Source: Nonlabens xylanidelens (GTDB lineage: Bacteria; Bacteroidota; Bacteroidia; Flavobacteriales; Flavobacteriaceae). From it: 64,000 nucleotides of DNA. The position numbers were made by a program, and so were the translations under genes. Where the stretch lies: assembly GCF_002934445.1 (NCBI RefSeq), contig NZ_PTJE01000001.1, positions 620,001 to 684,000 on the forward strand, given 5' to 3'. This document shows, one piece after another, positions 1 through 64,000 of this stretch. The notes beneath the pieces are model-generated. The model had not been told where the DNA came from and did not search any database. It worked only from the letters and a program-made list of their open reading frames with translations. Each line of letters starts with the position of its first letter. The first letter of the stretch is position 1.

Positions 1-603
1 TAGTCTAAATGCACCATCCTTAAAAGGATCTAAAACCACATTTAAATCGTCAGAAACGCCGCCTTCCGGAAAAATACAAATCCCAACACCATCTTGCATG
101 CGCTGTCTAGCACGATCAAAAACCTCTTTTCTACTTCTAGGATTTTTTCTATCCACTAGAATACAAGTACGCTTATAGAAAAAACCAAAAACAGGAATCT
201 TAGAAAGCTCTTTTTTACCTACAAAGACAAAAGGGTTTTTAGAGATCAACAACATCATCATAATGTCAGTCATACTCGTGTGGTTGGCAACCAGCATATA
301 ACTTTGATTCTTTTTCATGGGTTGGGCACGCTTAATAACTGGCCAGAAACCCATTCCATAGATAATTATTGCCGACCAAAATCGAGCTACCTTAAAGAAT
401 AAATGATACGTTTTTTCTGAAATAGTAAGCAGTACCAGTAAGGGAAACATAATAATAATAGGTACACCCATTAAAATATAAAACCATACTCGGTACAAAG
501 GCATCAATATGTAGCGCATCCATTTCAAGGTATCAAAAATAGAAGAATTTATGACTTTATGGACATCTATTTCTATGGATCTACTTAAAATAATTGCCCT
601 CAT
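1..603 (-). CDS. 1-acyl-glycerol-3-phosphate acyltransferase (PlsC family), 3' part cut by window edge
   Basis: This minus-strand frame stays open from an ATG at 603 to the window edge, giving 201 codons without a stop. The protein shows the PlsC signature NHTSMTD (the NHX4D catalytic motif), then GKKEL, and FPEGG further on. A hydrophobic stretch near residues 40-62 is a likely membrane anchor. The family transfers an acyl chain to lysophosphatidate or a related lipid at the inner membrane. An internal ATG near 537 (MRYILMP) is an alternative start. It diverges from trpS across an 80-bp gap. The C-terminus is missing, so the exact acceptor cannot be judged. Confidence 0.85.
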   Translation of the reverse strand, partial: MRAIILSRSIEIDVHKVINSSIFDTLKWMRYILMPLYRVWFYILMGVPIIIMFPLLVLLTISEKTYHLFFKVARFWSAIIIYGMGFWPVIKRAQPMKKNQSYMLVANHTSMTDIMMMLLISKNPFVFVGKKELSKIPVFGFFYKRTCILVDRKNPRSRKEVFDRARQRMQDGVGICIFPEGGVSDDLNVVLDPFKDGAFRL

Positions 604-634
604 GATATTTTATAAAGCTTTAACGTCCTTTCCA

Positions 635-666
635 TTGTGTTGATCGCTTTTTACTATTTATCTTTG
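635..666 (+). promoter_or_regulatory. trpS promoter, Bacteroidota type
   Basis: A TTG at 635-637 is followed after 21 nt by TATCTTTG at 659-666, matching the Bacteroidota sigma consensus TTG-N17-23-TAnnTTTG. The trpS ATG lies 17 nt downstream. Confidence 0.6.
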
Positions 667-683
667 ATCCTCAATTAAAAACA

Positions 684-1652
684 ATGGCAAGAATACTTAC
701 TGGCGTTCAATCTACTGGAACACCGCACTTAGGAAACCTTCTAGGAGCAATTTTACCAGCGATTGAAATGTCTACAAATGAAGAAAACGATTCTTTTCTT
801 TTTATTGCAGACATGCATTCCTTGACACAGATTAAGGACGGAGATTTATTAAGAGAAAACACCTATTCTACAGCAGCAGCATGGCTGGCATGTGGTTTAG
901 ATATCAATAAAACCGTTTTTTATAGACAAAGTGATATACCGCAAGTAACAGAATTAAACTGGTACCTTGCTTGTTTCTACCCATTTCAAAGGCTAACTCT
1001 AGCGCATAGTTTTAAAGATAAAGCAGACCGTCTAGAAGACGTAAACGCTGGTCTTTTTACCTATCCTATGTTAATGGCTGCAGATATTTTATTATATGAT
1101 GCAGAGATCGTTCCTGTAGGAAAAGATCAATTACAACACCTTGAGATTACTAGAGACGTTGCTGGAAGATTTAATAATAAGATGGGAGAAACTTTTATTG
1201 AACCTCAAGCAAAGATTCAAAAGGATGGAATGCTTATTCCAGGAACTGATGGAGAAAAGATGAGTAAGTCTAGAGGCAATTATATCGATATTTTCCAGAC
1301 CGATAAGAAATTGCGCAAACAGTGTATGTCTATAGAGACAGATAGTACACCTTTAGAAGAACCTAAAGATCCAGAAACTTGTAATGTTTTTGCATTATAT
1401 AAGTTAATTGCACCAGAGCAAAAGATACAGGAATTGCGCAATAACTATGAGGCTGGTAACTATGGTTATGGACATGCAAAACAAGCGCTTTTTGAAGCAC
1501 TTTGTGACCGATTCAAAGATGCCAGAGAACGTTATAACTATCTTATGGATAATAGACATGAAATAGATGAGGCACTAGAAGAAGGTGCTTTTAAAGCACG
1601 TCATATTGCAAATGATGTATTAAAACGTGTACGTAGTAAAGTAGGGTATTAA
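684..1652 (+). CDS. trpS: Tryptophan--tRNA ligase
   Basis: Class I aminoacyl-tRNA synthetase that charges tRNA-Trp in the cytoplasm. The HIGH-type motif appears as TPHLGN near residues 13-18 and the KMSKS loop is exact at residues 192-196. The length of 322 residues is normal for bacterial TrpRS. It has its own promoter upstream and a strong hairpin terminator downstream, so it is probably transcribed alone. There is no clear Shine-Dalgarno sequence before the ATG, as is usual in this phylum. No editing domain or unusual fusion is visible. Confidence 0.97.
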   Translation: MARILTGVQSTGTPHLGNLLGAILPAIEMSTNEENDSFLFIADMHSLTQIKDGDLLRENTYSTAAAWLACGLDINKTVFYRQSDIPQVTELNWYLACFYPFQRLTLAHSFKDKADRLEDVNAGLFTYPMLMAADILLYDAEIVPVGKDQLQHLEITRDVAGRFNNKMGETFIEPQAKIQKDGMLIPGTDGEKMSKSRGNYIDIFQTDKKLRKQCMSIETDSTPLEEPKDPETCNVFALYKLIAPEQKIQELRNNYEAGNYGYGHAKQALFEALCDRFKDARERYNYLMDNRHEIDEALEEGAFKARHIANDVLKRVRSKVGY

Positions 1653-1670
1653 TACTTGAATACTTTTTAT

Positions 1671-1707
1671 AACAAAGCCTGTTCTAATATTTAGAACAGG
1701 CTTTGTT
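1671..1707 (+). terminator. trpS terminator hairpin
   Basis: A perfect 16-bp inverted repeat (1671-1686 with 1692-1707) around the 5-nt loop ATATT, followed by a T-rich tract. It lies between the convergent genes trpS and the deoxynucleoside kinase and may serve both. Confidence 0.85.
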
Positions 1708-1734
1708 AATATATTCTTTTCACAAGAGTGAATA

Positions 1735-1773
1735 AATCAAAAATCTCCAATCGTTAATCAGATATCTTTAATC
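1735..1773 (-). repeat. Dispersed 3'-UTR repeat, copy A
   Basis: On the minus strand this reads GATTAACGATTGGAGATTTT followed by TGATTT. It lies within 40 nt after the stop of the deoxynucleoside kinase gene and in the same sense. Related copies are at 42743-42773, 42850-42894, 43033-43070 and 52965-53004. Confidence 0.6.
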
Positions 1774-1774
1774 T

Positions 1775-2392
1775 TTAAGCAAAAAGCCCAGTTAACTCGG
1801 CATCAATTTTATTAATAATACCACCTAGATCTTCAGGATTATTTACAAAATCGATATCATCTACATCGATTATTAATAAGTTACCCTTATCATAACCATG
1901 AATCCATGCTTCGTAGCGCTCATTTAAGCGGCTTAGGTAATCTATAGAGATCGTGTTTTCATAATCGCGACCACGTTTATGAATTTGGCTCACTAGATTA
2001 GGTATAGAACTGCGCAAATAGATCAATAAATCAGGGGCAGCAACTACCTTTTCCATAAGGTCAAATAAGGAACTGTAATTATCAAAATCACGTTGAGATA
2101 ATAATCCCATTGCATGTAGGTTAGGTGCAAATATGCTTGCATCTTCATAAATAGTACGATCCTGTATGATTTTATTTCCACTCTCGCGTATATCCAGCAC
2201 CTGACGGAAACGGCTGTTTAAGAAATAGACCTGTAAATTAAAGGACCAGCGCTCCATATCTTGATAAAAATCTTCTAGATATGGGTTTTCTAAAACATCC
2301 TCAAATTGAGGTGTCCATTTATAATGTTTTGCAAGTAAGTTAGTTAGGGTAGTTTTACCAGCACCTATATTTCCGGCAACGGCTATATGCAT
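1775..2392 (-). CDS. Deoxynucleoside kinase (dNK/dGK family)
   Basis: Phosphorylates deoxynucleosides in nucleotide salvage. The P-loop GNIGAGKTT covers residues 7-15 and the DR-containing motif DRTIYEDA lies near residues 78-85, both typical of the dNK family. The length of 205 residues fits bacterial deoxyadenosine/deoxyguanosine kinases. The preferred base cannot be read from sequence alone. The gene begins 2 nt after the stop of the upstream exported protein (2395-3180), so the two are probably co-transcribed. A copy of the dispersed 3'-UTR repeat follows its stop codon. Confidence 0.88.
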   Translation of the reverse strand: MHIAVAGNIGAGKTTLTNLLAKHYKWTPQFEDVLENPYLEDFYQDMERWSFNLQVYFLNSRFRQVLDIRESGNKIIQDRTIYEDASIFAPNLHAMGLLSQRDFDNYSSLFDLMEKVVAAPDLLIYLRSSIPNLVSQIHKRGRDYENTISIDYLSRLNERYEAWIHGYDKGNLLIIDVDDIDFVNNPEDLGGIINKIDAELTGLFA

Positions 2393-2394
2393 CT

Positions 2395-3180
2395 TTATTT
2401 CTTAACAGGATTGATCTCATAAACGTCCACACGTTTATCATGCCAAAGATAAAGTTTTCCGCCCTTTAGATAAAGGGTTTTAATGTCCTTTTCTAAGATG
2501 GTGATGGTTGCGATCTCGCTTTCGCGAAAGCGGAACGTTTTATCTAACTTATAAACCTTAATTATACCTTGTTTAAGTATAACTAGACTTTCAAAATCAT
2601 AATCTATAAGTGTGGTATTTTCTATAGCTAGGGAAGAGGTTTTACTACCGTAGGAATTAAATGTTTCTATAGAATGATCACTCAGCACATGACAAAAATT
2701 ATAATCACTGTATAATTGAGATGTAGTTTCTTTTAAAACAGCAGTGCTTATTAGAGTCTTGTTATTAATGTAATCGTATAACTCTAGACGGTTTTGGTCC
2801 AGATCGTGTAACCATAAACGGCGCTCGCCGGCTAGTCTAGCGTGTTCTATAAATCTGCTAGGTGTTAGTTGATTTAAAAGAATACGCTGCTTTTCATTAA
2901 GCCTATTATCTAGTAAAACTATGGTCTGAGTGTCTTTATAGAATAATAAAATGCTTAATGGGTTGATAAGATCTACCTCAGTTAAATCGCCTAATTGTAG
3001 GTCATAGAATTGTGTGACCTCTTTACCGTTTTTCTTGAAAAAGGCATCGTTTTTACCATAATAAACAGCGCCAAAATCATCAAGACCATAGAAAGAGTCT
3101 GCCGTAAGATTAAAACCTTGATCTATTTTTTGAGCCCAAGAAAGCGAGCTTATAAAAAGTAAAAAGAATATCCATTTCAT
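2395..3180 (-). CDS. Exported hypothetical protein, possibly beta-propeller
   Basis: I do not recognise a named family with certainty. The ATG at 3180 (MKWIFFLLFISSLSWAQ) gives a compact signal peptide ending in an alanine-type cleavage site; an ATG five codons upstream would only lengthen it. The mature part of about 245 residues is rich in short beta-strand-like segments ending in D or N turns (YDLQLGDLTEVDL, RLWLHDLDQNRLELYDY, LYLWHDKRVDVYEI). This suggests a propeller-like periplasmic or surface protein. A CGCTTTCGCGAAAGCG palindrome lies inside the gene and encodes RFRES in the segment KTFRFRESEIAT. It sits 2 nt upstream of the deoxynucleoside kinase gene, an unexplained pairing. Confidence 0.65.
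   Translation of the reverse strand: MKWIFFLLFISSLSWAQKIDQGFNLTADSFYGLDDFGAVYYGKNDAFFKKNGKEVTQFYDLQLGDLTEVDLINPLSILLFYKDTQTIVLLDNRLNEKQRILLNQLTPSRFIEHARLAGERRLWLHDLDQNRLELYDYINNKTLISTAVLKETTSQLYSDYNFCHVLSDHSIETFNSYGSKTSSLAIENTTLIDYDFESLVILKQGIIKVYKLDKTFRFRESEIATITILEKDIKTLYLKGGKLYLWHDKRVDVYEINPVKK
2517..2532. repeat. 16-bp palindrome CGCTTTCGCGAAAGCG, copy 1 (in gene, RFRES)
   Basis: Exact copy inside the exported hypothetical gene. It is read as RFRES, and the flanks extend the symmetry (TCTCGC...GCGGAA). Confidence 0.95.
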
Positions 3181-3263
3181 AAAAGCAAAGTACAACTAAC
3201 TAAGGACTTTTATAATATGATTCTATTTACTTTAATAACTAGTAATATTAACTAACGACTATT

Positions 3264-3953
3264 TTACGGCGCCATTAATTTATATCCATAACCACGCACG
3301 TTAACTATTTCTAACTGGTCGTCTTGCGCTAGTTTTTTTCTTAACTTAGTAATAAATACATCCATACTACGGCCAGAGAAAAAGTCATCATTACCCCATA
3401 ATTTTTTAAGAATAAAAGTACGGTCTAGTACTTTGTTTTTCTTTAAAACAAGGTGGTATAACAAGTGTGATTCTCTATGAGTCAATTTAGTAACCTCTTC
3501 TTTATAAATAAGTTGTTGTTTTGGGAAATTAAAAGAATAGTCGCCTAGTTCATAAATAGCAGCGGTTTTTTGAACCGTCTGTCTACTCAATAGGTTTTCT
3601 ATGCGCACTATAAGTTCTTCCATAGAAAAGGGTTTTTTAAGGTAGTCATTACCACCTACATGAAAACCTTCTAGAACGTCTTCTGTTTGAGATTTTGCGG
3701 TTAGAAAAATAATAGGAATTTCTTCATTCTCTACGCGTATTTTCTTAGCAAGTTCAAAACCGTCTAGTTGCGGCATCATTACATCTAGTACCAGTATGTC
3801 TGGTTGTTTTTCATGAAAAGCATCTAGTGCTAGTGCACCGTTTTCTTTATGTCGTACACTAAAACCTCTAGTCTCTAGACTTTCTTTTACGATCATTCCT
3901 AATGCAGGTTCATCTTCGGCTAGGATAATGTCTATGGTGGTATTTTTATTCAT
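3264..3953 (-). CDS. OmpR-family response regulator
   Basis: Cytoplasmic DNA-binding regulator of a two-component system. The N-terminal receiver domain shows the acidic pocket E13-D14, the phospho-acceptor D57 in VLDVMMPQLDG, the conserved T in FLTAK and the K in YLKKPFS. A winged-helix DNA-binding domain follows (about residues 130-229; THRESHLLYHLV, RSMDVFITKLRKKL). The length of 229 is normal. Its start overlaps the end of the sensor kinase gene by 8 bp, indicating translational coupling. The overall form resembles Bacteroides RprY. The pair is divergent from the GLPGLI/TonB-receptor genes, which are plausible targets, but that is inference. Confidence 0.95.
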   Translation of the reverse strand: MNKNTTIDIILAEDEPALGMIVKESLETRGFSVRHKENGALALDAFHEKQPDILVLDVMMPQLDGFELAKKIRVENEEIPIIFLTAKSQTEDVLEGFHVGGNDYLKKPFSMEELIVRIENLLSRQTVQKTAAIYELGDYSFNFPKQQLIYKEEVTKLTHRESHLLYHLVLKKNKVLDRTFILKKLWGNDDFFSGRSMDVFITKLRKKLAQDDQLEIVNVRGYGYKLMAP

Positions 3954-5433
3954 GAGGCATCGTGATTTTAAAAGTGGTTTGTGGTTGTGCAGCAGCAGTA
4001 ATCGTACCGTTGTGTTTTTCTATAATAGATTTAGTATAAAATAAACCGATACCGAATCCTTTTACATCGTGTCGGTTTCCTTTTCCTACTCGGTAAAACT
4101 TGTCAAAAATAAGTTTTACGTCCTTATTGCTTAAATTCTGTCCATTATCGCTAACAGTAATAATAGTGGAATTAGAATTGTTTTTTAAATCGACTGTGAT
4201 CTGGTCACCACCGTATTTTATTGCGTTATCTATAAGGTTATTAATGGCATTTTCTAGGTGAAAAGCATCGGCAGTAATGGTGATGTTTTTATCTAACTCG
4301 TTAAATGTAATTTTTTTAGAAGTTTGATTTTGATGTTTTTTAATGATTACATCTATCAATTCATTAATCTCAAAAGCACTTTTTTGTAGCATGAGATCTT
4401 TGCTGTCTAGCGTGGCAGTTTCTAATATGCGCTCTACCATACCGTTAAGCTTTACTAACTGGTCGCGACCCATACTTAAATACCGATCGGTTTTATCGAG
4501 ATCTCCACTATTTGTAAAGCTTTGTACACCTTCTAGTGCCGCGCTAGCAGTAGCGATAGGTGTTTTAAACTCGTGTGTGATGTTAGAGATTAAATCGTTT
4601 TTCATCTCTCCTAGAGCTTTTTGTTTTTTAATTATCTGTAATAGATAAAAGAGACAGAGAACAACTGCTGCGATAAGAAGCGCGCTTAATAGAATACCGG
4701 TTAGGTTTAGTTTATAAATGTTAGGGGACAGACTAGAGTAATTTAATAACAACGCATCCCCACGTCTTATTAATTGAGAATTTGCTCTAAGAACGTTTTT
4801 GTCGATACTTTTTAATAAAAAATTATTCTCGTCTGTCTCTACTACTTTAAATTCATACTCTACATCTAGACCTCTATGAGTGAGATGTGTATTAAGAAGA
4901 CTGTCTAGTCTTTCCAGATTCATTTCTTTTTCTTGTAGACTTCTCACCACTTTTGCAGTAAGGGTAAACATGGTGCTAGGTAAATTAACTCGGTCTGTAA
5001 AAAAGGTTTCTACAGGAATGTAGTCACCATCAGGTTTTTGAATTTCATAGTTAGGAAAATTCCACAAATCCTTCATAGGTTCTAGTTCATTTAAACTAGC
5101 CATATCACCACCTTGAGTAATGAAAATCTCACTCATTTCATTAGTAGGTCTGTTTTCTAACAGAAAACCTAAACTATCTACGTTACTAAAAAGTTTGTCA
5201 AATTCTTTCTTACGATTAGTCGTCTGTTTAACAATGATTCCAACGTTATTATCCTTAACGAGCTGTTCATAATAAGTATCAACACTTTGGTCTAGACTCT
5301 TCTGCAAGTCAGTAACCAGATTTTTTTTTGATTCTTGAAAGTTGTTGTAATTCCAGTATAGTTGAATTGCTAGGGTAGTAGCAATAACAACACTTATTAA
5401 AACTAGAAGAAAGTGATATTTTCTATCATTCAT
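3946..5433 (-). CDS. Membrane sensor histidine kinase
   Basis: Inner-membrane partner of the adjacent response regulator. A first membrane helix is at residues about 8-28 and a second at about 247-268; the region of about 215 residues between them is the periplasmic sensor. The HisKA dimerisation helix carries the phospho-acceptor H287 in ITHEFKTPIA. The ATPase domain shows the N-box NAINNLIDNAIKYGG, DNG in the G1 box, FDKFYRVGKGN in the F-box, and GFGIGLFY in the G2 box. No HAMP domain is obvious between the second helix and HisKA. The signal sensed is unknown. Confidence 0.95.
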   Translation of the reverse strand: MNDRKYHFLLVLISVVIATTLAIQLYWNYNNFQESKKNLVTDLQKSLDQSVDTYYEQLVKDNNVGIIVKQTTNRKKEFDKLFSNVDSLGFLLENRPTNEMSEIFITQGGDMASLNELEPMKDLWNFPNYEIQKPDGDYIPVETFFTDRVNLPSTMFTLTAKVVRSLQEKEMNLERLDSLLNTHLTHRGLDVEYEFKVVETDENNFLLKSIDKNVLRANSQLIRRGDALLLNYSSLSPNIYKLNLTGILLSALLIAAVVLCLFYLLQIIKKQKALGEMKNDLISNITHEFKTPIATASAALEGVQSFTNSGDLDKTDRYLSMGRDQLVKLNGMVERILETATLDSKDLMLQKSAFEINELIDVIIKKHQNQTSKKITFNELDKNITITADAFHLENAINNLIDNAIKYGGDQITVDLKNNSNSTIITVSDNGQNLSNKDVKLIFDKFYRVGKGNRHDVKGFGIGLFYTKSIIEKHNGTITAAAQPQTTFKITMPHE

Positions 5434-5553
5434 AATTTCAAAGGTGCGCTATTCCTACTATACATAGAAGTCGATTAACATATATTAACGCAACTTAACC
5501 CTGACAACTATAAAAATAGTTGATATTTGAATAACTAATTAAAAACCAACTAC

Positions 5554-6402
5554 ATGAAATCATTTAATCTAAGTATGTTATTCTTTGTCGTTCTCGCTTT
5601 CGCGAAAGCGTACACAGTACAAGCACAGCAAGACTTTACTGGTATCGCCCATTACCAAAGTAAAATGACTATGAAACAATCTGAAGATAGCACTCAAATG
5701 GCAAAACTAGAGCCTGCTATGCGAGAGATGATAGAAGAGGCTATGAAAAAAGCTGGTGAGGCAGAATTTACTCTCAAGTTTAACCGTACAGAGTCGCTTT
5801 ATGAAAAAGTAAAGAAACTTGCTGCACCTAAGAAACCAGTAAATGGTATGAGTATGACCATTGAAATGAGTGGTAATGGAGATACTTATGGTACTACTTA
5901 CAAGGATCTTACTGCGCAAACCTTTCTAAGAGAAGATAACATTCAAGGAAAGGAATTTCTCGTAACTGATAAAATTGAAAAGCTAGATTGGAAAGTGACT
6001 GGAGAGACTAAAATGATAGGTAAATATACTGCGATGAAAGCAACCTATACTTTTCCTAAAGAAGAGAAGGAAGAAAGTGAAGAAGAATCTACAAGTTTAT
6101 TAAACATGGTAGATGACAAAGAACACGTAGTAACCGCATGGTTTACTATGGATATTCCTATAAGTAATGGTCCTGGAATTTATCAAGGATTACCTGGTTT
6201 AATACTAGAACTCAATGAAGGAGAGATAACTATTTTATGTAATAAAATAGAAATGAATCCAGAAGATTTTGAAATTAAAAAGCCTAGAAAAGGAAAAGAG
6301 ATATCTACTGAAAAATTCAACAAACTAAGAGATAAAAAGGCAAAAGAAATGAGAGAACGTTTTAAAAGCGGCAGTGGTGGTGTTTTTATCGAGACGCACT
6401 AG
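5554..6402 (+). CDS. GLPGLI family protein 1
   Basis: Exported protein with the family hallmark GIYQGLPGLILELNEG at about residues 208-223. The signal peptide runs over about the first 25 residues and ends in VQAQ. Upstream of this site AFAKA is encoded by a CGCTTTCGCGAAAGCG palindrome. The mature protein is rich in K, E and M. The biochemical role of the family is not established; members often sit next to TonB-dependent receptors, as here. The protein shares a common plan with the next gene (conserved WKVTGET.MIG and LKFNR segments), so they are tandem paralogs. The length of 282 is typical. Confidence 0.9.
   Translation: MKSFNLSMLFFVVLAFAKAYTVQAQQDFTGIAHYQSKMTMKQSEDSTQMAKLEPAMREMIEEAMKKAGEAEFTLKFNRTESLYEKVKKLAAPKKPVNGMSMTIEMSGNGDTYGTTYKDLTAQTFLREDNIQGKEFLVTDKIEKLDWKVTGETKMIGKYTAMKATYTFPKEEKEESEEESTSLLNMVDDKEHVVTAWFTMDIPISNGPGIYQGLPGLILELNEGEITILCNKIEMNPEDFEIKKPRKGKEISTEKFNKLRDKKAKEMRERFKSGSGGVFIETH
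5595..5610. repeat. 16-bp palindrome, copy 2 (in signal peptide, AFAKA)
   Basis: Exact copy read as AFAKA inside the signal peptide of GLPGLI protein 1. Confidence 0.95.
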
Positions 6403-6500
6403 GCACTGTGTTAAACTTATCTTAACATGAAACTATTGTTTTTTTTGGACGTCTAAGATTTGGCTAACTGTTTAAAAGCTGATAATCAAATTACACGATC

Positions 6501-7355
6501 ATGAAAAAAAAGGTATTATTAATCATTGCTATAATCTTCACTGGTGTGCTGAGCGCACAAGATTTTTATGGTGAGGCAACTTATATGTCTAAGACTAAAA
6601 CCGACACTAGTTTCTTACCAGAAGATGCATCTCCACAACAAAAAAAGCGTTTTGAGGAAAGAATGAAGGCTTTTAATGAAAAGACTTTTGTACTTAAATT
6701 TAATCGTAATGAATCTACTTATAAAGAAGAGAAAGAACTTTCTGCACCTGGACAAGGTGGCGGTCGTGGCCCTGGAAACTTTTTAGGGACAGCTATGGCT
6801 GGTGAAAAGTACAAGAATCTTAAAGATGGTGAGTGGATAGAGCAACGCGATATGATGGGTAAAACTTTCTTGATAAAAGATAGTATCCCTAATCTAGAGT
6901 GGAAAATTACTGGAGAGACTAGAATGATAGGTCAGTATCAGGCCATTAAAGCAACTGCTGTTAAAAACAACAATGAATTAGATTTTTCTGCTTTTAGAAG
7001 ACGTGGACGCAACAATTCTAGTGACGATAAAAAAGAGGAAAAAGTAGCTGAGAAAGTTGACCAAATAGAAATTACAGCATGGTTTACACCTCAAATTCCT
7101 GTACAACATGGTCCTGCAGAGTATGCTGGCTTACCTGGTTTAATATTAGAAGTTAACTCAGGTAAAACTACCTTACTATGTAGTAAAATAGTAGTGAACC
7201 CAGAAGATAAGGAAGAGATTAAACCTGCTACAAAAGGTAAGGAAACTAATGAAGAAGAGTACAACGTCCTTTTCAATGAAAAGATGAAAGAAATGTCAGA
7301 ACGTTTCGGTCGTGGTGGTCGTGGAGGCGGCGGCGGCGGTCGTGGCAGAGGATAA
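6501..7355 (+). CDS. GLPGLI family protein 2 with Gly-Arg-rich tail
   Basis: Paralog of the preceding gene. It has a signal peptide of about 19 residues (IFTGVLSAQ), the hallmark AEYAGLPGLILEVNSGK, and the shared WKITGETRMIG segment. Two Gly/Arg-rich tracts are present: GQGGGRGPGN near residue 90 and a C-terminal tail of about 17 residues made almost only of G and R. The first paralog lacks that tail. It lies 98 bp after GLPGLI 1 and 75 bp before the TonB-dependent receptor. A terminator-like hairpin precedes the receptor, so expression of the receptor may be attenuated or separate. Its function is not known. Confidence 0.88.
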   Translation: MKKKVLLIIAIIFTGVLSAQDFYGEATYMSKTKTDTSFLPEDASPQQKKRFEERMKAFNEKTFVLKFNRNESTYKEEKELSAPGQGGGRGPGNFLGTAMAGEKYKNLKDGEWIEQRDMMGKTFLIKDSIPNLEWKITGETRMIGQYQAIKATAVKNNNELDFSAFRRRGRNNSSDDKKEEKVAEKVDQIEITAWFTPQIPVQHGPAEYAGLPGLILEVNSGKTTLLCSKIVVNPEDKEEIKPATKGKETNEEEYNVLFNEKMKEMSERFGRGGRGGGGGGRGRG

Positions 7356-7379
7356 ATAACACTTAAATCAAAACTTTTT

Positions 7380-7414
7380 GCGAGAGTAACCTAACCATTA
7401 TTCTCGCTTTTTTT
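7380..7414 (+). terminator. Terminator-like hairpin between GLPGLI 2 and receptor
   Basis: A 10-bp stem (7380-7389 with 7398-7407, one G-T pair) and an 8-nt loop are followed by seven T. It lies 17 nt before the ATG of the receptor, so it may be a partial terminator between genes of one cluster. Confidence 0.7.
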
Positions 7415-7430
7415 AATCAAAAAACTTAAC

Positions 7431-10145
7431 ATGAAAAAGACATTACTCTTAACTCTTATGGCTTGCTTCCTGCTTTCTCTAGCAGGCGCACAATCCATTA
7501 AAATATCAGGTGTAGTTGTGGATAGTACAGGTACGCCATTACAAATGGCAAATGTGATTGCCTATCAGAAAGACAAAAACCTAGGTGGTTTCGGTATTAC
7601 AAATGACGCTGGTAGATACCAGTTGCAAGGTCTTAAAAAAGATAGTACATATGTACTTAAAGTATCTTTCTTAGGATTAAAAACGATTGAAGACACTGTG
7701 AGAAATGTTCAAGGTGATCTAGTAAGAAATTATGTCATGTATGAAGATGAAAATACATTAGACGCTGTAAACATAGTTTATGATATGCCGGTTTCTATAA
7801 AAGGTGATACCATAGTTTATAACAGCGATAGTTTTACAAATGGTACAGAACGTAAACTAGGTGACGTACTTGAAAAATTACCTGGTGTAGAGGTTAATGA
7901 AGATGGTGATATACAAGTAGAAGGTAAGACAGTAGAAAAAGTAATGGTAGATGGTAAAGAGTTCTTTGCAGGAGATTCTAGACTGGCTACAAAAAACATT
8001 CCTGCAGACGCAGTAGGTAAAGTAGAGGTTCTTAAAAATTACAATAACGTAAGTCAATTAAAAGGACTAGGTAATGATGAAGACCGTATTGCTATCAATA
8101 TTAGATTAAAAGAAGGAAAGAAGAATTTCTGGTTTGGAGAGATTACTGGCGCTTTAGGTGAAGGTGGTGATGAGTTAAGATATCAGGCAAAGCCCAAAGC
8201 TTTTTATTACAGTGAAGATGTATCACTTAACATACTTACAGATTTTAATAATTTAGGATTACAATCATTCACCTTTCAAGAGTATAGACGTTTTGTAGGT
8301 TTTAATAGAGGTAATACTCGTAGTACAGGTTCTTCTATCGATATAGGTGCTGGAGCAGGTGGCTTACTAAATTTACAAGCTAATAGAGCCAAAGAGATAG
8401 AAAGTAAATTTGGTGCCTTTAATGGATCATGGGCGGTAAATAAAAAACTGAATATAGAAGCATTTGCTATCTTATCTAGTGTAGATACAGAGCAAGAAAC
8501 TATCGCTAGTAGAACTTTTACAGAAAGTGGTGTTCAAGAAAATACAGAAGACCGTTCTTTCCAGCGCAATCAAATAGGTCTTTTTAAATTAGGGGCAGAC
8601 TATAAACCTAATGCAGATTTCTCTCTGGAATATGATGGACAAATTAATTTAAGTGATGTGAGTCAGTTCAATGACTTCACATCTGCACAAGAAGGTGTAG
8701 TTAGAGATATAGATCAAAATGAATCTCAAAAGCCGATTACTATAGATCAATCTGTTAACTTATATTACACTCAAAGTGAGAAAAACATTTTTGCATTTGA
8801 AGGTAGGTATGTTGATGCAGAAGAAGATCCTTTTTATAATGCAATATTAGATCCTGAGGTAGATAATGCTGGTAACGATATCGAGCCATTTACAGGAACA
8901 TTAGGTCTGGATGCAGCAAATCCTTATGACATTAACCAGGAGAAACTAGTAGAAAGCACTAAGCTAGATGCTAAGGCAGATTTCTGGAGAGTATTAAATA
9001 AGAAGAGTAATGTTAACTTTACAGTAGGTACCTCGATAGTAAATCAAGACTATAATACTAGCATCTTTCAGATACTAGATGACGGTAGTCGCAATGATCT
9101 TACTGATGCACAATTTGGTAACGACGTGAACTATAAGTTCAGAGATTTATACGGTGCCATTCATTATAAATTTATCACTGGTAAATTTACCATCACACCA
9201 GGTGTTACAGCACATTCTTATAAAATAGAAGATACACAGTTAGGTAATACTAACGAGCTTGATTTTGAAGAAATCCTTCCAGATTTTAATGTGCGTTTTG
9301 CATTAAGATCTAGTGAGAACATCAATTTTGATTACCGCAGGACGGTAAGTTTTACAGACGTAGAAAACTACGCTTTAGGAACTATTTTTAATAATTATAA
9401 CGCATTATTTAGCGGTAATAATCAATTGACAGGAGCGACTAATGACCGTTTTAGTTTAAACTATTTTAACTTCAACATGTTTAATTACACTAACATTAAT
9501 GCAGGAGTAACATATTCACGTCAGACAGACGCTATTCAAAACAGTATTGTTATCGATGGAATTAATCAAGAAAGTGCATTAATTAATTCACCTTTTGCAA
9601 ATGAAAGTGCAACTGGTTTTGGACGTTTTTCTAGAGAATTTGGTAAGATAAGAGCTAGCGTAAATGCAAATTTAAGTTGGAGTACCTTTAACAACATCTT
9701 TAACGGTAACGCTACAGAGTCAGAAAACATAACACATAGTTATGGTGCAAGTTTTAGAAGTAATTATAAAGATGGAGTAAACTTTGATGTAAGGTATAAC
9801 ATCGCTTTCAATAACTCTGATAACGGTGGGCAGGTAAATGATGCAACGACACAAACGATAACTTTAAATGCAGACTGGCAAATCAATAAAGCGTGGTTCT
9901 TTGATGTAGATTATGACTTGAATCTTTTTGATACATCTGCAAACGTAGATAACAACTATGATTTTCTAGAAGCAGCTTTATATTACAATAAGCCAGATTC
10001 TAAATGGGAATATAAACTAGCGGCAAGTAACTTGTTAAACACAGAGGCCTTGAACAGAAACACTTTTGGACAGATAGCTACTAGTACTAGTTTCTATACT
10101 GTGCAACCTAGATATGTATATCTACAGTTAAAGTACGATTTATAG
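7431..10145 (+). CDS. TonB-dependent outer-membrane receptor-like protein
   Basis: Outer-membrane protein of 904 residues. After a signal peptide of about 20 residues comes a carboxypeptidase-regulatory-like domain (about 22-105; ISGVVVDSTGTPLQMANV, GRYQLQGL). A plug domain follows (about 130-235; LGDVLEKLPGVEVNEDGDI, then NIPADAVGKVEVLKNY). A long C-terminal barrel ends in YVYLQLKYDL, with the aromatic-rich last strand typical of outer-membrane barrels. The cargo is unknown. It resembles the Bacteroidota barrel subfamily often found next to GLPGLI proteins, and its position after two GLPGLI genes suggests they act together at the envelope. A terminator follows. Confidence 0.9.
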   Translation: MKKTLLLTLMACFLLSLAGAQSIKISGVVVDSTGTPLQMANVIAYQKDKNLGGFGITNDAGRYQLQGLKKDSTYVLKVSFLGLKTIEDTVRNVQGDLVRNYVMYEDENTLDAVNIVYDMPVSIKGDTIVYNSDSFTNGTERKLGDVLEKLPGVEVNEDGDIQVEGKTVEKVMVDGKEFFAGDSRLATKNIPADAVGKVEVLKNYNNVSQLKGLGNDEDRIAINIRLKEGKKNFWFGEITGALGEGGDELRYQAKPKAFYYSEDVSLNILTDFNNLGLQSFTFQEYRRFVGFNRGNTRSTGSSIDIGAGAGGLLNLQANRAKEIESKFGAFNGSWAVNKKLNIEAFAILSSVDTEQETIASRTFTESGVQENTEDRSFQRNQIGLFKLGADYKPNADFSLEYDGQINLSDVSQFNDFTSAQEGVVRDIDQNESQKPITIDQSVNLYYTQSEKNIFAFEGRYVDAEEDPFYNAILDPEVDNAGNDIEPFTGTLGLDAANPYDINQEKLVESTKLDAKADFWRVLNKKSNVNFTVGTSIVNQDYNTSIFQILDDGSRNDLTDAQFGNDVNYKFRDLYGAIHYKFITGKFTITPGVTAHSYKIEDTQLGNTNELDFEEILPDFNVRFALRSSENINFDYRRTVSFTDVENYALGTIFNNYNALFSGNNQLTGATNDRFSLNYFNFNMFNYTNINAGVTYSRQTDAIQNSIVIDGINQESALINSPFANESATGFGRFSREFGKIRASVNANLSWSTFNNIFNGNATESENITHSYGASFRSNYKDGVNFDVRYNIAFNNSDNGGQVNDATTQTITLNADWQINKAWFFDVDYDLNLFDTSANVDNNYDFLEAALYYNKPDSKWEYKLAASNLLNTEALNRNTFGQIATSTSFYTVQPRYVYLQLKYDL

Positions 10146-10166
10146 ATCACGATTTATTTAAATTTA

Positions 10167-10202
10167 AAAAGCAGCTCTTTGTTATATAAGAGCTGCTTTT
10201 TT
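10167..10202 (+). terminator. Receptor gene terminator
   Basis: A 13-bp perfect stem (10167-10179 with 10188-10200) and an 8-nt loop, with the T-run continuing after the stem. Confidence 0.85.
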
Positions 10203-10225
10203 GTGTTATAGATGTTTTGTGGTCT

Positions 10226-10241
10226 CGCTTTCGCGAAAGCG
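10226..10241. repeat. 16-bp palindrome, copy 3 (intergenic)
   Basis: Exact copy, about 24 bp after the terminator of the receptor gene. Confidence 0.95.
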
Positions 10242-10436
10242 AAATTATTGCATCCCCAAACTTAATTATATAGTGTGATGTATGTGATCTAATACAGTTG
10301 CTGTTGTTTTCTAAACTTTTATTGAAATCACTTAATTTAAAGGCTACTTTAACTAAAGAGTAATCGCAAGATTAAGTTATTGCGTGTATGTCAGTTAAAC
10401 TGCTCTTAAGTAGTAGTTAATTATGTTAATTCCTTA

Positions 10437-10444
10437 TACTTTTG
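10437..10444 (+). promoter_or_regulatory. Promoter -7 box TACTTTTG close to the start codon
   Basis: TAnnTTTG box ending only 5 nt before the ATG at 10450. Transcription would start at or next to the start codon, suggesting a leaderless or near-leaderless mRNA. It also argues against the in-frame upstream ATG at 10423. No TTG is found at the usual distance upstream. Confidence 0.5.
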
Positions 10445-10449
10445 GTACT

Positions 10450-13362
10450 ATGAAAAGAATTTTATTGCTATTAGTGATTATTGCGAGTAGTGTTGCCACT
10501 GCACAAGAATTTACAGATACTCGTATCAAAGAAATGATCAATGAGTACCGACAGCTCGATCGTGGACCGTACAAGAGTATCAACTGGTTTTGCCCAGACG
10601 GTACCATTAGAGACGCAAAAGATCCTTGTCCAGATGCTATAGGTGAAGGAATACAACATGCTAGTTATAAGAAAGATGTTGAAGAACTGGCTAGAAAACG
10701 CAATATCTATTTTGCCGAAATTCTTGCCTCTAATAAAGTATGGAGTTTCTGGGATGGTAATAATAATCACAGCCGTGTAAAACAATATCAATTAGGTAAA
10801 TACCTAGAGTCTGTTGATAATGGCTGGATACAAGAACGTTCTAAATTTTATCGCGGTGCAAAACAAATTGAGGACGAAGAAGAATGGGGACGTAAATTCT
10901 ATTATACCATACTATCAGATAACGATCTGGTAGAGCGCGATTTCTTTTTAATAAGAGAGAGTTTGCGAGATATACCCCATGACGGTGATACTAACCTGGC
11001 TCAAGATATTAGAAGTCTAAGTAAGGTACTTGCAGAGCGTCACTCAAAGTTTATGGACATCAGGATTAAAATTCACGGTAATCCACAAGCTGCGGATATT
11101 GAGTCTGTAAAAAAATGGTTAGATAAAAATGAAGGCGATATAAGCGAGCAGTCTAAAAAAGACTTCAATAAGCTTATGGTTGACATGCAAGAGTTTTTTG
11201 AACCAGTATCTGTAAAAGACTTAAGTAAAATGGTGGCAGACTGGAATGAAGACGCCTACATAAGAACACAAACAGAATGGTTCTCAAAATTTTATGCTAC
11301 TGAAACAGATCCTGCCATATTAGTACCTGCAGCTGCAAATTTAATGTGCGATATTAAAACCAATATTAAGGATGATAAAAGAGGTACACGACGTACTAAT
11401 GCACTAGAATTAAGTATAAGATTAGAAGAATTAATCTTTCAGCAGGCAGGTAGCTGGGAGCCGGTAGATCTTCAAGAACATTTGGATAAAATATATTCCC
11501 TTAGTGAGGCGCTGGCAAGTGCTGGTTATGTAGAAATGTGGGAATGGGACGCTATAGAGAGCGAATTATTTCTAGCCAATGGTGAGACTATAAAAGCACA
11601 TGAATTACTCGATTTTATCAATACTGGTCGCAGCCAGGTAGAATGGGGAACAGGTATGGTAAACGCTATTTATGGAGACGTGGTAGAACAATATTCTCAG
11701 TTTGAACCTAAGGCATATGGTTTCTATGACGACCGTATAAGAAGTTCTTTGCTTTTACCTCTAGGTGATGCGATAGGTAATTTAGGCGGTTTAGTCTCTA
11801 GACAGATAGGTCTTACTAGTCAGATAGCAAGTGTAAATAATGTGAGTACCATAAGAGGTCTTAATCCTGGATATACAAAAGGAGAACTGGTAGTAGTAAG
11901 CGGTAATGCCGAAGGTATGCAGGTAGACCCTAATAAAATCTACATTTTTGATCATCCACCTAGTGATTTAAAACCTGTCGCTGGTATAGCAACAGTGTCA
12001 GAAGGTAATCTAGTTTCTCACGTGCAATTATTGGCGCGTAATTTAGGTATTCCTAACGCTGCTATTTCTATAGATAACTTAAATGATTTAAAAGAACTTG
12101 ATGGAGAAGAGATTTTCTATGCTGTGAGTAATCGTGGTACGGTGGTTATTAAATCGGCTAGGGAGATGAATGATAAAGAAAATGCTCTTTTCAATACCGC
12201 TAGCAAGAAAGAAAAGAAAACCATCAGAATTCCAGAAGGTAAACTTAAACTAGATGGCGTCTTACCTTTAGACATGGCTGCTGTAGGCAGTTCGGACAGT
12301 GGTATTCTTTGTGGTCCTAAGGCGGCAAATTTGGGTCAATTAAAACAGCTTTTCCCTGATAAAGTAGTGAATGGGATTGTGATTCCGTTTGGGGTTTTTA
12401 AAGATCATATGAATCAAAGTATGCCAGAAACTAATGGTAGTTACTGGGATTTTTTGATGTCCGCTTTCGCGAAAGCGAAACAGTTAAAAGCAGATGGAAA
12501 ATCAGAACAAGAAATTATAGATTACCAACTAGGTGAACTAGCTATTCTTAGAGATGCTATTTCTAAAATGGAATTTAAACCAAGTTTTATAAATGCTCTA
12601 GAGGCTGATTTTAAATCTATTCTAGGAGATAAACTAGGTAATGTGCCTGTATTTTTGCGTAGTGATACCAATATGGAAGACCTTGAAGAGTTTACTGGAG
12701 CCGGTTTAAATCTTACTGTTTTTAATGCTGTGGCAAGAGAAAAAGTAATCAATGGAATACGTGAGGTATGGGCCAGTCCTTATACAGAGCGTAGTTTTAA
12801 ATGGAGACAAGTATATCTAGAAAATCCAGAGAACGTATATCCATCGATATTAATTATTCCCACGGTAGATGTAGATTATAGTGGTGTATTAATAACCAAA
12901 GATTTTATTAATGATAATGAGAATTCTATTACGGTTGCTATGAGTCGTGGTGCTGGTGGTGCCGTAGATGGACAGAATGCCGAAACGTATTTAATAGATC
13001 AAGAAGGAAAAGGCTTATTGATCTCTCCGGCTAGAGAAAACAAGCAACGCAAATTACCTGTAACTGGTGGGTCTGTGATGGAGCATGTAGATTTTGACAC
13101 AAGTATATTAACGTCGCAAAATTTAAAAACCATTAGAGAGTTTGCTAAAACGGTGCACGAGATCATGCCAGGTTCTAAAGACGGTAGTTATACTGGCGCA
13201 TGGGATATTGAGTTAGGTTTTAAGGATGGTAAAATGTACTTATTCCAGATAAGGCCATTTGTAGAAAATACACAAGCTGTAAATTCTGAATACCTAAATT
13301 CTATCGATGCAGATGTTGATGTAAACACTGCTTTATTATTACATAAACCTATTGCAATTTGA
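10450..13362 (+). CDS. Exported dikinase-like protein: phosphohistidine domain followed by PPDK_N/PEP-synthase ATP-grasp domain
   Basis: The start at 10450 gives a clean signal peptide (MKRILLLLVIIASSVATAQ). Residues about 20-460 are a helical region I do not recognise. A swivelling phosphohistidine-type domain follows (about 480-570) with SHVQLLARNLGIPNAA, where H524 matches the catalytic His. The C-terminal ATP-grasp/PPDK_N domain spans about 598-945 (LCGPKAANLGQL, VFLRSDTNMEDLEEFTGAGL, QIRPF). A His domain before a C-terminal nucleotide domain is the order of glucan water dikinases. PpsA, PPDK and rifampicin phosphotransferase have it reversed. Export of an ATP-using enzyme is unusual. It overlaps the following serine hydrolase gene by 4 bp. 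A palindrome copy inside encodes AFAKA. Substrate unknown. Confidence 0.8.
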   Translation: MKRILLLLVIIASSVATAQEFTDTRIKEMINEYRQLDRGPYKSINWFCPDGTIRDAKDPCPDAIGEGIQHASYKKDVEELARKRNIYFAEILASNKVWSFWDGNNNHSRVKQYQLGKYLESVDNGWIQERSKFYRGAKQIEDEEEWGRKFYYTILSDNDLVERDFFLIRESLRDIPHDGDTNLAQDIRSLSKVLAERHSKFMDIRIKIHGNPQAADIESVKKWLDKNEGDISEQSKKDFNKLMVDMQEFFEPVSVKDLSKMVADWNEDAYIRTQTEWFSKFYATETDPAILVPAAANLMCDIKTNIKDDKRGTRRTNALELSIRLEELIFQQAGSWEPVDLQEHLDKIYSLSEALASAGYVEMWEWDAIESELFLANGETIKAHELLDFINTGRSQVEWGTGMVNAIYGDVVEQYSQFEPKAYGFYDDRIRSSLLLPLGDAIGNLGGLVSRQIGLTSQIASVNNVSTIRGLNPGYTKGELVVVSGNAEGMQVDPNKIYIFDHPPSDLKPVAGIATVSEGNLVSHVQLLARNLGIPNAAISIDNLNDLKELDGEEIFYAVSNRGTVVIKSAREMNDKENALFNTASKKEKKTIRIPEGKLKLDGVLPLDMAAVGSSDSGILCGPKAANLGQLKQLFPDKVVNGIVIPFGVFKDHMNQSMPETNGSYWDFLMSAFAKAKQLKADGKSEQEIIDYQLGELAILRDAISKMEFKPSFINALEADFKSILGDKLGNVPVFLRSDTNMEDLEEFTGAGLNLTVFNAVAREKVINGIREVWASPYTERSFKWRQVYLENPENVYPSILIIPTVDVDYSGVLITKDFINDNENSITVAMSRGAGGAVDGQNAETYLIDQEGKGLLISPARENKQRKLPVTGGSVMEHVDFDTSILTSQNLKTIREFAKTVHEIMPGSKDGSYTGAWDIELGFKDGKMYLFQIRPFVENTQAVNSEYLNSIDADVDVNTALLLHKPIAI
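12462..12477. repeat. 16-bp palindrome, copy 4 (in gene, AFAKA)
   Basis: Exact copy inside the exported dikinase-like gene, read as AFAKA in the ATP-grasp half (MSAFAKAKQ). Confidence 0.95.
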
Positions 13363-14624
13363 AAAATACAACTAAAATAATAGCGGTCTTATTTACAGCG
13401 GTTTTCTTGCTAGCTTTCTATCCTATTGATGGATTTAATAAAACAGGGATAAAGCGACTTAAAAGACTTGAAAAGACTCTAGATAGTACTCTTAATGAAT
13501 ACTATCTTAGAAAAGGATCTTTTAAAAAGTATGACGAGATCAATCTATGGATGTGTGAAAAAACAGATTCCATAGATAAGATTATGTCTGTAGATACCCA
13601 ATTCCAGAAAGAGATGTTGCGACTTTTCCCTAGTCGTTCTGGGTACGGTATAACAGTGTTGGATATTACAGATGTCAACAACACGCGCTATGCAGAGATG
13701 AATGAGAATACTGGTTTCCAGCCAGGTAGTGTGGGTAAAATAGCGGTAGCAACTGCATTTTTTACAGAGTTAAAAAACCTGTGCCCAGAAGATTTTAATG
13801 TGCGTACTAATTTAATGCGTAATAAGGTGGTAAAATCTGGTAATTGGGGTCTTTATGACCATCATACGATTCCTATTTATAATATAGAAAAGGACAGTTA
13901 TGTAAAACGTACTGTTATCGCTAGTGACGAGTTTACCCTTTATGAATGGGTTGATCACATGCTAAGCGTTAGTAATAACGGCGCAGCGAGTATCGTGTGG
14001 AGAGAAGCGATGTTAATGCGTGTTTTTGGCGATGAGTACTTTAATTTAACTCAAGAACAAGCAGACGCTTATTTTGATCAGGTTGATAAGAGTGAAATTA
14101 CTGACATAGCAATAAGTGTGGTAAATGATCCTTTAAGAAATCTAGGTATTACCAATGATGAGTGGAGATTAGGTAGTTTGTTTACAAATGGTCCAGATCG
14201 CTATGTAGGTAGTAAAGGCGGTTCTATAGGAACACCCAAAGGTTTAATGAAGTACTTTATTAAACTAGAACAAGGTCTTGTAGTAGATGAGGAGTCTAGT
14301 CTTGAGATCAAACGTTTACTCTACATGACTGATCGCAGAATACGCTATGGAGCAAGCCCACAATTAAATGATGCTGCAGTGTATTTTAAATCTGGTAGTT
14401 TTTATAGTAATAATAAATCCTTAGGGACTCCATATGGAGAGTATAAAGGAAATGTGTACAATTATATGAACAGTGTTTGTATAGTAGAGCACCCTAGTGG
14501 TGTCAATTATATAGTATGTCTAGAAAGTAACGTGTTGAGTAAAAATAGTGCCGGTGCACATCTTTATCTAGCAAGTGCTATTGACAAAGCTATTAGAAAA
14601 AAATATGAGATAGAGGAGAAGTAA
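13359..14624 (+). CDS. Class A beta-lactamase-fold serine hydrolase (PBP-like), TTG start
   Basis: The only start that suits the context is TTG at 13359, overlapping the stop of the dikinase-like gene by 4 bp (TTGA). The N-terminus has one hydrophobic segment (IIAVLFTAVFLLAF), probably an uncleaved anchor or signal. Active-site motifs of the serine beta-lactamase/transpeptidase fold are visible: S124-V-G-K127 (SxxK), SNN in SVSNNGAAS (SxN), and KSG in YFKSGSFYS. The enzyme should act outside the cytoplasm. Whether it is a peptidase, esterase or true lactamase cannot be read from sequence. It shares motifs with the hydrolase at 17483-18433, so the locus holds two paralogs. Confidence 0.8.
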   Translation: MKNTTKIIAVLFTAVFLLAFYPIDGFNKTGIKRLKRLEKTLDSTLNEYYLRKGSFKKYDEINLWMCEKTDSIDKIMSVDTQFQKEMLRLFPSRSGYGITVLDITDVNNTRYAEMNENTGFQPGSVGKIAVATAFFTELKNLCPEDFNVRTNLMRNKVVKSGNWGLYDHHTIPIYNIEKDSYVKRTVIASDEFTLYEWVDHMLSVSNNGAASIVWREAMLMRVFGDEYFNLTQEQADAYFDQVDKSEITDIAISVVNDPLRNLGITNDEWRLGSLFTNGPDRYVGSKGGSIGTPKGLMKYFIKLEQGLVVDEESSLEIKRLLYMTDRRIRYGASPQLNDAAVYFKSGSFYSNNKSLGTPYGEYKGNVYNYMNSVCIVEHPSGVNYIVCLESNVLSKNSAGAHLYLASAIDKAIRKKYEIEEK

Positions 14625-14643
14625 TATTTCTATGGTTTCTAAA

Positions 14644-14680
14644 AAAAAAAGCTGACTTCTTAATGAAGTCAGCTTTTTTT
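14644..14680. terminator. Bidirectional terminator
   Basis: A 16-bp perfect inverted repeat (14644-14659 with 14665-14680) with A-run and T-run ends, between convergent genes ending at 14624 and 14692. Confidence 0.9.
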
Positions 14681-14691
14681 ATTTGAATTAT

Positions 14692-17511
14692 CTAGGCACT
14701 GCGTTGTTTGCCATTCTTAAATTTTAATGCTTCTAAGACAGCGTCTGTTACTTTATTAGATGCTAAATCTGAGGCATCTATTAGTAATTTATAAGAATAG
14801 TCATCTTCTAAAATCTTTAATAGAGCGATGGCTTTGATTTGTAAGGACTCATCTTCTAGATACATAATCGTTTTAAGGCAATCTTCTTGATTAAATAAAG
14901 AGACATGTTTATGGTAGTCACTCATTTCTTGATTAGGAGAAGACATGCCGCTTTCTAGTATCGGTAATAGAAGCGTTTTAAGGTTTCTACTTAGTAAGCC
15001 GTCTAAGTATTCCATAGCGTGTAGTTGAGACTCTTTAGTGTCACTTTTTAAGCCTCTGTATGCTACAAATACATCTTCTGGATTGTAGTATAAGGCGAGT
15101 AAGTTGAAAACTCTTTTTAGGTTAAGTTCTAGAGATGTTTTTAATTGTTGAATTAAATGAGACCTTTCTGTTTTTTCAGGTAAGGAGATTACTTTGAGCG
15201 GTTGCAATTTTGATCGTTCTATAATACGTATGGAAAAATAACAACCTAATAATTGTCTATACAATTTAGACTCATTTGCTATCATTAATCTTAAAGTACG
15301 CTGATTTATAGAATAATCAATTCCCTCTTTGCGCCATGTATAAAGTAAGTCGGCTACTTTAGTTCTCAATTTAAAATCACCACGTTGACTCATTTTAAAC
15401 AGAGCACGATAAGCCTTCTCAGTATGGATGTTACTGATAATAGTCGGTATCTGTGATTTTTGTTGGTTGTTAAGGTTTGCATTTAGATACTTTTTATACA
15501 GAGTGGGTATAATAGCGTTACCAAAACTAGAGATGGCTTTAATGCTACTCTCACGATAAGCGATATTCTCCAATTCGCTATAAAGTACAGGCAAGAATTT
15601 TTCTCTTGCTGTTTCTCCAGCTGCTAATATTGCAGCATTTTTTAGAATAGGATTAGGGTGTTTTAAATACGTTTGAATAATGTCATGATACTTCGTTCTT
15701 TTTACATAACCTAGAGTTTCTATTAGTCTAGCTATTTCAGATATTTTCAGGTCGCTATCTTCACTTTCTAGCTCGTCGATAAACATTTTTATCCTCAGGT
15801 GGAGATTGTATTTTGCAGCTAGAGTAGGGTTGTCTTCAGACTCTCTTGCTAGCGCTAGTAAAGCGGCAGTTGCTATAAATTCATTTTCATAATCTAAGTA
15901 CTGTTCAAAGAACTGATAAGAGATTTTGTCTTGTGACATTAGATAACGCATAGTAGCCATGATAAGAGTGTCATCTTCTATATAAATAAAATCTTGAACC
16001 TTAGTTTGAGGTTCTTTTGTAATATATCTAAGACTATCAACAACAGCAGCTTTTACTTTATGACTTTCATGGTTTAGTAATTTGAGAACATCGTTTTTAA
16101 GAGATGGATGCGTTATTTCTGGTAAACGCTTAATAATTTCTAGAATATCTTTTTCTGATCCTGATTCAAAAATCACACGCATATTCTGACGTATGCGACC
16201 TATTGATTTTTTAGTGCTGCCCATGTTTTCTCGCATCATGATGCTTTCTTTAAAAGTACCTAGATAGGCATCTCTTACTTTAAAGACTACTATTATCCAT
16301 ACAAGAACTATAAGGATAGTAATTAAAGTGATGTATGTGGCAGATAACTCTAAACCTTTGATTACAAATATCAATAAAAATCCAGCTATACCTGTGGCCA
16401 GGCTATCCACAACTACATCTATAAAAGTTTTAGTTTTATTCTTAATGCTAGACGGTATAGGTAACGCTAGTAATTCTACAGCACTCTTATGTAATGATTG
16501 TTTTAAACTACCATCGAGACCTTTAATGATAATAACTATCCATAGCTCTGGAAAAACGAGTAGAGCAAGACAAAGCAAAACTATACCTATAGGTAAGGCG
16601 ATAAGACTTACACTGATGTCTGTATTTTCTAAAATTTTATTAGTTACAAAAAGCTGAATTAATAAAGAAACAATATTAAATGTACTGAACCAGAAGCCGA
16701 AGAAAGAAGCTAGTTCCTGTGGGTCAGGAATTTTTGCAGCCGCTATGTAACTGAATTGATAATCGACTAGCTTTGCAACCAGAACGCCTAGTCCTATAAC
16801 AGCAGCAAGGTAAGTGAGGTGTTTTGATTTGTAAATAAGCTTTATAGAAGATTCTGTAGATACGGTAGCGCGTTCTTTCCTTTTAAATTTACTCAAGCTT
16901 TGTACACGTGTTTTCCAGATACGTTTAAAAACGACCGTACAGGCCGCTATTAATAGTCCTGCTAGTATCATTAATATACCATTACCTACATATTCTGCAA
17001 GGATAGAAGTAAGATAACCACCTATAATACCACCAGCAATACCACCGGCACCTATAAATCCAAAAAGTCTTTTTGCTTCTCTAACATTAAATACCACATT
17101 TGCCAATACCCAAAATTGAGATGTCGCTAAAAGAGCAAACATACCTACCATGGTATAAAAAAGGTAAGAGAAAAACGGTGTTACCCATCCTAATGCAACT
17201 ATGCAACCCATAGCAATAAATCCTACAGAAAATAAGATAAGTGTTGTTCTTATGATGTAGCGCAGGGCAAATTTTTCTAAGGACTTGTTGTAAATAAAAG
17301 ATACCACTACCGCTGTTACAGCGATTATGATAAAGGCAACTGATAAGTTCTCTGCACCTAACTGAGATAAAAAAAGCGCACTCACTGTAGGTTTAACTAT
17401 CAGTAGTGCGCATATAATTAGGAATATATACAGCTGCATCATTAAGGAAATGGATTCTTCTCCATCCCTAATGTCAAAAAATTTATGAATCTGCTGTAAT
17501 AATGACTTCAT
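14692..17511 (-). CDS. Polytopic transporter resembling NTP/NDP exchangers, with C-terminal HEAT-like helical repeats
   Basis: 939 residues. The first about 430 residues contain roughly a dozen membrane helices with the glycine-rich segment KRLFGFIGAGGIAGGIIGGYLTS. This resembles the ATP/ADP (Npt/TlcA) branch of the major-facilitator fold. The remaining about 500 residues are soluble, made of paired helices with HEAT-like spacing (MRYLMSQDKISYQFFEQYL, NAAILAAGETAREKFLPVL). The start overlaps the end of the upstream serine hydrolase gene by 29 bp, so the two are coupled. The substrate is not proven: nucleotide exchange is inference from overall resemblance, and a generic MFS transporter is the alternative. 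Confidence 0.65.
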   Translation of the reverse strand: MKSLLQQIHKFFDIRDGEESISLMMQLYIFLIICALLIVKPTVSALFLSQLGAENLSVAFIIIAVTAVVVSFIYNKSLEKFALRYIIRTTLILFSVGFIAMGCIVALGWVTPFFSYLFYTMVGMFALLATSQFWVLANVVFNVREAKRLFGFIGAGGIAGGIIGGYLTSILAEYVGNGILMILAGLLIAACTVVFKRIWKTRVQSLSKFKRKERATVSTESSIKLIYKSKHLTYLAAVIGLGVLVAKLVDYQFSYIAAAKIPDPQELASFFGFWFSTFNIVSLLIQLFVTNKILENTDISVSLIALPIGIVLLCLALLVFPELWIVIIIKGLDGSLKQSLHKSAVELLALPIPSSIKNKTKTFIDVVVDSLATGIAGFLLIFVIKGLELSATYITLITILIVLVWIIVVFKVRDAYLGTFKESIMMRENMGSTKKSIGRIRQNMRVIFESGSEKDILEIIKRLPEITHPSLKNDVLKLLNHESHKVKAAVVDSLRYITKEPQTKVQDFIYIEDDTLIMATMRYLMSQDKISYQFFEQYLDYENEFIATAALLALARESEDNPTLAAKYNLHLRIKMFIDELESEDSDLKISEIARLIETLGYVKRTKYHDIIQTYLKHPNPILKNAAILAAGETAREKFLPVLYSELENIAYRESSIKAISSFGNAIIPTLYKKYLNANLNNQQKSQIPTIISNIHTEKAYRALFKMSQRGDFKLRTKVADLLYTWRKEGIDYSINQRTLRLMIANESKLYRQLLGCYFSIRIIERSKLQPLKVISLPEKTERSHLIQQLKTSLELNLKRVFNLLALYYNPEDVFVAYRGLKSDTKESQLHAMEYLDGLLSRNLKTLLLPILESGMSSPNQEMSDYHKHVSLFNQEDCLKTIMYLEDESLQIKAIALLKILEDDYSYKLLIDASDLASNKVTDAVLEALKFKNGKQRSA

Positions 17512-18433
17512 TCTTTTGTAAATCTGGGGCTAAGGTACCGCTTTGATCTAGTGCAATCTCTGCAGGTTTTACTAAACTTCTTATAATTTGCTCTCCATCT
17601 GTATCCTGTACCATCGCTACTAGAATGTACTTTTTACCTCTAGCTTCGTCTATAACCATTATAGAATCGCAATGCCAGTTTTTCCAAGAACCACTTTTTC
17701 TATAAAGAGTAGCATCTGGAGCAATAACATCTAGTGTATTAACAAACTTGTGATGCAATCCTGGGTTTTTAAGATACTTAAGCATTTGCGCGCTACGGCT
17801 TTCATTAATTAATTGTCCTGTAGCAAGTTGGTAATAAAATTTTGCAACAGCATCAGTAGTAGCAGCATGACTTAGACCTCTTATAGGTTCTGGATTACGT
17901 TTTCCTTGTGCAGCATATCTTTTACCTACCCATAAACCACCGTTTCCTTCTTTATCATAAAAAGGATTTTCAGGATTACACATAAGATCTTCTATTCTTT
18001 GAAAACCTACACGATCTATCATTCTCGTAGATGCAGCATTATTAGATTTACTAATCATTAACCACATATCGTTTTGAACTTTCTTAGTAAGTCTAAGGTC
18101 ACCTTCTTCTATAGCATCCATTGCAGCATATAAAACAGCGATTTTAGGCATACTAGCAGCATACATCATGTTATCACCATTAATATTTGCATACTTGATA
18201 TTATCTTGGTCAGACATATCAACTAGACTTATAGACATCATTTTTTGCTGGATAAGATTTCTCCAGTGAGCGTTTGCGTTAATTTGATCTTGTAGAGCTA
18301 ACTGTAAACCAGCATCTTGATAATTGACGACCTCAAATTGAGGATTTTGAGAAGTTATTAAAGGAGATTTATCATCTGCCAGGGCTAAGTTAATCACCAG
18401 TAAACTGAAGAAAAACATCAATTTATGTAACAT
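17483..18433 (-). CDS. Class A beta-lactamase-fold serine hydrolase, exported
   Basis: The ATG at 18433 (MLHKLMFFFSLLVINLALAD) gives a normal signal peptide; an ATG 12 codons upstream adds only a polar extension. Motifs counted from this start: S94-M-P-K97 (SxxK), SNN in SKSNNAAST, and KSG in YRKSGSWKNW. The fold and motifs match beta-lactamase2-type proteins. The real substrate is unknown. Its 3' end overlaps the transporter gene by 29 bp. It is a paralog of the hydrolase at 13359-14624, whose partner gene is a dikinase-like protein. Confidence 0.85.
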   Translation of the reverse strand: MLHKLMFFFSLLVINLALADDKSPLITSQNPQFEVVNYQDAGLQLALQDQINANAHWRNLIQQKMMSISLVDMSDQDNIKYANINGDNMMYAASMPKIAVLYAAMDAIEEGDLRLTKKVQNDMWLMISKSNNAASTRMIDRVGFQRIEDLMCNPENPFYDKEGNGGLWVGKRYAAQGKRNPEPIRGLSHAATTDAVAKFYYQLATGQLINESRSAQMLKYLKNPGLHHKFVNTLDVIAPDATLYRKSGSWKNWHCDSIMVIDEARGKKYILVAMVQDTDGEQIIRSLVKPAEIALDQSGTLAPDLQKNEVIITADS

Positions 18434-18567
18434 AAATAATTTAGGGATTTGAGTTAATGTAATGTACACAGAAACGAGGCCGAATATAAATTTATTGTAC
18501 GATTTAACACCTTAAAAACCAACATTTAACACTTTTAAGTGAAAATAAAGATTTTTTGTCTGATGCC

Positions 18568-18600
18568 TTGATTTTACTAGTGTTTTAACTAGTACTTTTG
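18568..18600 (+). promoter_or_regulatory. hemW promoter, probably giving a leaderless transcript
   Basis: TTG at 18568-18570, a 22-nt spacer, then TACTTTTG at 18593-18600. The box ends 5 nt before the hemW ATG, so transcription should begin at or beside the start codon. Confidence 0.65.
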
Positions 18601-18605
18601 CCACC

Positions 18606-19739
18606 ATGAGCGGCATTTACATACATATTCCATTTTGTAAGCAGGCTTGTCACTATTGCGATTTCCATTTTAGCACTAATTTAAAGTATAAAAAGGATAT
18701 TATAGATGCTATTTGTGATGAGTTACGCTTTCGCGAAAGCGAATTTAAAAACACCACTGTGCAAACTATTTACTTAGGTGGTGGGACGCCTAGTGTGCTA
18801 GAAGTTGCTGAGGTAGAAAAAATTATACAAACCGTTTTTGATGTTTATACGGTAAGCTCAAATCCAGAGATTACTCTAGAAGCAAATCCAGATGACTTAA
18901 CTAAAGAAAAGATAGTCGCTTTTTCAAACACACGTATCAATAGACTTTCTATAGGAGTTCAAAGTTTTTTTGAAGAAGATCTCAAACTCATGAATAGAGC
19001 GCATAATGCTGTGGAAGCGCATGAGTGTATAGAATTTGCCGTGCCTTATTTCCCTAACATATCCATAGATCTCATTTATGGAATTCCAGGCATGAGCGAG
19101 GCTCGGTGGAGAGAAAATCTACATAAAGCTATAGATTTAAAAGTGCCACATATTTCTAGTTATGCATTAACGGTAGAGGATAATACAGCGCTTAAATCAT
19201 TTATTGAAAAAGGAATGATTGAAAACGTAGATGATGAGGTGGCACAAGAGCATTTTCAAATCTTGCTAGATGTTATGCAACTGCATGGCTTTGAAAACTA
19301 TGAGTTTTCTAATTTCAGTAAACCAGGTTTCTTCTCGCAAAATAATACCGCTTACTGGACAGGTAAAAGCTATATAGGTATAGGTCCTAGTGCACATAGT
19401 TTTGATGGTAAAAAACGCGGCTGGAATATCAATAATAACGTCAAATATCTAAAAGCTATTCAGGCTGGAGAGTTACCTATGGAAATAGAAGAACTCACCG
19501 TAGTTGATAGGTATAATGAGTACATAATGACTGGTTTACGGACTATTTATGGAGTCTCACTACATAAGATAGAAACTGATTTCGGTCCTAATTTTAAAGA
19601 ATATCTTTTAAAACAAGCTGCCGAATATCTTAAAGATCACTTGTTATATATAGATGGTGATACACTATTAGTGACTAGAAAGGGTAAGTTTTTAAGTGAC
19701 GGTATTGCTAGCGCCCTATTCATGGTTAATCTGTCCTAG
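18606..19739 (+). CDS. hemW: Radical SAM heme chaperone HemW
   Basis: Cytoplasmic radical-SAM protein of the coproporphyrinogen-dehydrogenase-like family, thought to deliver heme rather than oxidise coproporphyrinogen. The cluster motif is C11-x3-C15-x2-C18 (FCKQACHYCDF), followed by YLGGGTPS and the conserved IGVQSF and ISIDLIYGIPGM segments. The length of 377 fits HemW. A CGCTTTCGCGAAAGCG palindrome lies inside and encodes RFRES (LRFRESEF) in a variable region. The start is fixed by the IYIHIPFC beginning and by the promoter placed directly upstream. Confidence 0.93.
   Translation: MSGIYIHIPFCKQACHYCDFHFSTNLKYKKDIIDAICDELRFRESEFKNTTVQTIYLGGGTPSVLEVAEVEKIIQTVFDVYTVSSNPEITLEANPDDLTKEKIVAFSNTRINRLSIGVQSFFEEDLKLMNRAHNAVEAHECIEFAVPYFPNISIDLIYGIPGMSEARWRENLHKAIDLKVPHISSYALTVEDNTALKSFIEKGMIENVDDEVAQEHFQILLDVMQLHGFENYEFSNFSKPGFFSQNNTAYWTGKSYIGIGPSAHSFDGKKRGWNINNNVKYLKAIQAGELPMEIEELTVVDRYNEYIMTGLRTIYGVSLHKIETDFGPNFKEYLLKQAAEYLKDHLLYIDGDTLLVTRKGKFLSDGIASALFMVNLS
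18726..18741. repeat. 16-bp palindrome, copy 5 (in hemW, RFRES)
   Basis: Exact copy inside hemW, read as RFRES. Confidence 0.95.
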
Positions 19740-19996
19740 TTTTGGGTATGTTAGGTTCGCAGGTTAATGACGAAAGATGGAGTTAAAACTCTAATTGTCT
19801 TCCAGCAAAATTTGGTACGACAATACTGAAGAAATCGAGAAAGTTTATTCCAAATTTGTGCGGGATCTGCTAGAATATTTTTCATTAGTAGAATTATCAC
19901 TAGTTGGGTCTAGATTTATGAGTTATTTCTTCCTTATAACTCGCAATGTTTGTAGATTCCATTATATTAGTTATAAAGATTACAAAGCACGACGTC

Positions 19997-20815
19997 ATGC
20001 ATAAACGCTTCCTCTTATTATTTTCTTTCTTGTTACTTATTTCTTGTAAAGAGAAAGAAGAAGAAAAACTCACGCGTATTAATTATGAAGAGATGACAGA
20101 CCTGATATTAGTAAATGACTTTACTATGTCCGACGATGTTGCTTATTATAATAAAGAGGGGAAACTGCTAACTACCACAGAGAAAGATGCTCTGTCTGAA
20201 GATTTACCTTATGCAAACTGGTTTGTAAATGATCAAAATGTACTTAGAAAAGTCGAGTTTCAAGATCCTGAATTGGCACGTATAGCGCTTAAAAAAGAAC
20301 CTGTCTTTAAAGATATAAATAAGGTAGACTGTAGTAATTTAAATAGAATTCTAGAACGCATTTACGATAGGGATCAGGAAAATAGAACTGATAACTTAAT
20401 GGATGAAGAGTTGGATTTAAACAACTTAAAATCGGTAGAGCAAATTCTTGCAAAATGCGGTATGCCTAATGTAGATACCGCTGGAGATAAAGGGATGAGT
20501 GCTATCTGGTTAGTGATACAACATGCTAGTGCAGATAAAAGGACTAAATATTTTCCGCAACTGCTAGAAGCTGCAAAAAAAGGAGATTTAGAACGTCAGG
20601 ATATTGCTTTAATGCAAGATAGAATGCTCATGGATGCTGGTAAGCAGCAATTATACGGCTCTCAAATTACTATGAATGAAGACGGTAATTATGAACTTTA
20701 TGATTTAAAGGAGCCTAGCAAAGTAGATTCTAGAAGAGCGATTATGGGCTTGGGACCACTTTCTGAATATGTTGTTTTTTGGGACTTAGAGTTTAACGTC
20801 GCTCAAGAACAATAG
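19997..20815 (+). CDS. DUF6624-type lipoprotein
   Basis: The ATG at 19997 gives a lipoprotein signal (LLLFSFLLLISC, lipobox Cys at 17). An upstream in-frame ATG at 19946 would spoil it. The C-terminal half resembles DUF6624: QILAKCGMPN, GMSAIWLVIQHA, QDIALMQDRMLMDAGKQQLYGSQI. The function is unknown. It follows hemW by about 257 bp, where I see no gene. It is convergent with the MBOAT gene, leaving only 7 bp between the two stop codons and no obvious terminator. Confidence 0.75.
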   Translation: MHKRFLLLFSFLLLISCKEKEEEKLTRINYEEMTDLILVNDFTMSDDVAYYNKEGKLLTTTEKDALSEDLPYANWFVNDQNVLRKVEFQDPELARIALKKEPVFKDINKVDCSNLNRILERIYDRDQENRTDNLMDEELDLNNLKSVEQILAKCGMPNVDTAGDKGMSAIWLVIQHASADKRTKYFPQLLEAAKKGDLERQDIALMQDRMLMDAGKQQLYGSQITMNEDGNYELYDLKEPSKVDSRRAIMGLGPLSEYVVFWDLEFNVAQEQ

Positions 20816-20822
20816 TACTGTC

Positions 20823-22289
20823 CTAAAATTGAAAATAAATAAAAGGTTGTACTTCACTGCTAGCAGTAGCGCTTATCACCCAAATTACCGCTGCAAATAA
20901 AATCATTTTACCTACAACCGGTATTCTATGAAAAATGGCTAGTTGTTTATCTTGCCATTGTTGAGGTACAAAGTGCCATAAGAAACCTATAAGTAGAACA
21001 ATAGCCACGTTTTGATAGCCTGTTAAAACAGTCCACCAGATTTGTGGGTTCCATTCCATCATTCCTATATTACTAACTACGTTTAAAGCATTATCAAAAT
21101 CTGACGCCCTGAAAAATATCCAGCAAAATGCCACAAAATGAAATGTAACTATTCCTGCTATAAATTTTAAAGTAAAGTGTTTGCTAGTAATCTTAGTAAT
21201 GTTAAACGCCTTTTCTACCGCAAGTACAGTTCCATGCATGGCACCCCATAAAACAAATTTCCAGGATGCTCCGTGCCATAATCCGCCTAGTAGCATGGTC
21301 ATGAAAAGATTAAAATAGGTTCGTAGTTTTCCTTTGCGATTACCTCCCATAGATATGTATAGATAGTCACGCAGCCAGCCAGAAAGTGATATGTGCCACC
21401 TGCGCCAGAATTCGGTCACACTGGTACTTTGATACGGTGTTCTAAAGTTTGCTGGTAATTCAAATCCCATTAATAGAGCTAGTCCTATAGCAATGTCAGA
21501 ATAACCTGAGAAATCGCAATAAATTTGTAGCGTATAACCATAGACAGCTAGCAGATTTTCAAACGCGCTATAATTATCTGGAAAATTAAAAACACGATCT
21601 ACAAAATTCACACTTATATAGTCAGAAATCACTGCTTTTTTAAGCAATCCGCCTATGATTAGAAACAGGGCATAGCTCAGTTCTTTTTTAGAAAGGGCTA
21701 GTTTTTCATATATCTGCGGTATAAAATCTTTGGCTCTTACTATAGGTCCAGCTACTAATTGTGGAAAGAAGGAAACAAAAAACATAAAATCCCATACATT
21801 TCTCGCTGGTTCTAATTCTCTTCTATAAATATCTATCGTATAAGACATGGTTTGGAACGTATAGAATGATATTCCTATAGGCAGAAAAATATTGCCAAAA
21901 CTCAAGTCGCCAGAAAACAATGCATTAAAATTATCGGCAAGAAAACCGGTGTATTTGAAGTAAGCTAATAATCCTAGGTTGATAATACAAGAGGTGATAA
22001 GTAACCACTTCCGTTTACTTGCATCATTGCTCTTGTAGATAAGATCAGATATATAATAATCTACAAAAGAAGAAAAGATGAGTAGTAAGAAGTAAATCCC
22101 ACTACATTTATAATAAAAGAAAAGCGAGAAAGCGATAACGTATAATATACGCATCCTGCGCACATTAGTCATTAAGATATAAAGCAAGTAGAATCCTAGA
22201 AATAAATACAAAAATGCCTCACTGTTAAATAGTAAAGGTTTTTGTGAGTCATAACTGAGCCAGTTCCATATGCTATCTAATCTACTCAT
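20823..22289 (-). CDS. MBOAT family O-acyltransferase (AlgI/DltB-like)
   Basis: Polytopic inner-membrane acyltransferase of 488 residues. The MBOAT hallmarks are present: EFWRRWHISLSGWLRDYLYI and LGGLWHGASWKFVLWG with the catalytic-type His, plus the upstream PIGISFYTFQTMSYTID segment. Such proteins move acetyl groups across the membrane onto extracellular polysaccharides, together with SGNH-type partners. It is the last gene of a three-gene run with two SGNH proteins, overlapping the preceding one by 4 bp. The polymer acetylated is not known. Confidence 0.93.
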   Translation of the reverse strand: MSRLDSIWNWLSYDSQKPLLFNSEAFLYLFLGFYLLYILMTNVRRMRILYVIAFSLFFYYKCSGIYFLLLIFSSFVDYYISDLIYKSNDASKRKWLLITSCIINLGLLAYFKYTGFLADNFNALFSGDLSFGNIFLPIGISFYTFQTMSYTIDIYRRELEPARNVWDFMFFVSFFPQLVAGPIVRAKDFIPQIYEKLALSKKELSYALFLIIGGLLKKAVISDYISVNFVDRVFNFPDNYSAFENLLAVYGYTLQIYCDFSGYSDIAIGLALLMGFELPANFRTPYQSTSVTEFWRRWHISLSGWLRDYLYISMGGNRKGKLRTYFNLFMTMLLGGLWHGASWKFVLWGAMHGTVLAVEKAFNITKITSKHFTLKFIAGIVTFHFVAFCWIFFRASDFDNALNVVSNIGMMEWNPQIWWTVLTGYQNVAIVLLIGFLWHFVPQQWQDKQLAIFHRIPVVGKMILFAAVIWVISATASSEVQPFIYFQF

Positions 22290-23662
22290 TTTTTATAATT
22301 ATCATAAGAGTTGAAAATAGACTCTACTAGCAATTGTGCTTGTAGTTGATAACCTGGTTTTATAAAATGAATTCTATCGCTAGACGTTAATTTTGCAGCA
22401 TGCCAGTCAGGCATTGCTGCACTCGTTCTAGAAACAGAATGCAAATCATAAAACGCCCAAGAGTTTAAACTTGCAAAAACTCCCATTTCATAAGCATACA
22501 CCGTTGCGGTAGAATTGATGTGCTTGCGTTTCTTCATGGACGGTGGTGGGCTAGTTAATAACACACTACCAGTCATACCTCTTTTAATCATCTCACGATT
22601 AAAAATATCCATATCAGATTTGAGTTTTTCTTCTGTATAAGTGTCATAAAAACTCTCATTAGTCCCTAGAGAGATAATTATAAGATCTGGATCTATGGCT
22701 GCTAGTTGATCAAAAAACCTCGGGAACTTGTTGTAATCACTAAATTTTGTGCCGTTAACGCCTATTCCGTGAAAATTAACACCGCTCTTTCCTGTACTCA
22801 GTAAAAGTCCGTCTAGGACGTATTTAGATTCTTTTCTTGCAGCTCGCAAATAAAGTTGTTGTGTTCCTGCAGGTATTTGATAAGTAATACCATCTATAGA
22901 TGTTAGGTCCTTGAAATTTGCGTTTGCACTTACTTTGTTTGTAGACGTAGCACCAGGTATTTTAAGTGATTGCCCAGCACGCAAATTCACATTTTTCATC
23001 CCATTTGCTCGCTGTATTTTTTTTACTGATGTATGAAATTTTGCAGCTATTTTACCCAAGTAATCGCCAGATTTTACCTTGTACGTTTTTGTGTTACTTA
23101 CTCGTTTAACAAGATTGCTTTGATCACTTGTGCTTAGTTTAAATCGCTCAGAATGTGGTGATGCTATGGTTACCTCTGTAACCGTTTCTAGAGATTTATC
23201 TAGATCTACTTCCATGATAAAATTGCTGTCTGTAGTTTCTAGATTTATACCACTTAGACCTACATTATCATTTCCTTTACTTTTTACATTGCGTACGGCA
23301 GTCCAGTCACCATTTGCTTTAAATTTAACGTCTATGGCACCATTAGTTCCTGCTACGCGATATGGGAAAACAAAACCACGACCAGCATTACCTAGTTTAT
23401 TTTGTAACCCTTGTCTTATAAACTGTGGGAAATAAGGTCCTTGGACATGAGAGTCTCCTATTTGCATAACGGTTACTTGACTACGTGTGCCGTTTTCTAA
23501 TTCTACTACCTTTTTAAAGAAATCATTCAACACCAGCGGATTCTTGATTTCTTGAAAACTGCGGTCTATTAATAATGGATTGATTTGTAAATCTTCCACA
23601 TCTTGGGCAATTACTGGCAGGGCTAGAATTCCTAACCATAAGAAAAGTAACTGTTTAATCAT
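22286..23662 (-). CDS. Exported SGNH/GDSL-type protein with internal LysM domain
   Basis: The start at 23662 (MIKQLLFLWLGILALPVIAQ) gives a signal peptide and an 8-bp overlap with the upstream gene. SGNH blocks are QIGDSHVQG (block I), ISLGTNES (block III-like) and SDRIHFIKPGY (block V, D-x-x-H). Between the first block and the rest lies a LysM motif (TYKVKSGDYLGKIAAKFHTS ending in AGQSLKIP), which binds peptidoglycan or chitin-like glycans. A LysM inserted in the middle of an SGNH protein may place the acetyl-transfer partner on the cell wall. It acts with the MBOAT and the second SGNH protein. Confidence 0.88.
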   Translation of the reverse strand: MIKQLLFLWLGILALPVIAQDVEDLQINPLLIDRSFQEIKNPLVLNDFFKKVVELENGTRSQVTVMQIGDSHVQGPYFPQFIRQGLQNKLGNAGRGFVFPYRVAGTNGAIDVKFKANGDWTAVRNVKSKGNDNVGLSGINLETTDSNFIMEVDLDKSLETVTEVTIASPHSERFKLSTSDQSNLVKRVSNTKTYKVKSGDYLGKIAAKFHTSVKKIQRANGMKNVNLRAGQSLKIPGATSTNKVSANANFKDLTSIDGITYQIPAGTQQLYLRAARKESKYVLDGLLLSTGKSGVNFHGIGVNGTKFSDYNKFPRFFDQLAAIDPDLIIISLGTNESFYDTYTEEKLKSDMDIFNREMIKRGMTGSVLLTSPPPSMKKRKHINSTATVYAYEMGVFASLNSWAFYDLHSVSRTSAAMPDWHAAKLTSSDRIHFIKPGYQLQAQLLVESIFNSYDNYKK

Positions 23663-25256
23663 GTAAAGGTGTGTTTTGTAGACTGTCATTTAACGTACTT
23701 GTTGCCAGACTATCTGCTTTATGTTGTTCTATTTGTAACTGTAATTGTTTTGATCTCGCTTTCGCGAAAGCGGAATAATCTTCCATCAATGTTCCATAAA
23801 TCATGCGACCTATTTTACGAGAGCCCTTAGGGCTGAAATGTGTAAAGTCATTATTAGCTAATTTCTGATCGGTCCATATAGGCATAGTATTCACGCCGCC
23901 CATCAGGTGAAAAAGACTCATAAAACCAGACTCGGTTTTTGCTGCATAATGTTGCTGTGCACGCAATAATTTTACCACGCTAGTATCTGTTTTCACAAGG
24001 TTTTCAAACTTAGTGCCCTTATCTGCAGTACCTAAAATAAGAATGTCTGTATTAGGAAAAGCCTGTTTTAGATGGTTTATAACCTTTGTCATTCTGCTAG
24101 AATACCAGTTGTAACTTTTAGACTCGCGAGTTAAAACATTTGCGCCAAATTGTAGGATGATGAGGTCGTAACCTAATTCTTGATCAAATTTTTTCATTTG
24201 ACCTATGTTCAAAATACTTAAAGGCAATCCAGAATTACCACGATTAGAAAACCCATCAACAGCAACACCTGTCGCGTCAGAAAAGTCTATTCCATAAATA
24301 GGTGTGTTTTGTGCACCAGAAAAGTCCAATTCTATTTTTTTGAGATTTTTACTTGATAGGTTTACGGTATTTAATCCGTTCTTACCTTTTAATGCGATTG
24401 AGTTAAAGGTGGTATCTTTTTCTTCTGTTACTTTTAAAAGAGCATTATCTGTTGCTGGACCGTAGAAAAGACGTGGAGAATTGAGTCTGTACGAGTTCTT
24501 TATACCACTAGCTAGATATTTTACACTCGCAGTAGAGTCTGCTGGAAAAAAAATAGCGCCATTTACACCATAAGGCAGGCTGTCTGCTCTTCCTTTCATA
24601 TAATTGCGCTGCGTCCAGTTACCGCTAGCATAATGTTTAACAGAATATCGAGATCGAGCACTTTCTGATTTTATCGAGACAAAACCTACACCACGACCGC
24701 CAAAACGAGTCTGCAATGCGCTTCTAAAATCTTGAACGATTAAATCACCATCTATCATGGAATCTCCATAATATGCAATGCGTACTTTTCCTTTTTTAGA
24801 TTGTTCTAGCTGGTATAATTTTTCAAAAAACCTCGCTAGATTTTCACTGCCCTTATAGCTAGTGTATGAAATCGAGCCAGGAATAAGTGCAATACCGGCA
24901 GAGTCTACAGGGTGTTCTAGGTTGTAATTAAAATCTGTAGTTCTAATAAGGCTGGCATACGAGATCTTTTTTTTAGGTGTTATGATAGAGTCTTTTACTA
25001 TTACCGGTATGGAAACAGTATCAGTTGCAATCTTAGGACTAGTTAAGTTAATGGAGTCTTGGTCAAGTGTCAGAGGTTCTTGTTCTACGTCTTCCATTGC
25101 TTTTAACATTAAACTATCCACGACTATGTTAGTAGAGTTGGAGTTTTCTGTAAAAATCTTGCTAGGTAAGAAAGGTTTTGTAAAATAAAATAAGAGCGCG
25201 CCTATAGCTATAATAAAGAAAGCGTAGAAAAATTGTTTTTGATCCTTAAAAAGCAT
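23655..25256 (-). CDS. Membrane-anchored SGNH-like protein
   Basis: 533 residues with one N-terminal membrane helix (about 8-26) and a long proline/serine-poor linker. Block I reads YYGDSMIDGD, LQFGANV resembles block III, and DFTHFSPKG matches the D-x-x-H block V. It shares GRG-GFV and other segments with the neighbouring LysM-SGNH protein, so they are paralogs. By analogy with AlgJ/AlgX and DltD it may transfer or guide acetyl groups delivered by the MBOAT. A palindrome copy (23757-23772) near the 3' end encodes AFAKA in YSAFAKARSKQ. It is the first gene of the run. Confidence 0.82.
   Translation of the reverse strand: MLFKDQKQFFYAFFIIAIGALLFYFTKPFLPSKIFTENSNSTNIVVDSLMLKAMEDVEQEPLTLDQDSINLTSPKIATDTVSIPVIVKDSIITPKKKISYASLIRTTDFNYNLEHPVDSAGIALIPGSISYTSYKGSENLARFFEKLYQLEQSKKGKVRIAYYGDSMIDGDLIVQDFRSALQTRFGGRGVGFVSIKSESARSRYSVKHYASGNWTQRNYMKGRADSLPYGVNGAIFFPADSTASVKYLASGIKNSYRLNSPRLFYGPATDNALLKVTEEKDTTFNSIALKGKNGLNTVNLSSKNLKKIELDFSGAQNTPIYGIDFSDATGVAVDGFSNRGNSGLPLSILNIGQMKKFDQELGYDLIILQFGANVLTRESKSYNWYSSRMTKVINHLKQAFPNTDILILGTADKGTKFENLVKTDTSVVKLLRAQQHYAAKTESGFMSLFHLMGGVNTMPIWTDQKLANNDFTHFSPKGSRKIGRMIYGTLMEDYSAFAKARSKQLQLQIEQHKADSLATSTLNDSLQNTPLHD
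23757..23772. repeat. 16-bp palindrome, copy 6 (in gene, AFAKA)
   Basis: Exact copy near the 3' end of the membrane-anchored SGNH gene, read as AFAKA on the minus strand. Confidence 0.95.
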
Positions 25257-25446
25257 GTGAAAATGGAACGCTTTTTACTCGCGTTATATTGGACGCAATT
25301 TAAGAGAATACTCAGGATTATTATAGTAATCGATATATTGTTTATTAGATAATTACTGACCGTAATTTATAAAATTACCTTTTAATGTAATTTACTTTTT
25401 TATTTTGATCTTGATTCGGTTTTTGATTTAGTATTAGTTTTAATTC

Positions 25447-25462
25447 CGCTTTCGCGAAAGCG
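25447..25462. repeat. 16-bp palindrome, copy 7 (intergenic)
   Basis: Exact copy about 140 bp upstream of the sdhC promoter, with symmetric flanks TTC and GAA. Confidence 0.95.
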
Positions 25463-25602
25463 AAACAAAACAACAACATTTAATTAACCATTTTTATGAA
25501 AGGAAAATAAGAAACATCCTACTAATTGTGTGCATTGAGGCTAGAGAGCTATTAAGATTCAATCCAAATAAGACAAAGTTAAACGGCTTTTGGCTATTAC
25601 GA

Positions 25603-25633
25603 TTGAAATTGATGGATCGGAAAGTTATCTTTG
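25603..25633 (+). promoter_or_regulatory. sdhC promoter
   Basis: TTG at 25603-25605, a 20-nt spacer, TATCTTTG at 25626-25633. The sdhC ATG is 21 nt downstream. Confidence 0.7.
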
Positions 25634-25654
25634 CGTCAAACTAAAAAATTACAC

Positions 25655-26320
25655 ATGAGCGCATTAGTAAAATCATCGCTTGCCAGAAAGTGGGTAATGG
25701 CACTTTCAGGATTATTCCTTGTTGTCTTCCTTACACAACACTTTGTCATCAACATCACATCTGTCTTTGCACCAGATACCTTTAATGAGATTTCTCATTT
25801 TATGGGGTACAATCCTATGGTACAGTTTATTGCACAGCCTATCTTGATAATTGGACTTATAGTTCACTTTATAATGGGTATCGTGTTAGAACTTAAGAAC
25901 AGAAGTGCTCGTCCTATTAAGTATGCAAAGTTTTCAGGTAACGCAAACTCTCAATGGGTATCTCGTAACATGATCATTACTGGACTAGTTGTACTTGCAT
26001 TTTTAGGATTGCACATGTACGATTTCTGGGCAGAAGAGATAGGTTACAAGTATATCAGTGCAAATCCAGAAGATCCTACTAGATATTATGAAGAGTTGGT
26101 TCATAAATTTGCGCCATTCTGGAGAACAATCATCTACGTGATTGCAAACGTTCTTCTTGCAATGCACTTATGGCACGGATTTAATAGTTCGTTCCAGTCT
26201 ATGGGAGCAAAGGCTATTAATAAAGGTGATGGATTAAGAAAGTTCACTTATGCATGGTCTGTGATAATTCCTGCTGGATTTATCTTTATCGCATTGTTTC
26301 ACCATTTTTCTCACTCCTAA
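25655..26320 (+). CDS. sdhC: Succinate dehydrogenase cytochrome b subunit
   Basis: Membrane anchor of complex II, 221 residues from the ATG at 25655 (MSALVKSSLARKWVMALSG). A TTG upstream at 25631 lies inside the promoter box and is rejected. Five hydrophobic helices with conserved histidines (TQHFVIN, LIVHFIMGI, GLHMYDFW, HLWHGFNSS) match the diheme SdhC type of Bacteroidota, which binds two hemes and a quinone without a separate SdhD. It opens the sdhCAB operon, with 9 bp before sdhA. Confidence 0.93.
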   Translation: MSALVKSSLARKWVMALSGLFLVVFLTQHFVINITSVFAPDTFNEISHFMGYNPMVQFIAQPILIIGLIVHFIMGIVLELKNRSARPIKYAKFSGNANSQWVSRNMIITGLVVLAFLGLHMYDFWAEEIGYKYISANPEDPTRYYEELVHKFAPFWRTIIYVIANVLLAMHLWHGFNSSFQSMGAKAINKGDGLRKFTYAWSVIIPAGFIFIALFHHFSHS

Positions 26321-26329
26321 TAAGAAGTT

Positions 26330-28333
26330 ATGTCAGTATTAGATTCTAAAGTACCTAAAGGACCACTTGCTGAAAAGTGGGTAAATCATAAAAATCATAT
26401 TAACCTAGTTAACCCTGCAAATAAACGTAACATAGATGTTATCGTTGTAGGAACTGGACTAGCAGGTGGAGCTGCGGCTGCAACTCTAGCAGAGCTAGGA
26501 TATAATGTAAAGACATTTTGTTATAACGATTCACCACGTCGTGCGCACTCTATTGCTGCACAAGGTGGTATTAACGCTGCAAAGAATTATCAAGGTGATG
26601 GAGATTCAAATTTCCGTTTATTCTATGATACTATTAAAGGTGGTGATTATAGATCTCGTGAAGCAAACGTACACAGACTAGCAGAGGTTTCTGGAAATAT
26701 TATCGACCAGTGTGTGGCGCAAGGAGTTCCTTTTGCACGTGAATATGGTGGACTATTAGATAACCGTTCTTTCGGTGGTGTATTAGTTTCCAGAACATTT
26801 TATGCAGCTGGACAAACGGGACAACAGTTATTGTTAGGAGCATATTCTGCTTTAAACAGACAGATTAACCGTGGTAAAGTAACTCCATTTAACCGTCATG
26901 AGATGTTAGATCTTGTAAAGGTAGATGGTAAAGCTCGTGGAATTATTGCTCGTAACTTAGTTACTGGTGAGATAGAAAGACATGGAGCGCATGCGGTAGT
27001 AATTGCTTCTGGTGGTTATGGAAATGTATTTTTCCTTTCTACAAATGCAATGGGTAGTAATGTAATGGCAGCGTGGAGAACACACCGTCGTGGTGCACAC
27101 TTTGCAAACCCTTGTTATACTCAGATTCACCCTACTTGTATTCCTGTAAGTGGTGAACACCAGTCTAAACTGACATTAATGTCAGAGTCTTTACGTAACG
27201 ATGGTCGTATCTGGGTTCCTAAAAACATAGAAGATGCTAAGGCTATACAAGAAGGAAGACTTAAAGGTGTAGATCTTAAAGAAGAAGATAGAGATTATTA
27301 TCTAGAAAGAAGATATCCTGCATTTGGTAACCTTGTACCTCGTGATGTTGCATCTCGTGCGGCAAAAGAGCGTTGTGACGCAGGTTATGGTGTGAATAAA
27401 ACAGGTCAGGCAGTTTATCTTGATTTTGCTGCATCTTTCTTAAGATATGGTAAAATAGAAGCATTAACTAGTGGTCATAAAGATGCTAGTGAGGCAGAAA
27501 TTATTGCATTAGGTAAAAAGGTAATTGAGAATAAGTATGGTAACCTATTTGATATGTACCGCAACATTACAGATGAGAATCCGTATGAGATGCCTATGAA
27601 AATATATCCGGCAGTACACTACACGATGGGTGGACTTTGGGTAGATTATAACTTACAGACTACAGTGCCAGGTTGTTTTGCAGCTGGTGAGGCTAACTTC
27701 TCTGATCACGGTGCAAACCGTTTAGGAGCAAGTGCATTGATGCAAGGTCTAGCAGATGGTTACTTCGTATTACCATATACTATAGGTGATTATCTTGCAA
27801 ACGAGATTAGAACTGGAGCTATTTCTACTGAAACAGCAGAGTTTGATCAAGCAGAAAAGGATACCCGTGCACGCATCGAGAAATTGATGAATGGTGCTGG
27901 TGTACATTCTGTAGACTATTATCACAAAAAGTTAGGTTTAATCATGTGGAACAAGTGTGGTATGTCTCGTAATGAGGCTGACCTTAAGTCTGCAATGAAT
28001 GAAATAGCTGAACTTAGAGCAGATTTCTGGAAAAACGTAAAAGTTCCTGGAAGCGCAGATACTAAGAATCAAGAACTAGAAAAAGCAGGCCGCGTAGCAG
28101 ATTTCCTTGAATTAGGTGAGCTGTTTGCAAAGGATGCTCTTGATAGAAACGAGAGTTGTGGTGGTCACTTTAGAGAAGAGTACCAGACTGAAGAAGGTGA
28201 AGCATTACGTGATGATGTAAACTTTGCTTATGTAAGCGCATGGGAATATAACGAGAATCCTCGCGATGCTAAATTACACAAAGAAGGCCTAGTCTTTGAA
28301 AATGTGGAATTGAAAACTCGTAGTTATAAATAA
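26330..28333 (+). CDS. sdhA: Succinate dehydrogenase flavoprotein subunit
   Basis: Catalytic subunit that oxidises succinate to fumarate using covalently bound FAD. The FAD-binding glycine motif is [20 protein letters not shown] (about residues 40-59), and the histidine for FAD attachment is in [12 protein letters not shown]. Active-site segments HPTCIP and [11 protein letters not shown] are present. At 667 residues it is the long form common in Bacteroidota. It contains no palindrome copy, although copies lie on both sides of the gene. Confidence 0.97.
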
Positions 28334-28350
28334 TAGAATTTTAATTGTCT

Positions 28351-28366
28351 CGCTTTCGCGAAAGCG
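28351..28366. repeat. 16-bp palindrome, copy 8 (between sdhA and sdhB)
   Basis: Exact copy inside the sdhCAB operon, 18 nt after the sdhA stop and 24 nt before the sdhB ATG. In mRNA it can fold into a small GC-rich hairpin just ahead of the sdhB start. Confidence 0.95.
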
Positions 28367-28389
28367 GAACAAACTAAATACATAGAAGT

Positions 28390-29136
28390 ATGAAACTTAC
28401 TTTAAAAATATGGCGTCAAGCTAATTCTGAAGCTAAAGGAAACATGATCACTTACCCTATCGATGGTGTAGATGGAGATATGTCTTTTCTTGAAATGATG
28501 GATATCGTTAATGAAGGATTAATTAATAAAGGAGAAGAGCCTGTAGAATTTGATCACGACTGTCGTGAGGGAATTTGTGGAGCTTGTTCTATGATGATTA
28601 ATGGACAGCCTCACGGTCCACAAAGGTTGACAACAACATGTCAGCTACACATGAGAAAATTTAATGATGGTGACACCATTACTATCGAGCCATGGAGAGC
28701 GGCTGGTTTTCCAGTAATTAAGGATTTAATTGTTGATCGTTCTTCTTTTGATAGAATACAGCAAGCTGGTGCTTATGTATCTGTGAATACGTCTGGTAAT
28801 ACACAAGATGCTAACTCTATTCCTGTAGAAAAAGCAAAGGCAGATGAGGCATTCCACTCAGCAACTTGTATAGGTTGTGGAGCGTGTGTTGCAGCATGTA
28901 AAAATGCAAGTGCTATGTTGTTTACTAGTGCAAAAGTATCTCAATATGCTTTATTACCACAAGGTGAGGTAGAGGCTACTGATCGTGTTATGAACATGGT
29001 ACGTCAGATGGATATGGAAGGTTTTGGTAACTGTACGAATACTGGAGCATGTATGATCGAGTGTCCTAAAGGAATTAAATTAGAAAACATTGCTAGAATG
29101 AATCGTGAGTATCTTAAGGCAGAAACATTAGGATAG
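28390..29136 (+). CDS. sdhB: Succinate dehydrogenase iron-sulfur subunit
   Basis: Electron-transfer subunit of complex II. The [2Fe-2S] ligands are in [11 protein letters not shown] with a distal Cys in RLTTTCQ. The ferredoxin-like clusters are in [15 protein letters not shown] and [15 protein letters not shown]. The length of 248 is normal for this class. It is the last gene of sdhCAB, separated from sdhA by 56 bp that hold a palindrome copy. A strong terminator follows. Confidence 0.97.
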
Positions 29137-29170
29137 ATTCAGGGTTGTAATTACGGCTATATAATTATAA

Positions 29171-29208
29171 AAAGGCTCAAGAACTTTCTGTTCTTGAGCC
29201 TTTTTTTT
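29171..29208 (+). terminator. sdhCAB terminator
   Basis: A 14-bp perfect stem (29171-29184 with 29190-29203), loop TTTCT, then a run of T. Confidence 0.92.
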
Positions 29209-29520
29209 GATCCATCTATTTAGTTTGATCATCGGTTTTTATAGCATCCATTAATATCTTACTGTCTGTAGATATTGTAACATGGTGTTTAAACACCTGT
29301 ATAATTACTTTGTTATGTTCTAGTAGCGTTTATTCTAGCGAGTTGTAATGGTCTTAAATCATCCTAATCAACGTATTTCATGATGATTTTTGGTGTTGAT
29401 TTAGATGTGTATTGTTGATTAAGAATTTAATTGAGTTACAACGGTAACTCGCAAGTAGTGTTGTTGGGTTGTGGTCTAGTTAAATGCTAGTAATTTAATG
29501 TTTTTAAGAATTGTAAAAGT

Positions 29521-29556
29521 AAAAAGCTCCTGTACAGTTTTGTACAGGAGCTTTTT
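29521..29556 (-). terminator. Fasciclin gene terminator
   Basis: A 16-bp perfect inverted repeat (29521-29536 with 29541-29556) with loop GTTT and A/T-run ends, 34 bp after the stop of the minus-strand gene. Confidence 0.9.
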
Positions 29557-29589
29557 AATAAACCGAATTTAGATAAGTGTAATCTAATA

Positions 29590-30606
29590 TTATCTAGTGT
29601 ATAGAGAACCTGCTATTTTTTGAACAGTACCGTTTGCTACATGAATTATAGCTTCTTGATCTCCTATTAGGTTAACAGTGTGAGGTAGAAAACCGTTATT
29701 TATTGTCAAAGAAACGCTACCATTAGTATTTACGTTAGTCGTTGCAGTAGCTAATCTAGTTGCTACTTCTTGATTATCTTGCAACTGTCCTATGTAGTGA
29801 CTTCCTGTTACAGATATGTGAGAGTTGATAAAGTCTCCTAATCTATCGCCAACTGGTGCGTTATTAGAGTCAGCATCTAATACAAGCGCAGCTGTAAGTA
29901 CATCTAGTCTTGGTAAAAACACTGTAAAAGGTGTGTCAGAACTTCTTAAAACTTTTTGATTACATAAAGCTATGATTTCTTCACTAGATGAACTCTGAGA
30001 GATAATGTCGTTCATGATATTGAAAGATTCGCAAGTTGTGATTAATGATTGTAAAGTAGAAGGCTCTATAATGTTATTTACTATAGTTGCGCTACCATTA
30101 GAAAATGACAGTGTTTCATTCATTACATCTACCCCATTTAATGTTGTGGTATTGCCTTGGTGTTGTACTACTGCAGCAATATTAATATCGCTGTTAAATA
30201 ACTGAGTTGCTTTGGTTGTGATGATTAATTCTGGAGCAATGCTGTGTGATTTAATATCTACATCACTATTCATTACATGATTAAGTAATATTTGTTTTAA
30301 GTAGCTATTAGGTATTTCTTCAATTGATTGATAATCGTTTTCTTGTAGGAATTCATCAAAGGCATTGTTGTCTGGCAAGAAAACGTAAGAAGTGCCCTCT
30401 TCATCTAGCGATCCTAAAAGGTTCACTTGTTCTAATGCTGTTGCTAGCGTAGTAAGGTTGTTTTGAGATTTAATGAAAGAAGAGATAGTACCTCCGGCAG
30501 GATCTACATATAAATCTTCGTTAGTTAATTCGTCCTTTTCACAAGAAATAAGAACAGATACAAAGCACATTAAAAGTACGGTACGTAAGAAGTAAATATT
30601 TTTCAT
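29590..30606 (-). CDS. Fasciclin (FAS1) domain lipoprotein
   Basis: The lipoprotein signal ends at lipobox VLISC (about residue 22). Two FAS1-like repeats follow. The first (about 40-185) has TLATALEQVNLLGSLDEEGTSYVFLPDNNAFDEFL and LKQILLNHVM. The second (about 190-335) has IALCNQKVLRSSDTPFTVFLPRLDVLTAA and ends VIHVANGTVQKIAGSLYTR. FAS1 proteins mediate surface adhesion. No operon partner is seen: it has its own terminator and a long upstream region. Confidence 0.88.
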   Translation of the reverse strand: MKNIYFLRTVLLMCFVSVLISCEKDELTNEDLYVDPAGGTISSFIKSQNNLTTLATALEQVNLLGSLDEEGTSYVFLPDNNAFDEFLQENDYQSIEEIPNSYLKQILLNHVMNSDVDIKSHSIAPELIITTKATQLFNSDINIAAVVQHQGNTTTLNGVDVMNETLSFSNGSATIVNNIIEPSTLQSLITTCESFNIMNDIISQSSSSEEIIALCNQKVLRSSDTPFTVFLPRLDVLTAALVLDADSNNAPVGDRLGDFINSHISVTGSHYIGQLQDNQEVATRLATATTNVNTNGSVSLTINNGFLPHTVNLIGDQEAIIHVANGTVQKIAGSLYTR

Positions 30607-31124
30607 AATTTTCGGTTTATTCGTTTACATGTATAAATATCAGGCTTATCAGTTAAATATCGCTATTTAGGTTTGTAATTTTTTAATTAAAACCGATATT
30701 ATTGCATTACAACGATGTTTTTAAACTTGATTTCAATCATTAATCAACTGATAATCAATTGTTTAGATTCTAGATGTTTTTATTGTGTCGTTATTGGTTT
30801 AATTTTAATTAAAAATGCATTTCATCGATTTCGTATGCTTATATCATTTTTGAAATAGTTATAATGTGTAGATATACACGTAGTTAAGCGTTTTTTGATT
30901 TATTCTATGATGTTTTTTAACTAGTAAAAACAATCTTAAAAGGTATTATAATTAACAAAGGTGAATTTATTAACATGAATTTAAGGATAATGATAGTTAA
31001 ATGGAAACTTTTTTAATTTTGATTTGATGGTATTGTAAAAAGAATCTGTCCTGCGGACTATTTGGATTAGTTTTATACCACTTATTTATTCCGGTTTTAT
31101 AATACTATGTTGTAATTTACCTTC
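30607..31124. other. Divergent AT-rich intergenic region
   Basis: About 520 bp between the fasciclin gene and the aminotransferase gene. Very AT-rich, with a short GTCC-TGC-GGAC inverted repeat near 31050. I see no gene, palindrome copy or consensus promoter. Confidence 0.6.
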
Positions 31125-32258
31125 ATGATTTCAAAACTTCCCAACGTTACAGACTCCATCTTTACTATAATGAGTAGGCTGTCGCAAGAACACGGCGCTA
31201 TTAACCTTGCTCAAGGTTTTCCTAATTTTTCTGTAGATCCTATATTAAAGGACTTGCATATTAAAGCTATACAAGAAGACAAGAACCAGTATGCACCTAT
31301 GGCAGGATTGCTTTCTTTGCGAGCTGCTATTTCTAATATGACACAGCAACAGCATAAAGCGTTTTACAATCCAGAAAATGAAATATGCCTGACTGCAGGT
31401 GCTACACAAGCTATTTATTGCGCCATACAGACAGTGGTCCATCCAGGTGATGAAGTGATAATTTTCACTCCTGCTTATGATTGTTATGAACCGGCTATTC
31501 AACTAGCTGGTGGTAAAACGATAAGTATCCCAATGACTTTACCAGACTTTACCATAGACTGGCAGGAAGTAAAAGATAAAATAACGTCACGTACAAAGAT
31601 GATCATGATCAACACGCCACATAATCCTAGTGGTAATGTGTTAAGTCATCAAGATATGTTGATTTTAGAAGAGATAGTAGTAACAAATAATCTAGTTCTT
31701 CTCAGTGATGAAGTTTATGAACATATTATTTATGACGGTATACAGCACCGTAGTGCTGCGAGATACCGAGGTTTGCTAGAACGCAGTTTTATAACTGGTA
31801 GTTTTGGTAAGACTTTTCATGTTACGGGATGGAAAATGGGATATTGCCTCGCGCCACGACATCTCATGGAAGAGTTTTATAAAATACATCAATACATGGT
31901 TTTTTGTGTGAGTCATCCTGTGCAAGATGCAATGGCTCATTATCTTCAAAAACCAGAACGTTATCTAGATTTAGGTAAGTTTTATCAACGTAAGCGAGGT
32001 CTATTCCTTAACTTGATTCAGGAAAGTAAATTCACCTTTAAACCTGCGCAAGGTTCTTATTTCCAATTGCTAGATTATAGCGCGATAACTGATGAAGGTG
32101 ATTTTGATTTTGCAAGAAGACTTACTATAGAACATAAAATTGCAAGTATTCCTATCTCTGTTTTTATGAATGGTGCAGACCCTAAAATATTACGTTTTTG
32201 TTTTGCAAAGAAAGATGAAGATATAATTGCTGCTGCAAAAATATTGAATAGCTTGTAA
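31125..32258 (+). CDS. PLP-dependent aminotransferase, methionine aminotransferase type
   Basis: Cytoplasmic fold-type I aminotransferase, 377 residues. INLAQGFPNF near residue 30 and AGATQAIYCAIQ are characteristic, and the PLP-binding Lys is K229 in GSFGKTFHVTGWKMG. NTPHNPSGNV and LRFCFAKKDE (substrate-carboxylate Arg) are present. The closest resemblance is to YbdL-type methionine aminotransferase and the kynurenine aminotransferase group. The exact amino donor cannot be set from sequence. Confidence 0.88.
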   Translation: MISKLPNVTDSIFTIMSRLSQEHGAINLAQGFPNFSVDPILKDLHIKAIQEDKNQYAPMAGLLSLRAAISNMTQQQHKAFYNPENEICLTAGATQAIYCAIQTVVHPGDEVIIFTPAYDCYEPAIQLAGGKTISIPMTLPDFTIDWQEVKDKITSRTKMIMINTPHNPSGNVLSHQDMLILEEIVVTNNLVLLSDEVYEHIIYDGIQHRSAARYRGLLERSFITGSFGKTFHVTGWKMGYCLAPRHLMEEFYKIHQYMVFCVSHPVQDAMAHYLQKPERYLDLGKFYQRKRGLFLNLIQESKFTFKPAQGSYFQLLDYSAITDEGDFDFARRLTIEHKIASIPISVFMNGADPKILRFCFAKKDEDIIAAAKILNSL

Positions 32259-32306
32259 AAAAAAATGTTTGATTGCAACTCCTGATTTTATTAAATTCTT
32301 ATTATT

Positions 32307-32801
32307 ATGAAATACCTTATTATATGTATAGCGATTGTTTTGAGCTCTTGCAGTTCTCAAAAAATAAATGAAACCATGACTCCATCAGATTTTCAAACAG
32401 GGCTAGAACCTTATTATCAATCTTGGTCAGGTGGTGCGCCAGGATCTAGCAGTGGTGTATCGCTCTATTTTCCTGCATCGATACTAGAAGGAAATCAGTT
32501 TCTAGCGATTTACTTCCGTGGTATGGAGAAAAAAATTGCCAGTTTTACCTCTAACAATAAAAAAATGTTGGTAACTCGTTTTGATTCTCCACAGCGAGAT
32601 AAAGAAATGTCTCTAGATCCTAAAAAGGAATATGGTAACGAGTCTCCATCTTTAGAGAACTTATCGTTTCAATTAAATAATGATCAGGCAATTGTTGCTT
32701 TCTTAAAAAATGGGAAAACGATTTATGTGAAACTAGATAAGATGATTCAAAAAGAAACTATAGCTTATCCTAGTGCGCCACCTCAAGGTAACAGGAATTA
32801 A
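32307..32801 (+). CDS. Small hypothetical lipoprotein
   Basis: 164 residues. A lipoprotein signal (IAIVLSSCSS) is followed by a mature part of about 145 residues with YQSWSGGAPGSSSGVSLYFPA and FLAIYFRGMEKKI. I do not recognise a named family. It lies 48 bp after the aminotransferase gene on the same strand and before a terminator, so it may share that transcript. Likely attached to a membrane facing the periplasm or surface. Confidence 0.7.
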   Translation: MKYLIICIAIVLSSCSSQKINETMTPSDFQTGLEPYYQSWSGGAPGSSSGVSLYFPASILEGNQFLAIYFRGMEKKIASFTSNNKKMLVTRFDSPQRDKEMSLDPKKEYGNESPSLENLSFQLNNDQAIVAFLKNGKTIYVKLDKMIQKETIAYPSAPPQGNRN

Positions 32802-32833
32802 AACGAAGACATATATCTTTCACTCATTCATAT

Positions 32834-32876
32834 AAAGGACTCACTCATTGTAACTATGTGTGAGTCCTTTCTTTTT
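32834..32876 (+). terminator. Terminator hairpin
   Basis: An 11-bp stem (32834-32844 with 32860-32870), then CTTTTT. It closes the transcript ending at 32801. Confidence 0.75.
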
Positions 32877-32901
32877 ATAGGTTTATCAAAATATTTAAAT
32901 T

Positions 32902-33708
32902 ATGAAAAATCTAGTTATAGTTGCGGTTCTTGTTTTAAGTTCCGCTTTCGCGAAAGCGCAAGGAGAACAAATCGCAAAGGAATTAAGAGGCTACATCAAT
33001 GCCGATGTATCTGAGGAAATGATAGAGGTAAAAGATAAATCTGGAAAAACACACTACGTAAAAAGTGCCAAAGCTAAGACAGAACATCATATAGGTGGGA
33101 CAAGTACTTCTAATAGTACGGTTGTTTTTGATGCATTTAATGCACATCCAGAATGGCAAGACATGTCAGTCATTGTGGACTGGACTGGTAGTATGTATAG
33201 TTATGTAGGACAGGTGGTGAGATGGCACCATGTAAATAAGGACAAACAATTAATACATAACATGGTGTTGTTTAATGATGGAGATGATAGAAACCGCAAT
33301 GCAAACTCTGGTGCAAAGATTATAGGTGCTACAGGTGGTATATACCATCCAGATCATTCTGATATCGATGCATTTTTAAAGACTGTAGCTACTGCAGTAG
33401 ATAATGGAAATGGAGGCGACGGTCCAGAAAATGATATTGAGGCGGTTCTTGCCAGTCAGGAATTGTGCAACGGACAGAAGGATTTTGTCCTCATAGCAGA
33501 CTCTAGCGGCATAAGAGATATTTCGCTTGCTAGTCAGATTAAAAGACCGGTACATATCATTATATGTGATTACGTAACTGACGATTATATCAAACTTGCT
33601 CAAATGACCAAAGGGAGCATCACATGGCCAGGTGGTTATACAGACTATAGTGGAACTAACTGCAATAAACGACATGTGCATAGTCATGATGTCGTTTGTG
33701 CTGGGTAA
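32902..33708 (+). CDS. Exported von Willebrand factor A-like protein
   Basis: 268 residues. The signal peptide ends in SSAFAKAQ, where AFAKA is encoded by a palindrome copy. The core resembles a VWA domain: VIVDWTGSMYSY gives a metal-site motif (D-W-T-G-S instead of D-x-S-x-S), and GDGPENDIEAVLASQE resembles the second metal-binding segment. The C-terminus is rich in His and Cys (CNKRHVHSHDVVCAG), which could bind metal or form a disulfide. VWA proteins usually bind other proteins. The gene stands between two terminator or promoter regions and is probably transcribed alone. Confidence 0.72.
   Translation: MKNLVIVAVLVLSSAFAKAQGEQIAKELRGYINADVSEEMIEVKDKSGKTHYVKSAKAKTEHHIGGTSTSNSTVVFDAFNAHPEWQDMSVIVDWTGSMYSYVGQVVRWHHVNKDKQLIHNMVLFNDGDDRNRNANSGAKIIGATGGIYHPDHSDIDAFLKTVATAVDNGNGGDGPENDIEAVLASQELCNGQKDFVLIADSSGIRDISLASQIKRPVHIIICDYVTDDYIKLAQMTKGSITWPGGYTDYSGTNCNKRHVHSHDVVCAG
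32943..32958. repeat. 16-bp palindrome, copy 9 (in signal peptide, AFAKA)
   Basis: Exact copy read as AFAKA at the end of the signal peptide of the VWA-like protein. Confidence 0.95.
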
Positions 33709-33772
33709 TTTTATAAGGACTATTTATATTTTTCAAAGGATAGAATTAATTCTGCCCTTTGGAAAATAATCC

Positions 33773-33780
33773 TACCTTTG
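33773..33780 (+). promoter_or_regulatory. Promoter -7 box TACCTTTG upstream of flippase gene
   Basis: TAnnTTTG box 21 nt before the TTG start at 33802. No TTG is seen at the standard upstream spacing. Confidence 0.4.
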
Positions 33781-33801
33781 AAATTCAAATAATCTACGTT
33801 T

Positions 33802-35268
33802 TTGAGTTCCATAAAAAACCTTTTTAAGAATACTTTTATTTACGGTCTGGCGACGGTTTTACCACGATTGCTTACTGTTTTACTTACTAAGTTACTTACA
33901 GAGTATTTGCCAGGTAAAGTAGAATTTGGTGAGGTTTCAATAATATTCTCCTATATTATTTTTGCAAATGTTATCCTGACTTATGGTATGGAAACAGCGT
34001 TTTTTAGATTTTATAACGACGCGTCTACTAAGGCAAAGACATTGAGTACTGCTCTTATTTCTTTATTAGTAACGACATTAGTTTTTGGAGGTGCGGCTTA
34101 TTTATTTATGGATCAAATTGCGGCAGTGACAGAGCTCTCTGCTCAATATTGGAAATGGGTGATAGCTGTAATTGTTTTTGACACTTTAATGGTGATTCCG
34201 TTTGCTTATATGCGTGCTCAAGGAAAGTCTACAAATTATGCGTTAATAAAGTTGTTTAACGTGGTGATTTCAGTAGGGATGACTTTACTTTTCTTTACTG
34301 TTTTAAAGGATTTCCCAGCAATTCAAAACGTTTTACCTACAGATAAAATTGAACTATTCTTTATAGCTTTTCTCTCTGCTAGTGTTGTGACATTTTTAAT
34401 TGTAATTAAACCTTATTTCTCAAAATGGGAATTTGATAAGAAACTGTGGAAAACGATGCTTTCTTACGGTTGGCCTATTTTATTAGCAGGTTTTGCTTTT
34501 GCTATTAATGAAACAGTAGATAAAATTTTATTACAAAAACTACTACCTGTAAATGAAGAAGAGGCCGAAGGTATAGTAGGTGTTTACACCGCAGGTTACC
34601 GACTTGCAGTAGGAATGACCTTATATGCACAAGCGTTTAGGTTAGGAGTAGAGCCATTCTTTTTTAGTCAGTCTGGCGATAAAAATGCGACACAACAATA
34701 TGCTTTGATAACTAAGGCATTTGTAGCCCTAGGATCGGTAGCTCTAGTTGCCTATGTAGTTCTGGTAGATTTTATACGTCCATTTATAGTGGACAAAGGT
34801 TTTGAAACAGCCATGGAAGTAGTGCCATTGATCTTAATTGCTTATTTCTTCTCAGGTGTCTATCAAACGCTATCGGTGTGGTATAAAATTCAGGATAAAA
34901 CTAGGTATGGAGCTTACATTTCGATTACAGCAGCGATTCTTACTATTGTAGTAAACGTTCTGCTTATTCCGCATATAGGATATATGGCAAGTGCTTATGC
35001 TACTTGTGCAGCTTATGGATTAATGATGGTGGTTTCTTACTTGATAGGTAGAAAACACCTCGCTGTTCCTTACGATCTCAAAAATATTCTGCTATATTTA
35101 TGCCTTTCTATCTCATTATCATTAGTTTTCTTTTACTATGTAAGAAGTGAATTAGGTATAGAAACATGGCAAACGTACCTAGTAGGAGTATTAATGACTC
35201 TTATTATATTAGGAGTAGTTTGCTTGCGCGAAAAAGAAATTATCAATAAAATCCTCAGAAGAAAATGA
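33802..35268 (+). CDS. Polysaccharide (lipid-linked oligosaccharide) flippase, Wzx/MVF type
   Basis: Polytopic inner-membrane protein of 488 residues with about 14 hydrophobic helices. It opens with [25 protein letters not shown], typical of the oligosaccharide flippase family. The start is TTG at 33802; the next ATG lies far inside. It should move undecaprenyl-linked sugars across the inner membrane. The stop overlaps the dut ATG by 4 bp, and it heads a flavobacterial envelope cluster running to the EnvC-like gene. Confidence 0.87.
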
Positions 35269-35699
35269 CCATCAAGATTATAAATAAATCATCGCACGCT
35301 TTACCTCATTATGAAACTGAAGCAAGTGCAGGAATGGATTTAAGAGCAAATTTAGAAACAGCAGTGACATTGCAACCACTAGAAAGAGCGATCATAAAAA
35401 CAGGATTATTTATTGAATTACCTATAGGGACTGAGGCGCAAGTAAGACCTAGAAGTGGTCTAGCAGCAAAAAAAGGAGTCACTGTCCTTAATGCGCCAGG
35501 AACTATCGATGCAGATTATCGTGGCGAGATAGGTGTGATTCTTGTAAATTTATCTAGCGAGTCGTTCACCGTAGAAAATGGAGAGCGTATTGCACAACTA
35601 GTTATTGCAAAACATGAACGTGCAGACTGGCAAAAAGTAGAAGAATTAACCTCTACAGAACGCGGAGAAGGCGGTTTTGGGAGTACTGGATTGAAGTAA
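35265..35699 (+). CDS. dut: dUTP diphosphatase
   Basis: Trimeric dUTPase of 144 residues that converts dUTP to dUMP and pyrophosphate. All five motifs are visible in order: [38 protein letters not shown], and the C-terminal [10 protein letters not shown] arm. It is coupled by a 4-bp overlap to the flippase gene, a frequent neighbour in Flavobacteriaceae although the functions are unrelated. Confidence 0.97.
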
Positions 35700-35752
35700 G
35701 CTCTAATTCTTGCGCAAGCAGGAATCTCTTTGAAAATTTAATAATCATATTT

Positions 35753-36685
35753 ATGAAAAACAATCAGATATTTTTTATTCTCTTCATTTCTCTGGGAATG
35801 ATATCATATGCTCAAGAAACTGAAGAAGAAGTAGATCCAGCAATAGAGGTTATTGCAGCAGATGCTTGTGAATGTTTAGTTGATATAAAGCTAGATGCAG
35901 CAAAAAAGAAAAGATATAACTCTATTAACGATTGTATTGAAACCGCATCTAATACTTTTCAAATGACAGAAGGTATTAAAAACACCTTAGGTATTGGTAA
36001 AGATTCTACTATTACAAATGATATAATAATTGATCGGGATAAGTATAAAAGAGAAGTTCAAAGCGCCTTGCTAGAAAGATGTCCCAAAATGAAATTATTG
36101 ATGTCTAGCGATGAAGTAGAGTCAGAAGTTTCCATATCTGAAAAGAAAAAAGCTGTTGAGTTTTATGAGCAAGGAATGGATTTTTATGTAAAAGAAGATT
36201 ACAAAAATGCCATCAAATCTTACAAAAAAGCGGTAAGAAAAGATAAGAATTTTGCTTTTGCCTGGGATAATCTTGGACTTTCTTATAGAAAAGATGGTCA
36301 GTTTAAAAAAGCGGTAGAGGCTTATGATAAGTCTATAGAATTAGACCCTACAGGAGCGGTGCCGCTTATGAATAAGCCTATAGCTTTTCTTATGGACGGT
36401 AAATTACAAGAAGCAATTCTAGCATATCAAGACTACATTAGAGTATTTCCCAACGATGCTGAAGGTTATTATGGTATTTCACGAGTTTATATAGAAACAA
36501 AAGAATTTGAAAAGGCTCTTGATAATATTCTAAATGCCTTTGTTAAATATAATGAGGTGAATAGCCCATATGCAAGAGATGCAGAACATGTTATTCAGGT
36601 AGTTTATAATAATCTCAAAGAAAACGATATGCTTTCTATTTGGGATCAATACTTGAAGAAGTATGAGGTTACTGTAGGAGAGTAG
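35753..36685 (+). CDS. Exported TPR-repeat protein
   Basis: 310 residues with a signal peptide (LFISLGMISYAQE). Residues about 25-125 hold a cysteine-containing region (CECLVDIKLDAAKKKRYNSINDC). Three to four TPR units follow from about 138: AVEFYEQGMDFYVKEDYKNA, FAWDNLGLSYRKDGQFKKAV, IAFLMDGKLQEAI, GYYGISRVYIETKEFEKAL. It is likely a periplasmic scaffold. With the next gene it sits between dut and the nucleotidyltransferase, which I expect to be closer together in relatives. Confidence 0.82.
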   Translation: MKNNQIFFILFISLGMISYAQETEEEVDPAIEVIAADACECLVDIKLDAAKKKRYNSINDCIETASNTFQMTEGIKNTLGIGKDSTITNDIIIDRDKYKREVQSALLERCPKMKLLMSSDEVESEVSISEKKKAVEFYEQGMDFYVKEDYKNAIKSYKKAVRKDKNFAFAWDNLGLSYRKDGQFKKAVEAYDKSIELDPTGAVPLMNKPIAFLMDGKLQEAILAYQDYIRVFPNDAEGYYGISRVYIETKEFEKALDNILNAFVKYNEVNSPYARDAEHVIQVVYNNLKENDMLSIWDQYLKKYEVTVGE

Positions 36686-36781
36686 TTAATTGAAGGAAAT
36701 TTATACGACCTTATCTTTTAAATTGTCATTTGCAAGGCGCAATTATTGATGTAAATAGCTGTAATCATTTATAAACCAATC

Positions 36782-38212
36782 ATGTGTAAATTTTCTATTT
36801 TCCTAGCTTTTGTTTTTTGTGTTTTACTATCGAGCTGTAAGCCTGATAATAAGAATAAAGAATTATCGATACCGGAAGTTGCACTAGATAGCCTTATTGA
36901 TAGTTCGAAAAAAGATAGCCTTACTATAACAGTTGAGCTTCCAGCAGAAAGTTCTGTGATTTTGAATATGGTGGATAAATATTCCCAGCACTTCATTATT
37001 GAGCATATAAATAAAACAGATCAAGACAGTGTTTTTGAGACTACAATTTTAAATCCGCATAAAAATCAATTAATCAAGCATGGTATGAGAATGTTTGGTA
37101 GCAGTAAATTTGATAGACCGAGTACTTCAATTTTGATCAGTGATACTACTTCTGTTCTTAGTTTAGTCTATAAAGACGATAAACTATCTCTTACACAAGA
37201 AGATATGGCGCCAGATGTAACTCGTATGGTTGAAGCTTACGATAGTTTACAAGTCGCAGTTTTTAAGTGGAAAGGTGACGATTCAAAATTCATGAAATCC
37301 TTAGATAGTATCAAGAATTTGTATGATTTTCAATACTCTAGCAACACGTTTAATGTAGCGGACGAATTTAGTCAGATTGACGAAGAGCGTTTTAAAGCTC
37401 ACAAAGCACTCAATAAATACGGATATTATTCTGTTTTGCAAAAACTAGATTTTCAAAGCACTACTATCGATTCTATAATTAAGAATGAGTTTCTGTACAT
37501 GCCATATTCAGATGGAAGTGGAGTTGTTTTTATTTATTTAAGAAATGAAATTGAAAACATCCCTTTTGATAGTTTGAATAATCCCTTCTACACACAGGAA
37601 TATCGAGATAACCTCACTCATGGTTTAGTTAAATTCTTAAGTTTTTCAGATTATAAAAGAGCAGATAAATATTTAGATGCTAAGGAATGGCTGCGCACCA
37701 CTGATTATTACAAAGAAAATAGTAAACAGATTGAACGATTAATCACTCCTATGGATAAGAAGAAATTCAAATCTCTTTTAAGCAAATTTGAATTGCAAGA
37801 TGTTGATAGTACTACTATTCTTATAAAAGATGTGATTAAAAATCACCCATCTAAATATTATATGATAGATCTTTGGGCAACCTGGTGTGCGCCTTGTATA
37901 AGTAATATGAAAATGCTAGAAAAGATGTCTTTACCTAAGAGTTTGACTATTATTAATGTGAGCACCGACAAGCTTGAAAATTGGTATAAATGGAAAGAAA
38001 TGACTTTAGATTTAGGTCATGACGTGACTTATTTTGCAAAAAGAAAATCAGATGTAAATAAAGAGTTTTTAGATTTTATTGAGATAAAATCAATTCCTCG
38101 TTATGTGCTATTTGACAAGGATTTAAAACTCATAGACCACGATTTTTATGCTCCATATGAGCCTCAATTTAAAAGTAAAATAGGAGATCTTAAGAATCAT
38201 AAATACTGGTAA
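36782..38212 (+). CDS. Lipoprotein with C-terminal thioredoxin-like (TlpA-type) domain
   Basis: 476 residues. The lipobox is VLLSSC (about residue 19). The first about 345 residues are a region I do not recognise. The C-terminal about 120 residues form a thioredoxin-like domain with C369-A-P-C372 in IDLWATWCAPCISNM and the cis-Pro segment IKSIPRYVLFD. Such proteins reduce or isomerise disulfides in the periplasm. It follows the TPR protein, and both appear inserted into the envelope cluster. Confidence 0.85.
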   Translation: MCKFSIFLAFVFCVLLSSCKPDNKNKELSIPEVALDSLIDSSKKDSLTITVELPAESSVILNMVDKYSQHFIIEHINKTDQDSVFETTILNPHKNQLIKHGMRMFGSSKFDRPSTSILISDTTSVLSLVYKDDKLSLTQEDMAPDVTRMVEAYDSLQVAVFKWKGDDSKFMKSLDSIKNLYDFQYSSNTFNVADEFSQIDEERFKAHKALNKYGYYSVLQKLDFQSTTIDSIIKNEFLYMPYSDGSGVVFIYLRNEIENIPFDSLNNPFYTQEYRDNLTHGLVKFLSFSDYKRADKYLDAKEWLRTTDYYKENSKQIERLITPMDKKKFKSLLSKFELQDVDSTTILIKDVIKNHPSKYYMIDLWATWCAPCISNMKMLEKMSLPKSLTIINVSTDKLENWYKWKEMTLDLGHDVTYFAKRKSDVNKEFLDFIEIKSIPRYVLFDKDLKLIDHDFYAPYEPQFKSKIGDLKNHKYW

Positions 38213-38373
38213 TGTTTGAAAATAGCACGTATAATTTAATTTATAAGTTCTTCTAAATTTTTACCTTAGCATTTCAAAGATTTTTCTAGTATAAAATCAA
38301 CTAATCAAGAGGTAGAAAAATTCAGTTCCATCTCAATAATATATAAATTCCTACCTGAATAGGAATAACGCCT

Positions 38374-39390
38374 ATGAAAATAATCGTACCTATGGCAGGT
38401 CGTGGCTCACGACTTAGACCACATTCACTTACCGTTCCTAAACCATTAATCCCTATTGCAAACCAGCCTATTGTACATAGACTAGTTAAGGATATAGCAC
38501 GCATACTTTCAGAACCAGTTGAAGAGATCGCTTTTATTCTAGGTGATCCAGCTTTCTTTGGAGAAGAAGTGGTAAAAAGTTTAGAAAAACTTGCTGAAGG
38601 TCTAGGTGCCAAAGCTAGTATTTACCGTCAGTTAGAACCTCTTGGGACTGGTCATGCTATTATGTGTGCAGAGCCTTCTCTTTCTGGTCCGGCAGTAGTT
38701 GCTTATGCAGACACGTTAATAAGAGCAAGTTTTGAACTTGATCCTGCAGCAGACGCTGTTATATGGACCAAGCAAGTAGACCGCCCAGAAGCTTATGGTG
38801 TTGTGAAATTAAACGACCAAGAAGAAATTGTAGAGCTGGTAGAAAAACCAGAACAATTTGTAAGCGACCAGGCAGTTATAGGTATCTATTACTTTAAAGA
38901 AATAGAAAACCTTAAAAAAGAACTGCAATTTGTGATCGATAACGAGATCATTAACGGTGGCGAGTACCAGATCAACGATGGTATAAAAAGAATGATGGCT
39001 GCTGGAAATATTTTTAAAACAGGTACAGTAGACGAGTGGATGGACTGCGGTAACAAGAATGTTGCCATAGAGACCAACCAGCGCATCATGACCTTTATGG
39101 AAAAAGATGGAAGTGAAGAAATCAACTCGCAACCTACTCTAGAAAACTCAACTATCATACAACCCTGCGTTATCGATAGCAGTGTAGTTCTTAAACATAG
39201 TACCGTAGGACCGCACGTTTCTATAGGCGCAGGAACAGTCATAGATAACTGTACCATTACTAACTCACTGATACAGAAAAACTCTAGTATTAAAAATGCT
39301 ACATTAGACGAGGCTATGATAGGTAGTCACGTAAAATACGATGCTAATTTTACTAAAATAAGCATCGGTGATTATTCTACTATGGAATAA
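38374..39390 (+). CDS. Sugar-1-phosphate nucleotidyltransferase with left-handed beta-helix tail
   Basis: 338 residues. The N-terminal nucleotidyltransferase domain has the signature IIVPMAGRGSRLRPHSLTVP followed by KPLIPI, then the metal-site Asp in YADT and VEKPEQF. After about residue 250 hexapeptide-like repeats (NSTIIQPCVIDSSVVLKHST, VSIGAGTVIDNCTI) form a beta-helix tail. It should make an NDP-sugar from NTP and a sugar-1-phosphate for surface glycans. Glucose-1-phosphate thymidylyltransferase-like is my best guess; the sugar is not proven. Confidence 0.88.
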   Translation: MKIIVPMAGRGSRLRPHSLTVPKPLIPIANQPIVHRLVKDIARILSEPVEEIAFILGDPAFFGEEVVKSLEKLAEGLGAKASIYRQLEPLGTGHAIMCAEPSLSGPAVVAYADTLIRASFELDPAADAVIWTKQVDRPEAYGVVKLNDQEEIVELVEKPEQFVSDQAVIGIYYFKEIENLKKELQFVIDNEIINGGEYQINDGIKRMMAAGNIFKTGTVDEWMDCGNKNVAIETNQRIMTFMEKDGSEEINSQPTLENSTIIQPCVIDSSVVLKHSTVGPHVSIGAGTVIDNCTITNSLIQKNSSIKNATLDEAMIGSHVKYDANFTKISIGDYSTME

Positions 39391-39409
39391 TTATTGAAAA
39401 CAACAACTT

Positions 39410-40780
39410 ATGATCAAGTCACTTCACATTCTCTCGTTTATAGCTCTATTTTTCTTAAGTAACCTTATTGTTGCTCAAGAAGAAGTAACTTCAGACGATG
39501 TGAATGTGGATGATCTAGGTGATGTCTCTGACGGTTTTAAGGATAATTTTTTCAACGCACTTTCTGCAAAGGCTATCGGTAATCACGATAAGGCTATCTT
39601 ATTTCTAGAGGCTTGCGAAAAAATACAGCCAGATACTGGAGTGGTTCAGTTTGAAATGGGTAAGAACTATTTGATGAGTAACGCTTTCGCGAAAGCGGAA
39701 CAGAAAATCACTCGTGCCATAGAACTATCTGGAGAATCAGAATGGTTATTAGAAACTTTATATGATGTTTATAACAAACAAACGGAATATGAAAAATCAT
39801 TAACCGTACTTGAGAAATTGGCAAGAATTAATGAAAATTATGAGGAGCTGCTGCCATTTCAATACTTGAGAGCAAATAAAAATGAAGAAGCGCTAGCGAT
39901 TATAGAAAAACTAGATAAACGTCTAGGAGAGGACGACCGTCGCATACTGGTTAAAAGGCAGGTGCAAGCAAGACTAGGAGCAAATGAAGCTAGAGATGGT
40001 AATATTGAAGATCTAGAGGCTGCCATCGCTGCAAATCCCAAAGACGAAAAATCTTATATCAATCTCATTTACCTCTACAGTAAAAAGAATAATACAGATA
40101 AGGTTCAAGAAATAGCTGAGGAGCTGGATAAAAATTTGCCTAAAAGTGATAAAGCGCAACTTGCCCTTTATAAAATCTATCTAGAAGCTGGTAAAACACG
40201 CAAAGGAATCAGGAGCATGCAAAAGGTTTTTGAATCTACACAGTTTGATACAGAGACTAAAATAAATGTACTGAACGATTTTATACAGTCTGACGCTACA
40301 GACGTAGAAGATAATGATATTGATAACGCGATAAATGATTTTGCAGACCAGGTAGAAGATGTAAAAGCATTTAATGCACTGGGTGATTATTACCTTAAAA
40401 GAAAAGACGTAGGTAATTCTATAGCTTTTTATCAAAAAGGACTGGATATCGATAATAAGAATTACGACCTTATTAAAAAGATAGCGCTCTTAAGTATCGA
40501 TATAAAAGATTATAATAAAACAGTAGAGATTACTGAGGAGGCGCTGGACGTTTTTCCTGCGCAGGCATTGCTCTATTTGTTAAATGGTGTTGCACATAAT
40601 AAATTAAATGAACCAGATAAGGCGATAGATCAGCTAGAATCTGGATTGAGTTTTTTACTCGATGAGCCTAAGTTAGAAAGTGATATCTATCAACAACTAG
40701 CGATAAGTTATGATCAAAAAGGTGATACAACTAAAGCCGCAAAAATGCGTTCTAAAGTAAAGACGCTGTCTAAAAATTAA
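39410..40780 (+). CDS. Exported TPR protein of the envelope cluster
   Basis: 456 residues with a signal peptide (FLSNLIVAQE) and TPR-like helix pairs along most of its length (AIGNHDKAILFLEACEKI, ETLYDVYNKQTEYEKSLTVL, NALGDYYLKRKDVGNSIAFY, AHNKLNEPDKAIDQL, AISYDQKGDTTKAAKM). A palindrome copy (39682-39697) encodes AFAKA in MSNAFAKAEQK and fits into a TPR helix. It lies 19 bp after the nucleotidyltransferase and 2 bp before the DUF4292 gene, so it is co-transcribed with both. Confidence 0.87.
   Translation: MIKSLHILSFIALFFLSNLIVAQEEVTSDDVNVDDLGDVSDGFKDNFFNALSAKAIGNHDKAILFLEACEKIQPDTGVVQFEMGKNYLMSNAFAKAEQKITRAIELSGESEWLLETLYDVYNKQTEYEKSLTVLEKLARINENYEELLPFQYLRANKNEEALAIIEKLDKRLGEDDRRILVKRQVQARLGANEARDGNIEDLEAAIAANPKDEKSYINLIYLYSKKNNTDKVQEIAEELDKNLPKSDKAQLALYKIYLEAGKTRKGIRSMQKVFESTQFDTETKINVLNDFIQSDATDVEDNDIDNAINDFADQVEDVKAFNALGDYYLKRKDVGNSIAFYQKGLDIDNKNYDLIKKIALLSIDIKDYNKTVEITEEALDVFPAQALLYLLNGVAHNKLNEPDKAIDQLESGLSFLLDEPKLESDIYQQLAISYDQKGDTTKAAKMRSKVKTLSKN
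39682..39697. repeat. 16-bp palindrome, copy 10 (in TPR gene, AFAKA)
   Basis: Exact copy read as AFAKA within a TPR helix. Confidence 0.95.
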
Positions 40781-40782
40781 TA

Positions 40783-41538
40783 ATGAGATACTTAAAATAC
40801 GCATCCATAGTCCTTTTTATATTACTAGCCAGTTGTGGTGGTACACAACGCGCTGCAAATGATGCTACCGCTGCTGCAAAAAGATCTAAAGTAGTGAAGT
40901 CTCACAACGCTGCCCGAACTGATTTTGAAACCATGAAAGCCCGTCTTTCTATGAGTTATGATAACTCAAAAAACACGAGGTCATTTACGGTTAATTTGCG
41001 CATGGAAAAAGGTAAAAAAATATGGATGAGTGTGACCGTACTAGGTTTTACAGGTGCAAAGGTCTACATAACTCCAGACCGTGTGCAATTTTATGAAAAG
41101 CTCCATAGAAGATCTTTTGATGGCGATTTTAGCCTTATAAGTGATTTTTTAGGAGAAGAAATCACCTTTGAACAGTTAGAAGATTTGTTATTAGGTCAGG
41201 CAGTAGAGCCTCTGGATAATAAAGATTTTAAAATTGTAGATAACGAGTATCAGTTTAAACAAGAAGGCATCGTGACTAAGCTTTTCAGCCTGCGTCCGTC
41301 TGACTTTAAGGTTTCTGAGCAATCTATTGCTAAGCCGTCAGAAAATAGCTTCTTAAAAGTTAATTATACCGAGTATCAAGTGGTAGATGGAAGAATAATC
41401 CCAACTGAAGTAAAGATAGATGCTAACCAGCGCGACCGAGTTTCTAAGGTAGAGATGGAGTTTAAAAATGTAGAGTTTAATCAATCGATGACGTTTCCTT
41501 TCAGCATGCCATCTGGTTACAGTGAGTTTAAATTGTAG
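40783..41538 (+). CDS. DUF4292 lipoprotein
   Basis: 251 residues. The lipobox is LLASC (about residue 18). The mature part resembles DUF4292, a LolB-like beta fold found in Bacteroidota outer-membrane lipoproteins: TMKARLSMSYDNSKNTRSFT, GKKIWMSVTVLGFTGAKVYI, TPDRVQFYEKLHRR. The function is not established; its place before an EnvC-like protein suggests envelope assembly. It ends exactly where the next gene begins. Confidence 0.87.
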   Translation: MRYLKYASIVLFILLASCGGTQRAANDATAAAKRSKVVKSHNAARTDFETMKARLSMSYDNSKNTRSFTVNLRMEKGKKIWMSVTVLGFTGAKVYITPDRVQFYEKLHRRSFDGDFSLISDFLGEEITFEQLEDLLLGQAVEPLDNKDFKIVDNEYQFKQEGIVTKLFSLRPSDFKVSEQSIAKPSENSFLKVNYTEYQVVDGRIIPTEVKIDANQRDRVSKVEMEFKNVEFNQSMTFPFSMPSGYSEFKL

Positions 41539-42744
41539 ATGAAAAAGCACTTTTACTTATCGATATTGTTTTTGTTGTGTTTCGTTTTCGCGAAAGCGCA
41601 ATCAGAAAAAGCAGCTCTAGAACAACGTAAAGCAGAAATTCAAAGAGAGATCAATCAATTTGATAGGTTGCTCAAAAACGTGCGTAAAGAAGAAAAAACA
41701 ATGGTGCTGCTGGTAGAGACCATTGATAAAAAGATATTACGTACTCAAGAGATTATTAATATTACTAATAAGCAAGCAAATAATCTGACAAGGAATATTA
41801 AAGCTAATGCTGCTGAGATTAAAAAATTAAATACAGAGGTAAAAGCTCTAAAAGCAGAGTATGCAGAGATGATTGTGAAGTCATATAAATCACAAAATGA
41901 TCAAAGTAGACTGATGTTTTTATTGAGTTCTGAAGATTTTTTACAGGCTTATAAAAGAGTACAATATTTAAAATCCTATGCAGACTACCGTAAGAAACAA
42001 GCAGAAGAAATAACGATAAAATCCGACGCTATTGCAGCAAAAAATGTAGCGCTAGAAGAAGAGAAAAAAGAAAAGAATAAAGTTCTAGCACTCAATAAAA
42101 AGCAAAGGGCAGCACTTAAAATTGATAAAGTAGAACAAGAGAACCTGCTTGCGGTGGTTAAAGAAAACGAGAAGAAGTATGCCGCAGATATAAAGGTAAA
42201 AGCAAAAGAGCGCAACAAAATAGACCGAGAACTTAAAGCACTTATTGCAGCCGATATTAAAGCATCTAATAAAGGTAAAACAGGTGCCGTAGCAAATAAA
42301 TTCTTCTTAACACCTGAAGCAAAAATTCTAGCTAATAATTTTAAAAGTAATAAAGGCAAATTACCATGGCCGGTAGAAGAAGGTTTTGTTTCTAGACGTT
42401 ATGGTACGCAACCACACCCAGTAGTAAGATCGCTTACCATTGATTCAAATGGAATTAGATTACAAAGTCCTGGCGGTGCAAAAGTGCGTGCTATTTTTGA
42501 AGGCGAAGTGATACGTATTACAAAAAGTAAATATGGTATACTCGCGGTACACATAAGACATGGTAACTACACTTCTATATATGATAATCTCAAGTCTGTA
42601 AGTGTCGAAAAAGGAGATATGGTAAATACAAAAGATATCATAGGAGAAATTTTTACCTCTAATTCTGGAGAAACAGAACTTAAATTTGTCCTCATGCAGG
42701 ATAATGATACCGTAGACCCTGCACAGTGGATTGCGAGAAAATGA
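41539..42744 (+). CDS. EnvC-like murein hydrolase activator with degenerate M23 domain
   Basis: 401 residues. The signal peptide ends FVFAKAQ, where AKA comes from a 1-mismatch palindrome copy. A long coiled coil (about 22-255, rich in K, E, A) leads to a C-terminal LytM/M23-like domain (about 280-400; GFVSRRYGTQPHPV, GAKVRAIFEGEVI, GNYTSIYDNL). Where active M23 peptidases have the LHFE-type metal His, this protein has ELKFVLMQ, so it is probably catalytically dead. It would act as an activator of amidases in cell separation, as in E. coli EnvC. Last gene of the envelope cluster. Confidence 0.87.
   Translation: MKKHFYLSILFLLCFVFAKAQSEKAALEQRKAEIQREINQFDRLLKNVRKEEKTMVLLVETIDKKILRTQEIINITNKQANNLTRNIKANAAEIKKLNTEVKALKAEYAEMIVKSYKSQNDQSRLMFLLSSEDFLQAYKRVQYLKSYADYRKKQAEEITIKSDAIAAKNVALEEEKKEKNKVLALNKKQRAALKIDKVEQENLLAVVKENEKKYAADIKVKAKERNKIDRELKALIAADIKASNKGKTGAVANKFFLTPEAKILANNFKSNKGKLPWPVEEGFVSRRYGTQPHPVVRSLTIDSNGIRLQSPGGAKVRAIFEGEVIRITKSKYGILAVHIRHGNYTSIYDNLKSVSVEKGDMVNTKDIIGEIFTSNSGETELKFVLMQDNDTVDPAQWIARK
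41583..41598. repeat. Palindrome variant CGTTTTCGCGAAAGCG, copy 11 (AFAKA frame)
   Basis: One mismatch (second base of the GCT codon), so AFAKA becomes VFAKA in the signal peptide of the EnvC-like protein. Confidence 0.85.
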
Positions 42745-42773
42745 TTAACGATATTAGATTTTTGATTTTTCAC
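42743..42773 (+). repeat. Dispersed 3'-UTR repeat, copy B
   Basis: GATTAACGATATTAGATTTT followed by TGATTTTTCAC. It begins within the TGA stop codon of the EnvC-like gene. Confidence 0.7.
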
Positions 42774-42849
42774 AAAACGATGCTTGGTTGAGCGATAGTC
42801 GAAACCTATTTTGAACTTGACAAATATTTTTAAAGCAAGGAACTATTTT

Positions 42850-42894
42850 GATTAACGATTTGAGATCAAGGATATCAGATTTTTGATTTTTCAC
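42850..42894 (+). repeat. Dispersed 3'-UTR repeat, copy C
   Basis: GATTAACGATTTGAGATCAA then GGATATCAGATTTTTGATTT and TTCAC; a longer version with an insertion after the first half. Confidence 0.65.
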
Positions 42895-43032
42895 TCTTAT
42901 TGGAAATTACAAAAGTTATAGATTGATAGCGATTCTAGCAGATTGCGCATCAAAGGCGATATGATAAGTTGTAATTGTGTTTTTTCACAACGACACATGA
43001 GTTTAAAACTCCTTGCCTAGAAAGAGATTCAG

Positions 43033-43070
43033 GATTTAGGATTAATGAGGTTGACTTTTTGATTTTTCAC
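43033..43070 (+). repeat. Dispersed 3'-UTR repeat, copy D (degenerate)
   Basis: A diverged first half (GATTTAGGATTAATGAGG) followed by the conserved end CTTTTTGATTTTTCAC. Confidence 0.5.
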
Positions 43071-43103
43071 TTTTTTTGTAACGAGCAAGTCTTGGTTAAA
43101 CAT

Positions 43104-43147
43104 AAAAAACCGCTATTTACCTATGATTAGGTATATAGCGGTTTTTT
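43104..43147. terminator. Bidirectional terminator
   Basis: A 13-bp outer stem (43104-43116 with 43135-43147) extended by an inner TACCT/AGGTA pair, with A- and T-runs on the two sides. It serves the minus-strand thioesterase gene and can serve the envelope cluster. Confidence 0.85.
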
Positions 43148-43168
43148 AATGCTGGTAGTTTGTATACT

Positions 43169-43690
43169 TTATTCAGCAAATAGTGCTTTTAATTCTGTCG
43201 CGTCTTTTGCTTTCATTTTTCCAGCAAGAACAAGACTTAATTGCTTACGTCTTAAAGCTGCATCATAACGTTGCTTTTCAAGTTCGCTTTCTGGACTTAT
43301 AGGTGCAACTGCGATAGGTCTTCCAGTGTCATCTACAGCGACAAAGGAGTAAATGGCCTCATTTGCCTTAGTACGCTCACCGCTTTCACGATCTTCTACC
43401 CAAACGTCCATATAAACCTCCATAGAGGTCTTAAAAGCTCTTGTTACTTGTGCTTCTATGGTTACAACACTTCCCAATGGCACCATTCTATTAAAACCTA
43501 CATTATTTACAGAAGCTGTTACTACTATACGTCTAGAATGACGTCTGGCAGCAATACTCGCCGCGCGATCCATACGAGCTAGTAATTCACCACCAAAAAG
43601 ATTATTAAGCGGATTAGTCTCACTAGGTAATACCATATCAGTAACGGTAGTAAATGATTGTGAAGGTGTTTTAGCTTGCATAGTACTCAA
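43169..43690 (-). CDS. Acyl-CoA thioesterase, hotdog fold
   Basis: 173 residues. Typical cytosolic acyl-CoA thioesterase of the YciA/BACH group: MVLPSETNPLNNLFGGELLARMDRAA near the N-terminus contains the hotdog helix and the catalytic-type acidic residue. VTASVNNVGFNRMVPLGSVV and VDDTGRPIAVAPISPESELE follow. It hydrolyses acyl-CoA to free acid and CoA. A short leader and a TAnnTTTG box lie upstream. Confidence 0.9.
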   Translation of the reverse strand: MSTMQAKTPSQSFTTVTDMVLPSETNPLNNLFGGELLARMDRAASIAARRHSRRIVVTASVNNVGFNRMVPLGSVVTIEAQVTRAFKTSMEVYMDVWVEDRESGERTKANEAIYSFVAVDDTGRPIAVAPISPESELEKQRYDAALRRKQLSLVLAGKMKAKDATELKALFAE

Positions 43691-43698
43691 ATTTTTTG

Positions 43699-43706
43699 CA
43701 AAGGTA
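43699..43706 (-). promoter_or_regulatory. Promoter -7 box TACCTTTG of thioesterase gene
   Basis: Minus-strand TAnnTTTG box with only 8 nt before the ATG at 43690. No TTG at the usual spacing. Confidence 0.45.
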
Positions 43707-43970
43707 CTCGGTAATTAATGTGGTAAGGAATAATTTTAGAAAATATTGAGAAATAGACGCTCAACCTTTTTTTAATGTCATTCAACCTTTAATTCTACAG
43801 TTAATTATTGGATTGTGGAATTAAGTACTTTTCTTAATGATTATAATAAGATCTGTAAAAAGCTTGAATAACCACCATCTTTTAGTGAATAATCATGTGT
43901 TTAGGAGTTTTGCATAACTGTTTTCTGTCGTTACTGGTGTGTGATTTGTTAATAAAGCTTGTTATTAACT

Positions 43971-43986
43971 CTCTTTAGCGAAAGCG
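43971..43986. repeat. Degenerate palindrome CTCTTTAGCGAAAGCG
   Basis: Two mismatches to CGCTTTCGCGAAAGCG, both in the left half; the right half and the following AG are conserved. Probably a decayed copy. Confidence 0.6.
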
Positions 43987-44011
43987 AGACCCTAAAAATA
44001 ACCCACAAAAA

Positions 44012-44043
44012 AAACGCCTACAAGTCTAAACCTGTAGGCGTTT
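44012..44043 (-). terminator. rng terminator
   Basis: An 11-bp stem (44012-44022 with 44033-44043) with an A-run before it on the plus strand, giving a U-run for the minus-strand rng transcript. Confidence 0.8.
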
Positions 44044-44047
44044 ATAA

Positions 44048-45589
44048 TTATTTAAGTTCTTTACCGTCCTTATCTTTAAATTTATATTCTAGATAAGTAT
44101 AGGCATCTCTAGGTACTACCTTGACCCATTTTTTATGGTTCATAAACCATTTAGATCGTATAGAAGGATATCCTTTTGTTATAAAAGCAGCGATAAAAGG
44201 ATGCGCATTGAGCGTTATCTTTTTTACGCCAGCTTTAAGGTGTCGTTCTAATGTTTCGGTAATTTCCTGTATGACTAGAATAGGAGCTTGTATTTCCTTT
44301 CCATTTCCATCAGGATTTTCCTCACGAGTTTTAATATTTACTTCTTGTCTTACACGCTGTCTAGTAATCTGGATAAGACCAAATTTACTAGGTGGAAGGA
44401 TCTTGTGTTTTGCGCGGTCTTCTGACATTTCATCTCTCATGTGTTCATAGAGTTTCTTGCGATTCTCTGCTTTACGCATGTCGATAAAATCTACGACTAT
44501 AATACCACCCATGTCTCTAAGCCTTAACTGGCGTGCAATCTCAGTTGCAGATATCATGTTGGTTTCTAGTGCAGTGTCTTCCTGACTGTCTGCTTTATTA
44601 GATCTATTCCCAGAGTTTACATCTATAACATGCATAGCCTCAGTATGCTCTATAACAAGGTATGCACCTTTGCTCATTGATACTGTACGGCCAAATGATG
44701 TTTTGATCTGACGTTCTATACCAAATTTCTCAAAAACAGATGTTCTCGGATTGTGGTATTTTACGATAGACTCTTTATGTGGGGCAATAGTTTTTAAATA
44801 GTTTTTAATTTCTTCAAAAACCTCTTGGTCATCTACGACTATAGAAGTGTATGTGTCATTAAAAACATCTCTCATAAGGGAATTGGTACGACTTACTTCA
44901 GTCATAACCTTAGTAGGGAATTGTGCCTTGTGTATTTTGCTACACATGGTTTCCCATTTTGCTACAAGATTTTGTAAATCTTGGTCCAGATCTGCTACGA
45001 GTTTACCTTTTGCGACTGTACGTACTATGACGCCAAATCCTTCAGGTTTAATGCTTTTTACAAGTCTTTTTAAACGGCTTTTTTCTTCTTTATCTTCTAT
45101 CTTTTGAGATATAGAGATGCGATCAGAAAAAGGAACTAGAACAACATACCTACCTGGTAAAGAAAGCTCTGCACTTAGGCGAGGTCCTTTGGTAGAAATA
45201 GGTTCTTTAACTACTTGAACAAGAATAGGTTGTGTAGGTGTGATTGCATTTTCAATTGCACCGTGCTTTTCTAAATCTTTTTCAAATTTTATGTCCTTAA
45301 GCGTAAAATTTTTACGTCTACCACTTAAAACTTGTTTGGTAAATTTAAGTTGGGTAAGGTATTTAACACCTAGGTCGTGATAGTGTAAAAAACCATCTTT
45401 TTCATAGCCTACGTCTACAAATGTAGCGTTAAGACCAGAAAGTACCTTGCGTGATTTCGCAATGAATATATCACTTACCGCAAACTTATTTTCTTCTTCA
45501 TCTTTGTGTAATTCGACTAGTCTTCCATTTTTGGTAAGAGCATAATCGATTTTTGTAGCACTGGAACGGATAATAATTTCTTTATCCAT
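44048..45589 (-). CDS. rng: Ribonuclease E/G family endoribonuclease
   Basis: Start chosen at 45589 (MDKEIIIRSSATKIDYALTK), since the 16 residues upstream are not typical of the family. The 513-residue protein has an S1-like domain near the N-terminus (DIFIAKSRKVLSGLNATFVD, GFLHYHDL). The catalytic core has VIEHTEAMHVIDVNSGNRSN and MGGIIVVDFIDMR, whose Asp residues bind the metal ion, and LRDMGG. It lacks the long RNase E tail, so RNase G-like. It processes rRNA and other RNAs. It lies upstream of its own terminator and downstream of a small ribosomal-type gene and HU. Confidence 0.93.
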   Translation of the reverse strand: MDKEIIIRSSATKIDYALTKNGRLVELHKDEEENKFAVSDIFIAKSRKVLSGLNATFVDVGYEKDGFLHYHDLGVKYLTQLKFTKQVLSGRRKNFTLKDIKFEKDLEKHGAIENAITPTQPILVQVVKEPISTKGPRLSAELSLPGRYVVLVPFSDRISISQKIEDKEEKSRLKRLVKSIKPEGFGVIVRTVAKGKLVADLDQDLQNLVAKWETMCSKIHKAQFPTKVMTEVSRTNSLMRDVFNDTYTSIVVDDQEVFEEIKNYLKTIAPHKESIVKYHNPRTSVFEKFGIERQIKTSFGRTVSMSKGAYLVIEHTEAMHVIDVNSGNRSNKADSQEDTALETNMISATEIARQLRLRDMGGIIVVDFIDMRKAENRKKLYEHMRDEMSEDRAKHKILPPSKFGLIQITRQRVRQEVNIKTREENPDGNGKEIQAPILVIQEITETLERHLKAGVKKITLNAHPFIAAFITKGYPSIRSKWFMNHKKWVKVVPRDAYTYLEYKFKDKDGKELK

Positions 45590-45738
45590 AATTCCTGTAA
45601 TGTTTATAACCTTACATGTACTAACGATTAGTAGCAAGTAAAGTATGTTTATATGTTTTTAATACAAGTTTGTTACTACTTGTATAATCAACGAGTTGTC
45701 AGTTGCAACCCTATTTCAAAGAACTCTTAAAAATAAAA

Positions 45739-45763
45739 AAAAAGTAGTCTGAGACTACTTTTT
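45739..45763 (-). terminator. Terminator overlapping the stop codon of the small basic protein
   Basis: A 12+1+12 inverted repeat (AAAAAGTAGTCT-G-AGACTACTTTTT) whose minus-strand transcript ends in a U-run. The stop codon at 45755-45757 lies inside the stem. Confidence 0.75.
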
Positions 45764-45847
45764 CTTCTTGTGACGATTAGCACGTCTACGTTTTTTACGT
45801 TTGTGCGTTGCTACCTTATGTCTCTTTCTTTTTTTACCGCTTGGCAT
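45755..45847 (-). CDS. 30-residue basic protein, COX24/AURKAIP1 (mS38)-like
   Basis: A 30-codon gene with ATG at 45847 and TAG at 45755-45757. The peptide begins MPSGKKRKRHKVATHKRKKR and ends in NRHKKKK, so over half of its residues are K or R. This matches short Bacteroidota proteins related to the C-terminus of COX24/AURKAIP1, a mitochondrial small-subunit protein (mS38). It is therefore probably a small ribosomal-subunit component. It lies 13 bp downstream of the HU gene on the same strand, and its stop codon is inside a terminator hairpin. Confidence 0.85.
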   Translation of the reverse strand: MPSGKKRKRHKVATHKRKKRRRANRHKKKK

Positions 45848-45860
45848 ATCTCTTATTTTT

Positions 45861-46151
45861 TTACTTAACTTTTACGTTTGATTTTACTCCGTCTACAAAA
45901 ACCTTAGCTGGTTTAAAAGCAGGTATATTGTGAGCAGGAATTTTAATTGTTGTGTTCTTAGAAATGTTACGTCCAGTCTTTTCAGCTCTAGTTTTTACAA
46001 TAAAGCTACCAAAACCACGTAAATATACGTTCTCTCCAGTTTCAAGAGAATCCTTCACCTCATTCATGAAAGACTCAACAGTTGCCTGTACATCAGTCTT
46101 CTCCATTCCCAGTTTGTCTGAAATCTTAGATACGATATCTGCTTTAGTCAT
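45861..46151 (-). CDS. HU/IHF family DNA-binding protein
   Basis: 96-residue nucleoid protein. The N-terminal helices (MTKADIVSKISDKLGMEKTD) and the DNA-binding beta arm (LRGFGSFIVKTRAEKTGRNI, IPAHNIPAFKPAK) match HU/IHF. It bends and compacts DNA as a dimer. A TATATTTG promoter box lies 40 nt upstream. It is followed by the small basic protein gene, so a chromosome protein and a ribosome-like protein share one transcript. Confidence 0.95.
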   Translation of the reverse strand: MTKADIVSKISDKLGMEKTDVQATVESFMNEVKDSLETGENVYLRGFGSFIVKTRAEKTGRNISKNTTIKIPAHNIPAFKPAKVFVDGVKSNVKVK

Positions 46152-46191
46152 TTTTAAATTTTAATTTAATTAGGGTTTATTAAACAGGGCG

Positions 46192-46199
46192 CAAATATA
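46192..46199 (-). promoter_or_regulatory. Promoter -7 box TATATTTG of HU gene
   Basis: Minus-strand TAnnTTTG box about 40 nt before the HU ATG; no TTG at the standard spacing. Confidence 0.45.
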
Positions 46200-46280
46200 C
46201 CCTAAAAAAGTAAATATGAAATCTCTAATCAATTAAAATTTAAGAAGATATATATTGCAGGCTGCAATTTAACGCTTTTT

Positions 46281-47324
46281 ATGGACTTTTCTAGGCAACT
46301 TATTGATTGGTATGTAGTTAACAAGAGAGAGCTGCCGTGGCGCGATACTCAAAACCCATATTTTATTTGGCTTAGTGAGGTCATATTACAGCAAACTCGC
46401 GTTAAACAAGGGTTACCTTACTATAAAAGTTTTGTTAAAAACTACCCTACAGTTCAAGAACTAGCCGCTGCACCCCAAGATGATGTGCTTAAATTATGGC
46501 AGGGATTAGGCTATTATTCCCGCGCTACAAATTTACAAGCTGCCGCTGTGCAAATAGTCGATAATGATCTTAAATTTCCTAATACTTATAAAGAACTGCT
46601 TACTTTAAAAGGAGTAGGTGATTATACCGCAGCGGCGATTGCTAGCTTTGCCTTTAATGAAGCGGTTGCTGTCGTGGACGGTAATGTGTATCGTGTCCTG
46701 TCACGTATATATGGTATCGCAACACCTATTAATGTGCCGGCTGGTGTTAGAGAATTTAAGGAATTAGCTAGTAAATTGCTTAATAAGAAAGACCCTGCTA
46801 CGCATAATCAGGCGATAATGGAATTTGGTGCGATGCAGTGCATGCCCAAAAATCCTGATTGTGACACCTGTCCTTTTCAAAAAGATTGTGTCGCATTTAA
46901 TGAAGGTAGAATTGCAGAGTTACCAGTAAAGATTAAGAAGACTAAGGTTAAGAGCCTTTTCCATCATTATATAGTTATACAGACGCCGTCCAAAAAACTT
47001 CTATTTAATCAGCGCGATAACAGTAGTATATGGGCTGGGTTATTTGAGTTTCCTTATATAGATGCTAGTGGCGGACTGTTGCCAGTAGAGTTAACAGAGC
47101 ATGAAGTGTTTAAAGATGTTGTTGGTGGGTCTCGCTTTCGCGAAAGCGTATACAACCAAGAGCCTATTATCCATAAATTATCTCACAGAAAGATACATGC
47201 CTATTTCTGGATTGTGGAGGTAGAAGATGAGATAAACGGTGCTATTACTATTGAAGAGGCTCAAGAAAGACCTGTACATGTATTGATGGAGCGTTTTATG
47301 AAAGATTTTTGGCAATTGAAATAA
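46281..47324 (+). CDS. mutY: A/G-specific adenine DNA glycosylase
   Basis: Removes adenine opposite 8-oxoguanine. The catalytic Glu lies in WLSEVILQQTRVKQG. The helix-hairpin-helix is LKGVGDYTAAAIASFAF followed by VVDGNVYRVLSR, with the conserved Asp. The [4Fe-4S] ligands are C-x6-C-x2-C-x5-C (CMPKNPDCDTCPFQKDC). The C-terminal about 120 residues form the NUDIX-like 8-oxoG recognition domain, in which a palindrome copy encodes RFRES (GSRFRESVYN). The gene order mutY-ssb-gldE-gldD is as known in Flavobacterium. Confidence 0.96.
   Translation: MDFSRQLIDWYVVNKRELPWRDTQNPYFIWLSEVILQQTRVKQGLPYYKSFVKNYPTVQELAAAPQDDVLKLWQGLGYYSRATNLQAAAVQIVDNDLKFPNTYKELLTLKGVGDYTAAAIASFAFNEAVAVVDGNVYRVLSRIYGIATPINVPAGVREFKELASKLLNKKDPATHNQAIMEFGAMQCMPKNPDCDTCPFQKDCVAFNEGRIAELPVKIKKTKVKSLFHHYIVIQTPSKKLLFNQRDNSSIWAGLFEFPYIDASGGLLPVELTEHEVFKDVVGGSRFRESVYNQEPIIHKLSHRKIHAYFWIVEVEDEINGAITIEEAQERPVHVLMERFMKDFWQLK
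47133..47148. repeat. 16-bp palindrome, copy 12 (in mutY, RFRES)
   Basis: Exact copy in the C-terminal domain of mutY, read as RFRES. Confidence 0.95.
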
Positions 47325-47378
47325 AACAATTTTGTAATTTACATGGGCTAACAATCTCACGACGTGGGCGTTTTTCCA

Positions 47379-47386
47379 TATCTTTG
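47379..47386 (+). promoter_or_regulatory. Promoter -7 box TATCTTTG of ssb
   Basis: TAnnTTTG box 59 nt upstream of the ssb ATG; the upstream TTG is not clear. Confidence 0.45.
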
Positions 47387-47445
47387 ACAACTTTTTTAAA
47401 CAACCATACAAGACAATATATTTATAAATTCAATACAGACTAATT

Positions 47446-47955
47446 ATGGCAGGGACAGTAAATAAAGTGATACTTATAGGTCACACGGGAGACGAAGTGA
47501 AGATGAAGTACTTTGAAGGTGGAAATTGCATAGGTAGATTCCCACTGGCTACAAATGAAGAATATGTAAACCGTAGTACTGGTGAGCGTGTTTCAAATAC
47601 AGAATGGCACAATTGTGTTGTACGTAATAAAGCTGCCGAAGTATGTGAGAAATACTTGAAGAAAGGAGATAAGGTATATGTAGAAGGGCGCATTAAAAAC
47701 CGTCAGTGGACTGGAGAAGATGGACAGCAACGCTACACGACCGAAATTCAAGTGCAAGAATTTACTTTCTTAACACCTAAAAATGAAGCTGCTGCACCTA
47801 GTAGACCACAACAAAGTGCTCCTGCTCGTCCTCAAACACAGCAGCAACCTCAGACTGCAGCGCCACAACAGCCGCAATCACCATCTAGTAATACTTACAG
47901 CCAGCCTGTAGCTAGTGATAGTAGTGCTAGCGACGATGACGATTTACCATTTTAA
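47446..47955 (+). CDS. ssb: Single-stranded DNA-binding protein
   Basis: 169 residues. The N-terminal OB fold (MAGTVNKVILIGHTGDEVKM, EWHNCVVRNKAAEVCEKYLK, GDKVYVEGRIKNRQW) covers about residues 1-110. A Q/P/A-rich linker and the acidic tip DDDDLPF for partner-protein binding follow. Acts in replication, repair and recombination. It has its own promoter box and lies 24 bp before gldE. Confidence 0.97.
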   Translation: MAGTVNKVILIGHTGDEVKMKYFEGGNCIGRFPLATNEEYVNRSTGERVSNTEWHNCVVRNKAAEVCEKYLKKGDKVYVEGRIKNRQWTGEDGQQRYTTEIQVQEFTFLTPKNEAAAPSRPQQSAPARPQTQQQPQTAAPQQPQSPSSNTYSQPVASDSSASDDDDLPF

Positions 47956-47979
47956 TTTAAAAGAATTAATTCATACTAA

Positions 47980-49317
47980 TTGGATCCTGACCCAGCGCTT
48001 TTACTTAATGTTTCAATGATTTCTAGTGGAGATCAATTCATATATCTAGCCGTTTTTATATTGCTATTAATAGGTAGCGCACTTATAAGCGGTGCCGAAG
48101 TAGCTTTTTTCACGCTATCTAGCACAGAGTTAGATGATGAAAATGAAGATTTTCCTAGACGTAGTATAGTAAAGAAACTATTAGATAGGCCTAAGAAACT
48201 GCTGGCTACCATATTGATAGCAAATAATGCGATCAATATAACGTCGGTTTTAATATTTGGTATTCTTAGTGAATCGTGGTTTGCAAATATTGAGCCTGTT
48301 GCTGTAGATTTTGGTTTTCAATTTGACCTAGACATTAGGTTTGTTCTTGAGGTAGTGGTTATTACCTTTTTGATATTGCTATTCGGTGAGATTTTTCCTA
48401 AAGTATATGCAAATCGCAATCCTAAAGGTTTTGCCAGTTTCATGGCTATACCGCTTAATATTCTAGATAAAATATTCAGTTTTATCAGTTTGCCTATGCG
48501 ATACGTGACCTTGTTGATTCAGGACCGTCTAGGTAGTAAGAAATCTAATATTACCATATCTCAATTATCACAGGCTCTAGAACTGACAGATGAGAACGAT
48601 ACTACAGACGAAGAGCAGCAACTGTTACAAGGTATTGTGAGTTTCGGTAACACGCATACTAAGAACGTGATGCGCAACCGTACAGATGTTTTTGCTCTAG
48701 ATGACACTTTGCCTTTTAAAGATATTATACCACAAGTAATTGAACATGGATATTCACGTATACCATGTTATAAAGAAAGTATAGATCATATTACAGGTGT
48801 TCTTTATGTAAAAGATTTACTTCCTTATATAGAGCGTAAGAATTATGAATGGACTAAACTGCTTAGAGAAGTCTATTTTGTGCCTGAGAATAAAAAGCTA
48901 GACGATTTATTACAAGAATTTCAAGAGAAGAAAAAGCATATAGCTATAGTAGTAGATGAATATGGTGGGACTAGTGGTTTAATATCTCTAGAAGACATTA
49001 TTGAAGAGATAGTAGGGGACATCAGTGACGAGTTTGACGAGGAAGATCTAGTCTATTCAAAGCTAGACGATAAGAATTATGTTTTTGAAGGAAAAACGCA
49101 ATTAAAAGATTTTTATAGAGTTCTAGATCTAGAAGAAGAAGACGCTGCAATCTTTGATGGTAGTAAAGGTGAGTCAGAAACTCTGGCTGGTTTTATATTA
49201 GAACAAACAGGTCATTTTCCTAGAAAATTAGATAAAATAACTTTTCATAATATTACCTTTTTAATAGAGGTGATGGATAATAAACGCATTAAACAAATCA
49301 AATGTACGCTAGCTTAA
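47980..49317 (+). CDS. gldE: Gliding motility-associated protein GldE (CBS/CorC-type membrane protein)
   Basis: 445 residues, TTG start at 47980; an ATG 12 codons later is the alternative. The N-terminal half has four hydrophobic segments of the DUF21/CNNM type (LLLIGSALISGAEVAFFTLS). A CBS pair (about 215-335; VLYVKDLLPYI, IVVDEYGGTSGLISLEDIIE) and a CorC_HlyC domain (about 355-445) follow. In Flavobacterium johnsoniae GldE is encoded just before GldD and linked to gliding motility. Here it overlaps gldD by 16 bp, supporting the same assignment. Confidence 0.93.
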   Translation: MDPDPALLLNVSMISSGDQFIYLAVFILLLIGSALISGAEVAFFTLSSTELDDENEDFPRRSIVKKLLDRPKKLLATILIANNAINITSVLIFGILSESWFANIEPVAVDFGFQFDLDIRFVLEVVVITFLILLFGEIFPKVYANRNPKGFASFMAIPLNILDKIFSFISLPMRYVTLLIQDRLGSKKSNITISQLSQALELTDENDTTDEEQQLLQGIVSFGNTHTKNVMRNRTDVFALDDTLPFKDIIPQVIEHGYSRIPCYKESIDHITGVLYVKDLLPYIERKNYEWTKLLREVYFVPENKKLDDLLQEFQEKKKHIAIVVDEYGGTSGLISLEDIIEEIVGDISDEFDEEDLVYSKLDDKNYVFEGKTQLKDFYRVLDLEEEDAAIFDGSKGESETLAGFILEQTGHFPRKLDKITFHNITFLIEVMDNKRIKQIKCTLA

Positions 49318-49871
49318 GAATACTACTTGTACTAACTCTTATTATCACAGTCTCTAGCTGTAACGATAAGGAAGTGTTGCCTAAACCTAGTGCACAGCTC
49401 GCACTAGATTTTCCTGAAGGTGACTACGTGCAGTCTAACAATTTGAACTGTCCGTTTTCTTTTGAGGTAAATGAATATGCTAGAATACTGGCTAAAACAG
49501 ATTGTTCTATGAAAATAGAATATCCAGGTATGGACGCTACCGTGTATTTAAATTATAGACCGGTACAAGATAATTTGAGAAAACTACTTATTGATGGTCA
49601 GAAACTGTCTTATGACCATAATCAAAAAGCAGATGTAATAGGTGATTACCCATTTGTTAATAAGATGAATAAGACCTATGGTATGATGTACGAGATAGAA
49701 GGTAATGCGGCTTCTAATGCGCAATTCTATGTGACAGACAGTACAAAACACTTTCTTACAGCGTCTTTATATTTCTATACACAGCCTAATTATGACTCCA
49801 TTTTACCAGCGGTAGATTATGTGAAAAAAGACATGATTAAAATGATGGAAACTTTAAAGTGGAAAGAATAA
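49302..49871 (+). CDS. gldD: Gliding motility lipoprotein GldD
   Basis: 189 residues with a lipoprotein signal (LTLIITVSSC, Cys about 20). The mature part has PKPSAQLALDFPEGDYVQ, CPFSFEVNEYA and CSMKIEYPGMDATVYLNYRP, as in flavobacterial GldD. GldD is needed for gliding and for function of the motility/secretion apparatus in F. johnsoniae. Its presence implies that the organism has, or once had, gliding machinery; other gld genes lie outside this window. Confidence 0.93.
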   Translation: MYASLRILLVLTLIITVSSCNDKEVLPKPSAQLALDFPEGDYVQSNNLNCPFSFEVNEYARILAKTDCSMKIEYPGMDATVYLNYRPVQDNLRKLLIDGQKLSYDHNQKADVIGDYPFVNKMNKTYGMMYEIEGNAASNAQFYVTDSTKHFLTASLYFYTQPNYDSILPAVDYVKKDMIKMMETLKWKE

Positions 49872-49946
49872 AAGGAGTCCACAACACTTTTGTAAATATT
49901 TTGCAATTCTAATAGTTATAAAGTTCATCTTTGTCCTTTTATTTTT

Positions 49947-50852
49947 ATGGATAATTCTAGACTCAAGTACGTTTACCTAGTTGTTTTAAGCCTTATTTGG
50001 GGTTCTTCATTTATTTTAATTAAAAAGGCTCTCGGTGAGAATAATGGAGAATTAGTATTGCAGCCTTTACAGTTAGGCGCGGTGCGTACCATGATTTCTG
50101 GGGTTATACTTATCGCTATAGGCTGGAAATCCTTTATAGAGACTAAAAGAAAAGACTGGCCATGGCTAGCTGTCTCAGGTTTACTAGGTACATTTTTTCC
50201 CGCTTTCTTATTTGCCTATGCGCAAACAGAAATAGACAGTGCTATAAGTGCTATTCTCAATTCTACCGTACCATTAATTACCTTGATAATGGGAAGTGTT
50301 ATTTTTGGGATTTCATTCTCAAAAAAGCAACTTCTAGGCGTGATCATAGGTCTAGCAGGAGCTGTAGGGTTAGTGCTTACAGGTATGGATAGTCATCCAG
50401 ATCAGAATTATCTATTTGCTGGACTGGTTCTAATAGCGTGTACTTGTTATGCGAGTAATGTAAATATTATAAAGAGGTATCTTCAAAACATTAAACCACT
50501 CGCTATCGCGACAGGTAATTTTGTATTCATCGCTCCACTTGCGGCCATAGTATTTTTCAGTGCAGACGGTGCTTCTCTAGAGTATTCTAGTCCAGCGGTA
50601 CAACGTAGTTTAATGTATATGGTAGTCTTATCTATTTTTGGAACCGTTGCAGCAAAAATTATGTTTAACAAACTTGTACAGATCACTTCTCCGGTTTTTG
50701 CTAGTTCTGTCACCTATTTAATGCCTGTTATAGGTCTCACATGGGGTATTATGGATGGAGAACAATTCCACTTTTGGCAAGGAGTCTCGACTGGTGTTAT
50801 AATTCTAGCCGTAGTTTTGGTAACTAGAGAGAAGAAAGTAGTGATTAAATAA
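49947..50852 (+). CDS. EamA-family (DMT) transporter
   Basis: 301 residues with ten hydrophobic helices in two similar halves, typical of EamA/RhaT drug/metabolite transporters. Opening segment LIWGSSFILIKKAL; second half LIACTCYASNVNIIKRYL and VTYLMPVIGLTWGIMDGE. It exports or imports an unknown small metabolite. It lies 75 bp after gldD and is convergent, with 1 bp left, with the small gene at 50854. Confidence 0.92.
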   Translation: MDNSRLKYVYLVVLSLIWGSSFILIKKALGENNGELVLQPLQLGAVRTMISGVILIAIGWKSFIETKRKDWPWLAVSGLLGTFFPAFLFAYAQTEIDSAISAILNSTVPLITLIMGSVIFGISFSKKQLLGVIIGLAGAVGLVLTGMDSHPDQNYLFAGLVLIACTCYASNVNIIKRYLQNIKPLAIATGNFVFIAPLAAIVFFSADGASLEYSSPAVQRSLMYMVVLSIFGTVAAKIMFNKLVQITSPVFASSVTYLMPVIGLTWGIMDGEQFHFWQGVSTGVIILAVVLVTREKKVVIK

Positions 50853-50853
50853 A

Positions 50854-51210
50854 TTAATCTATAACCTCGCTTACTACCATATAGTTTACAATCGCTTCTT
50901 TCATTAATAAAGATTGTTCTCCAGCTTTAAGAGGTGGCAAATTTTCCTTAACAATATAATGCGGCCATTTATCATCGTCATAATGAGAAAATTCATAATA
51001 ACCATACGGTTCTAAAACTCTACATATAGCAATATGCATCAATTGCAATTTCTCATCTTTTTGAAACTTGCGATGCAATTGTCCTAGTTCTTGTAGGCCT
51101 ATTATAAATAATATAGCATCCAGATCCATCTCATCACCATCTGCAAATCGGGATTGAAAAAACGCCACTGTGCGTACCCATCTATCTTTTAATTGCTCAT
51201 CTCTATTCAT
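50854..51210 (-). CDS. Conserved hypothetical protein, 118 residues
   Basis: A soluble acidic protein without signal peptide, starting MNRDEQLKDRWVRTVAFFQS. Helical N-terminal half (LDAILFIIGLQELGQLHRKF), then HIAICRVLEPYGYYEF and a C-terminal SLLMKEAIVNYMV. I do not recognise a family with a known role; it looks like a small flavobacterial core protein. A palindrome copy lies 56 bp upstream of its start, between it and rsmI. Confidence 0.7.
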   Translation of the reverse strand: MNRDEQLKDRWVRTVAFFQSRFADGDEMDLDAILFIIGLQELGQLHRKFQKDEKLQLMHIAICRVLEPYGYYEFSHYDDDKWPHYIVKENLPPLKAGEQSLLMKEAIVNYMVVSEVID

Positions 51211-51265
51211 GGAACAAAGATACCTCTAGATTGCTTTATTAAGGAGTATATATTTGTTTTAATTC

Positions 51266-51281
51266 CGCTTTCGCGAAAGCG
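51266..51281. repeat. 16-bp palindrome, copy 13 (intergenic)
   Basis: Exact copy between divergent genes, with symmetric flanks TTC and GAA giving a 22-bp perfect palindrome. Confidence 0.95.
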
Positions 51282-51368
51282 GAACACCAATAGCCATCTC
51301 TATAAAAACATACTGTGTTATATAAAATGTTAGAGATTTAAAAGTCATTTCTTACATCTATACTTCTT

Positions 51369-51376
51369 TATCTTTG
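51369..51376 (+). promoter_or_regulatory. Promoter -7 box TATCTTTG of rsmI
   Basis: TAnnTTTG box 17 nt before the rsmI ATG; no clear TTG upstream. Confidence 0.45.
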
Positions 51377-51393
51377 TAAAATAAATAAGACAC

Positions 51394-52062
51394 ATGAAAC
51401 TTTACCTCGTTCCTACACCTATCGGTAATCTTAAAGACATGACCTATCGTGCGGTAGAAATATTAAAAGAGGTAGATATTATTCTTGCAGAAGACACTAG
51501 GACTAGTGGTAAATTATTACAGCATTATGGTATTGCTACTCAAATGCTATCTTACCACATGCATAATGAGCATAAAATAAGTGACACTATTGTAAAGAGA
51601 ATACAGGCAGGTGAGACTATGGCTCTTATTACTGATGCTGGTTCTCCAGGGATAAGTGATCCAGGTTTTTTACTAACTCGTAAGCTTATTGAAAATGAGT
51701 TAGAAGTACAATCGTTACCTGGTGCAACGGCTTTTGTGCCGGCTCTTACAGTTTCTGGAATGCCATGTGATAAATTTATATTTGAAGGGTTTCTTCCTGT
51801 TAAAAAAGGACGCCAGAAACGACTAGAATTCTTAAAAGAAGAAACTAGAACCATAGTTTTTTATGAATCTCCCCACAAATTATTAAAAACTCTAGCCGAT
51901 TTTAAATCGCACTACGGAGAAGAACGACAGGTTTCTGTATCTCGTGAGATAACAAAACTCTACGAAGAGCATTTTAGAGGTACGGTTACAGAAGCTATTG
52001 CCCATTTTGAGCATAAGAAGCCTAAGGGAGAATTTGTGGTGGTGCTACAAGGTTGCTCTTAA
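51394..52062 (+). CDS. rsmI: 16S rRNA (cytidine1402-2'-O)-methyltransferase
   Basis: 222-residue SAM-dependent enzyme of the tetrapyrrole-methylase fold. Signatures: LYLVPTPIGNLKDMTYRAVE at the N-terminus, ILAEDTRTSGKLL, ALITDAGSPGISDPG and SLPGATAFVPALTVSG. It methylates the ribose of C1402 in 16S rRNA. The length is shorter than E. coli RsmI because the C-terminal extension is absent. Convergent with xth across a shared terminator. Confidence 0.95.
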   Translation: MKLYLVPTPIGNLKDMTYRAVEILKEVDIILAEDTRTSGKLLQHYGIATQMLSYHMHNEHKISDTIVKRIQAGETMALITDAGSPGISDPGFLLTRKLIENELEVQSLPGATAFVPALTVSGMPCDKFIFEGFLPVKKGRQKRLEFLKEETRTIVFYESPHKLLKTLADFKSHYGEERQVSVSREITKLYEEHFRGTVTEAIAHFEHKKPKGEFVVVLQGCS

Positions 52063-52097
52063 AGGGTTTGCGTATAGCTATATGTTTTAGGTCAAAA

Positions 52098-52140
52098 AAA
52101 TAAACTAATAATAACTGTTTATGTTCTTATTAGTTTATTT
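52098..52140. terminator. AT-rich bidirectional terminator between rsmI and xth
   Basis: A 14-bp perfect stem (52098-52111 with 52127-52140), A/T-only except one C and one G pair, with A- and T-runs. Confidence 0.65.
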
Positions 52141-52171
52141 AGATTTACTTAGTGTTTTAAGTGATTAGAAA

Positions 52172-52933
52172 CTAGTCTATCTCCACCATTACAGGACAGT
52201 GATCACTATGCACCGCTTCGCTTAAAATTACAGCGCGTTTTACTCTGTCTTTTAAAGAGTTGTTTACCATGTGGTAGTCTAATCTCCATCCTTTATTTCT
52301 AGCACGAGAACCACCACGATAACTCCACCAGGAGTACTGGTCAGGCTCTTGATTAAACATTCTAAAAGTGTCTATAAAACCACTTTCTACAAAACGGTCC
52401 ATCCACTCACGTTCTTCTGGTAAAAAACCAGATGTTTTCTTAAGTCCAACTGGATTATGAATATCTATAGCTTTATGACATATATTGTAATCACCACAAA
52501 CTAATAGATTAGGACGTTCTTTTCTTAATTCCTTGGAATACTCTAGAAACTGCTCCATATATTCAAATTTAAAGCCCAGTCGTTCATCATTAGTACCGCT
52601 AGGTAAATACATAGACATTATGGATAGATCGCCAAAATCGGCTCTAATGTTTCTACCTTCAAAGTCCATAGTTTCTATACCAGTACCATATTCAACATGA
52701 TCTGGTTTTATCTTAGAAATGATAGCCGTACCAGAATAGCCTTTCTTCTGTGCGCTATAGTAGTATTGGTACTCATATCCAGCTTGTTTAAAAGCCTCTG
52801 TATCTATCTGGTCTTCTTGAGCTTTTATTTCTTGTAAACAAAGCACATCAGGATTTGCCGCTGTTAACCATTTGATGAATTCTTTCTTCATCGCTGCTCT
52901 GATACCGTTTACGTTATAGGATATTATTTTCAT
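52172..52933 (-). CDS. xth: Exodeoxyribonuclease III / AP endonuclease
   Basis: 253 residues. Motifs of the ExoIII family: [14 protein letters not shown] (catalytic Asn), CLQEIKAQ (metal-binding Glu), [17 protein letters not shown] and the final [12 protein letters not shown]. It cleaves DNA at abasic sites and has 3'-5' exonuclease activity. It lies downstream of the isoaspartyl peptidase gene on the same strand, with a copy of the dispersed 3'-UTR repeat in the 73-bp gap. Confidence 0.96.
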
Positions 52934-52964
52934 TTTGTTTTATAGTTTTTTAATCTTGAGACCA

Positions 52965-53004
52965 AATCAAAAATCTGATATCGTTAATCTTCAATCGTTA
53001 GTCG
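52965..53004 (-). repeat. Dispersed 3'-UTR repeat, copy E
   Basis: On the minus strand it reads CGACTAACGATTGAAGATTA then ACGATATCAGATTTTTGATT, directly after the isoaspartyl peptidase stop codon. Confidence 0.7.
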
Positions 53005-53006
53005 AT

Positions 53007-54089
53007 TTACTCTTTATACATCCCAACGGTAAGTTTCCCATCATCATCCATCATTGCGCGATACATTCCCGCGGTATTAAATTCCATGGAAATGTTTCCT
53101 AATCGATCTAGAGCGACTATTCCACCAGTACCACCTAGATCAACTAGTTTTTCTTGGATTACTTCTTCTGTAGCCTCTTCTAGTGTGCGGTCACCGTATT
53201 CCATTAATGCGCTTATGTCATAAGCTACTTGTGCTCTAATAAAAAACTCGCCATGTCCAGTACTTGATACACCACAAGTTTTATTGTTTGCATAGGTGCC
53301 ACTTCCTATAATAGGAGAATCACCTATACGACCATATTTTTTATTGGTCATACCGCCAGTGCTGGTTCCTGCTGCTATATTTCCGTTTTTATCGAGAGCA
53401 ACACAGCCTACAGTACCATATTTAGAATCCTTTACAAAAGGATCTTCTATTTCTAATCGTGCAACTGTTTTCTCATCTTTAGCTTTTTCTCTTTCTAAGA
53501 CGCGCTGTAAAGATTTGAAACGACGTTCTGTGTAGAAATATTTATTATCTACTATTTCAATGTTCTTGTCATCAAGGGATGTTGCAAAAGAGTCTGCACC
53601 AGCCCCACTTAATAATACATGTTCAGAATCTGTCATCACTTTTCTGGCTAGTGAGATAGGGTTTTTTACAGTAGTTACACCAGCAATTGCTCCAGCATTG
53701 AGTGTTGTGCCGTCCATAAAACTAGCATCCAGAGAATTGATGCCGTCATGCGTAAAAACAGCTCCTTTACCAGAGTTAAATAAAGGTGAGTCTTCCATTA
53801 TTCTAATACTTGCTTCTACAGCATCCATGGCACTACCGCCATTTGCAAGAATTTCATGACCAGCTTTTATGGATTCTGTTAATTTCTCATTGTATTGCGC
53901 TTCTAGTTCTGGAGTCATGTTCTCCTTTTTTATTGTACCTGCGCCACCATGAATGACTATAGCAAATTCATTTGTTATTTCTTCTACTTCTAAAATGTTA
54001 GAATCTATAGGAGTTGTTGTGCTGTCATTAGTTTTTTGATTACAAGAAATCAATAAAACTGACATGAGCATGTATAGCAAGTTCTTCAT
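53007..54089 (-). CDS. Isoaspartyl peptidase / L-asparaginase (Ntn hydrolase), lipoprotein
   Basis: 360 residues with a lipoprotein signal (MSVLLISCNQ, Cys 16). The plant-type asparaginase fold is clear: FAIVIHGGAGTI, GGSAMDAVEASI, LFNSGKGAVFT and LDASFMDG. The autoprocessing and catalytic Thr is T226 in KYGTVGCVALDKNGNIAAGT, with GRIGDSPIIGSGTYA downstream. The enzyme degrades isoaspartyl dipeptides or asparagine outside the cytoplasm after self-cleavage. It lies 11 bp after arfB on the same strand. Confidence 0.95.
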   Translation of the reverse strand: MKNLLYMLMSVLLISCNQKTNDSTTTPIDSNILEVEEITNEFAIVIHGGAGTIKKENMTPELEAQYNEKLTESIKAGHEILANGGSAMDAVEASIRIMEDSPLFNSGKGAVFTHDGINSLDASFMDGTTLNAGAIAGVTTVKNPISLARKVMTDSEHVLLSGAGADSFATSLDDKNIEIVDNKYFYTERRFKSLQRVLEREKAKDEKTVARLEIEDPFVKDSKYGTVGCVALDKNGNIAAGTSTGGMTNKKYGRIGDSPIIGSGTYANNKTCGVSSTGHGEFFIRAQVAYDISALMEYGDRTLEEATEEVIQEKLVDLGGTGGIVALDRLGNISMEFNTAGMYRAMMDDDGKLTVGMYKE

Positions 54090-54100
54090 AGTAATAGGGT

Positions 54101-54499
54101 TTAATATCTATAATTGCGATCTTTCTTTTTGTCGCTATGTTTCTTCTTATCATTAAGACGTTTTCGTTTAACAGACTTAGGTACAGTCCTTTTTCTACGT
54201 ACTTTAATGATTACACTAGCTTTGGAAAGTATGGCTAGTAATTTTTTAAAAACCAGTTCTTTATTTTTGGCCTGACTTCTAGATTCTTGACAATTGACTT
54301 GTAAAACGCCATCGCTAGTAAGTTGTTTAAATAGCGCTGTTTTAATCCTTTCGTGTTCCGCTTTCGCGAAAGCGAGACTATTTAAAACATCAAAATACAA
54401 TTGAACCTTTGTGGCCACCTTATTTACATTTTGTCCACCGGGACCACTGCTGGCAACTGCTTTATATTGCACTTCTTTATGTAGTTGTTCTATATTCAT
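54101..54499 (-). CDS. arfB: Peptidyl-tRNA hydrolase ArfB-type ribosome rescue factor
   Basis: 132 residues with the release-factor GGQ motif in SSGPGGQNVNKVATKVQL at about residues 17-34. The basic C-terminal tail (VRRKRTVPKSVKRKRLNDKK) should enter the mRNA channel of stalled ribosomes. It frees peptides from stalled ribosomes lacking a stop codon. A palindrome copy encodes AFAKA in SLAFAKAEHER. Its start overlaps the stop of the DUF4301 gene by 1 bp. Confidence 0.92.
   Translation of the reverse strand: MNIEQLHKEVQYKAVASSGPGGQNVNKVATKVQLYFDVLNSLAFAKAEHERIKTALFKQLTSDGVLQVNCQESRSQAKNKELVFKKLLAILSKASVIIKVRRKRTVPKSVKRKRLNDKKKHSDKKKDRNYRY
54359..54374. repeat. 16-bp palindrome, copy 14 (in arfB, AFAKA)
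   Basis: Exact copy read as AFAKA on the minus strand. Confidence 0.95.
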
Positions 54500-56052
54500 T
54501 AATCTAGCTGGTGTGCAGATTTTAATAAGTCGTTAACTGTTTTCACAGGGTTAAAAGTAATAAGAGGTACTTCTACAAAAATGGTGTTCCAGTATGCCAT
54601 GCCGCCATTCCATAATCCTGGTAATTCTTGTGCTTTTATACACATTCCTTTGCGAGATTTATGAGTTATGAAACCAGTTTCTTCATCACAAAAATCCATG
54701 AGATTAAATTTGTTTCCTTTGTAATCACGTACACTACATATAAGGTCTACCGGATTAAAGTGGGTAGCTTTTACGGCAATCGCTTGCTGACTTTTATTTT
54801 TAGGATCTATTTGCGCGCTTTCTATAATTTGAAGAGAGAGTTCTCCTTTTTGATTGTGAATCCAGAAAGGGCCACCGCCAGGTTCTCCTTCATTTTTAAC
54901 CATACCACAAACTCTCAACGGGCGGTTAAGTTTTTCATATAAATAATCTAATTGGTACTCATAAGCATATTTCTTATAATCTGTCGGTAGTACATTGTCG
55001 AGCTGTTGGGTGATAAAACCTTCTATTTCTAGTTTTAATTCATCACTTACTTCCTTGCTATCTATAGTTTTAAGGTAGTCATATGTTTTATTCCTAATTT
55101 GTATTAAATAACCAGCAAGAAATTTTTTGTATTCACTAACCTGCTTTTCATAAGCTGACGTAGTTACATTATCAATGTTCTTGATGAAAATCAAATCGGC
55201 GTCTAACTGATCTAGATTTTCTAGCAATGCTCCATGTCCAGCAGGACGGAAAAAAAGGCATCCGTTTTCTAGAACAATAGCTTCATTATTATCATCTACA
55301 GCAACAGTGTCTGTGCTAGCAGATTGATGTGAAAAACTGATCGCAAATCTAGTGTTTGTTTTTTCTTCTACTATTTTTTGAATGCGATCAAATTCTTCTT
55401 TAAAGTGATTTTTAAAAGCTGGTGCTATGGTAAAATGAAGTCTGGCTAGCTGATTACTACTAGCATATATAGAAGCTTCAAATAAATGCTCTTCAAAGGC
55501 TGTCGCTGTGTGGCCTTTATATTTATGAAATGGAACTAAGCCTTTGGGCATTGAGCCATAGTTAGAACCGTTTTCAGAAAGCATTTCTTCTATGAATAGA
55601 ATCTTTTTAGATTGTACTGGTTTTGCAGCCCAATCTGTATGTTTCCTTTTTAAAGATTTTATAATCTTTTTATAGAAAGGGAATTTTTCCATTCCTATAA
55701 AGAAAGTGAATAATTCTGGTGCTTTATTAAGGTTGATGTAACTATTTATAGAGTCTTCTTGTGGGTCAAACCCATTTAAAAATTCATGTAAAAATTTAAA
55801 CATGCGTGTGGCAGCGCCACTTGCAGGGACAAATTTTATAACATCTAGATGTTTGACTTGCTCTTCATATAAGTTAATCGATTCTTGTTTATCTATTTTT
55901 TTCAACGAAATAATTCCGTCGCTTATTGTAGCAGGTCGGTTTAGTCTAATTGCAGGAAATCCTGTTTTGAATCGATCTAATTGTCTGAGTAGTACTTCTT
56001 CAGAAATACCTTTTTCAATGAGTTGCTCTTTATGTTGGTCAGTTAACTTCAT
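54499..56052 (-). CDS. DUF4301 family protein
   Basis: 517 residues, soluble, without signal peptide. Recognisable DUF4301 segments: LDRFKTGFPAIRLNRPATIS near the N-terminus, VKHLDVIKFVPASGAATRMF (nucleotidyltransferase-like glycine segment), PKGLVPFHKYKGHTATAFEE and NGCLFFRPAGHGALLENLDQ. It resembles nucleotidyltransferases in part, but no activity is established. It overlaps neighbours by 1 bp on both sides in the run from the phosphopantetheinyl transferase to arfB. Its position beside a NadR-type kinase is worth noting. Confidence 0.85.
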   Translation of the reverse strand: MKLTDQHKEQLIEKGISEEVLLRQLDRFKTGFPAIRLNRPATISDGIISLKKIDKQESINLYEEQVKHLDVIKFVPASGAATRMFKFLHEFLNGFDPQEDSINSYINLNKAPELFTFFIGMEKFPFYKKIIKSLKRKHTDWAAKPVQSKKILFIEEMLSENGSNYGSMPKGLVPFHKYKGHTATAFEEHLFEASIYASSNQLARLHFTIAPAFKNHFKEEFDRIQKIVEEKTNTRFAISFSHQSASTDTVAVDDNNEAIVLENGCLFFRPAGHGALLENLDQLDADLIFIKNIDNVTTSAYEKQVSEYKKFLAGYLIQIRNKTYDYLKTIDSKEVSDELKLEIEGFITQQLDNVLPTDYKKYAYEYQLDYLYEKLNRPLRVCGMVKNEGEPGGGPFWIHNQKGELSLQIIESAQIDPKNKSQQAIAVKATHFNPVDLICSVRDYKGNKFNLMDFCDEETGFITHKSRKGMCIKAQELPGLWNGGMAYWNTIFVEVPLITFNPVKTVNDLLKSAHQLD

Positions 56053-56609
56053 TAATTTGTAATGTTTTCAATGGCGGCTAGAGCATTTTTAAATCTATCT
56101 TCTCCAGTGCCAGATATGGTTACGTATTTTTTATCAAAATCTTGTAATCCTTGTTCAAAACGTTGAAACATTCCCTTGCGATCTTCTGGTTTATCTCTTA
56201 AATCGTCTGCGACCCATGGAATGTCAACATCTAGCAGTAAATATAAGTCATATTCGCTTTTACTTACAGCTGTTTTAAGCTCTTCTGGTGCTTTGTCAAA
56301 ATATGCTATGGAATACACGTAGGTTTCTAAGGCGTCTGTATCGCAAATTAGATAATCAGTAGCGTTTTGAGCGGCTTCATTTTCAGTAATGCGTTGTCCT
56401 ATTGTGATAGGTATTAAATCTTCATAAGTGCAAATTTTACCTGTTCGATCAAATTTTTCTTGGAGATATTCTCTGGCATACTCGTCTACTTTTACTGTTT
56501 TAAAATGATCGGTAAGTTGACGTGTGAGCGTGCTTTTACCAGTGCTTTCAGGTCCATAGAGAACTATTTTTAAGCCACTGAATTCTGTTTGTTGAGGTAT
56601 TTTTTCCAT
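56052..56609 (-). CDS. NadR-type ATP-binding kinase (nicotinamide riboside kinase-like)
   Basis: 185 residues. P-loop VLYGPESTGKSTLTRQL at about 17-33, then VKVDEYAREYLQEK and LICDTDALETYVY, as in the kinase part of NadR. It likely phosphorylates nicotinamide riboside to NMN in the cytoplasm. Its start lies 40 bp inside the end of pnuC, so transporter and kinase are translationally coupled, fitting capture of the imported vitamin by phosphorylation. The adenylyltransferase part of full-length NadR is absent. Confidence 0.87.
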   Translation of the reverse strand: MEKIPQQTEFSGLKIVLYGPESTGKSTLTRQLTDHFKTVKVDEYAREYLQEKFDRTGKICTYEDLIPITIGQRITENEAAQNATDYLICDTDALETYVYSIAYFDKAPEELKTAVSKSEYDLYLLLDVDIPWVADDLRDKPEDRKGMFQRFEQGLQDFDKKYVTISGTGEDRFKNALAAIENITN

Positions 56610-57199
56610 TCTTGATAGCCAATTATAGACATTATCGTGAAAAATATATACAAAATTGCCGTAAAAGTTAGTCCCTTATAAAAATAAAGCGGAATTGAAA
56701 TAAGGTTCCCTACAAGAAGTATCAACCAATGTTCTAGCTTACGCAATGCCATAAGCCACGCACCGGCAAAGAAAATTCCAGTAGTAATTATATCTACATA
56801 ACTTACTAAATTTTCAAAACGATCGAATTTCCAATAAATAAAATAAACAAAGATTCCAGAGCAGACAAAAATTCCTAGTGACTTGAACCATTGTAAAGAT
56901 GTAGTAGATGTTATAGGAGTTACAGCAGTAAGATTGTCCTTTTTAGTCCATATATACCATCCATATATACTCATAGCAAAATAATAAATACTAATGATCA
57001 TATCACCCAATAGATTCCAGGCATCTAGTAGATAAACAAATATGATAGAACCTATGATTCCAAAAGGAAATACCAAAACACTATTGCGATAAGAATAAAT
57101 AACACTTATCACACTTGCTGTAATAGCTATCTGTTCTAAAACAATATGCGATGTACTATAGTCTCTATACTGGCCAAAAATAAATTCTAAAACCTCCAT
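56570..57199 (-). CDS. pnuC: PnuC-family vitamin transporter (nicotinamide riboside, possibly thiamine)
   Basis: 209 residues with about seven hydrophobic segments. The family segment is LLGDMIISIYYFAMSIYGWYIWTK, followed by FDRFENLVSYVDIITTGIFFAGAWLMALRK and GNLISIPLYFYKGL. PnuC carriers let vitamins diffuse across the inner membrane and depend on a kinase for trapping, here the NadR-type kinase in the next gene. The preceding gene is a thiamine-binding-like protein, so the closely related thiamine carrier PnuT must be kept in mind. Confidence 0.85.
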   Translation of the reverse strand: MEVLEFIFGQYRDYSTSHIVLEQIAITASVISVIYSYRNSVLVFPFGIIGSIIFVYLLDAWNLLGDMIISIYYFAMSIYGWYIWTKKDNLTAVTPITSTTSLQWFKSLGIFVCSGIFVYFIYWKFDRFENLVSYVDIITTGIFFAGAWLMALRKLEHWLILLVGNLISIPLYFYKGLTFTAILYIFFTIMSIIGYQEWKKYLNKQNSVA

Positions 57200-57459
57200 T
57201 AAAAGAAAGGCTCATAATCATGACGGTCTGTTTTAACCACTTTCATGTAAAAGAGAACTGCTTTAGTCTCTTCCATACTTTTTGCCATTTCCTTAGTTAA
57301 GAAACTCATCATAGCAGTAAAATCTCCATAAATTTGTGTAGCTAATGGGTTTTCTAAGACCTCAAATTCAGAATCACGCAGCGTTTTTATGAATTTGATG
57401 ATGTGTTGCTCATAATCATCTTGTAATGGCGACATAGTAAGTTCAATAGATGCTTTCAT
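57199..57459 (-). CDS. Thiamine-binding-like protein (UPF0045/MTH1187-YkoF family)
   Basis: The start at 57459 (MKASIELTMSPLQDDYEQHI) is typical of the family; an ATG at 57492 that overlaps the previous gene by 8 bp is possible. At 86 residues it has the compact ferredoxin-like fold expected: FIKTLRDSEFEVLENPLATQ and IYGDFTAMMSFLTKEM. Family members bind thiamine or act as small metabolite sensors. Its stop overlaps the pnuC start by 1 bp. Confidence 0.78.
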   Translation of the reverse strand: MKASIELTMSPLQDDYEQHIIKFIKTLRDSEFEVLENPLATQIYGDFTAMMSFLTKEMAKSMEETKAVLFYMKVVKTDRHDYEPFF

Positions 57460-57484
57460 TTTTTTTGGTTTCGGTGTTACAAAG

Positions 57485-58216
57485 CTAGCCATTCCATTTG
57501 ATATTCTCTTCAATTGCTGTTCCTACTACTACCATTTGTGCGCCTGCATCATAAACGGACCGTATATCTTGAACAGTTCGCAAGCCGCCGCCTACTATTA
57601 ATGGAATATGAAGTTGTTGTGTTACTTCACGCACTATGTCTGTAGAAACCGATTTTAGAGCGCCGCTACCAGCTTCTAAATAAACTAATCTATTTCCCAT
57701 AAGTTGTGCAGCATATGCATGATTCACAATAGAATCCATATCGTGCTGTGGTAATGGCAGAGTTTGCGAGATGCGTTGCACGGCTGTCTCTTTGCCGCCA
57801 TCTATAAGTAAATATCCAGTAGGAACAACTTCTAGATTTGATTTCTTTAATTTATTTGAAGCACGGACTTGTTGTTCTATTAAAAAATCAGAGTTGCGTC
57901 CTGAAACTAGATTTAAAAATAGCAATGCATCCGCATTTTCAGATAGTTGATGGTGAGATCCCGGAAAGATAACGATCGGTATATTGCTATTTTCTTTTAA
58001 TTTGTTAACCCATTTGTCAAAATTTACGTTCTCCATCGTGCTGCCACCTACAAAAAAATAAAATTGATCTATTTGTAGTTTTTCTTTAAGGTTGTGGATG
58101 GTTATGGAAACCGCTTTCGCGAAAGCGGGAATCGCATCCATCTCCATTTTTTCTGGATCTATAAGAATGGATAAACAGCGATTTGCTTGCTCAATTGTTT
58201 TGAGAATATCAGGCAT
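57485..58216 (-). CDS. Geranylgeranylglyceryl/heptaprenylglyceryl phosphate synthase
   Basis: 243 residues, TIM-barrel enzyme of the GGGPS/PcrB family. LSILIDPEKM at the N-terminus, FFVGGSTMENVNFDKWVNKL, IVIFPGSHHQLSENADALLF, YLEAGSGALKSV and LIVGGGLRTVQDI are the phosphate- and prenyl-binding segments. It joins a polyprenyl diphosphate to glycerol-1-phosphate, as in archaeal lipid synthesis; some Bacteroidota enzymes of this group have been characterised. Its role in the cell is unclear. A palindrome copy encodes AFAKA (IPAFAKAVSI). It overlaps the phosphopantetheinyl transferase gene by 8 bp. Confidence 0.93.
   Translation of the reverse strand: MPDILKTIEQANRCLSILIDPEKMEMDAIPAFAKAVSITIHNLKEKLQIDQFYFFVGGSTMENVNFDKWVNKLKENSNIPIVIFPGSHHQLSENADALLFLNLVSGRNSDFLIEQQVRASNKLKKSNLEVVPTGYLLIDGGKETAVQRISQTLPLPQHDMDSIVNHAYAAQLMGNRLVYLEAGSGALKSVSTDIVREVTQQLHIPLIVGGGLRTVQDIRSVYDAGAQMVVVGTAIEENIKWNG
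58112..58127. repeat. 16-bp palindrome, copy 15 (in GGGP synthase gene, AFAKA)
   Basis: Exact copy read as AFAKA near the N-terminus of the GGGP synthase. Confidence 0.95.
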
Positions 58217-58844
58217 TGCGAGATGGAATTACATAAACTAGCATGAAATTCTCGATTTCTTGAAAATAAACATCAAACTTTAAATTATCATTTTCATAAA
58301 TAATACGAGAGATAGTTAAATCGCTACGCATTGTAAAAGGCTCTACTAAACAATGGGCTTTAAAGCCCAAACCTTTTTTACCGTAAAGTTTATACATGGA
58401 TTCTTTTGCGCCCCAGACTACAGTAAGTTCTTTTATGGAATTATCGATAGAAGATATAAAATCTTGTTCGTAGCCTATAAACTTAGGAGCGATACGTTTT
58501 ATTTTATCACGTTGCTTTTCTATATCTATACCTATGGGTACATCACTTATGATAATAGCAGTAAATTCATAACTATGTGTTATAGAAATATGCTTGCCAT
58601 CTTCTAGATGGGGTTTACCGTTATCTGTGTAAAATAGTTGTAAATCACTATATCCAGCTATTTTAAGTAAATGTCTTATACTTAAGAAACCTCTTCTATG
58701 CAGGTCTGAACTCATGGTGAATAACCTATTCTTAGAGTTTTCTGACAGTTCTATGTCAGTTCTTAGAAAGGCTTCAGTCTCAGTGATTTTCCAGATAAAA
58801 ACCTCTGTATTCTCACGGTTGTTAAGGGAATGAAAAAGTGGCAT
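58209..58844 (-). CDS. 4'-phosphopantetheinyl transferase (Sfp superfamily)
   Basis: 211 residues. The magnesium-site motifs are PIGIDIEKQ and VWGAKESMYKLYGKKGLGFK, as in Sfp-type enzymes, with ISITHSYEFTAI upstream. It attaches phosphopantetheine from CoA to a carrier-protein serine. The Sfp-like size suggests it could serve carriers other than the standard fatty-acid ACP, but no carrier gene is nearby. It starts the minus-strand run of overlapping genes. Confidence 0.9.
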   Translation of the reverse strand: MPLFHSLNNRENTEVFIWKITETEAFLRTDIELSENSKNRLFTMSSDLHRRGFLSIRHLLKIAGYSDLQLFYTDNGKPHLEDGKHISITHSYEFTAIIISDVPIGIDIEKQRDKIKRIAPKFIGYEQDFISSIDNSIKELTVVWGAKESMYKLYGKKGLGFKAHCLVEPFTMRSDLTISRIIYENDNLKFDVYFQEIENFMLVYVIPSRNA

Positions 58845-58864
58845 AAAAACCGGTTGATTTTTTG

Positions 58865-58872
58865 TAAGTTTG
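58865..58872 (+). promoter_or_regulatory. Promoter -7 box TAAGTTTG and leader hairpin upstream of ahcY
   Basis: TAnnTTTG box 84 nt before the ahcY ATG, without a TTG at standard spacing. The leader contains a small hairpin (GTTGATT 58910-58916 with AATCAAC 58925-58931). Confidence 0.4.
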
Positions 58873-58956
58873 CAGCCGCAATTTAATAAATAAAAAATAC
58901 TTTTAATTTGTTGATTTTGAATAGAATCAACGACTTATATATTAAAATAAAATTCT

Positions 58957-60273
58957 ATGAGCAATAAAACAGTTCCTTACGTACCTAATAAAGTAAAAGA
59001 CATGTCTCTTGCAGAGTATGGACGTTTAGAAATTCAACTTGCCGAGGCAGAGATGCCTGGTTTAATGTCATTGAGAGAAGAATACAAAGATGAGCAGCCA
59101 CTTAAAGGTGCTCGTATCGCAGGATGTCTTCACATGACTATTCAAACTGCAGTTCTTATTGAGACTCTTGTCGCTTTAGGAGCAGATGTTACTTGGTCTT
59201 CTTGTAATATATTTTCTACACAAGATCATGCCGCTGCTGCTATCGCTGCTGCTGGTATCCCTGTTTATGCTTGGAAAGGTATGAATGAAGAAGAATTTAA
59301 CTGGTGTATCGAGCAAACTCTTTTCTTTGGAGAAGATCGCAAGCCGTTAAATATGATTCTTGATGATGGTGGTGATTTAACTAACATGGTTTTTGATGAA
59401 TATCCAGAACTAGCTGCTGGTATCAATGGTTTATCTGAAGAGACTACAACTGGTGTTCACAGATTATACGAGCGTATGAAGAATGGTACTCTAGTAATGC
59501 CAGCCATCAACGTTAATGATTCTGTTACTAAATCTAAGTTTGATAATAAATACGGTTGTCGTGAGAGTGCTGTAGATGCTGTACGTCGTGCAACAGATAC
59601 TATGCTTGCTGGTAAGCGTGTGGTAGTTTGTGGATATGGTGATGTAGGTAAAGGTAGTGCTGCTTCTTTTAAAGGTGCTGGTTCTATCGTTACGGTTACT
59701 GAAATAGATCCTATTTGTGCATTACAAGCAGTTATGGATGGTTTTGAAGTTAAGAAACTTGAGAACGTGGTAGGTAATGCAGACATCGTTATTACTACCA
59801 CTGGTAATAAGGATATTATACGCGGTGAGCACTTTGAGGCTATGCGCGATAAGGTTATTGTTTGTAACATCGGACATTTTGACAATGAGATAGATGTGGC
59901 TTACTTAAATACTAATCATGGTGACTCTAAAGTAGAAATTAAGCCACAAGTAGATAAGTATACTATTAACGGTAAAGACATCATACTTCTTGCTGAAGGC
60001 CGTCTTGTGAACTTAGGTTGTGCGACTGGTCACCCAAGTTTTGTAATGAGTAACTCATTTACTAATCAGACTCTTGCGCAAATTGAACTTTGGAATAATA
60101 GAGATGCTTATGAAAATGAAGTATACATGTTACCTAAGCATCTTGATGAAAAAGTAGCTGCGCTTCACTTAGAGAGAATGGGAGCAGAGCTTACTGAATT
60201 GAAAGAAGATCAAGCAGAATATATAGGCGTAAAAGTTGAAGGTCCTTTCAAGCCAGAATATTATAGATATTAA
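58957..60273 (+). CDS. ahcY: Adenosylhomocysteinase
   Basis: 438 residues. Splits S-adenosylhomocysteine into adenosine and homocysteine and so keeps methylation going. The N-terminal substrate domain shows [20 protein letters not shown] and [14 protein letters not shown]. The NAD domain has [20 protein letters not shown], and [11 protein letters not shown] and [14 protein letters not shown] follow. The C-terminus PFKPEYYRY is the usual family end. Palindrome copies avoid the gene; the nearest ones lie about 830 bp before it and 85 bp after it. Confidence 0.98.
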
Positions 60274-60357
60274 GAATTCTTAAATATTCTAGCCATTTGT
60301 TAGGAAATTCAAATAAATTGACTAACTTTTGGCATCGTAATTGCTTTTAAATAGTTA

Positions 60358-60373
60358 CGCTTTCGCGAAAGCG
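60358..60373. repeat. 16-bp palindrome, copy 16 (intergenic)
   Basis: Exact copy 20 bp before the ATG of the 72-residue protein and 85 bp after the ahcY stop. Confidence 0.95.
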
Positions 60374-60392
60374 AGATAAAATTAAAGAAGAA

Positions 60393-60611
60393 ATGGATAT
60401 AATAAAAGACGCAAATGAATGGCTAGGAGCATCGATGAGTAATATGTCGACTAGTGATAGAGTACATTCATCAAGAAAAGCAAAAGAGCTTATTCTAGGC
60501 CTTAATGAGATTTACAAGGAAACGAAAGATGTAGAGATAATGGATCTTATGAAATTGCTTACTGCAAAAAAACAAAAGATCGAAAAACGTCTTAAAGGAA
60601 TTAGAGTATAA
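60393..60611 (+). CDS. Small conserved hypothetical protein, 72 residues
   Basis: A helical soluble protein starting MDIIKDANEWLGASMSNMST, with GLNEIYKETKDVEIMDLMKL and a basic end (KKQKIEKRLKGIRV). I do not recognise a named family, but codon use and a proper terminator after it support a real gene. A palindrome copy sits 20 bp before its ATG, where a Bacteroidota 5' leader would be. It follows ahcY by about 120 bp. Confidence 0.75.
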   Translation: MDIIKDANEWLGASMSNMSTSDRVHSSRKAKELILGLNEIYKETKDVEIMDLMKLLTAKKQKIEKRLKGIRV

Positions 60612-60632
60612 TTCTCTATAAAAGTTAATAGG

Positions 60633-60676
60633 AATCCCGATAAAATGTACATGACATTTTATCGGGATTTTTTTAT
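60633..60676 (+). terminator. Terminator after the 72-residue protein gene
   Basis: A 16-bp perfect stem (60633-60648 with 60654-60669), 5-nt loop, followed by a T-run. Confidence 0.92.
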
Positions 60677-60751
60677 CTTTTAAGTATCGCTCTTTGTTTC
60701 TTTCTAGAATAAAGAAACTTTATATTCGTTATTCCTAATGAACCCTTTATT

Positions 60752-61108
60752 ATGAAGCAGTTTTTTATAGTTTTATTGATCGCATTGTGTATAACATCAT
60801 GTAGTACAGATTTTCCTAAAAAAGAAGTGAAAACCACTCACCTTAGTGGTTTTATAATGGGTGGAAATGCAGCTGGTGTTTATGGTAAGGCAGGTCTTAA
60901 AATTACTGGTGATTCTATTAAAATGAATGACTGGCCTATTTCTAGACTAGTAACAAGTCTCAATACTCTTAGAGATACCTCTATAGTTGATCAGACAGGT
61001 TTTACTGATGTTTATAGTATTCAAATAGCAAATATAGGTGAGTTGGAAGAAGGTGCTTTTTGCGACTCTCTTATAGTAGAATTGGGTAGAGCTGGGCTTG
61101 CCAGGTAA
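60752..61108 (+). CDS. Small lipoprotein resembling a shortened DUF3738
   Basis: 118 residues with a lipoprotein signal (LLIALCITSC, Cys 17). The mature part holds LKITGDSIKMNDWPISRLVT and TSIVDQTGFTDVYSIQI. The second resembles the C-terminal signature of DUF3738 domains (VVDKTGLTGRYDF-type). A full DUF3738 is much longer, so this may be a minimal relative; the match is by eye and not certain. Function unknown. It is isolated between two terminators. Confidence 0.65.
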   Translation: MKQFFIVLLIALCITSCSTDFPKKEVKTTHLSGFIMGGNAAGVYGKAGLKITGDSIKMNDWPISRLVTSLNTLRDTSIVDQTGFTDVYSIQIANIGELEEGAFCDSLIVELGRAGLAR

Positions 61109-61346
61109 TTTGTCTTTAAATACGCTGTCTATTGCTTTATACCGCTCTTAATTTGGTTGATATATATGTTCCTATAGTAATGCTACTTTAGAAATAATAG
61201 TTGCTCAGGTAGTTAGTTTTGATGTTATTTATGTCACGATGGCATTATAATTATTCTGTTTATTTAATGGATATGCGCTTCTATTTTACTGAATTAGTGT
61301 AAAGTGGTCATGTGTTAGAATTCTAGTTATAGTCTATAAAACATAA

Positions 61347-61381
61347 AAAATCCCAAACCGAATAAATCGATTTGGGATTTT
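61347..61381 (-). terminator. rplU-rpmA terminator
   Basis: An 11-bp stem (61347-61357 with 61371-61381) preceded by A-run on the plus strand, giving a U-run in the minus-strand transcript. Confidence 0.8.
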
Positions 61382-61403
61382 GTCTTTTAAAAAGAACTCG
61401 TTC

Positions 61404-61667
61404 TTAAGCCTCAGCTACAGGAACGATAGATACGTAAGATCTATTATTTCTTTTCTTAGTAAACTTCACTAGTCCGTCTACTCTTGCATGTAATGTAAAG
61501 TCCTTACCAGCATATACGTTTTCACCTGGGTGGTGTTCCATACCGCGCTGACGGATTAGGATGTTACCAGCGATTGCTGCTTGACCTCCGTAAATCTTAA
61601 CGCCTAGACGTTTTGAGTGAGATTCCCTTCCGTTTTTCGAACTACCTACTCCTTTTTTATGAGCCAT
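61404..61667 (-). CDS. rpmA: 50S ribosomal protein bL27
   Basis: 87 residues beginning [20 protein letters not shown], then [20 protein letters not shown], the standard bL27 sequence. It binds near the peptidyl-transferase centre of the large subunit. It has no cleavable N-terminal extension, unlike the Firmicutes form. It lies 45 bp after rplU on the same strand, the usual pair. Confidence 0.98.
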
Positions 61668-61712
61668 GATAATTTATTTTATGATCTGTATAAAATTCAG
61701 ATACGGTTAAAC

Positions 61713-62351
61713 TTATTTTTCTACTCCACCGTCTAGACGGTCTTGTAATTCTTGTAATTCATCCCATTTACCGTCCACTGCAAGCTGAGCTTGTTGTGGC
61801 CATGTAGTTGGTACGTGATTACCTCTTACGCCAGCAATGATTTCAGAAATGTTTGCTGGATCTGCTTTAGCAAGATCTGCAAATGTTGCGATACCAGCTT
61901 CTACTAGAGTAGATGCTATTTTAGGACCGATACCTTCAATTTTCTTAAGGTCATCTGCTTTACCAGCAGATTTCTTAGCTGGAGCTTTTTCTGCTTTTGC
62001 AGGTGCTGCAGCTTTCTTAGATTCAGACTTCTTTCCACCAGATGCAGAAATACTTGAAATTTGAATTTGAGTTAGGTACTGACGGTGTCCGTTTTTCTTA
62101 CGGTATCCTTTTCTACGTTTTTTCTTAAAAACGATTACTTTGTCACCTTTAAGGTGTCCCAGAACTTTTGCTTCTGCAAATGCTCCTTCTACAGCTGGGG
62201 CGCCGAGTGTGATGTTGTCACCATTACCTAAAAGAAGAACTTTGTCAATGTTAATTGACGCACCTTCATCTTCTTGTAAACGATGTACAAACAACTTTTG
62301 ATCTTTCTCGATCTTGAATTGCTGCCCTGCTATCTCTACGATTGCGTACAT
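61713..62351 (-). CDS. rplU: 50S ribosomal protein bL21 with C-terminal HhH extension
   Basis: 212 residues, about twice the usual bL21. Residues 1-103 are bL21 (MYAIVEIAGQQFKIEKDQKL, VIVFKKKRRKGYRKKNGHRQ, YLTQIQISSI). A Lys/Ala-rich linker (about 104-132) leads to a helix-hairpin-helix-type domain (about 133-175; LKKIEGIGPKIASTLVEAGI, TFADLAKADPANISEII) and a tail with WPQQAQLAVDGKWDELQELQ. The extension may bind rRNA or DNA. It is transcribed from a good promoter at 62394-62423. Confidence 0.95.
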   Translation of the reverse strand: MYAIVEIAGQQFKIEKDQKLFVHRLQEDEGASINIDKVLLLGNGDNITLGAPAVEGAFAEAKVLGHLKGDKVIVFKKKRRKGYRKKNGHRQYLTQIQISSISASGGKKSESKKAAAPAKAEKAPAKKSAGKADDLKKIEGIGPKIASTLVEAGIATFADLAKADPANISEIIAGVRGNHVPTTWPQQAQLAVDGKWDELQELQDRLDGGVEK

Positions 62352-62393
62352 AATTGTTGCTTATTATTATTAATTTCGGGCTGCAAATATAGT

Positions 62394-62423
62394 TCTATTA
62401 GCTTAGATACCAAAGTTATCAAC
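62394..62423 (-). promoter_or_regulatory. rplU-rpmA promoter
   Basis: On the minus strand: TTG (62421-62423), a 19-nt spacer, TATATTTG (62394-62401), 42 nt before the rplU ATG. Full match to the TTG-N17-23-TAnnTTTG consensus. Confidence 0.75.
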
Positions 62424-62446
62424 AGATTATACAATTTTTTTCTATC

Positions 62447-62917
62447 CTATTGATTTAACGGCTTTTGCTTTTCTCTAATATCCCTCGTATTCCATGATTT
62501 TTTATATAATGGTAAAATAACTAAAGGCAGTACTATTGAGGTGGCTAGACCAGATAAGAAGATAAATAATAATAAGGCAGCTTCTATACCTTCTCCTGCT
62601 ATCGCAACTTGTTCTTTTAATTCTAAGCATAGCTCTGGATGTATTTCAAATAAATATATCGCCATAAAAATGGTATATAATATGGTAGCAATAAAACCTG
62701 CTTTGATACCAGCTACAAAACCATCCATATACTTAAACTTATTTGCATTCTTGTAAACATCTTTAAGTACAAAGTAAATACCAGCACCTACTATTATAGC
62801 ATTGAAAAAACTAAGATAGCTTTGTCCTGCATATCCTATAATGTCGATCAGTATAAAATAAATGATTAAAGCCGAAGCCATGAAGAGTGCGTACTTTATA
62901 GTATGTGTTGTTTTCAT
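62447..62917 (-). CDS. DUF4199 membrane protein
   Basis: Start at 62917 (MKTTHTIKYALFMASALIIY); an ATG ten codons upstream is not needed. 156 residues with four hydrophobic segments and the DUF4199-type pattern YLSFFNAIIVGAGIYFVLKD, GFVAGIKAGFIATILYTIFM, LATSIVLPLVILPLYKK. A small inner-membrane protein of unknown role, common in Bacteroidota. It is divergent from the M16 peptidase gene. Confidence 0.82.
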   Translation of the reverse strand: MKTTHTIKYALFMASALIIYFILIDIIGYAGQSYLSFFNAIIVGAGIYFVLKDVYKNANKFKYMDGFVAGIKAGFIATILYTIFMAIYLFEIHPELCLELKEQVAIAGEGIEAALLLFIFLSGLATSIVLPLVILPLYKKSWNTRDIREKQKPLNQ

Positions 62918-63089
62918 AATAATTGGTTTACTTCTAAGTTCGTACATAGCTGTCTATTTATCAGGTATTTTGATTTTACTTTAACTCAATTATTGTAAAA
63001 AGCTTTTATTTTTGGGAAGTCTTTAATTTTTATGTAACATTTCATATAGATAAGACACTAACCACAATAAGAAACATAAAAACTATCAA

Positions 63090-64000
63090 ATGAAAAAAAT
63101 TGTTTTAAGTCTTGCGGTTGCTTTTGCAACAGCTACTGGTTTTGCTCAAGAGGTACAGTATACCGAGTATGACCTTGATAATGGACTTCACGTTATTTTA
63201 CATCAAGAAAACGGCGCGCCAGTTGTAACTACAGGTGTTATGTATCAAGTAGGTGCAAAAGATGAAGAGCCTGGAAGAACTGGATTTGCTCACTTTTTTG
63301 AACACTTGCTTTTTGAAGGTACAGAAAATATAGAGAGAGGTAAATGGTTTGATATTGTTTCTGCAAACGGTGGTAGCAATAATGCAAACACTACCCAAGA
63401 CCGTACTTATTATTATGAAACCTTTCCTTCTAATAATCTAGAAATGGGTTTATGGATGGAAAGTGAGCGTATGCTACATCCTAAAATCGAACAAATAGGA
63501 GTGGATACTCAAAACGAAGTTGTAAAAGAAGAAAAGCGTCAGCGTATCGATAATGCACCTTATGGAGCTATTATCTATAGAACTGGTATTGATAAACATT
63601 TGTTTAAATCTCACCCATATGGCCAGAGTGTTATTGGATCTATGGAAGATTTAAATGCTGCAAAGCTTTCTGAATTCCAAGATTTTAATGACAAATATTA
63701 TAATCCTAATAATGCAGTGCTTGTTGTAGCTGGAGATATCGATATCAATGCTACTAAGAAGATGATCAAAGATTATTTTGGTCCTATCGAGAACAAGGCA
63801 CCTAGAAATGTACGTAAGTCTATTGTTGAACAGCCTATTACTTCAACACGTTTTGCTACAGAGTATGATGCTAATATCCAGATTCCAGTTAAGATATTTT
63901 CTTACATCACTCCTAAATCTACAGATCGTGATGCTTATGTAATCGACTACATCTCTGCAGTACTTACAGGTGGTGCTAGTTCTAGAATGCAAAAAAGAAT
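63090..64000 (+). CDS. Exported M16 (insulinase-type) zinc peptidase, 5' part
   Basis: Open from ATG 63090 to the window end (303 codons). Signal peptide MKKIVLSLAVAFATATGFAQ. The inverted zinc site is H68-F-F-E71-H72 in GFAHFFEHLLFEGT; the third zinc ligand is probably the Glu in NEVVKEEKRQR. The first M16 half is complete up to VLTGGASSRMQKR. These enzymes degrade peptides in the periplasm or at the surface. The C-terminal half lies beyond the window. Confidence 0.95.
   Translation, partial: MKKIVLSLAVAFATATGFAQEVQYTEYDLDNGLHVILHQENGAPVVTTGVMYQVGAKDEEPGRTGFAHFFEHLLFEGTENIERGKWFDIVSANGGSNNANTTQDRTYYYETFPSNNLEMGLWMESERMLHPKIEQIGVDTQNEVVKEEKRQRIDNAPYGAIIYRTGIDKHLFKSHPYGQSVIGSMEDLNAAKLSEFQDFNDKYYNPNNAVLVVAGDIDINATKKMIKDYFGPIENKAPRNVRKSIVEQPITSTRFATEYDANIQIPVKIFSYITPKSTDRDAYVIDYISAVLTGGASSRMQKR

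Follow-up and report, generated by a model that had tools for sequence, protein, structure and literature searches.

A dispersed dyad-symmetric element of Nonlabens and two further genera of Flavobacteriaceae as a possible chromosome-wide self-tag

The repeat in the window and the anatomy of the element

The window is a stretch of 64,000 nucleotides (64 kb) from Nonlabens xylanidelens, whose predicted genes include those for a PPDK_N domain protein, a HemN-like radical SAM protein, an SdhA-like protein, a TPR protein, a MutY-like protein, an RF-1 domain protein and a PcrB-like protein. Scattered over genes and the gaps between them is the 16-bp palindrome CGCTTTCGCGAAAGCG, present in 15 exact copies, one copy with a single mismatch (41583) and one with two mismatches (43971). 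The 17 matches within two mismatches lie where the initial annotation had placed them, and the ORF list reproduces its division of the exact copies into ten within ORFs and five in intergenic DNA (10226, 25447, 28351, 51266, and 60358). The copies are as follows; none is assigned a strand, and G010, G202, G208, and G209 are the genomes in which conservation between species was followed.

2517–2532: exact palindrome in the ORF at 2395–3195 (minus strand)
5595–5610: exact palindrome in the ORF at 5554–6402 (plus strand), encoding AFAKA near the N-terminus
10226–10241: exact palindrome, intergenic
12462–12477: exact palindrome in the ORF at 10423–13362 (plus strand), PPDK_N domain protein
18726–18741: exact palindrome in the ORF at 18606–19739 (plus strand), HemN-like radical SAM protein; exact in G010 and G202
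23757–23772: exact palindrome in the ORF at 23655–25256 (minus strand); exact in G010, G202, G208, and G209
25447–25462: exact palindrome, intergenic
28351–28366: exact palindrome, intergenic, directly past the SdhA-like ORF at 26330–28333; exact in G010 and G202
32943–32958: exact palindrome in the ORF at 32902–33708 (plus strand), encoding AFAKA near the N-terminus; exact in G010
39682–39697: exact palindrome in the ORF at 39410–40780 (plus strand), TPR protein; exact in G010 and G202
41583–41598: copy with one mismatch; orthologous sites exact in G010 and G202
43971–43986: copy with two mismatches
47133–47148: exact palindrome in the ORF at 46281–47324 (plus strand), HhH-GPD/NUDIX (MutY-like) protein; exact in G010, G202, G208, and G209
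51266–51281: exact palindrome, the sole 22-bp form of the window, intergenic; exact in G010
54359–54374: exact palindrome in the ORF at 54101–54499 (minus strand), RF-1 domain protein; exact in G010, G202, G208, and G209
58112–58127: exact palindrome in the ORF at 57485–58216 (minus strand), PcrB-like protein; exact in G010 and G202
60358–60373: exact palindrome, intergenic; exact in G010, G202, G208, and G209

Dinucleotide shuffles of the window gave no match within two mismatches in any of 100 trials. In a larger sample of 464 kb, 101 exact copies were found against 0.000 expected from base composition. The accompanying statement that several copies extend to 22 bp was too generous, since the perfect 22-bp palindrome occurs in the window at 51266 alone (14 of the 101 exact copies in the 464-kb sample). 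Scans of the window against Rfam (at the gathering threshold) and for tRNAs returned no matches, nor did a search for near matches of one window piece among plasmids.

Besides its exact copies, the 464-kb sample contains 17 copies with one mismatch, six with two, and one with three, while the reversed word has no match below three mismatches. The mismatches sit mostly on the outermost base of the 16-mer, which identifies the 14-mer GCTTTCGCGAAAGC as the core. This near-invariant core, in most copies extended to 16 bp, sits at the centre of a symmetric element of ~78 bp. The arms of the element are 31 bp long, C-poor and T/G-rich, such that left arms are poor in C, right arms are poor in G, and on either strand the T,G-rich arm is the one 5′ of the core. 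When both arms of 314 distinct Nonlabens sites are pooled, the bias depends on position up to 31 bp from the core and becomes faint further out, with T preferred at positions 2–3, 6, 9, 11–13, and 23–31, and G or A at positions 4–5 and 14–17. Dokdonia arms have the same poverty in C and a different base adjoining the core, and the bias is weaker in G190, a genome of a third genus. In Nonlabens, copies within genes and those in gaps share the same bias, and there is no co-variation between mirror positions, which points to a signal at the level of DNA and not to a longer stem. As DNA, the 16-mer folds into a hairpin of −4.3 kcal/mol (matched by 52 of 200 shuffles), and the 22-bp form into one of −8.4 kcal/mol (matched by 2 of 200). 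The 16-mer carries 34.8 bits of information, where 12.5–13.5 would be enough to find 579 sites, the number in the home genome.

Outside the 14-mer, the inner palindromes TCGCGA (40 copies, 46.5 expected) and TTCGCGAA (6 copies, 4.9 expected) occur at chance frequency. The 10-mer TTTCGCGAAA is mildly enriched there (6 copies, 0.5 expected), consistent with the decay of a small number of sites. Half-site counts for CGAAAGCG and GAAAGCG were inflated by the overlap test and are left out of the results.

Distribution, spacing and conservation

The home genome (3.28 Mb in 21 contigs) holds 579 exact copies of the 16-mer and none of the backwards control word, instead of the chance-level count that the initial annotation had regarded as fatal to its proposal. 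The 16-mer was found in all 23 Nonlabens genomes searched, at 180–737 copies each, although the lowest count comes from an assembly of 78% completeness and the minimum among genomes at least 90% complete is 255. Of 199 family genomes, sampled from 198 genera, 26 have any copy: two congeners (579 and 495 copies), G190 (153), and 23 others with 1–12. The 12-mer core matched in 104 of 397 family genomes, with high counts in four congeners (566–685), G190 (445), and Dokdonia sinensis (917), and 0–21 in the rest. When 395 genomes sampled across the phylum were searched for the 14-mer, the home genome had 664 copies and every other genome 0–6. Further counts are 630, 550, 711, and 230 in four Dokdonia, 423 in strain BBFL7, 422 in N. 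xiamenensis, 13 in Patiriisocius marinus, 8 in Leeuwenhoekiella nanhaiensis, and 1–3 in four others. A scan with the 22-bp form found mostly Nonlabens and Dokdonia contigs among the matches listed. Carriers in quantity are thus Nonlabens, Dokdonia, and the genus of G190, and the other Flavobacteriaceae examined have 0–13 copies.

In several of the other genera the sparse copies are clustered, and spacings of 933 and ~2,446 bp recur. The clusters in two such genomes (G078 and G144) contain genes whose translations suggest a CusA-like pump, apparently accompanied by a metal P-type ATPase, or by an outer-membrane efflux protein and a multicopper-oxidase-like protein. These clusters may be islands received from tag-bearing donors. 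Four 20-kb samples from carriers each contain 4–7 copies of the inner 10-mer. Fourteen 20-kb samples taken from non-carrier genera showed no comparable palindrome, a comparison insensitive to rarer or non-palindromic motifs. A cross-genus search for orthologous sites returned few matches. A literature search did not find the exact 16-mer, nor any title on a flavobacterial repeat with the shorter cores, subscription papers lying outside its range; topic searches gave nothing on the Nonlabens repeat by title or abstract start among the matches listed.

Copies in the 464-kb sample are spaced at 4.6 kb on average with a coefficient of variation (CV) of 0.48, an evenness reached in none of 20,000 random placements. 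Smaller samples gave CVs of 0.54 (Dokdonia), 0.63 (G199), and 0.76 (G190). At two mismatches or fewer, the density is one per ~3.3–5.7 kb in ten samples from ten genomes, so the spread in exact counts overstates the differences between species; in species poor in exact copies it is the outermost base that varies. The threefold spread in exact counts could suggest a motif that is driven and dispensable, but this argument was dropped in view of the similar density, which shifts a little weight from the uptake reading discussed below to a role inside the cell. By a mechanical ORF call, 57 of the 101 copies lie in ORFs against 91 expected from the coding fraction, and 44 are intergenic against 9.7 expected. 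The in-ORF copies are read in three frames, as AFAKA (37), RFRES (13), or LSRK (7). The three site-poor 20-kb stretches inspected contain a ribosomal-protein operon with enolase and citrate synthase (one site), an NRPS cluster (no site), and a polysaccharide cluster (one site).

Sampling between origin and terminus in one complete genome gave 52 sites per 260 kb in the origin half and 38 per 220 kb in the other, with no trend; origin and terminus were set by a noisy GC skew, and one stretch (L290) has an odd GC content of 0.225, perhaps from masked bases. DNA that cannot be aligned between species carries sites at half the density of alignable DNA (8 sites per 78 kb, compared with 76 per 386 kb), and in the comparison with G202 alone the two densities differ little (0.232 and 0.259 per kb). 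Of 314 synteny breakpoints, 25 fall within 60 bp of a site, where ~8 would be expected at random. This excess is no evidence for breakage at the sites, because sites fill 44 of 255 intergenic gaps (17%).

Orthologous sites are conserved well beyond their surroundings. All 12 alignable sites of the 15 in the window are exact in G010, as are all eight in G202 (six in genes, two intergenic). Ten sites can be aligned in each of G208 (six exact, four with one difference) and G209 (six exact, three with one difference, one with two). Within the 16 bp, divergence at alignable sites is 0% in G010 and G202 and 2.5% in G208 and G209, compared with 7.5–13% (G010) and 20–28% (G202, G208, and G209) more than 60 bp from the site. 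In-gene sites are conserved at synonymous positions as well, so the DNA itself is what selection or drive acts on. The aligned sites differ by substitutions, with a single 1-base gap as the exception.

Two Nonlabens phages without an annotated integrase have no match within three mismatches, where host density predicts six to eight each, and one phage piece had no near matches among phages. In IMG/VR, the 16-mer occurs in 30 contigs (41 stretches), twice or more in 11 of them; those of high GC content are probably chance matches or belong to other hosts. Up to six copies are found in phage contigs bearing integrase or Mu-like genes. Of two contigs inspected for gene content, one has four copies in 23.9 kb together with tape-measure and integrase genes, and the other has six in 37.4 kb with portal, terminase, and tail-sheath genes. 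Some phages that infect such hosts thus carry the tag, an argument against a role confined to the outside of the cell.

Candidate readers and competing explanations

The ~78-bp element is interpreted, tentatively and at somewhat less than even confidence, as a self-tag of the whole chromosome, most likely one that acts in DNA uptake (species recognition). In Nonlabens, Dokdonia, and the genus of G190, cells would favour tagged fragments at uptake or at their hand-over to recombination, by which tagged alleles would in turn be copied into the rest of the population. A dimeric protein would presumably read the palindrome, and drive, with DNA uptake as the putative process, would maintain it. Such drive would produce near-perfect copies at even spacing, given that a second nearby tag adds nothing, and would leave them in permissive places (gaps and stretches in the AFAKA frame) and absent from the two phages tested. 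The excess of information, the all-or-none state of the copies, and their even spacing together suggest biased transmission over occupancy alone.

An uptake tag is favoured by the copy number in the home genome, its presence throughout the genus, and the lack of divergence at the eight G202 sites. The intergenic excess, the AFAKA frame, the core with T-rich arms, and the genus-specific base in Dokdonia agree with it, as do the few copies in ribosomal-protein, NRPS, and polysaccharide stretches and the presence of ComEC in all 16 genomes searched. ComEC is equally common in carriers and non-carriers, and so does not explain the distribution of the tag. Palindromy, unlike known uptake sequences, weighs against this reading, and the copies in phage contigs suit a role inside the cell. 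The near-constant density between species would suit a structural need, unalignable DNA is still tagged at half density, and no receptor was found: among the proteins compared (ParB_N and ComEC), none is a carrier-specific recogniser. In the relative Riemerella, transformation is described as established (PMC7965970, PMC8459023), and Riemerella columbina is reported to prefer its own DNA (PMC7965970).

The main rival, a realistic possibility although one held with more doubt than belief, is that the repeat is a site of chromosome maintenance: a homodimeric protein would sit on every palindrome and serve in organising, segregating, or repairing the chromosome. The perfect dyad with arms mirrored over ~78 bp is what such a protein might bind, and similar density across species, retention of orthologous positions, and copies in phage contigs with integrase or Mu-like genes are in keeping with it. 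In a two-way, Chi-like version, a recombination nuclease would encounter an identical sequence from whichever side it arrived, and the T,G-rich arm, which precedes the core on both strands, would pass into the 3′ tail for RecA, a protein that likes GT-rich DNA. Against maintenance stand the information content far beyond the needs of occupancy and the lack of an origin-to-terminus trend in the 480 kb sampled from one genome (origin set by noisy skew). Each of eight carrier genomes encodes one ParB_N protein, as do most of their relatives, and the ParB comparison showed no residue common to carriers and absent from others, which disfavours a second ParB/Noc protein as the reader.

The initial annotation had also proposed a HIP1-like palindrome kept by mutation bias, or the target of a methylase, which here would have a short core. 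In favour, the repeat is palindromic and dispersed over genes and gaps, but TCGCGA and TTCGCGAA are not enriched outside the 14-mer, the arm bias reaches 31 bp, and the spacing is even, so that both proposals now appear improbable. A small mobile palindromic element (REP, RPE, or MITE-like) or a transcription terminator would likewise be dispersed, and the 16-mer is able to fold as a hairpin. Aligned sites nevertheless differ by substitutions bar a single gap, symmetric arm positions lack the co-variation of a longer stem, and Rfam gave no match at the gathering threshold, which makes this origin very improbable. The original exclusion of terminators, REP elements, and operators stands in its part on terminators, with more than half of the copies in ORFs and only 4 of 43 classified intergenic copies in convergent gaps (23% of gap length).

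Nonlabens, Dokdonia, and G190 are not united in a ParB tree (26 rows) or an SdhA tree (28 rows), and for SdhA a single clade of the three is rejected (p-AU 1.2e-5). Each tree covers one gene and has weak forks, and transfer may have affected either gene. Taken at face value, they suggest a patchy trait: either the recognition system spread, or it was lost repeatedly. That the self-tag would also constitute a new class of self-mark is considered rather unlikely; this class would comprise a palindromic two-way element of ~78 bp with a putative dimeric recogniser, occurring every 3–6 kb in three genera disunited in the trees and setting host DNA apart from phage DNA.

Relation to known systems and significance

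Dispersed palindromes are known from other bacteria. HIP1 (GCGATCGC) of cyanobacteria is an 8-bp palindrome found in genes and gaps, whereas the Nonlabens repeat is 14–16 bp long, has 31-bp arms, is evenly spaced, and shows no enrichment of a short core. The sites of parS, Noc, and MatP are palindromes read by dimers, and the half-site TTTC...GAAA of the Nonlabens repeat resembles parS and Noc sites. The repeat differs in having two base pairs less between the half-sites than parS and Noc sites, hundreds of copies, no second ParB gene, and no trend from origin to terminus in the 480 kb sampled from one genome. Chi sites are short and directional. The Nonlabens repeat shares with them a frequency of about one per 5 kb and a T,G-rich strand where RecA would load, and differs in being a 16-bp palindrome.

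Known uptake sequences are described as evenly spaced and over-represented between genes, yet often located in ORFs, and are not palindromes in the account of PMC1939737. They have been linked to recombination tract length (PMC2397512), form dialects of genus-specific variants (PMC3630211), and reach a density of about one per 1 kb in the case of USS (PMC7811141). As described in these sources (PMC3630211, PMC1939737, PMC2397512, PMC7811141), the DUS of Neisseriaceae and USS of Pasteurellaceae resemble the Nonlabens repeat in having hundreds of near-perfect, evenly spaced copies, an intergenic excess with many copies still in ORFs, a core with T/A-rich arms, and genus-specific variants. Unlike them, the Nonlabens repeat is a perfect palindrome with arms on both sides, occurs about once per 4–5 kb, and belongs to Bacteroidota. 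By its distribution it resembles an uptake sequence, but it is not filed as one here, being palindromic and putative in its uptake role.

To our knowledge, few groups have genome-wide recognition tags with tested function, the main examples being the uptake sequences of Pasteurellaceae and Neisseriaceae. If marine Bacteroidota also have a tag, one that is palindromic and occurs patchily across three genera, then marks of this kind originate or travel more widely. The tag would also serve as a marker of gene flow, with tagged islands in other genera pointing to donors of the Nonlabens or Dokdonia type. Finally, the tag makes an old question testable, and in organisms that are harmless, namely whether even spacing of genome motifs comes from DNA-uptake drive or is required by the structure of the chromosome.

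Tags at rearrangement ends and in close pairs

A rearrangement that distinguishes the home genome, G000, from the compared genome G202 has ends that fall on copies of the 16-bp palindromic tag, at 51266–51281 in the window and at sites 20093 and 70487 in the 80-kb region of G202. Across breakpoints overall, there was no excess at tags above the level given by their intergenic placement. In the compared genome G010, two tags enclose a segment of ~650 bp (C9, ~13.8–14.5 kb; locus L159), whereas the corresponding place in G208 (L174) carries one tag. The difference looks as if the segment had been gained or lost via recombination between tags.

The tightest exact pair in the 464 kb sampled lies ~5 kb before the window (L082, ~15243–15829), where 571 bp separate the two tags. 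The small ORF located between them has the appearance of a short membrane protein.

ParB and parS-like words in Nonlabens

The Nonlabens ParB, a disfavoured candidate for the protein that reads the tag, has a long stem branch (L317). None of the parS-like words tried was found near parB, and these words were almost absent from 1.42 Mb of Nonlabens DNA, with two occurrences of one 12-mer form.

Tags in metal-efflux islands

The tag is also present in metal-efflux islands of other genera (L096, L105 and related loci), in which tag spacings of 933 and ~2,446 bp recur. These tagged islands are likely the trace of transfer out of tag-bearing donors.
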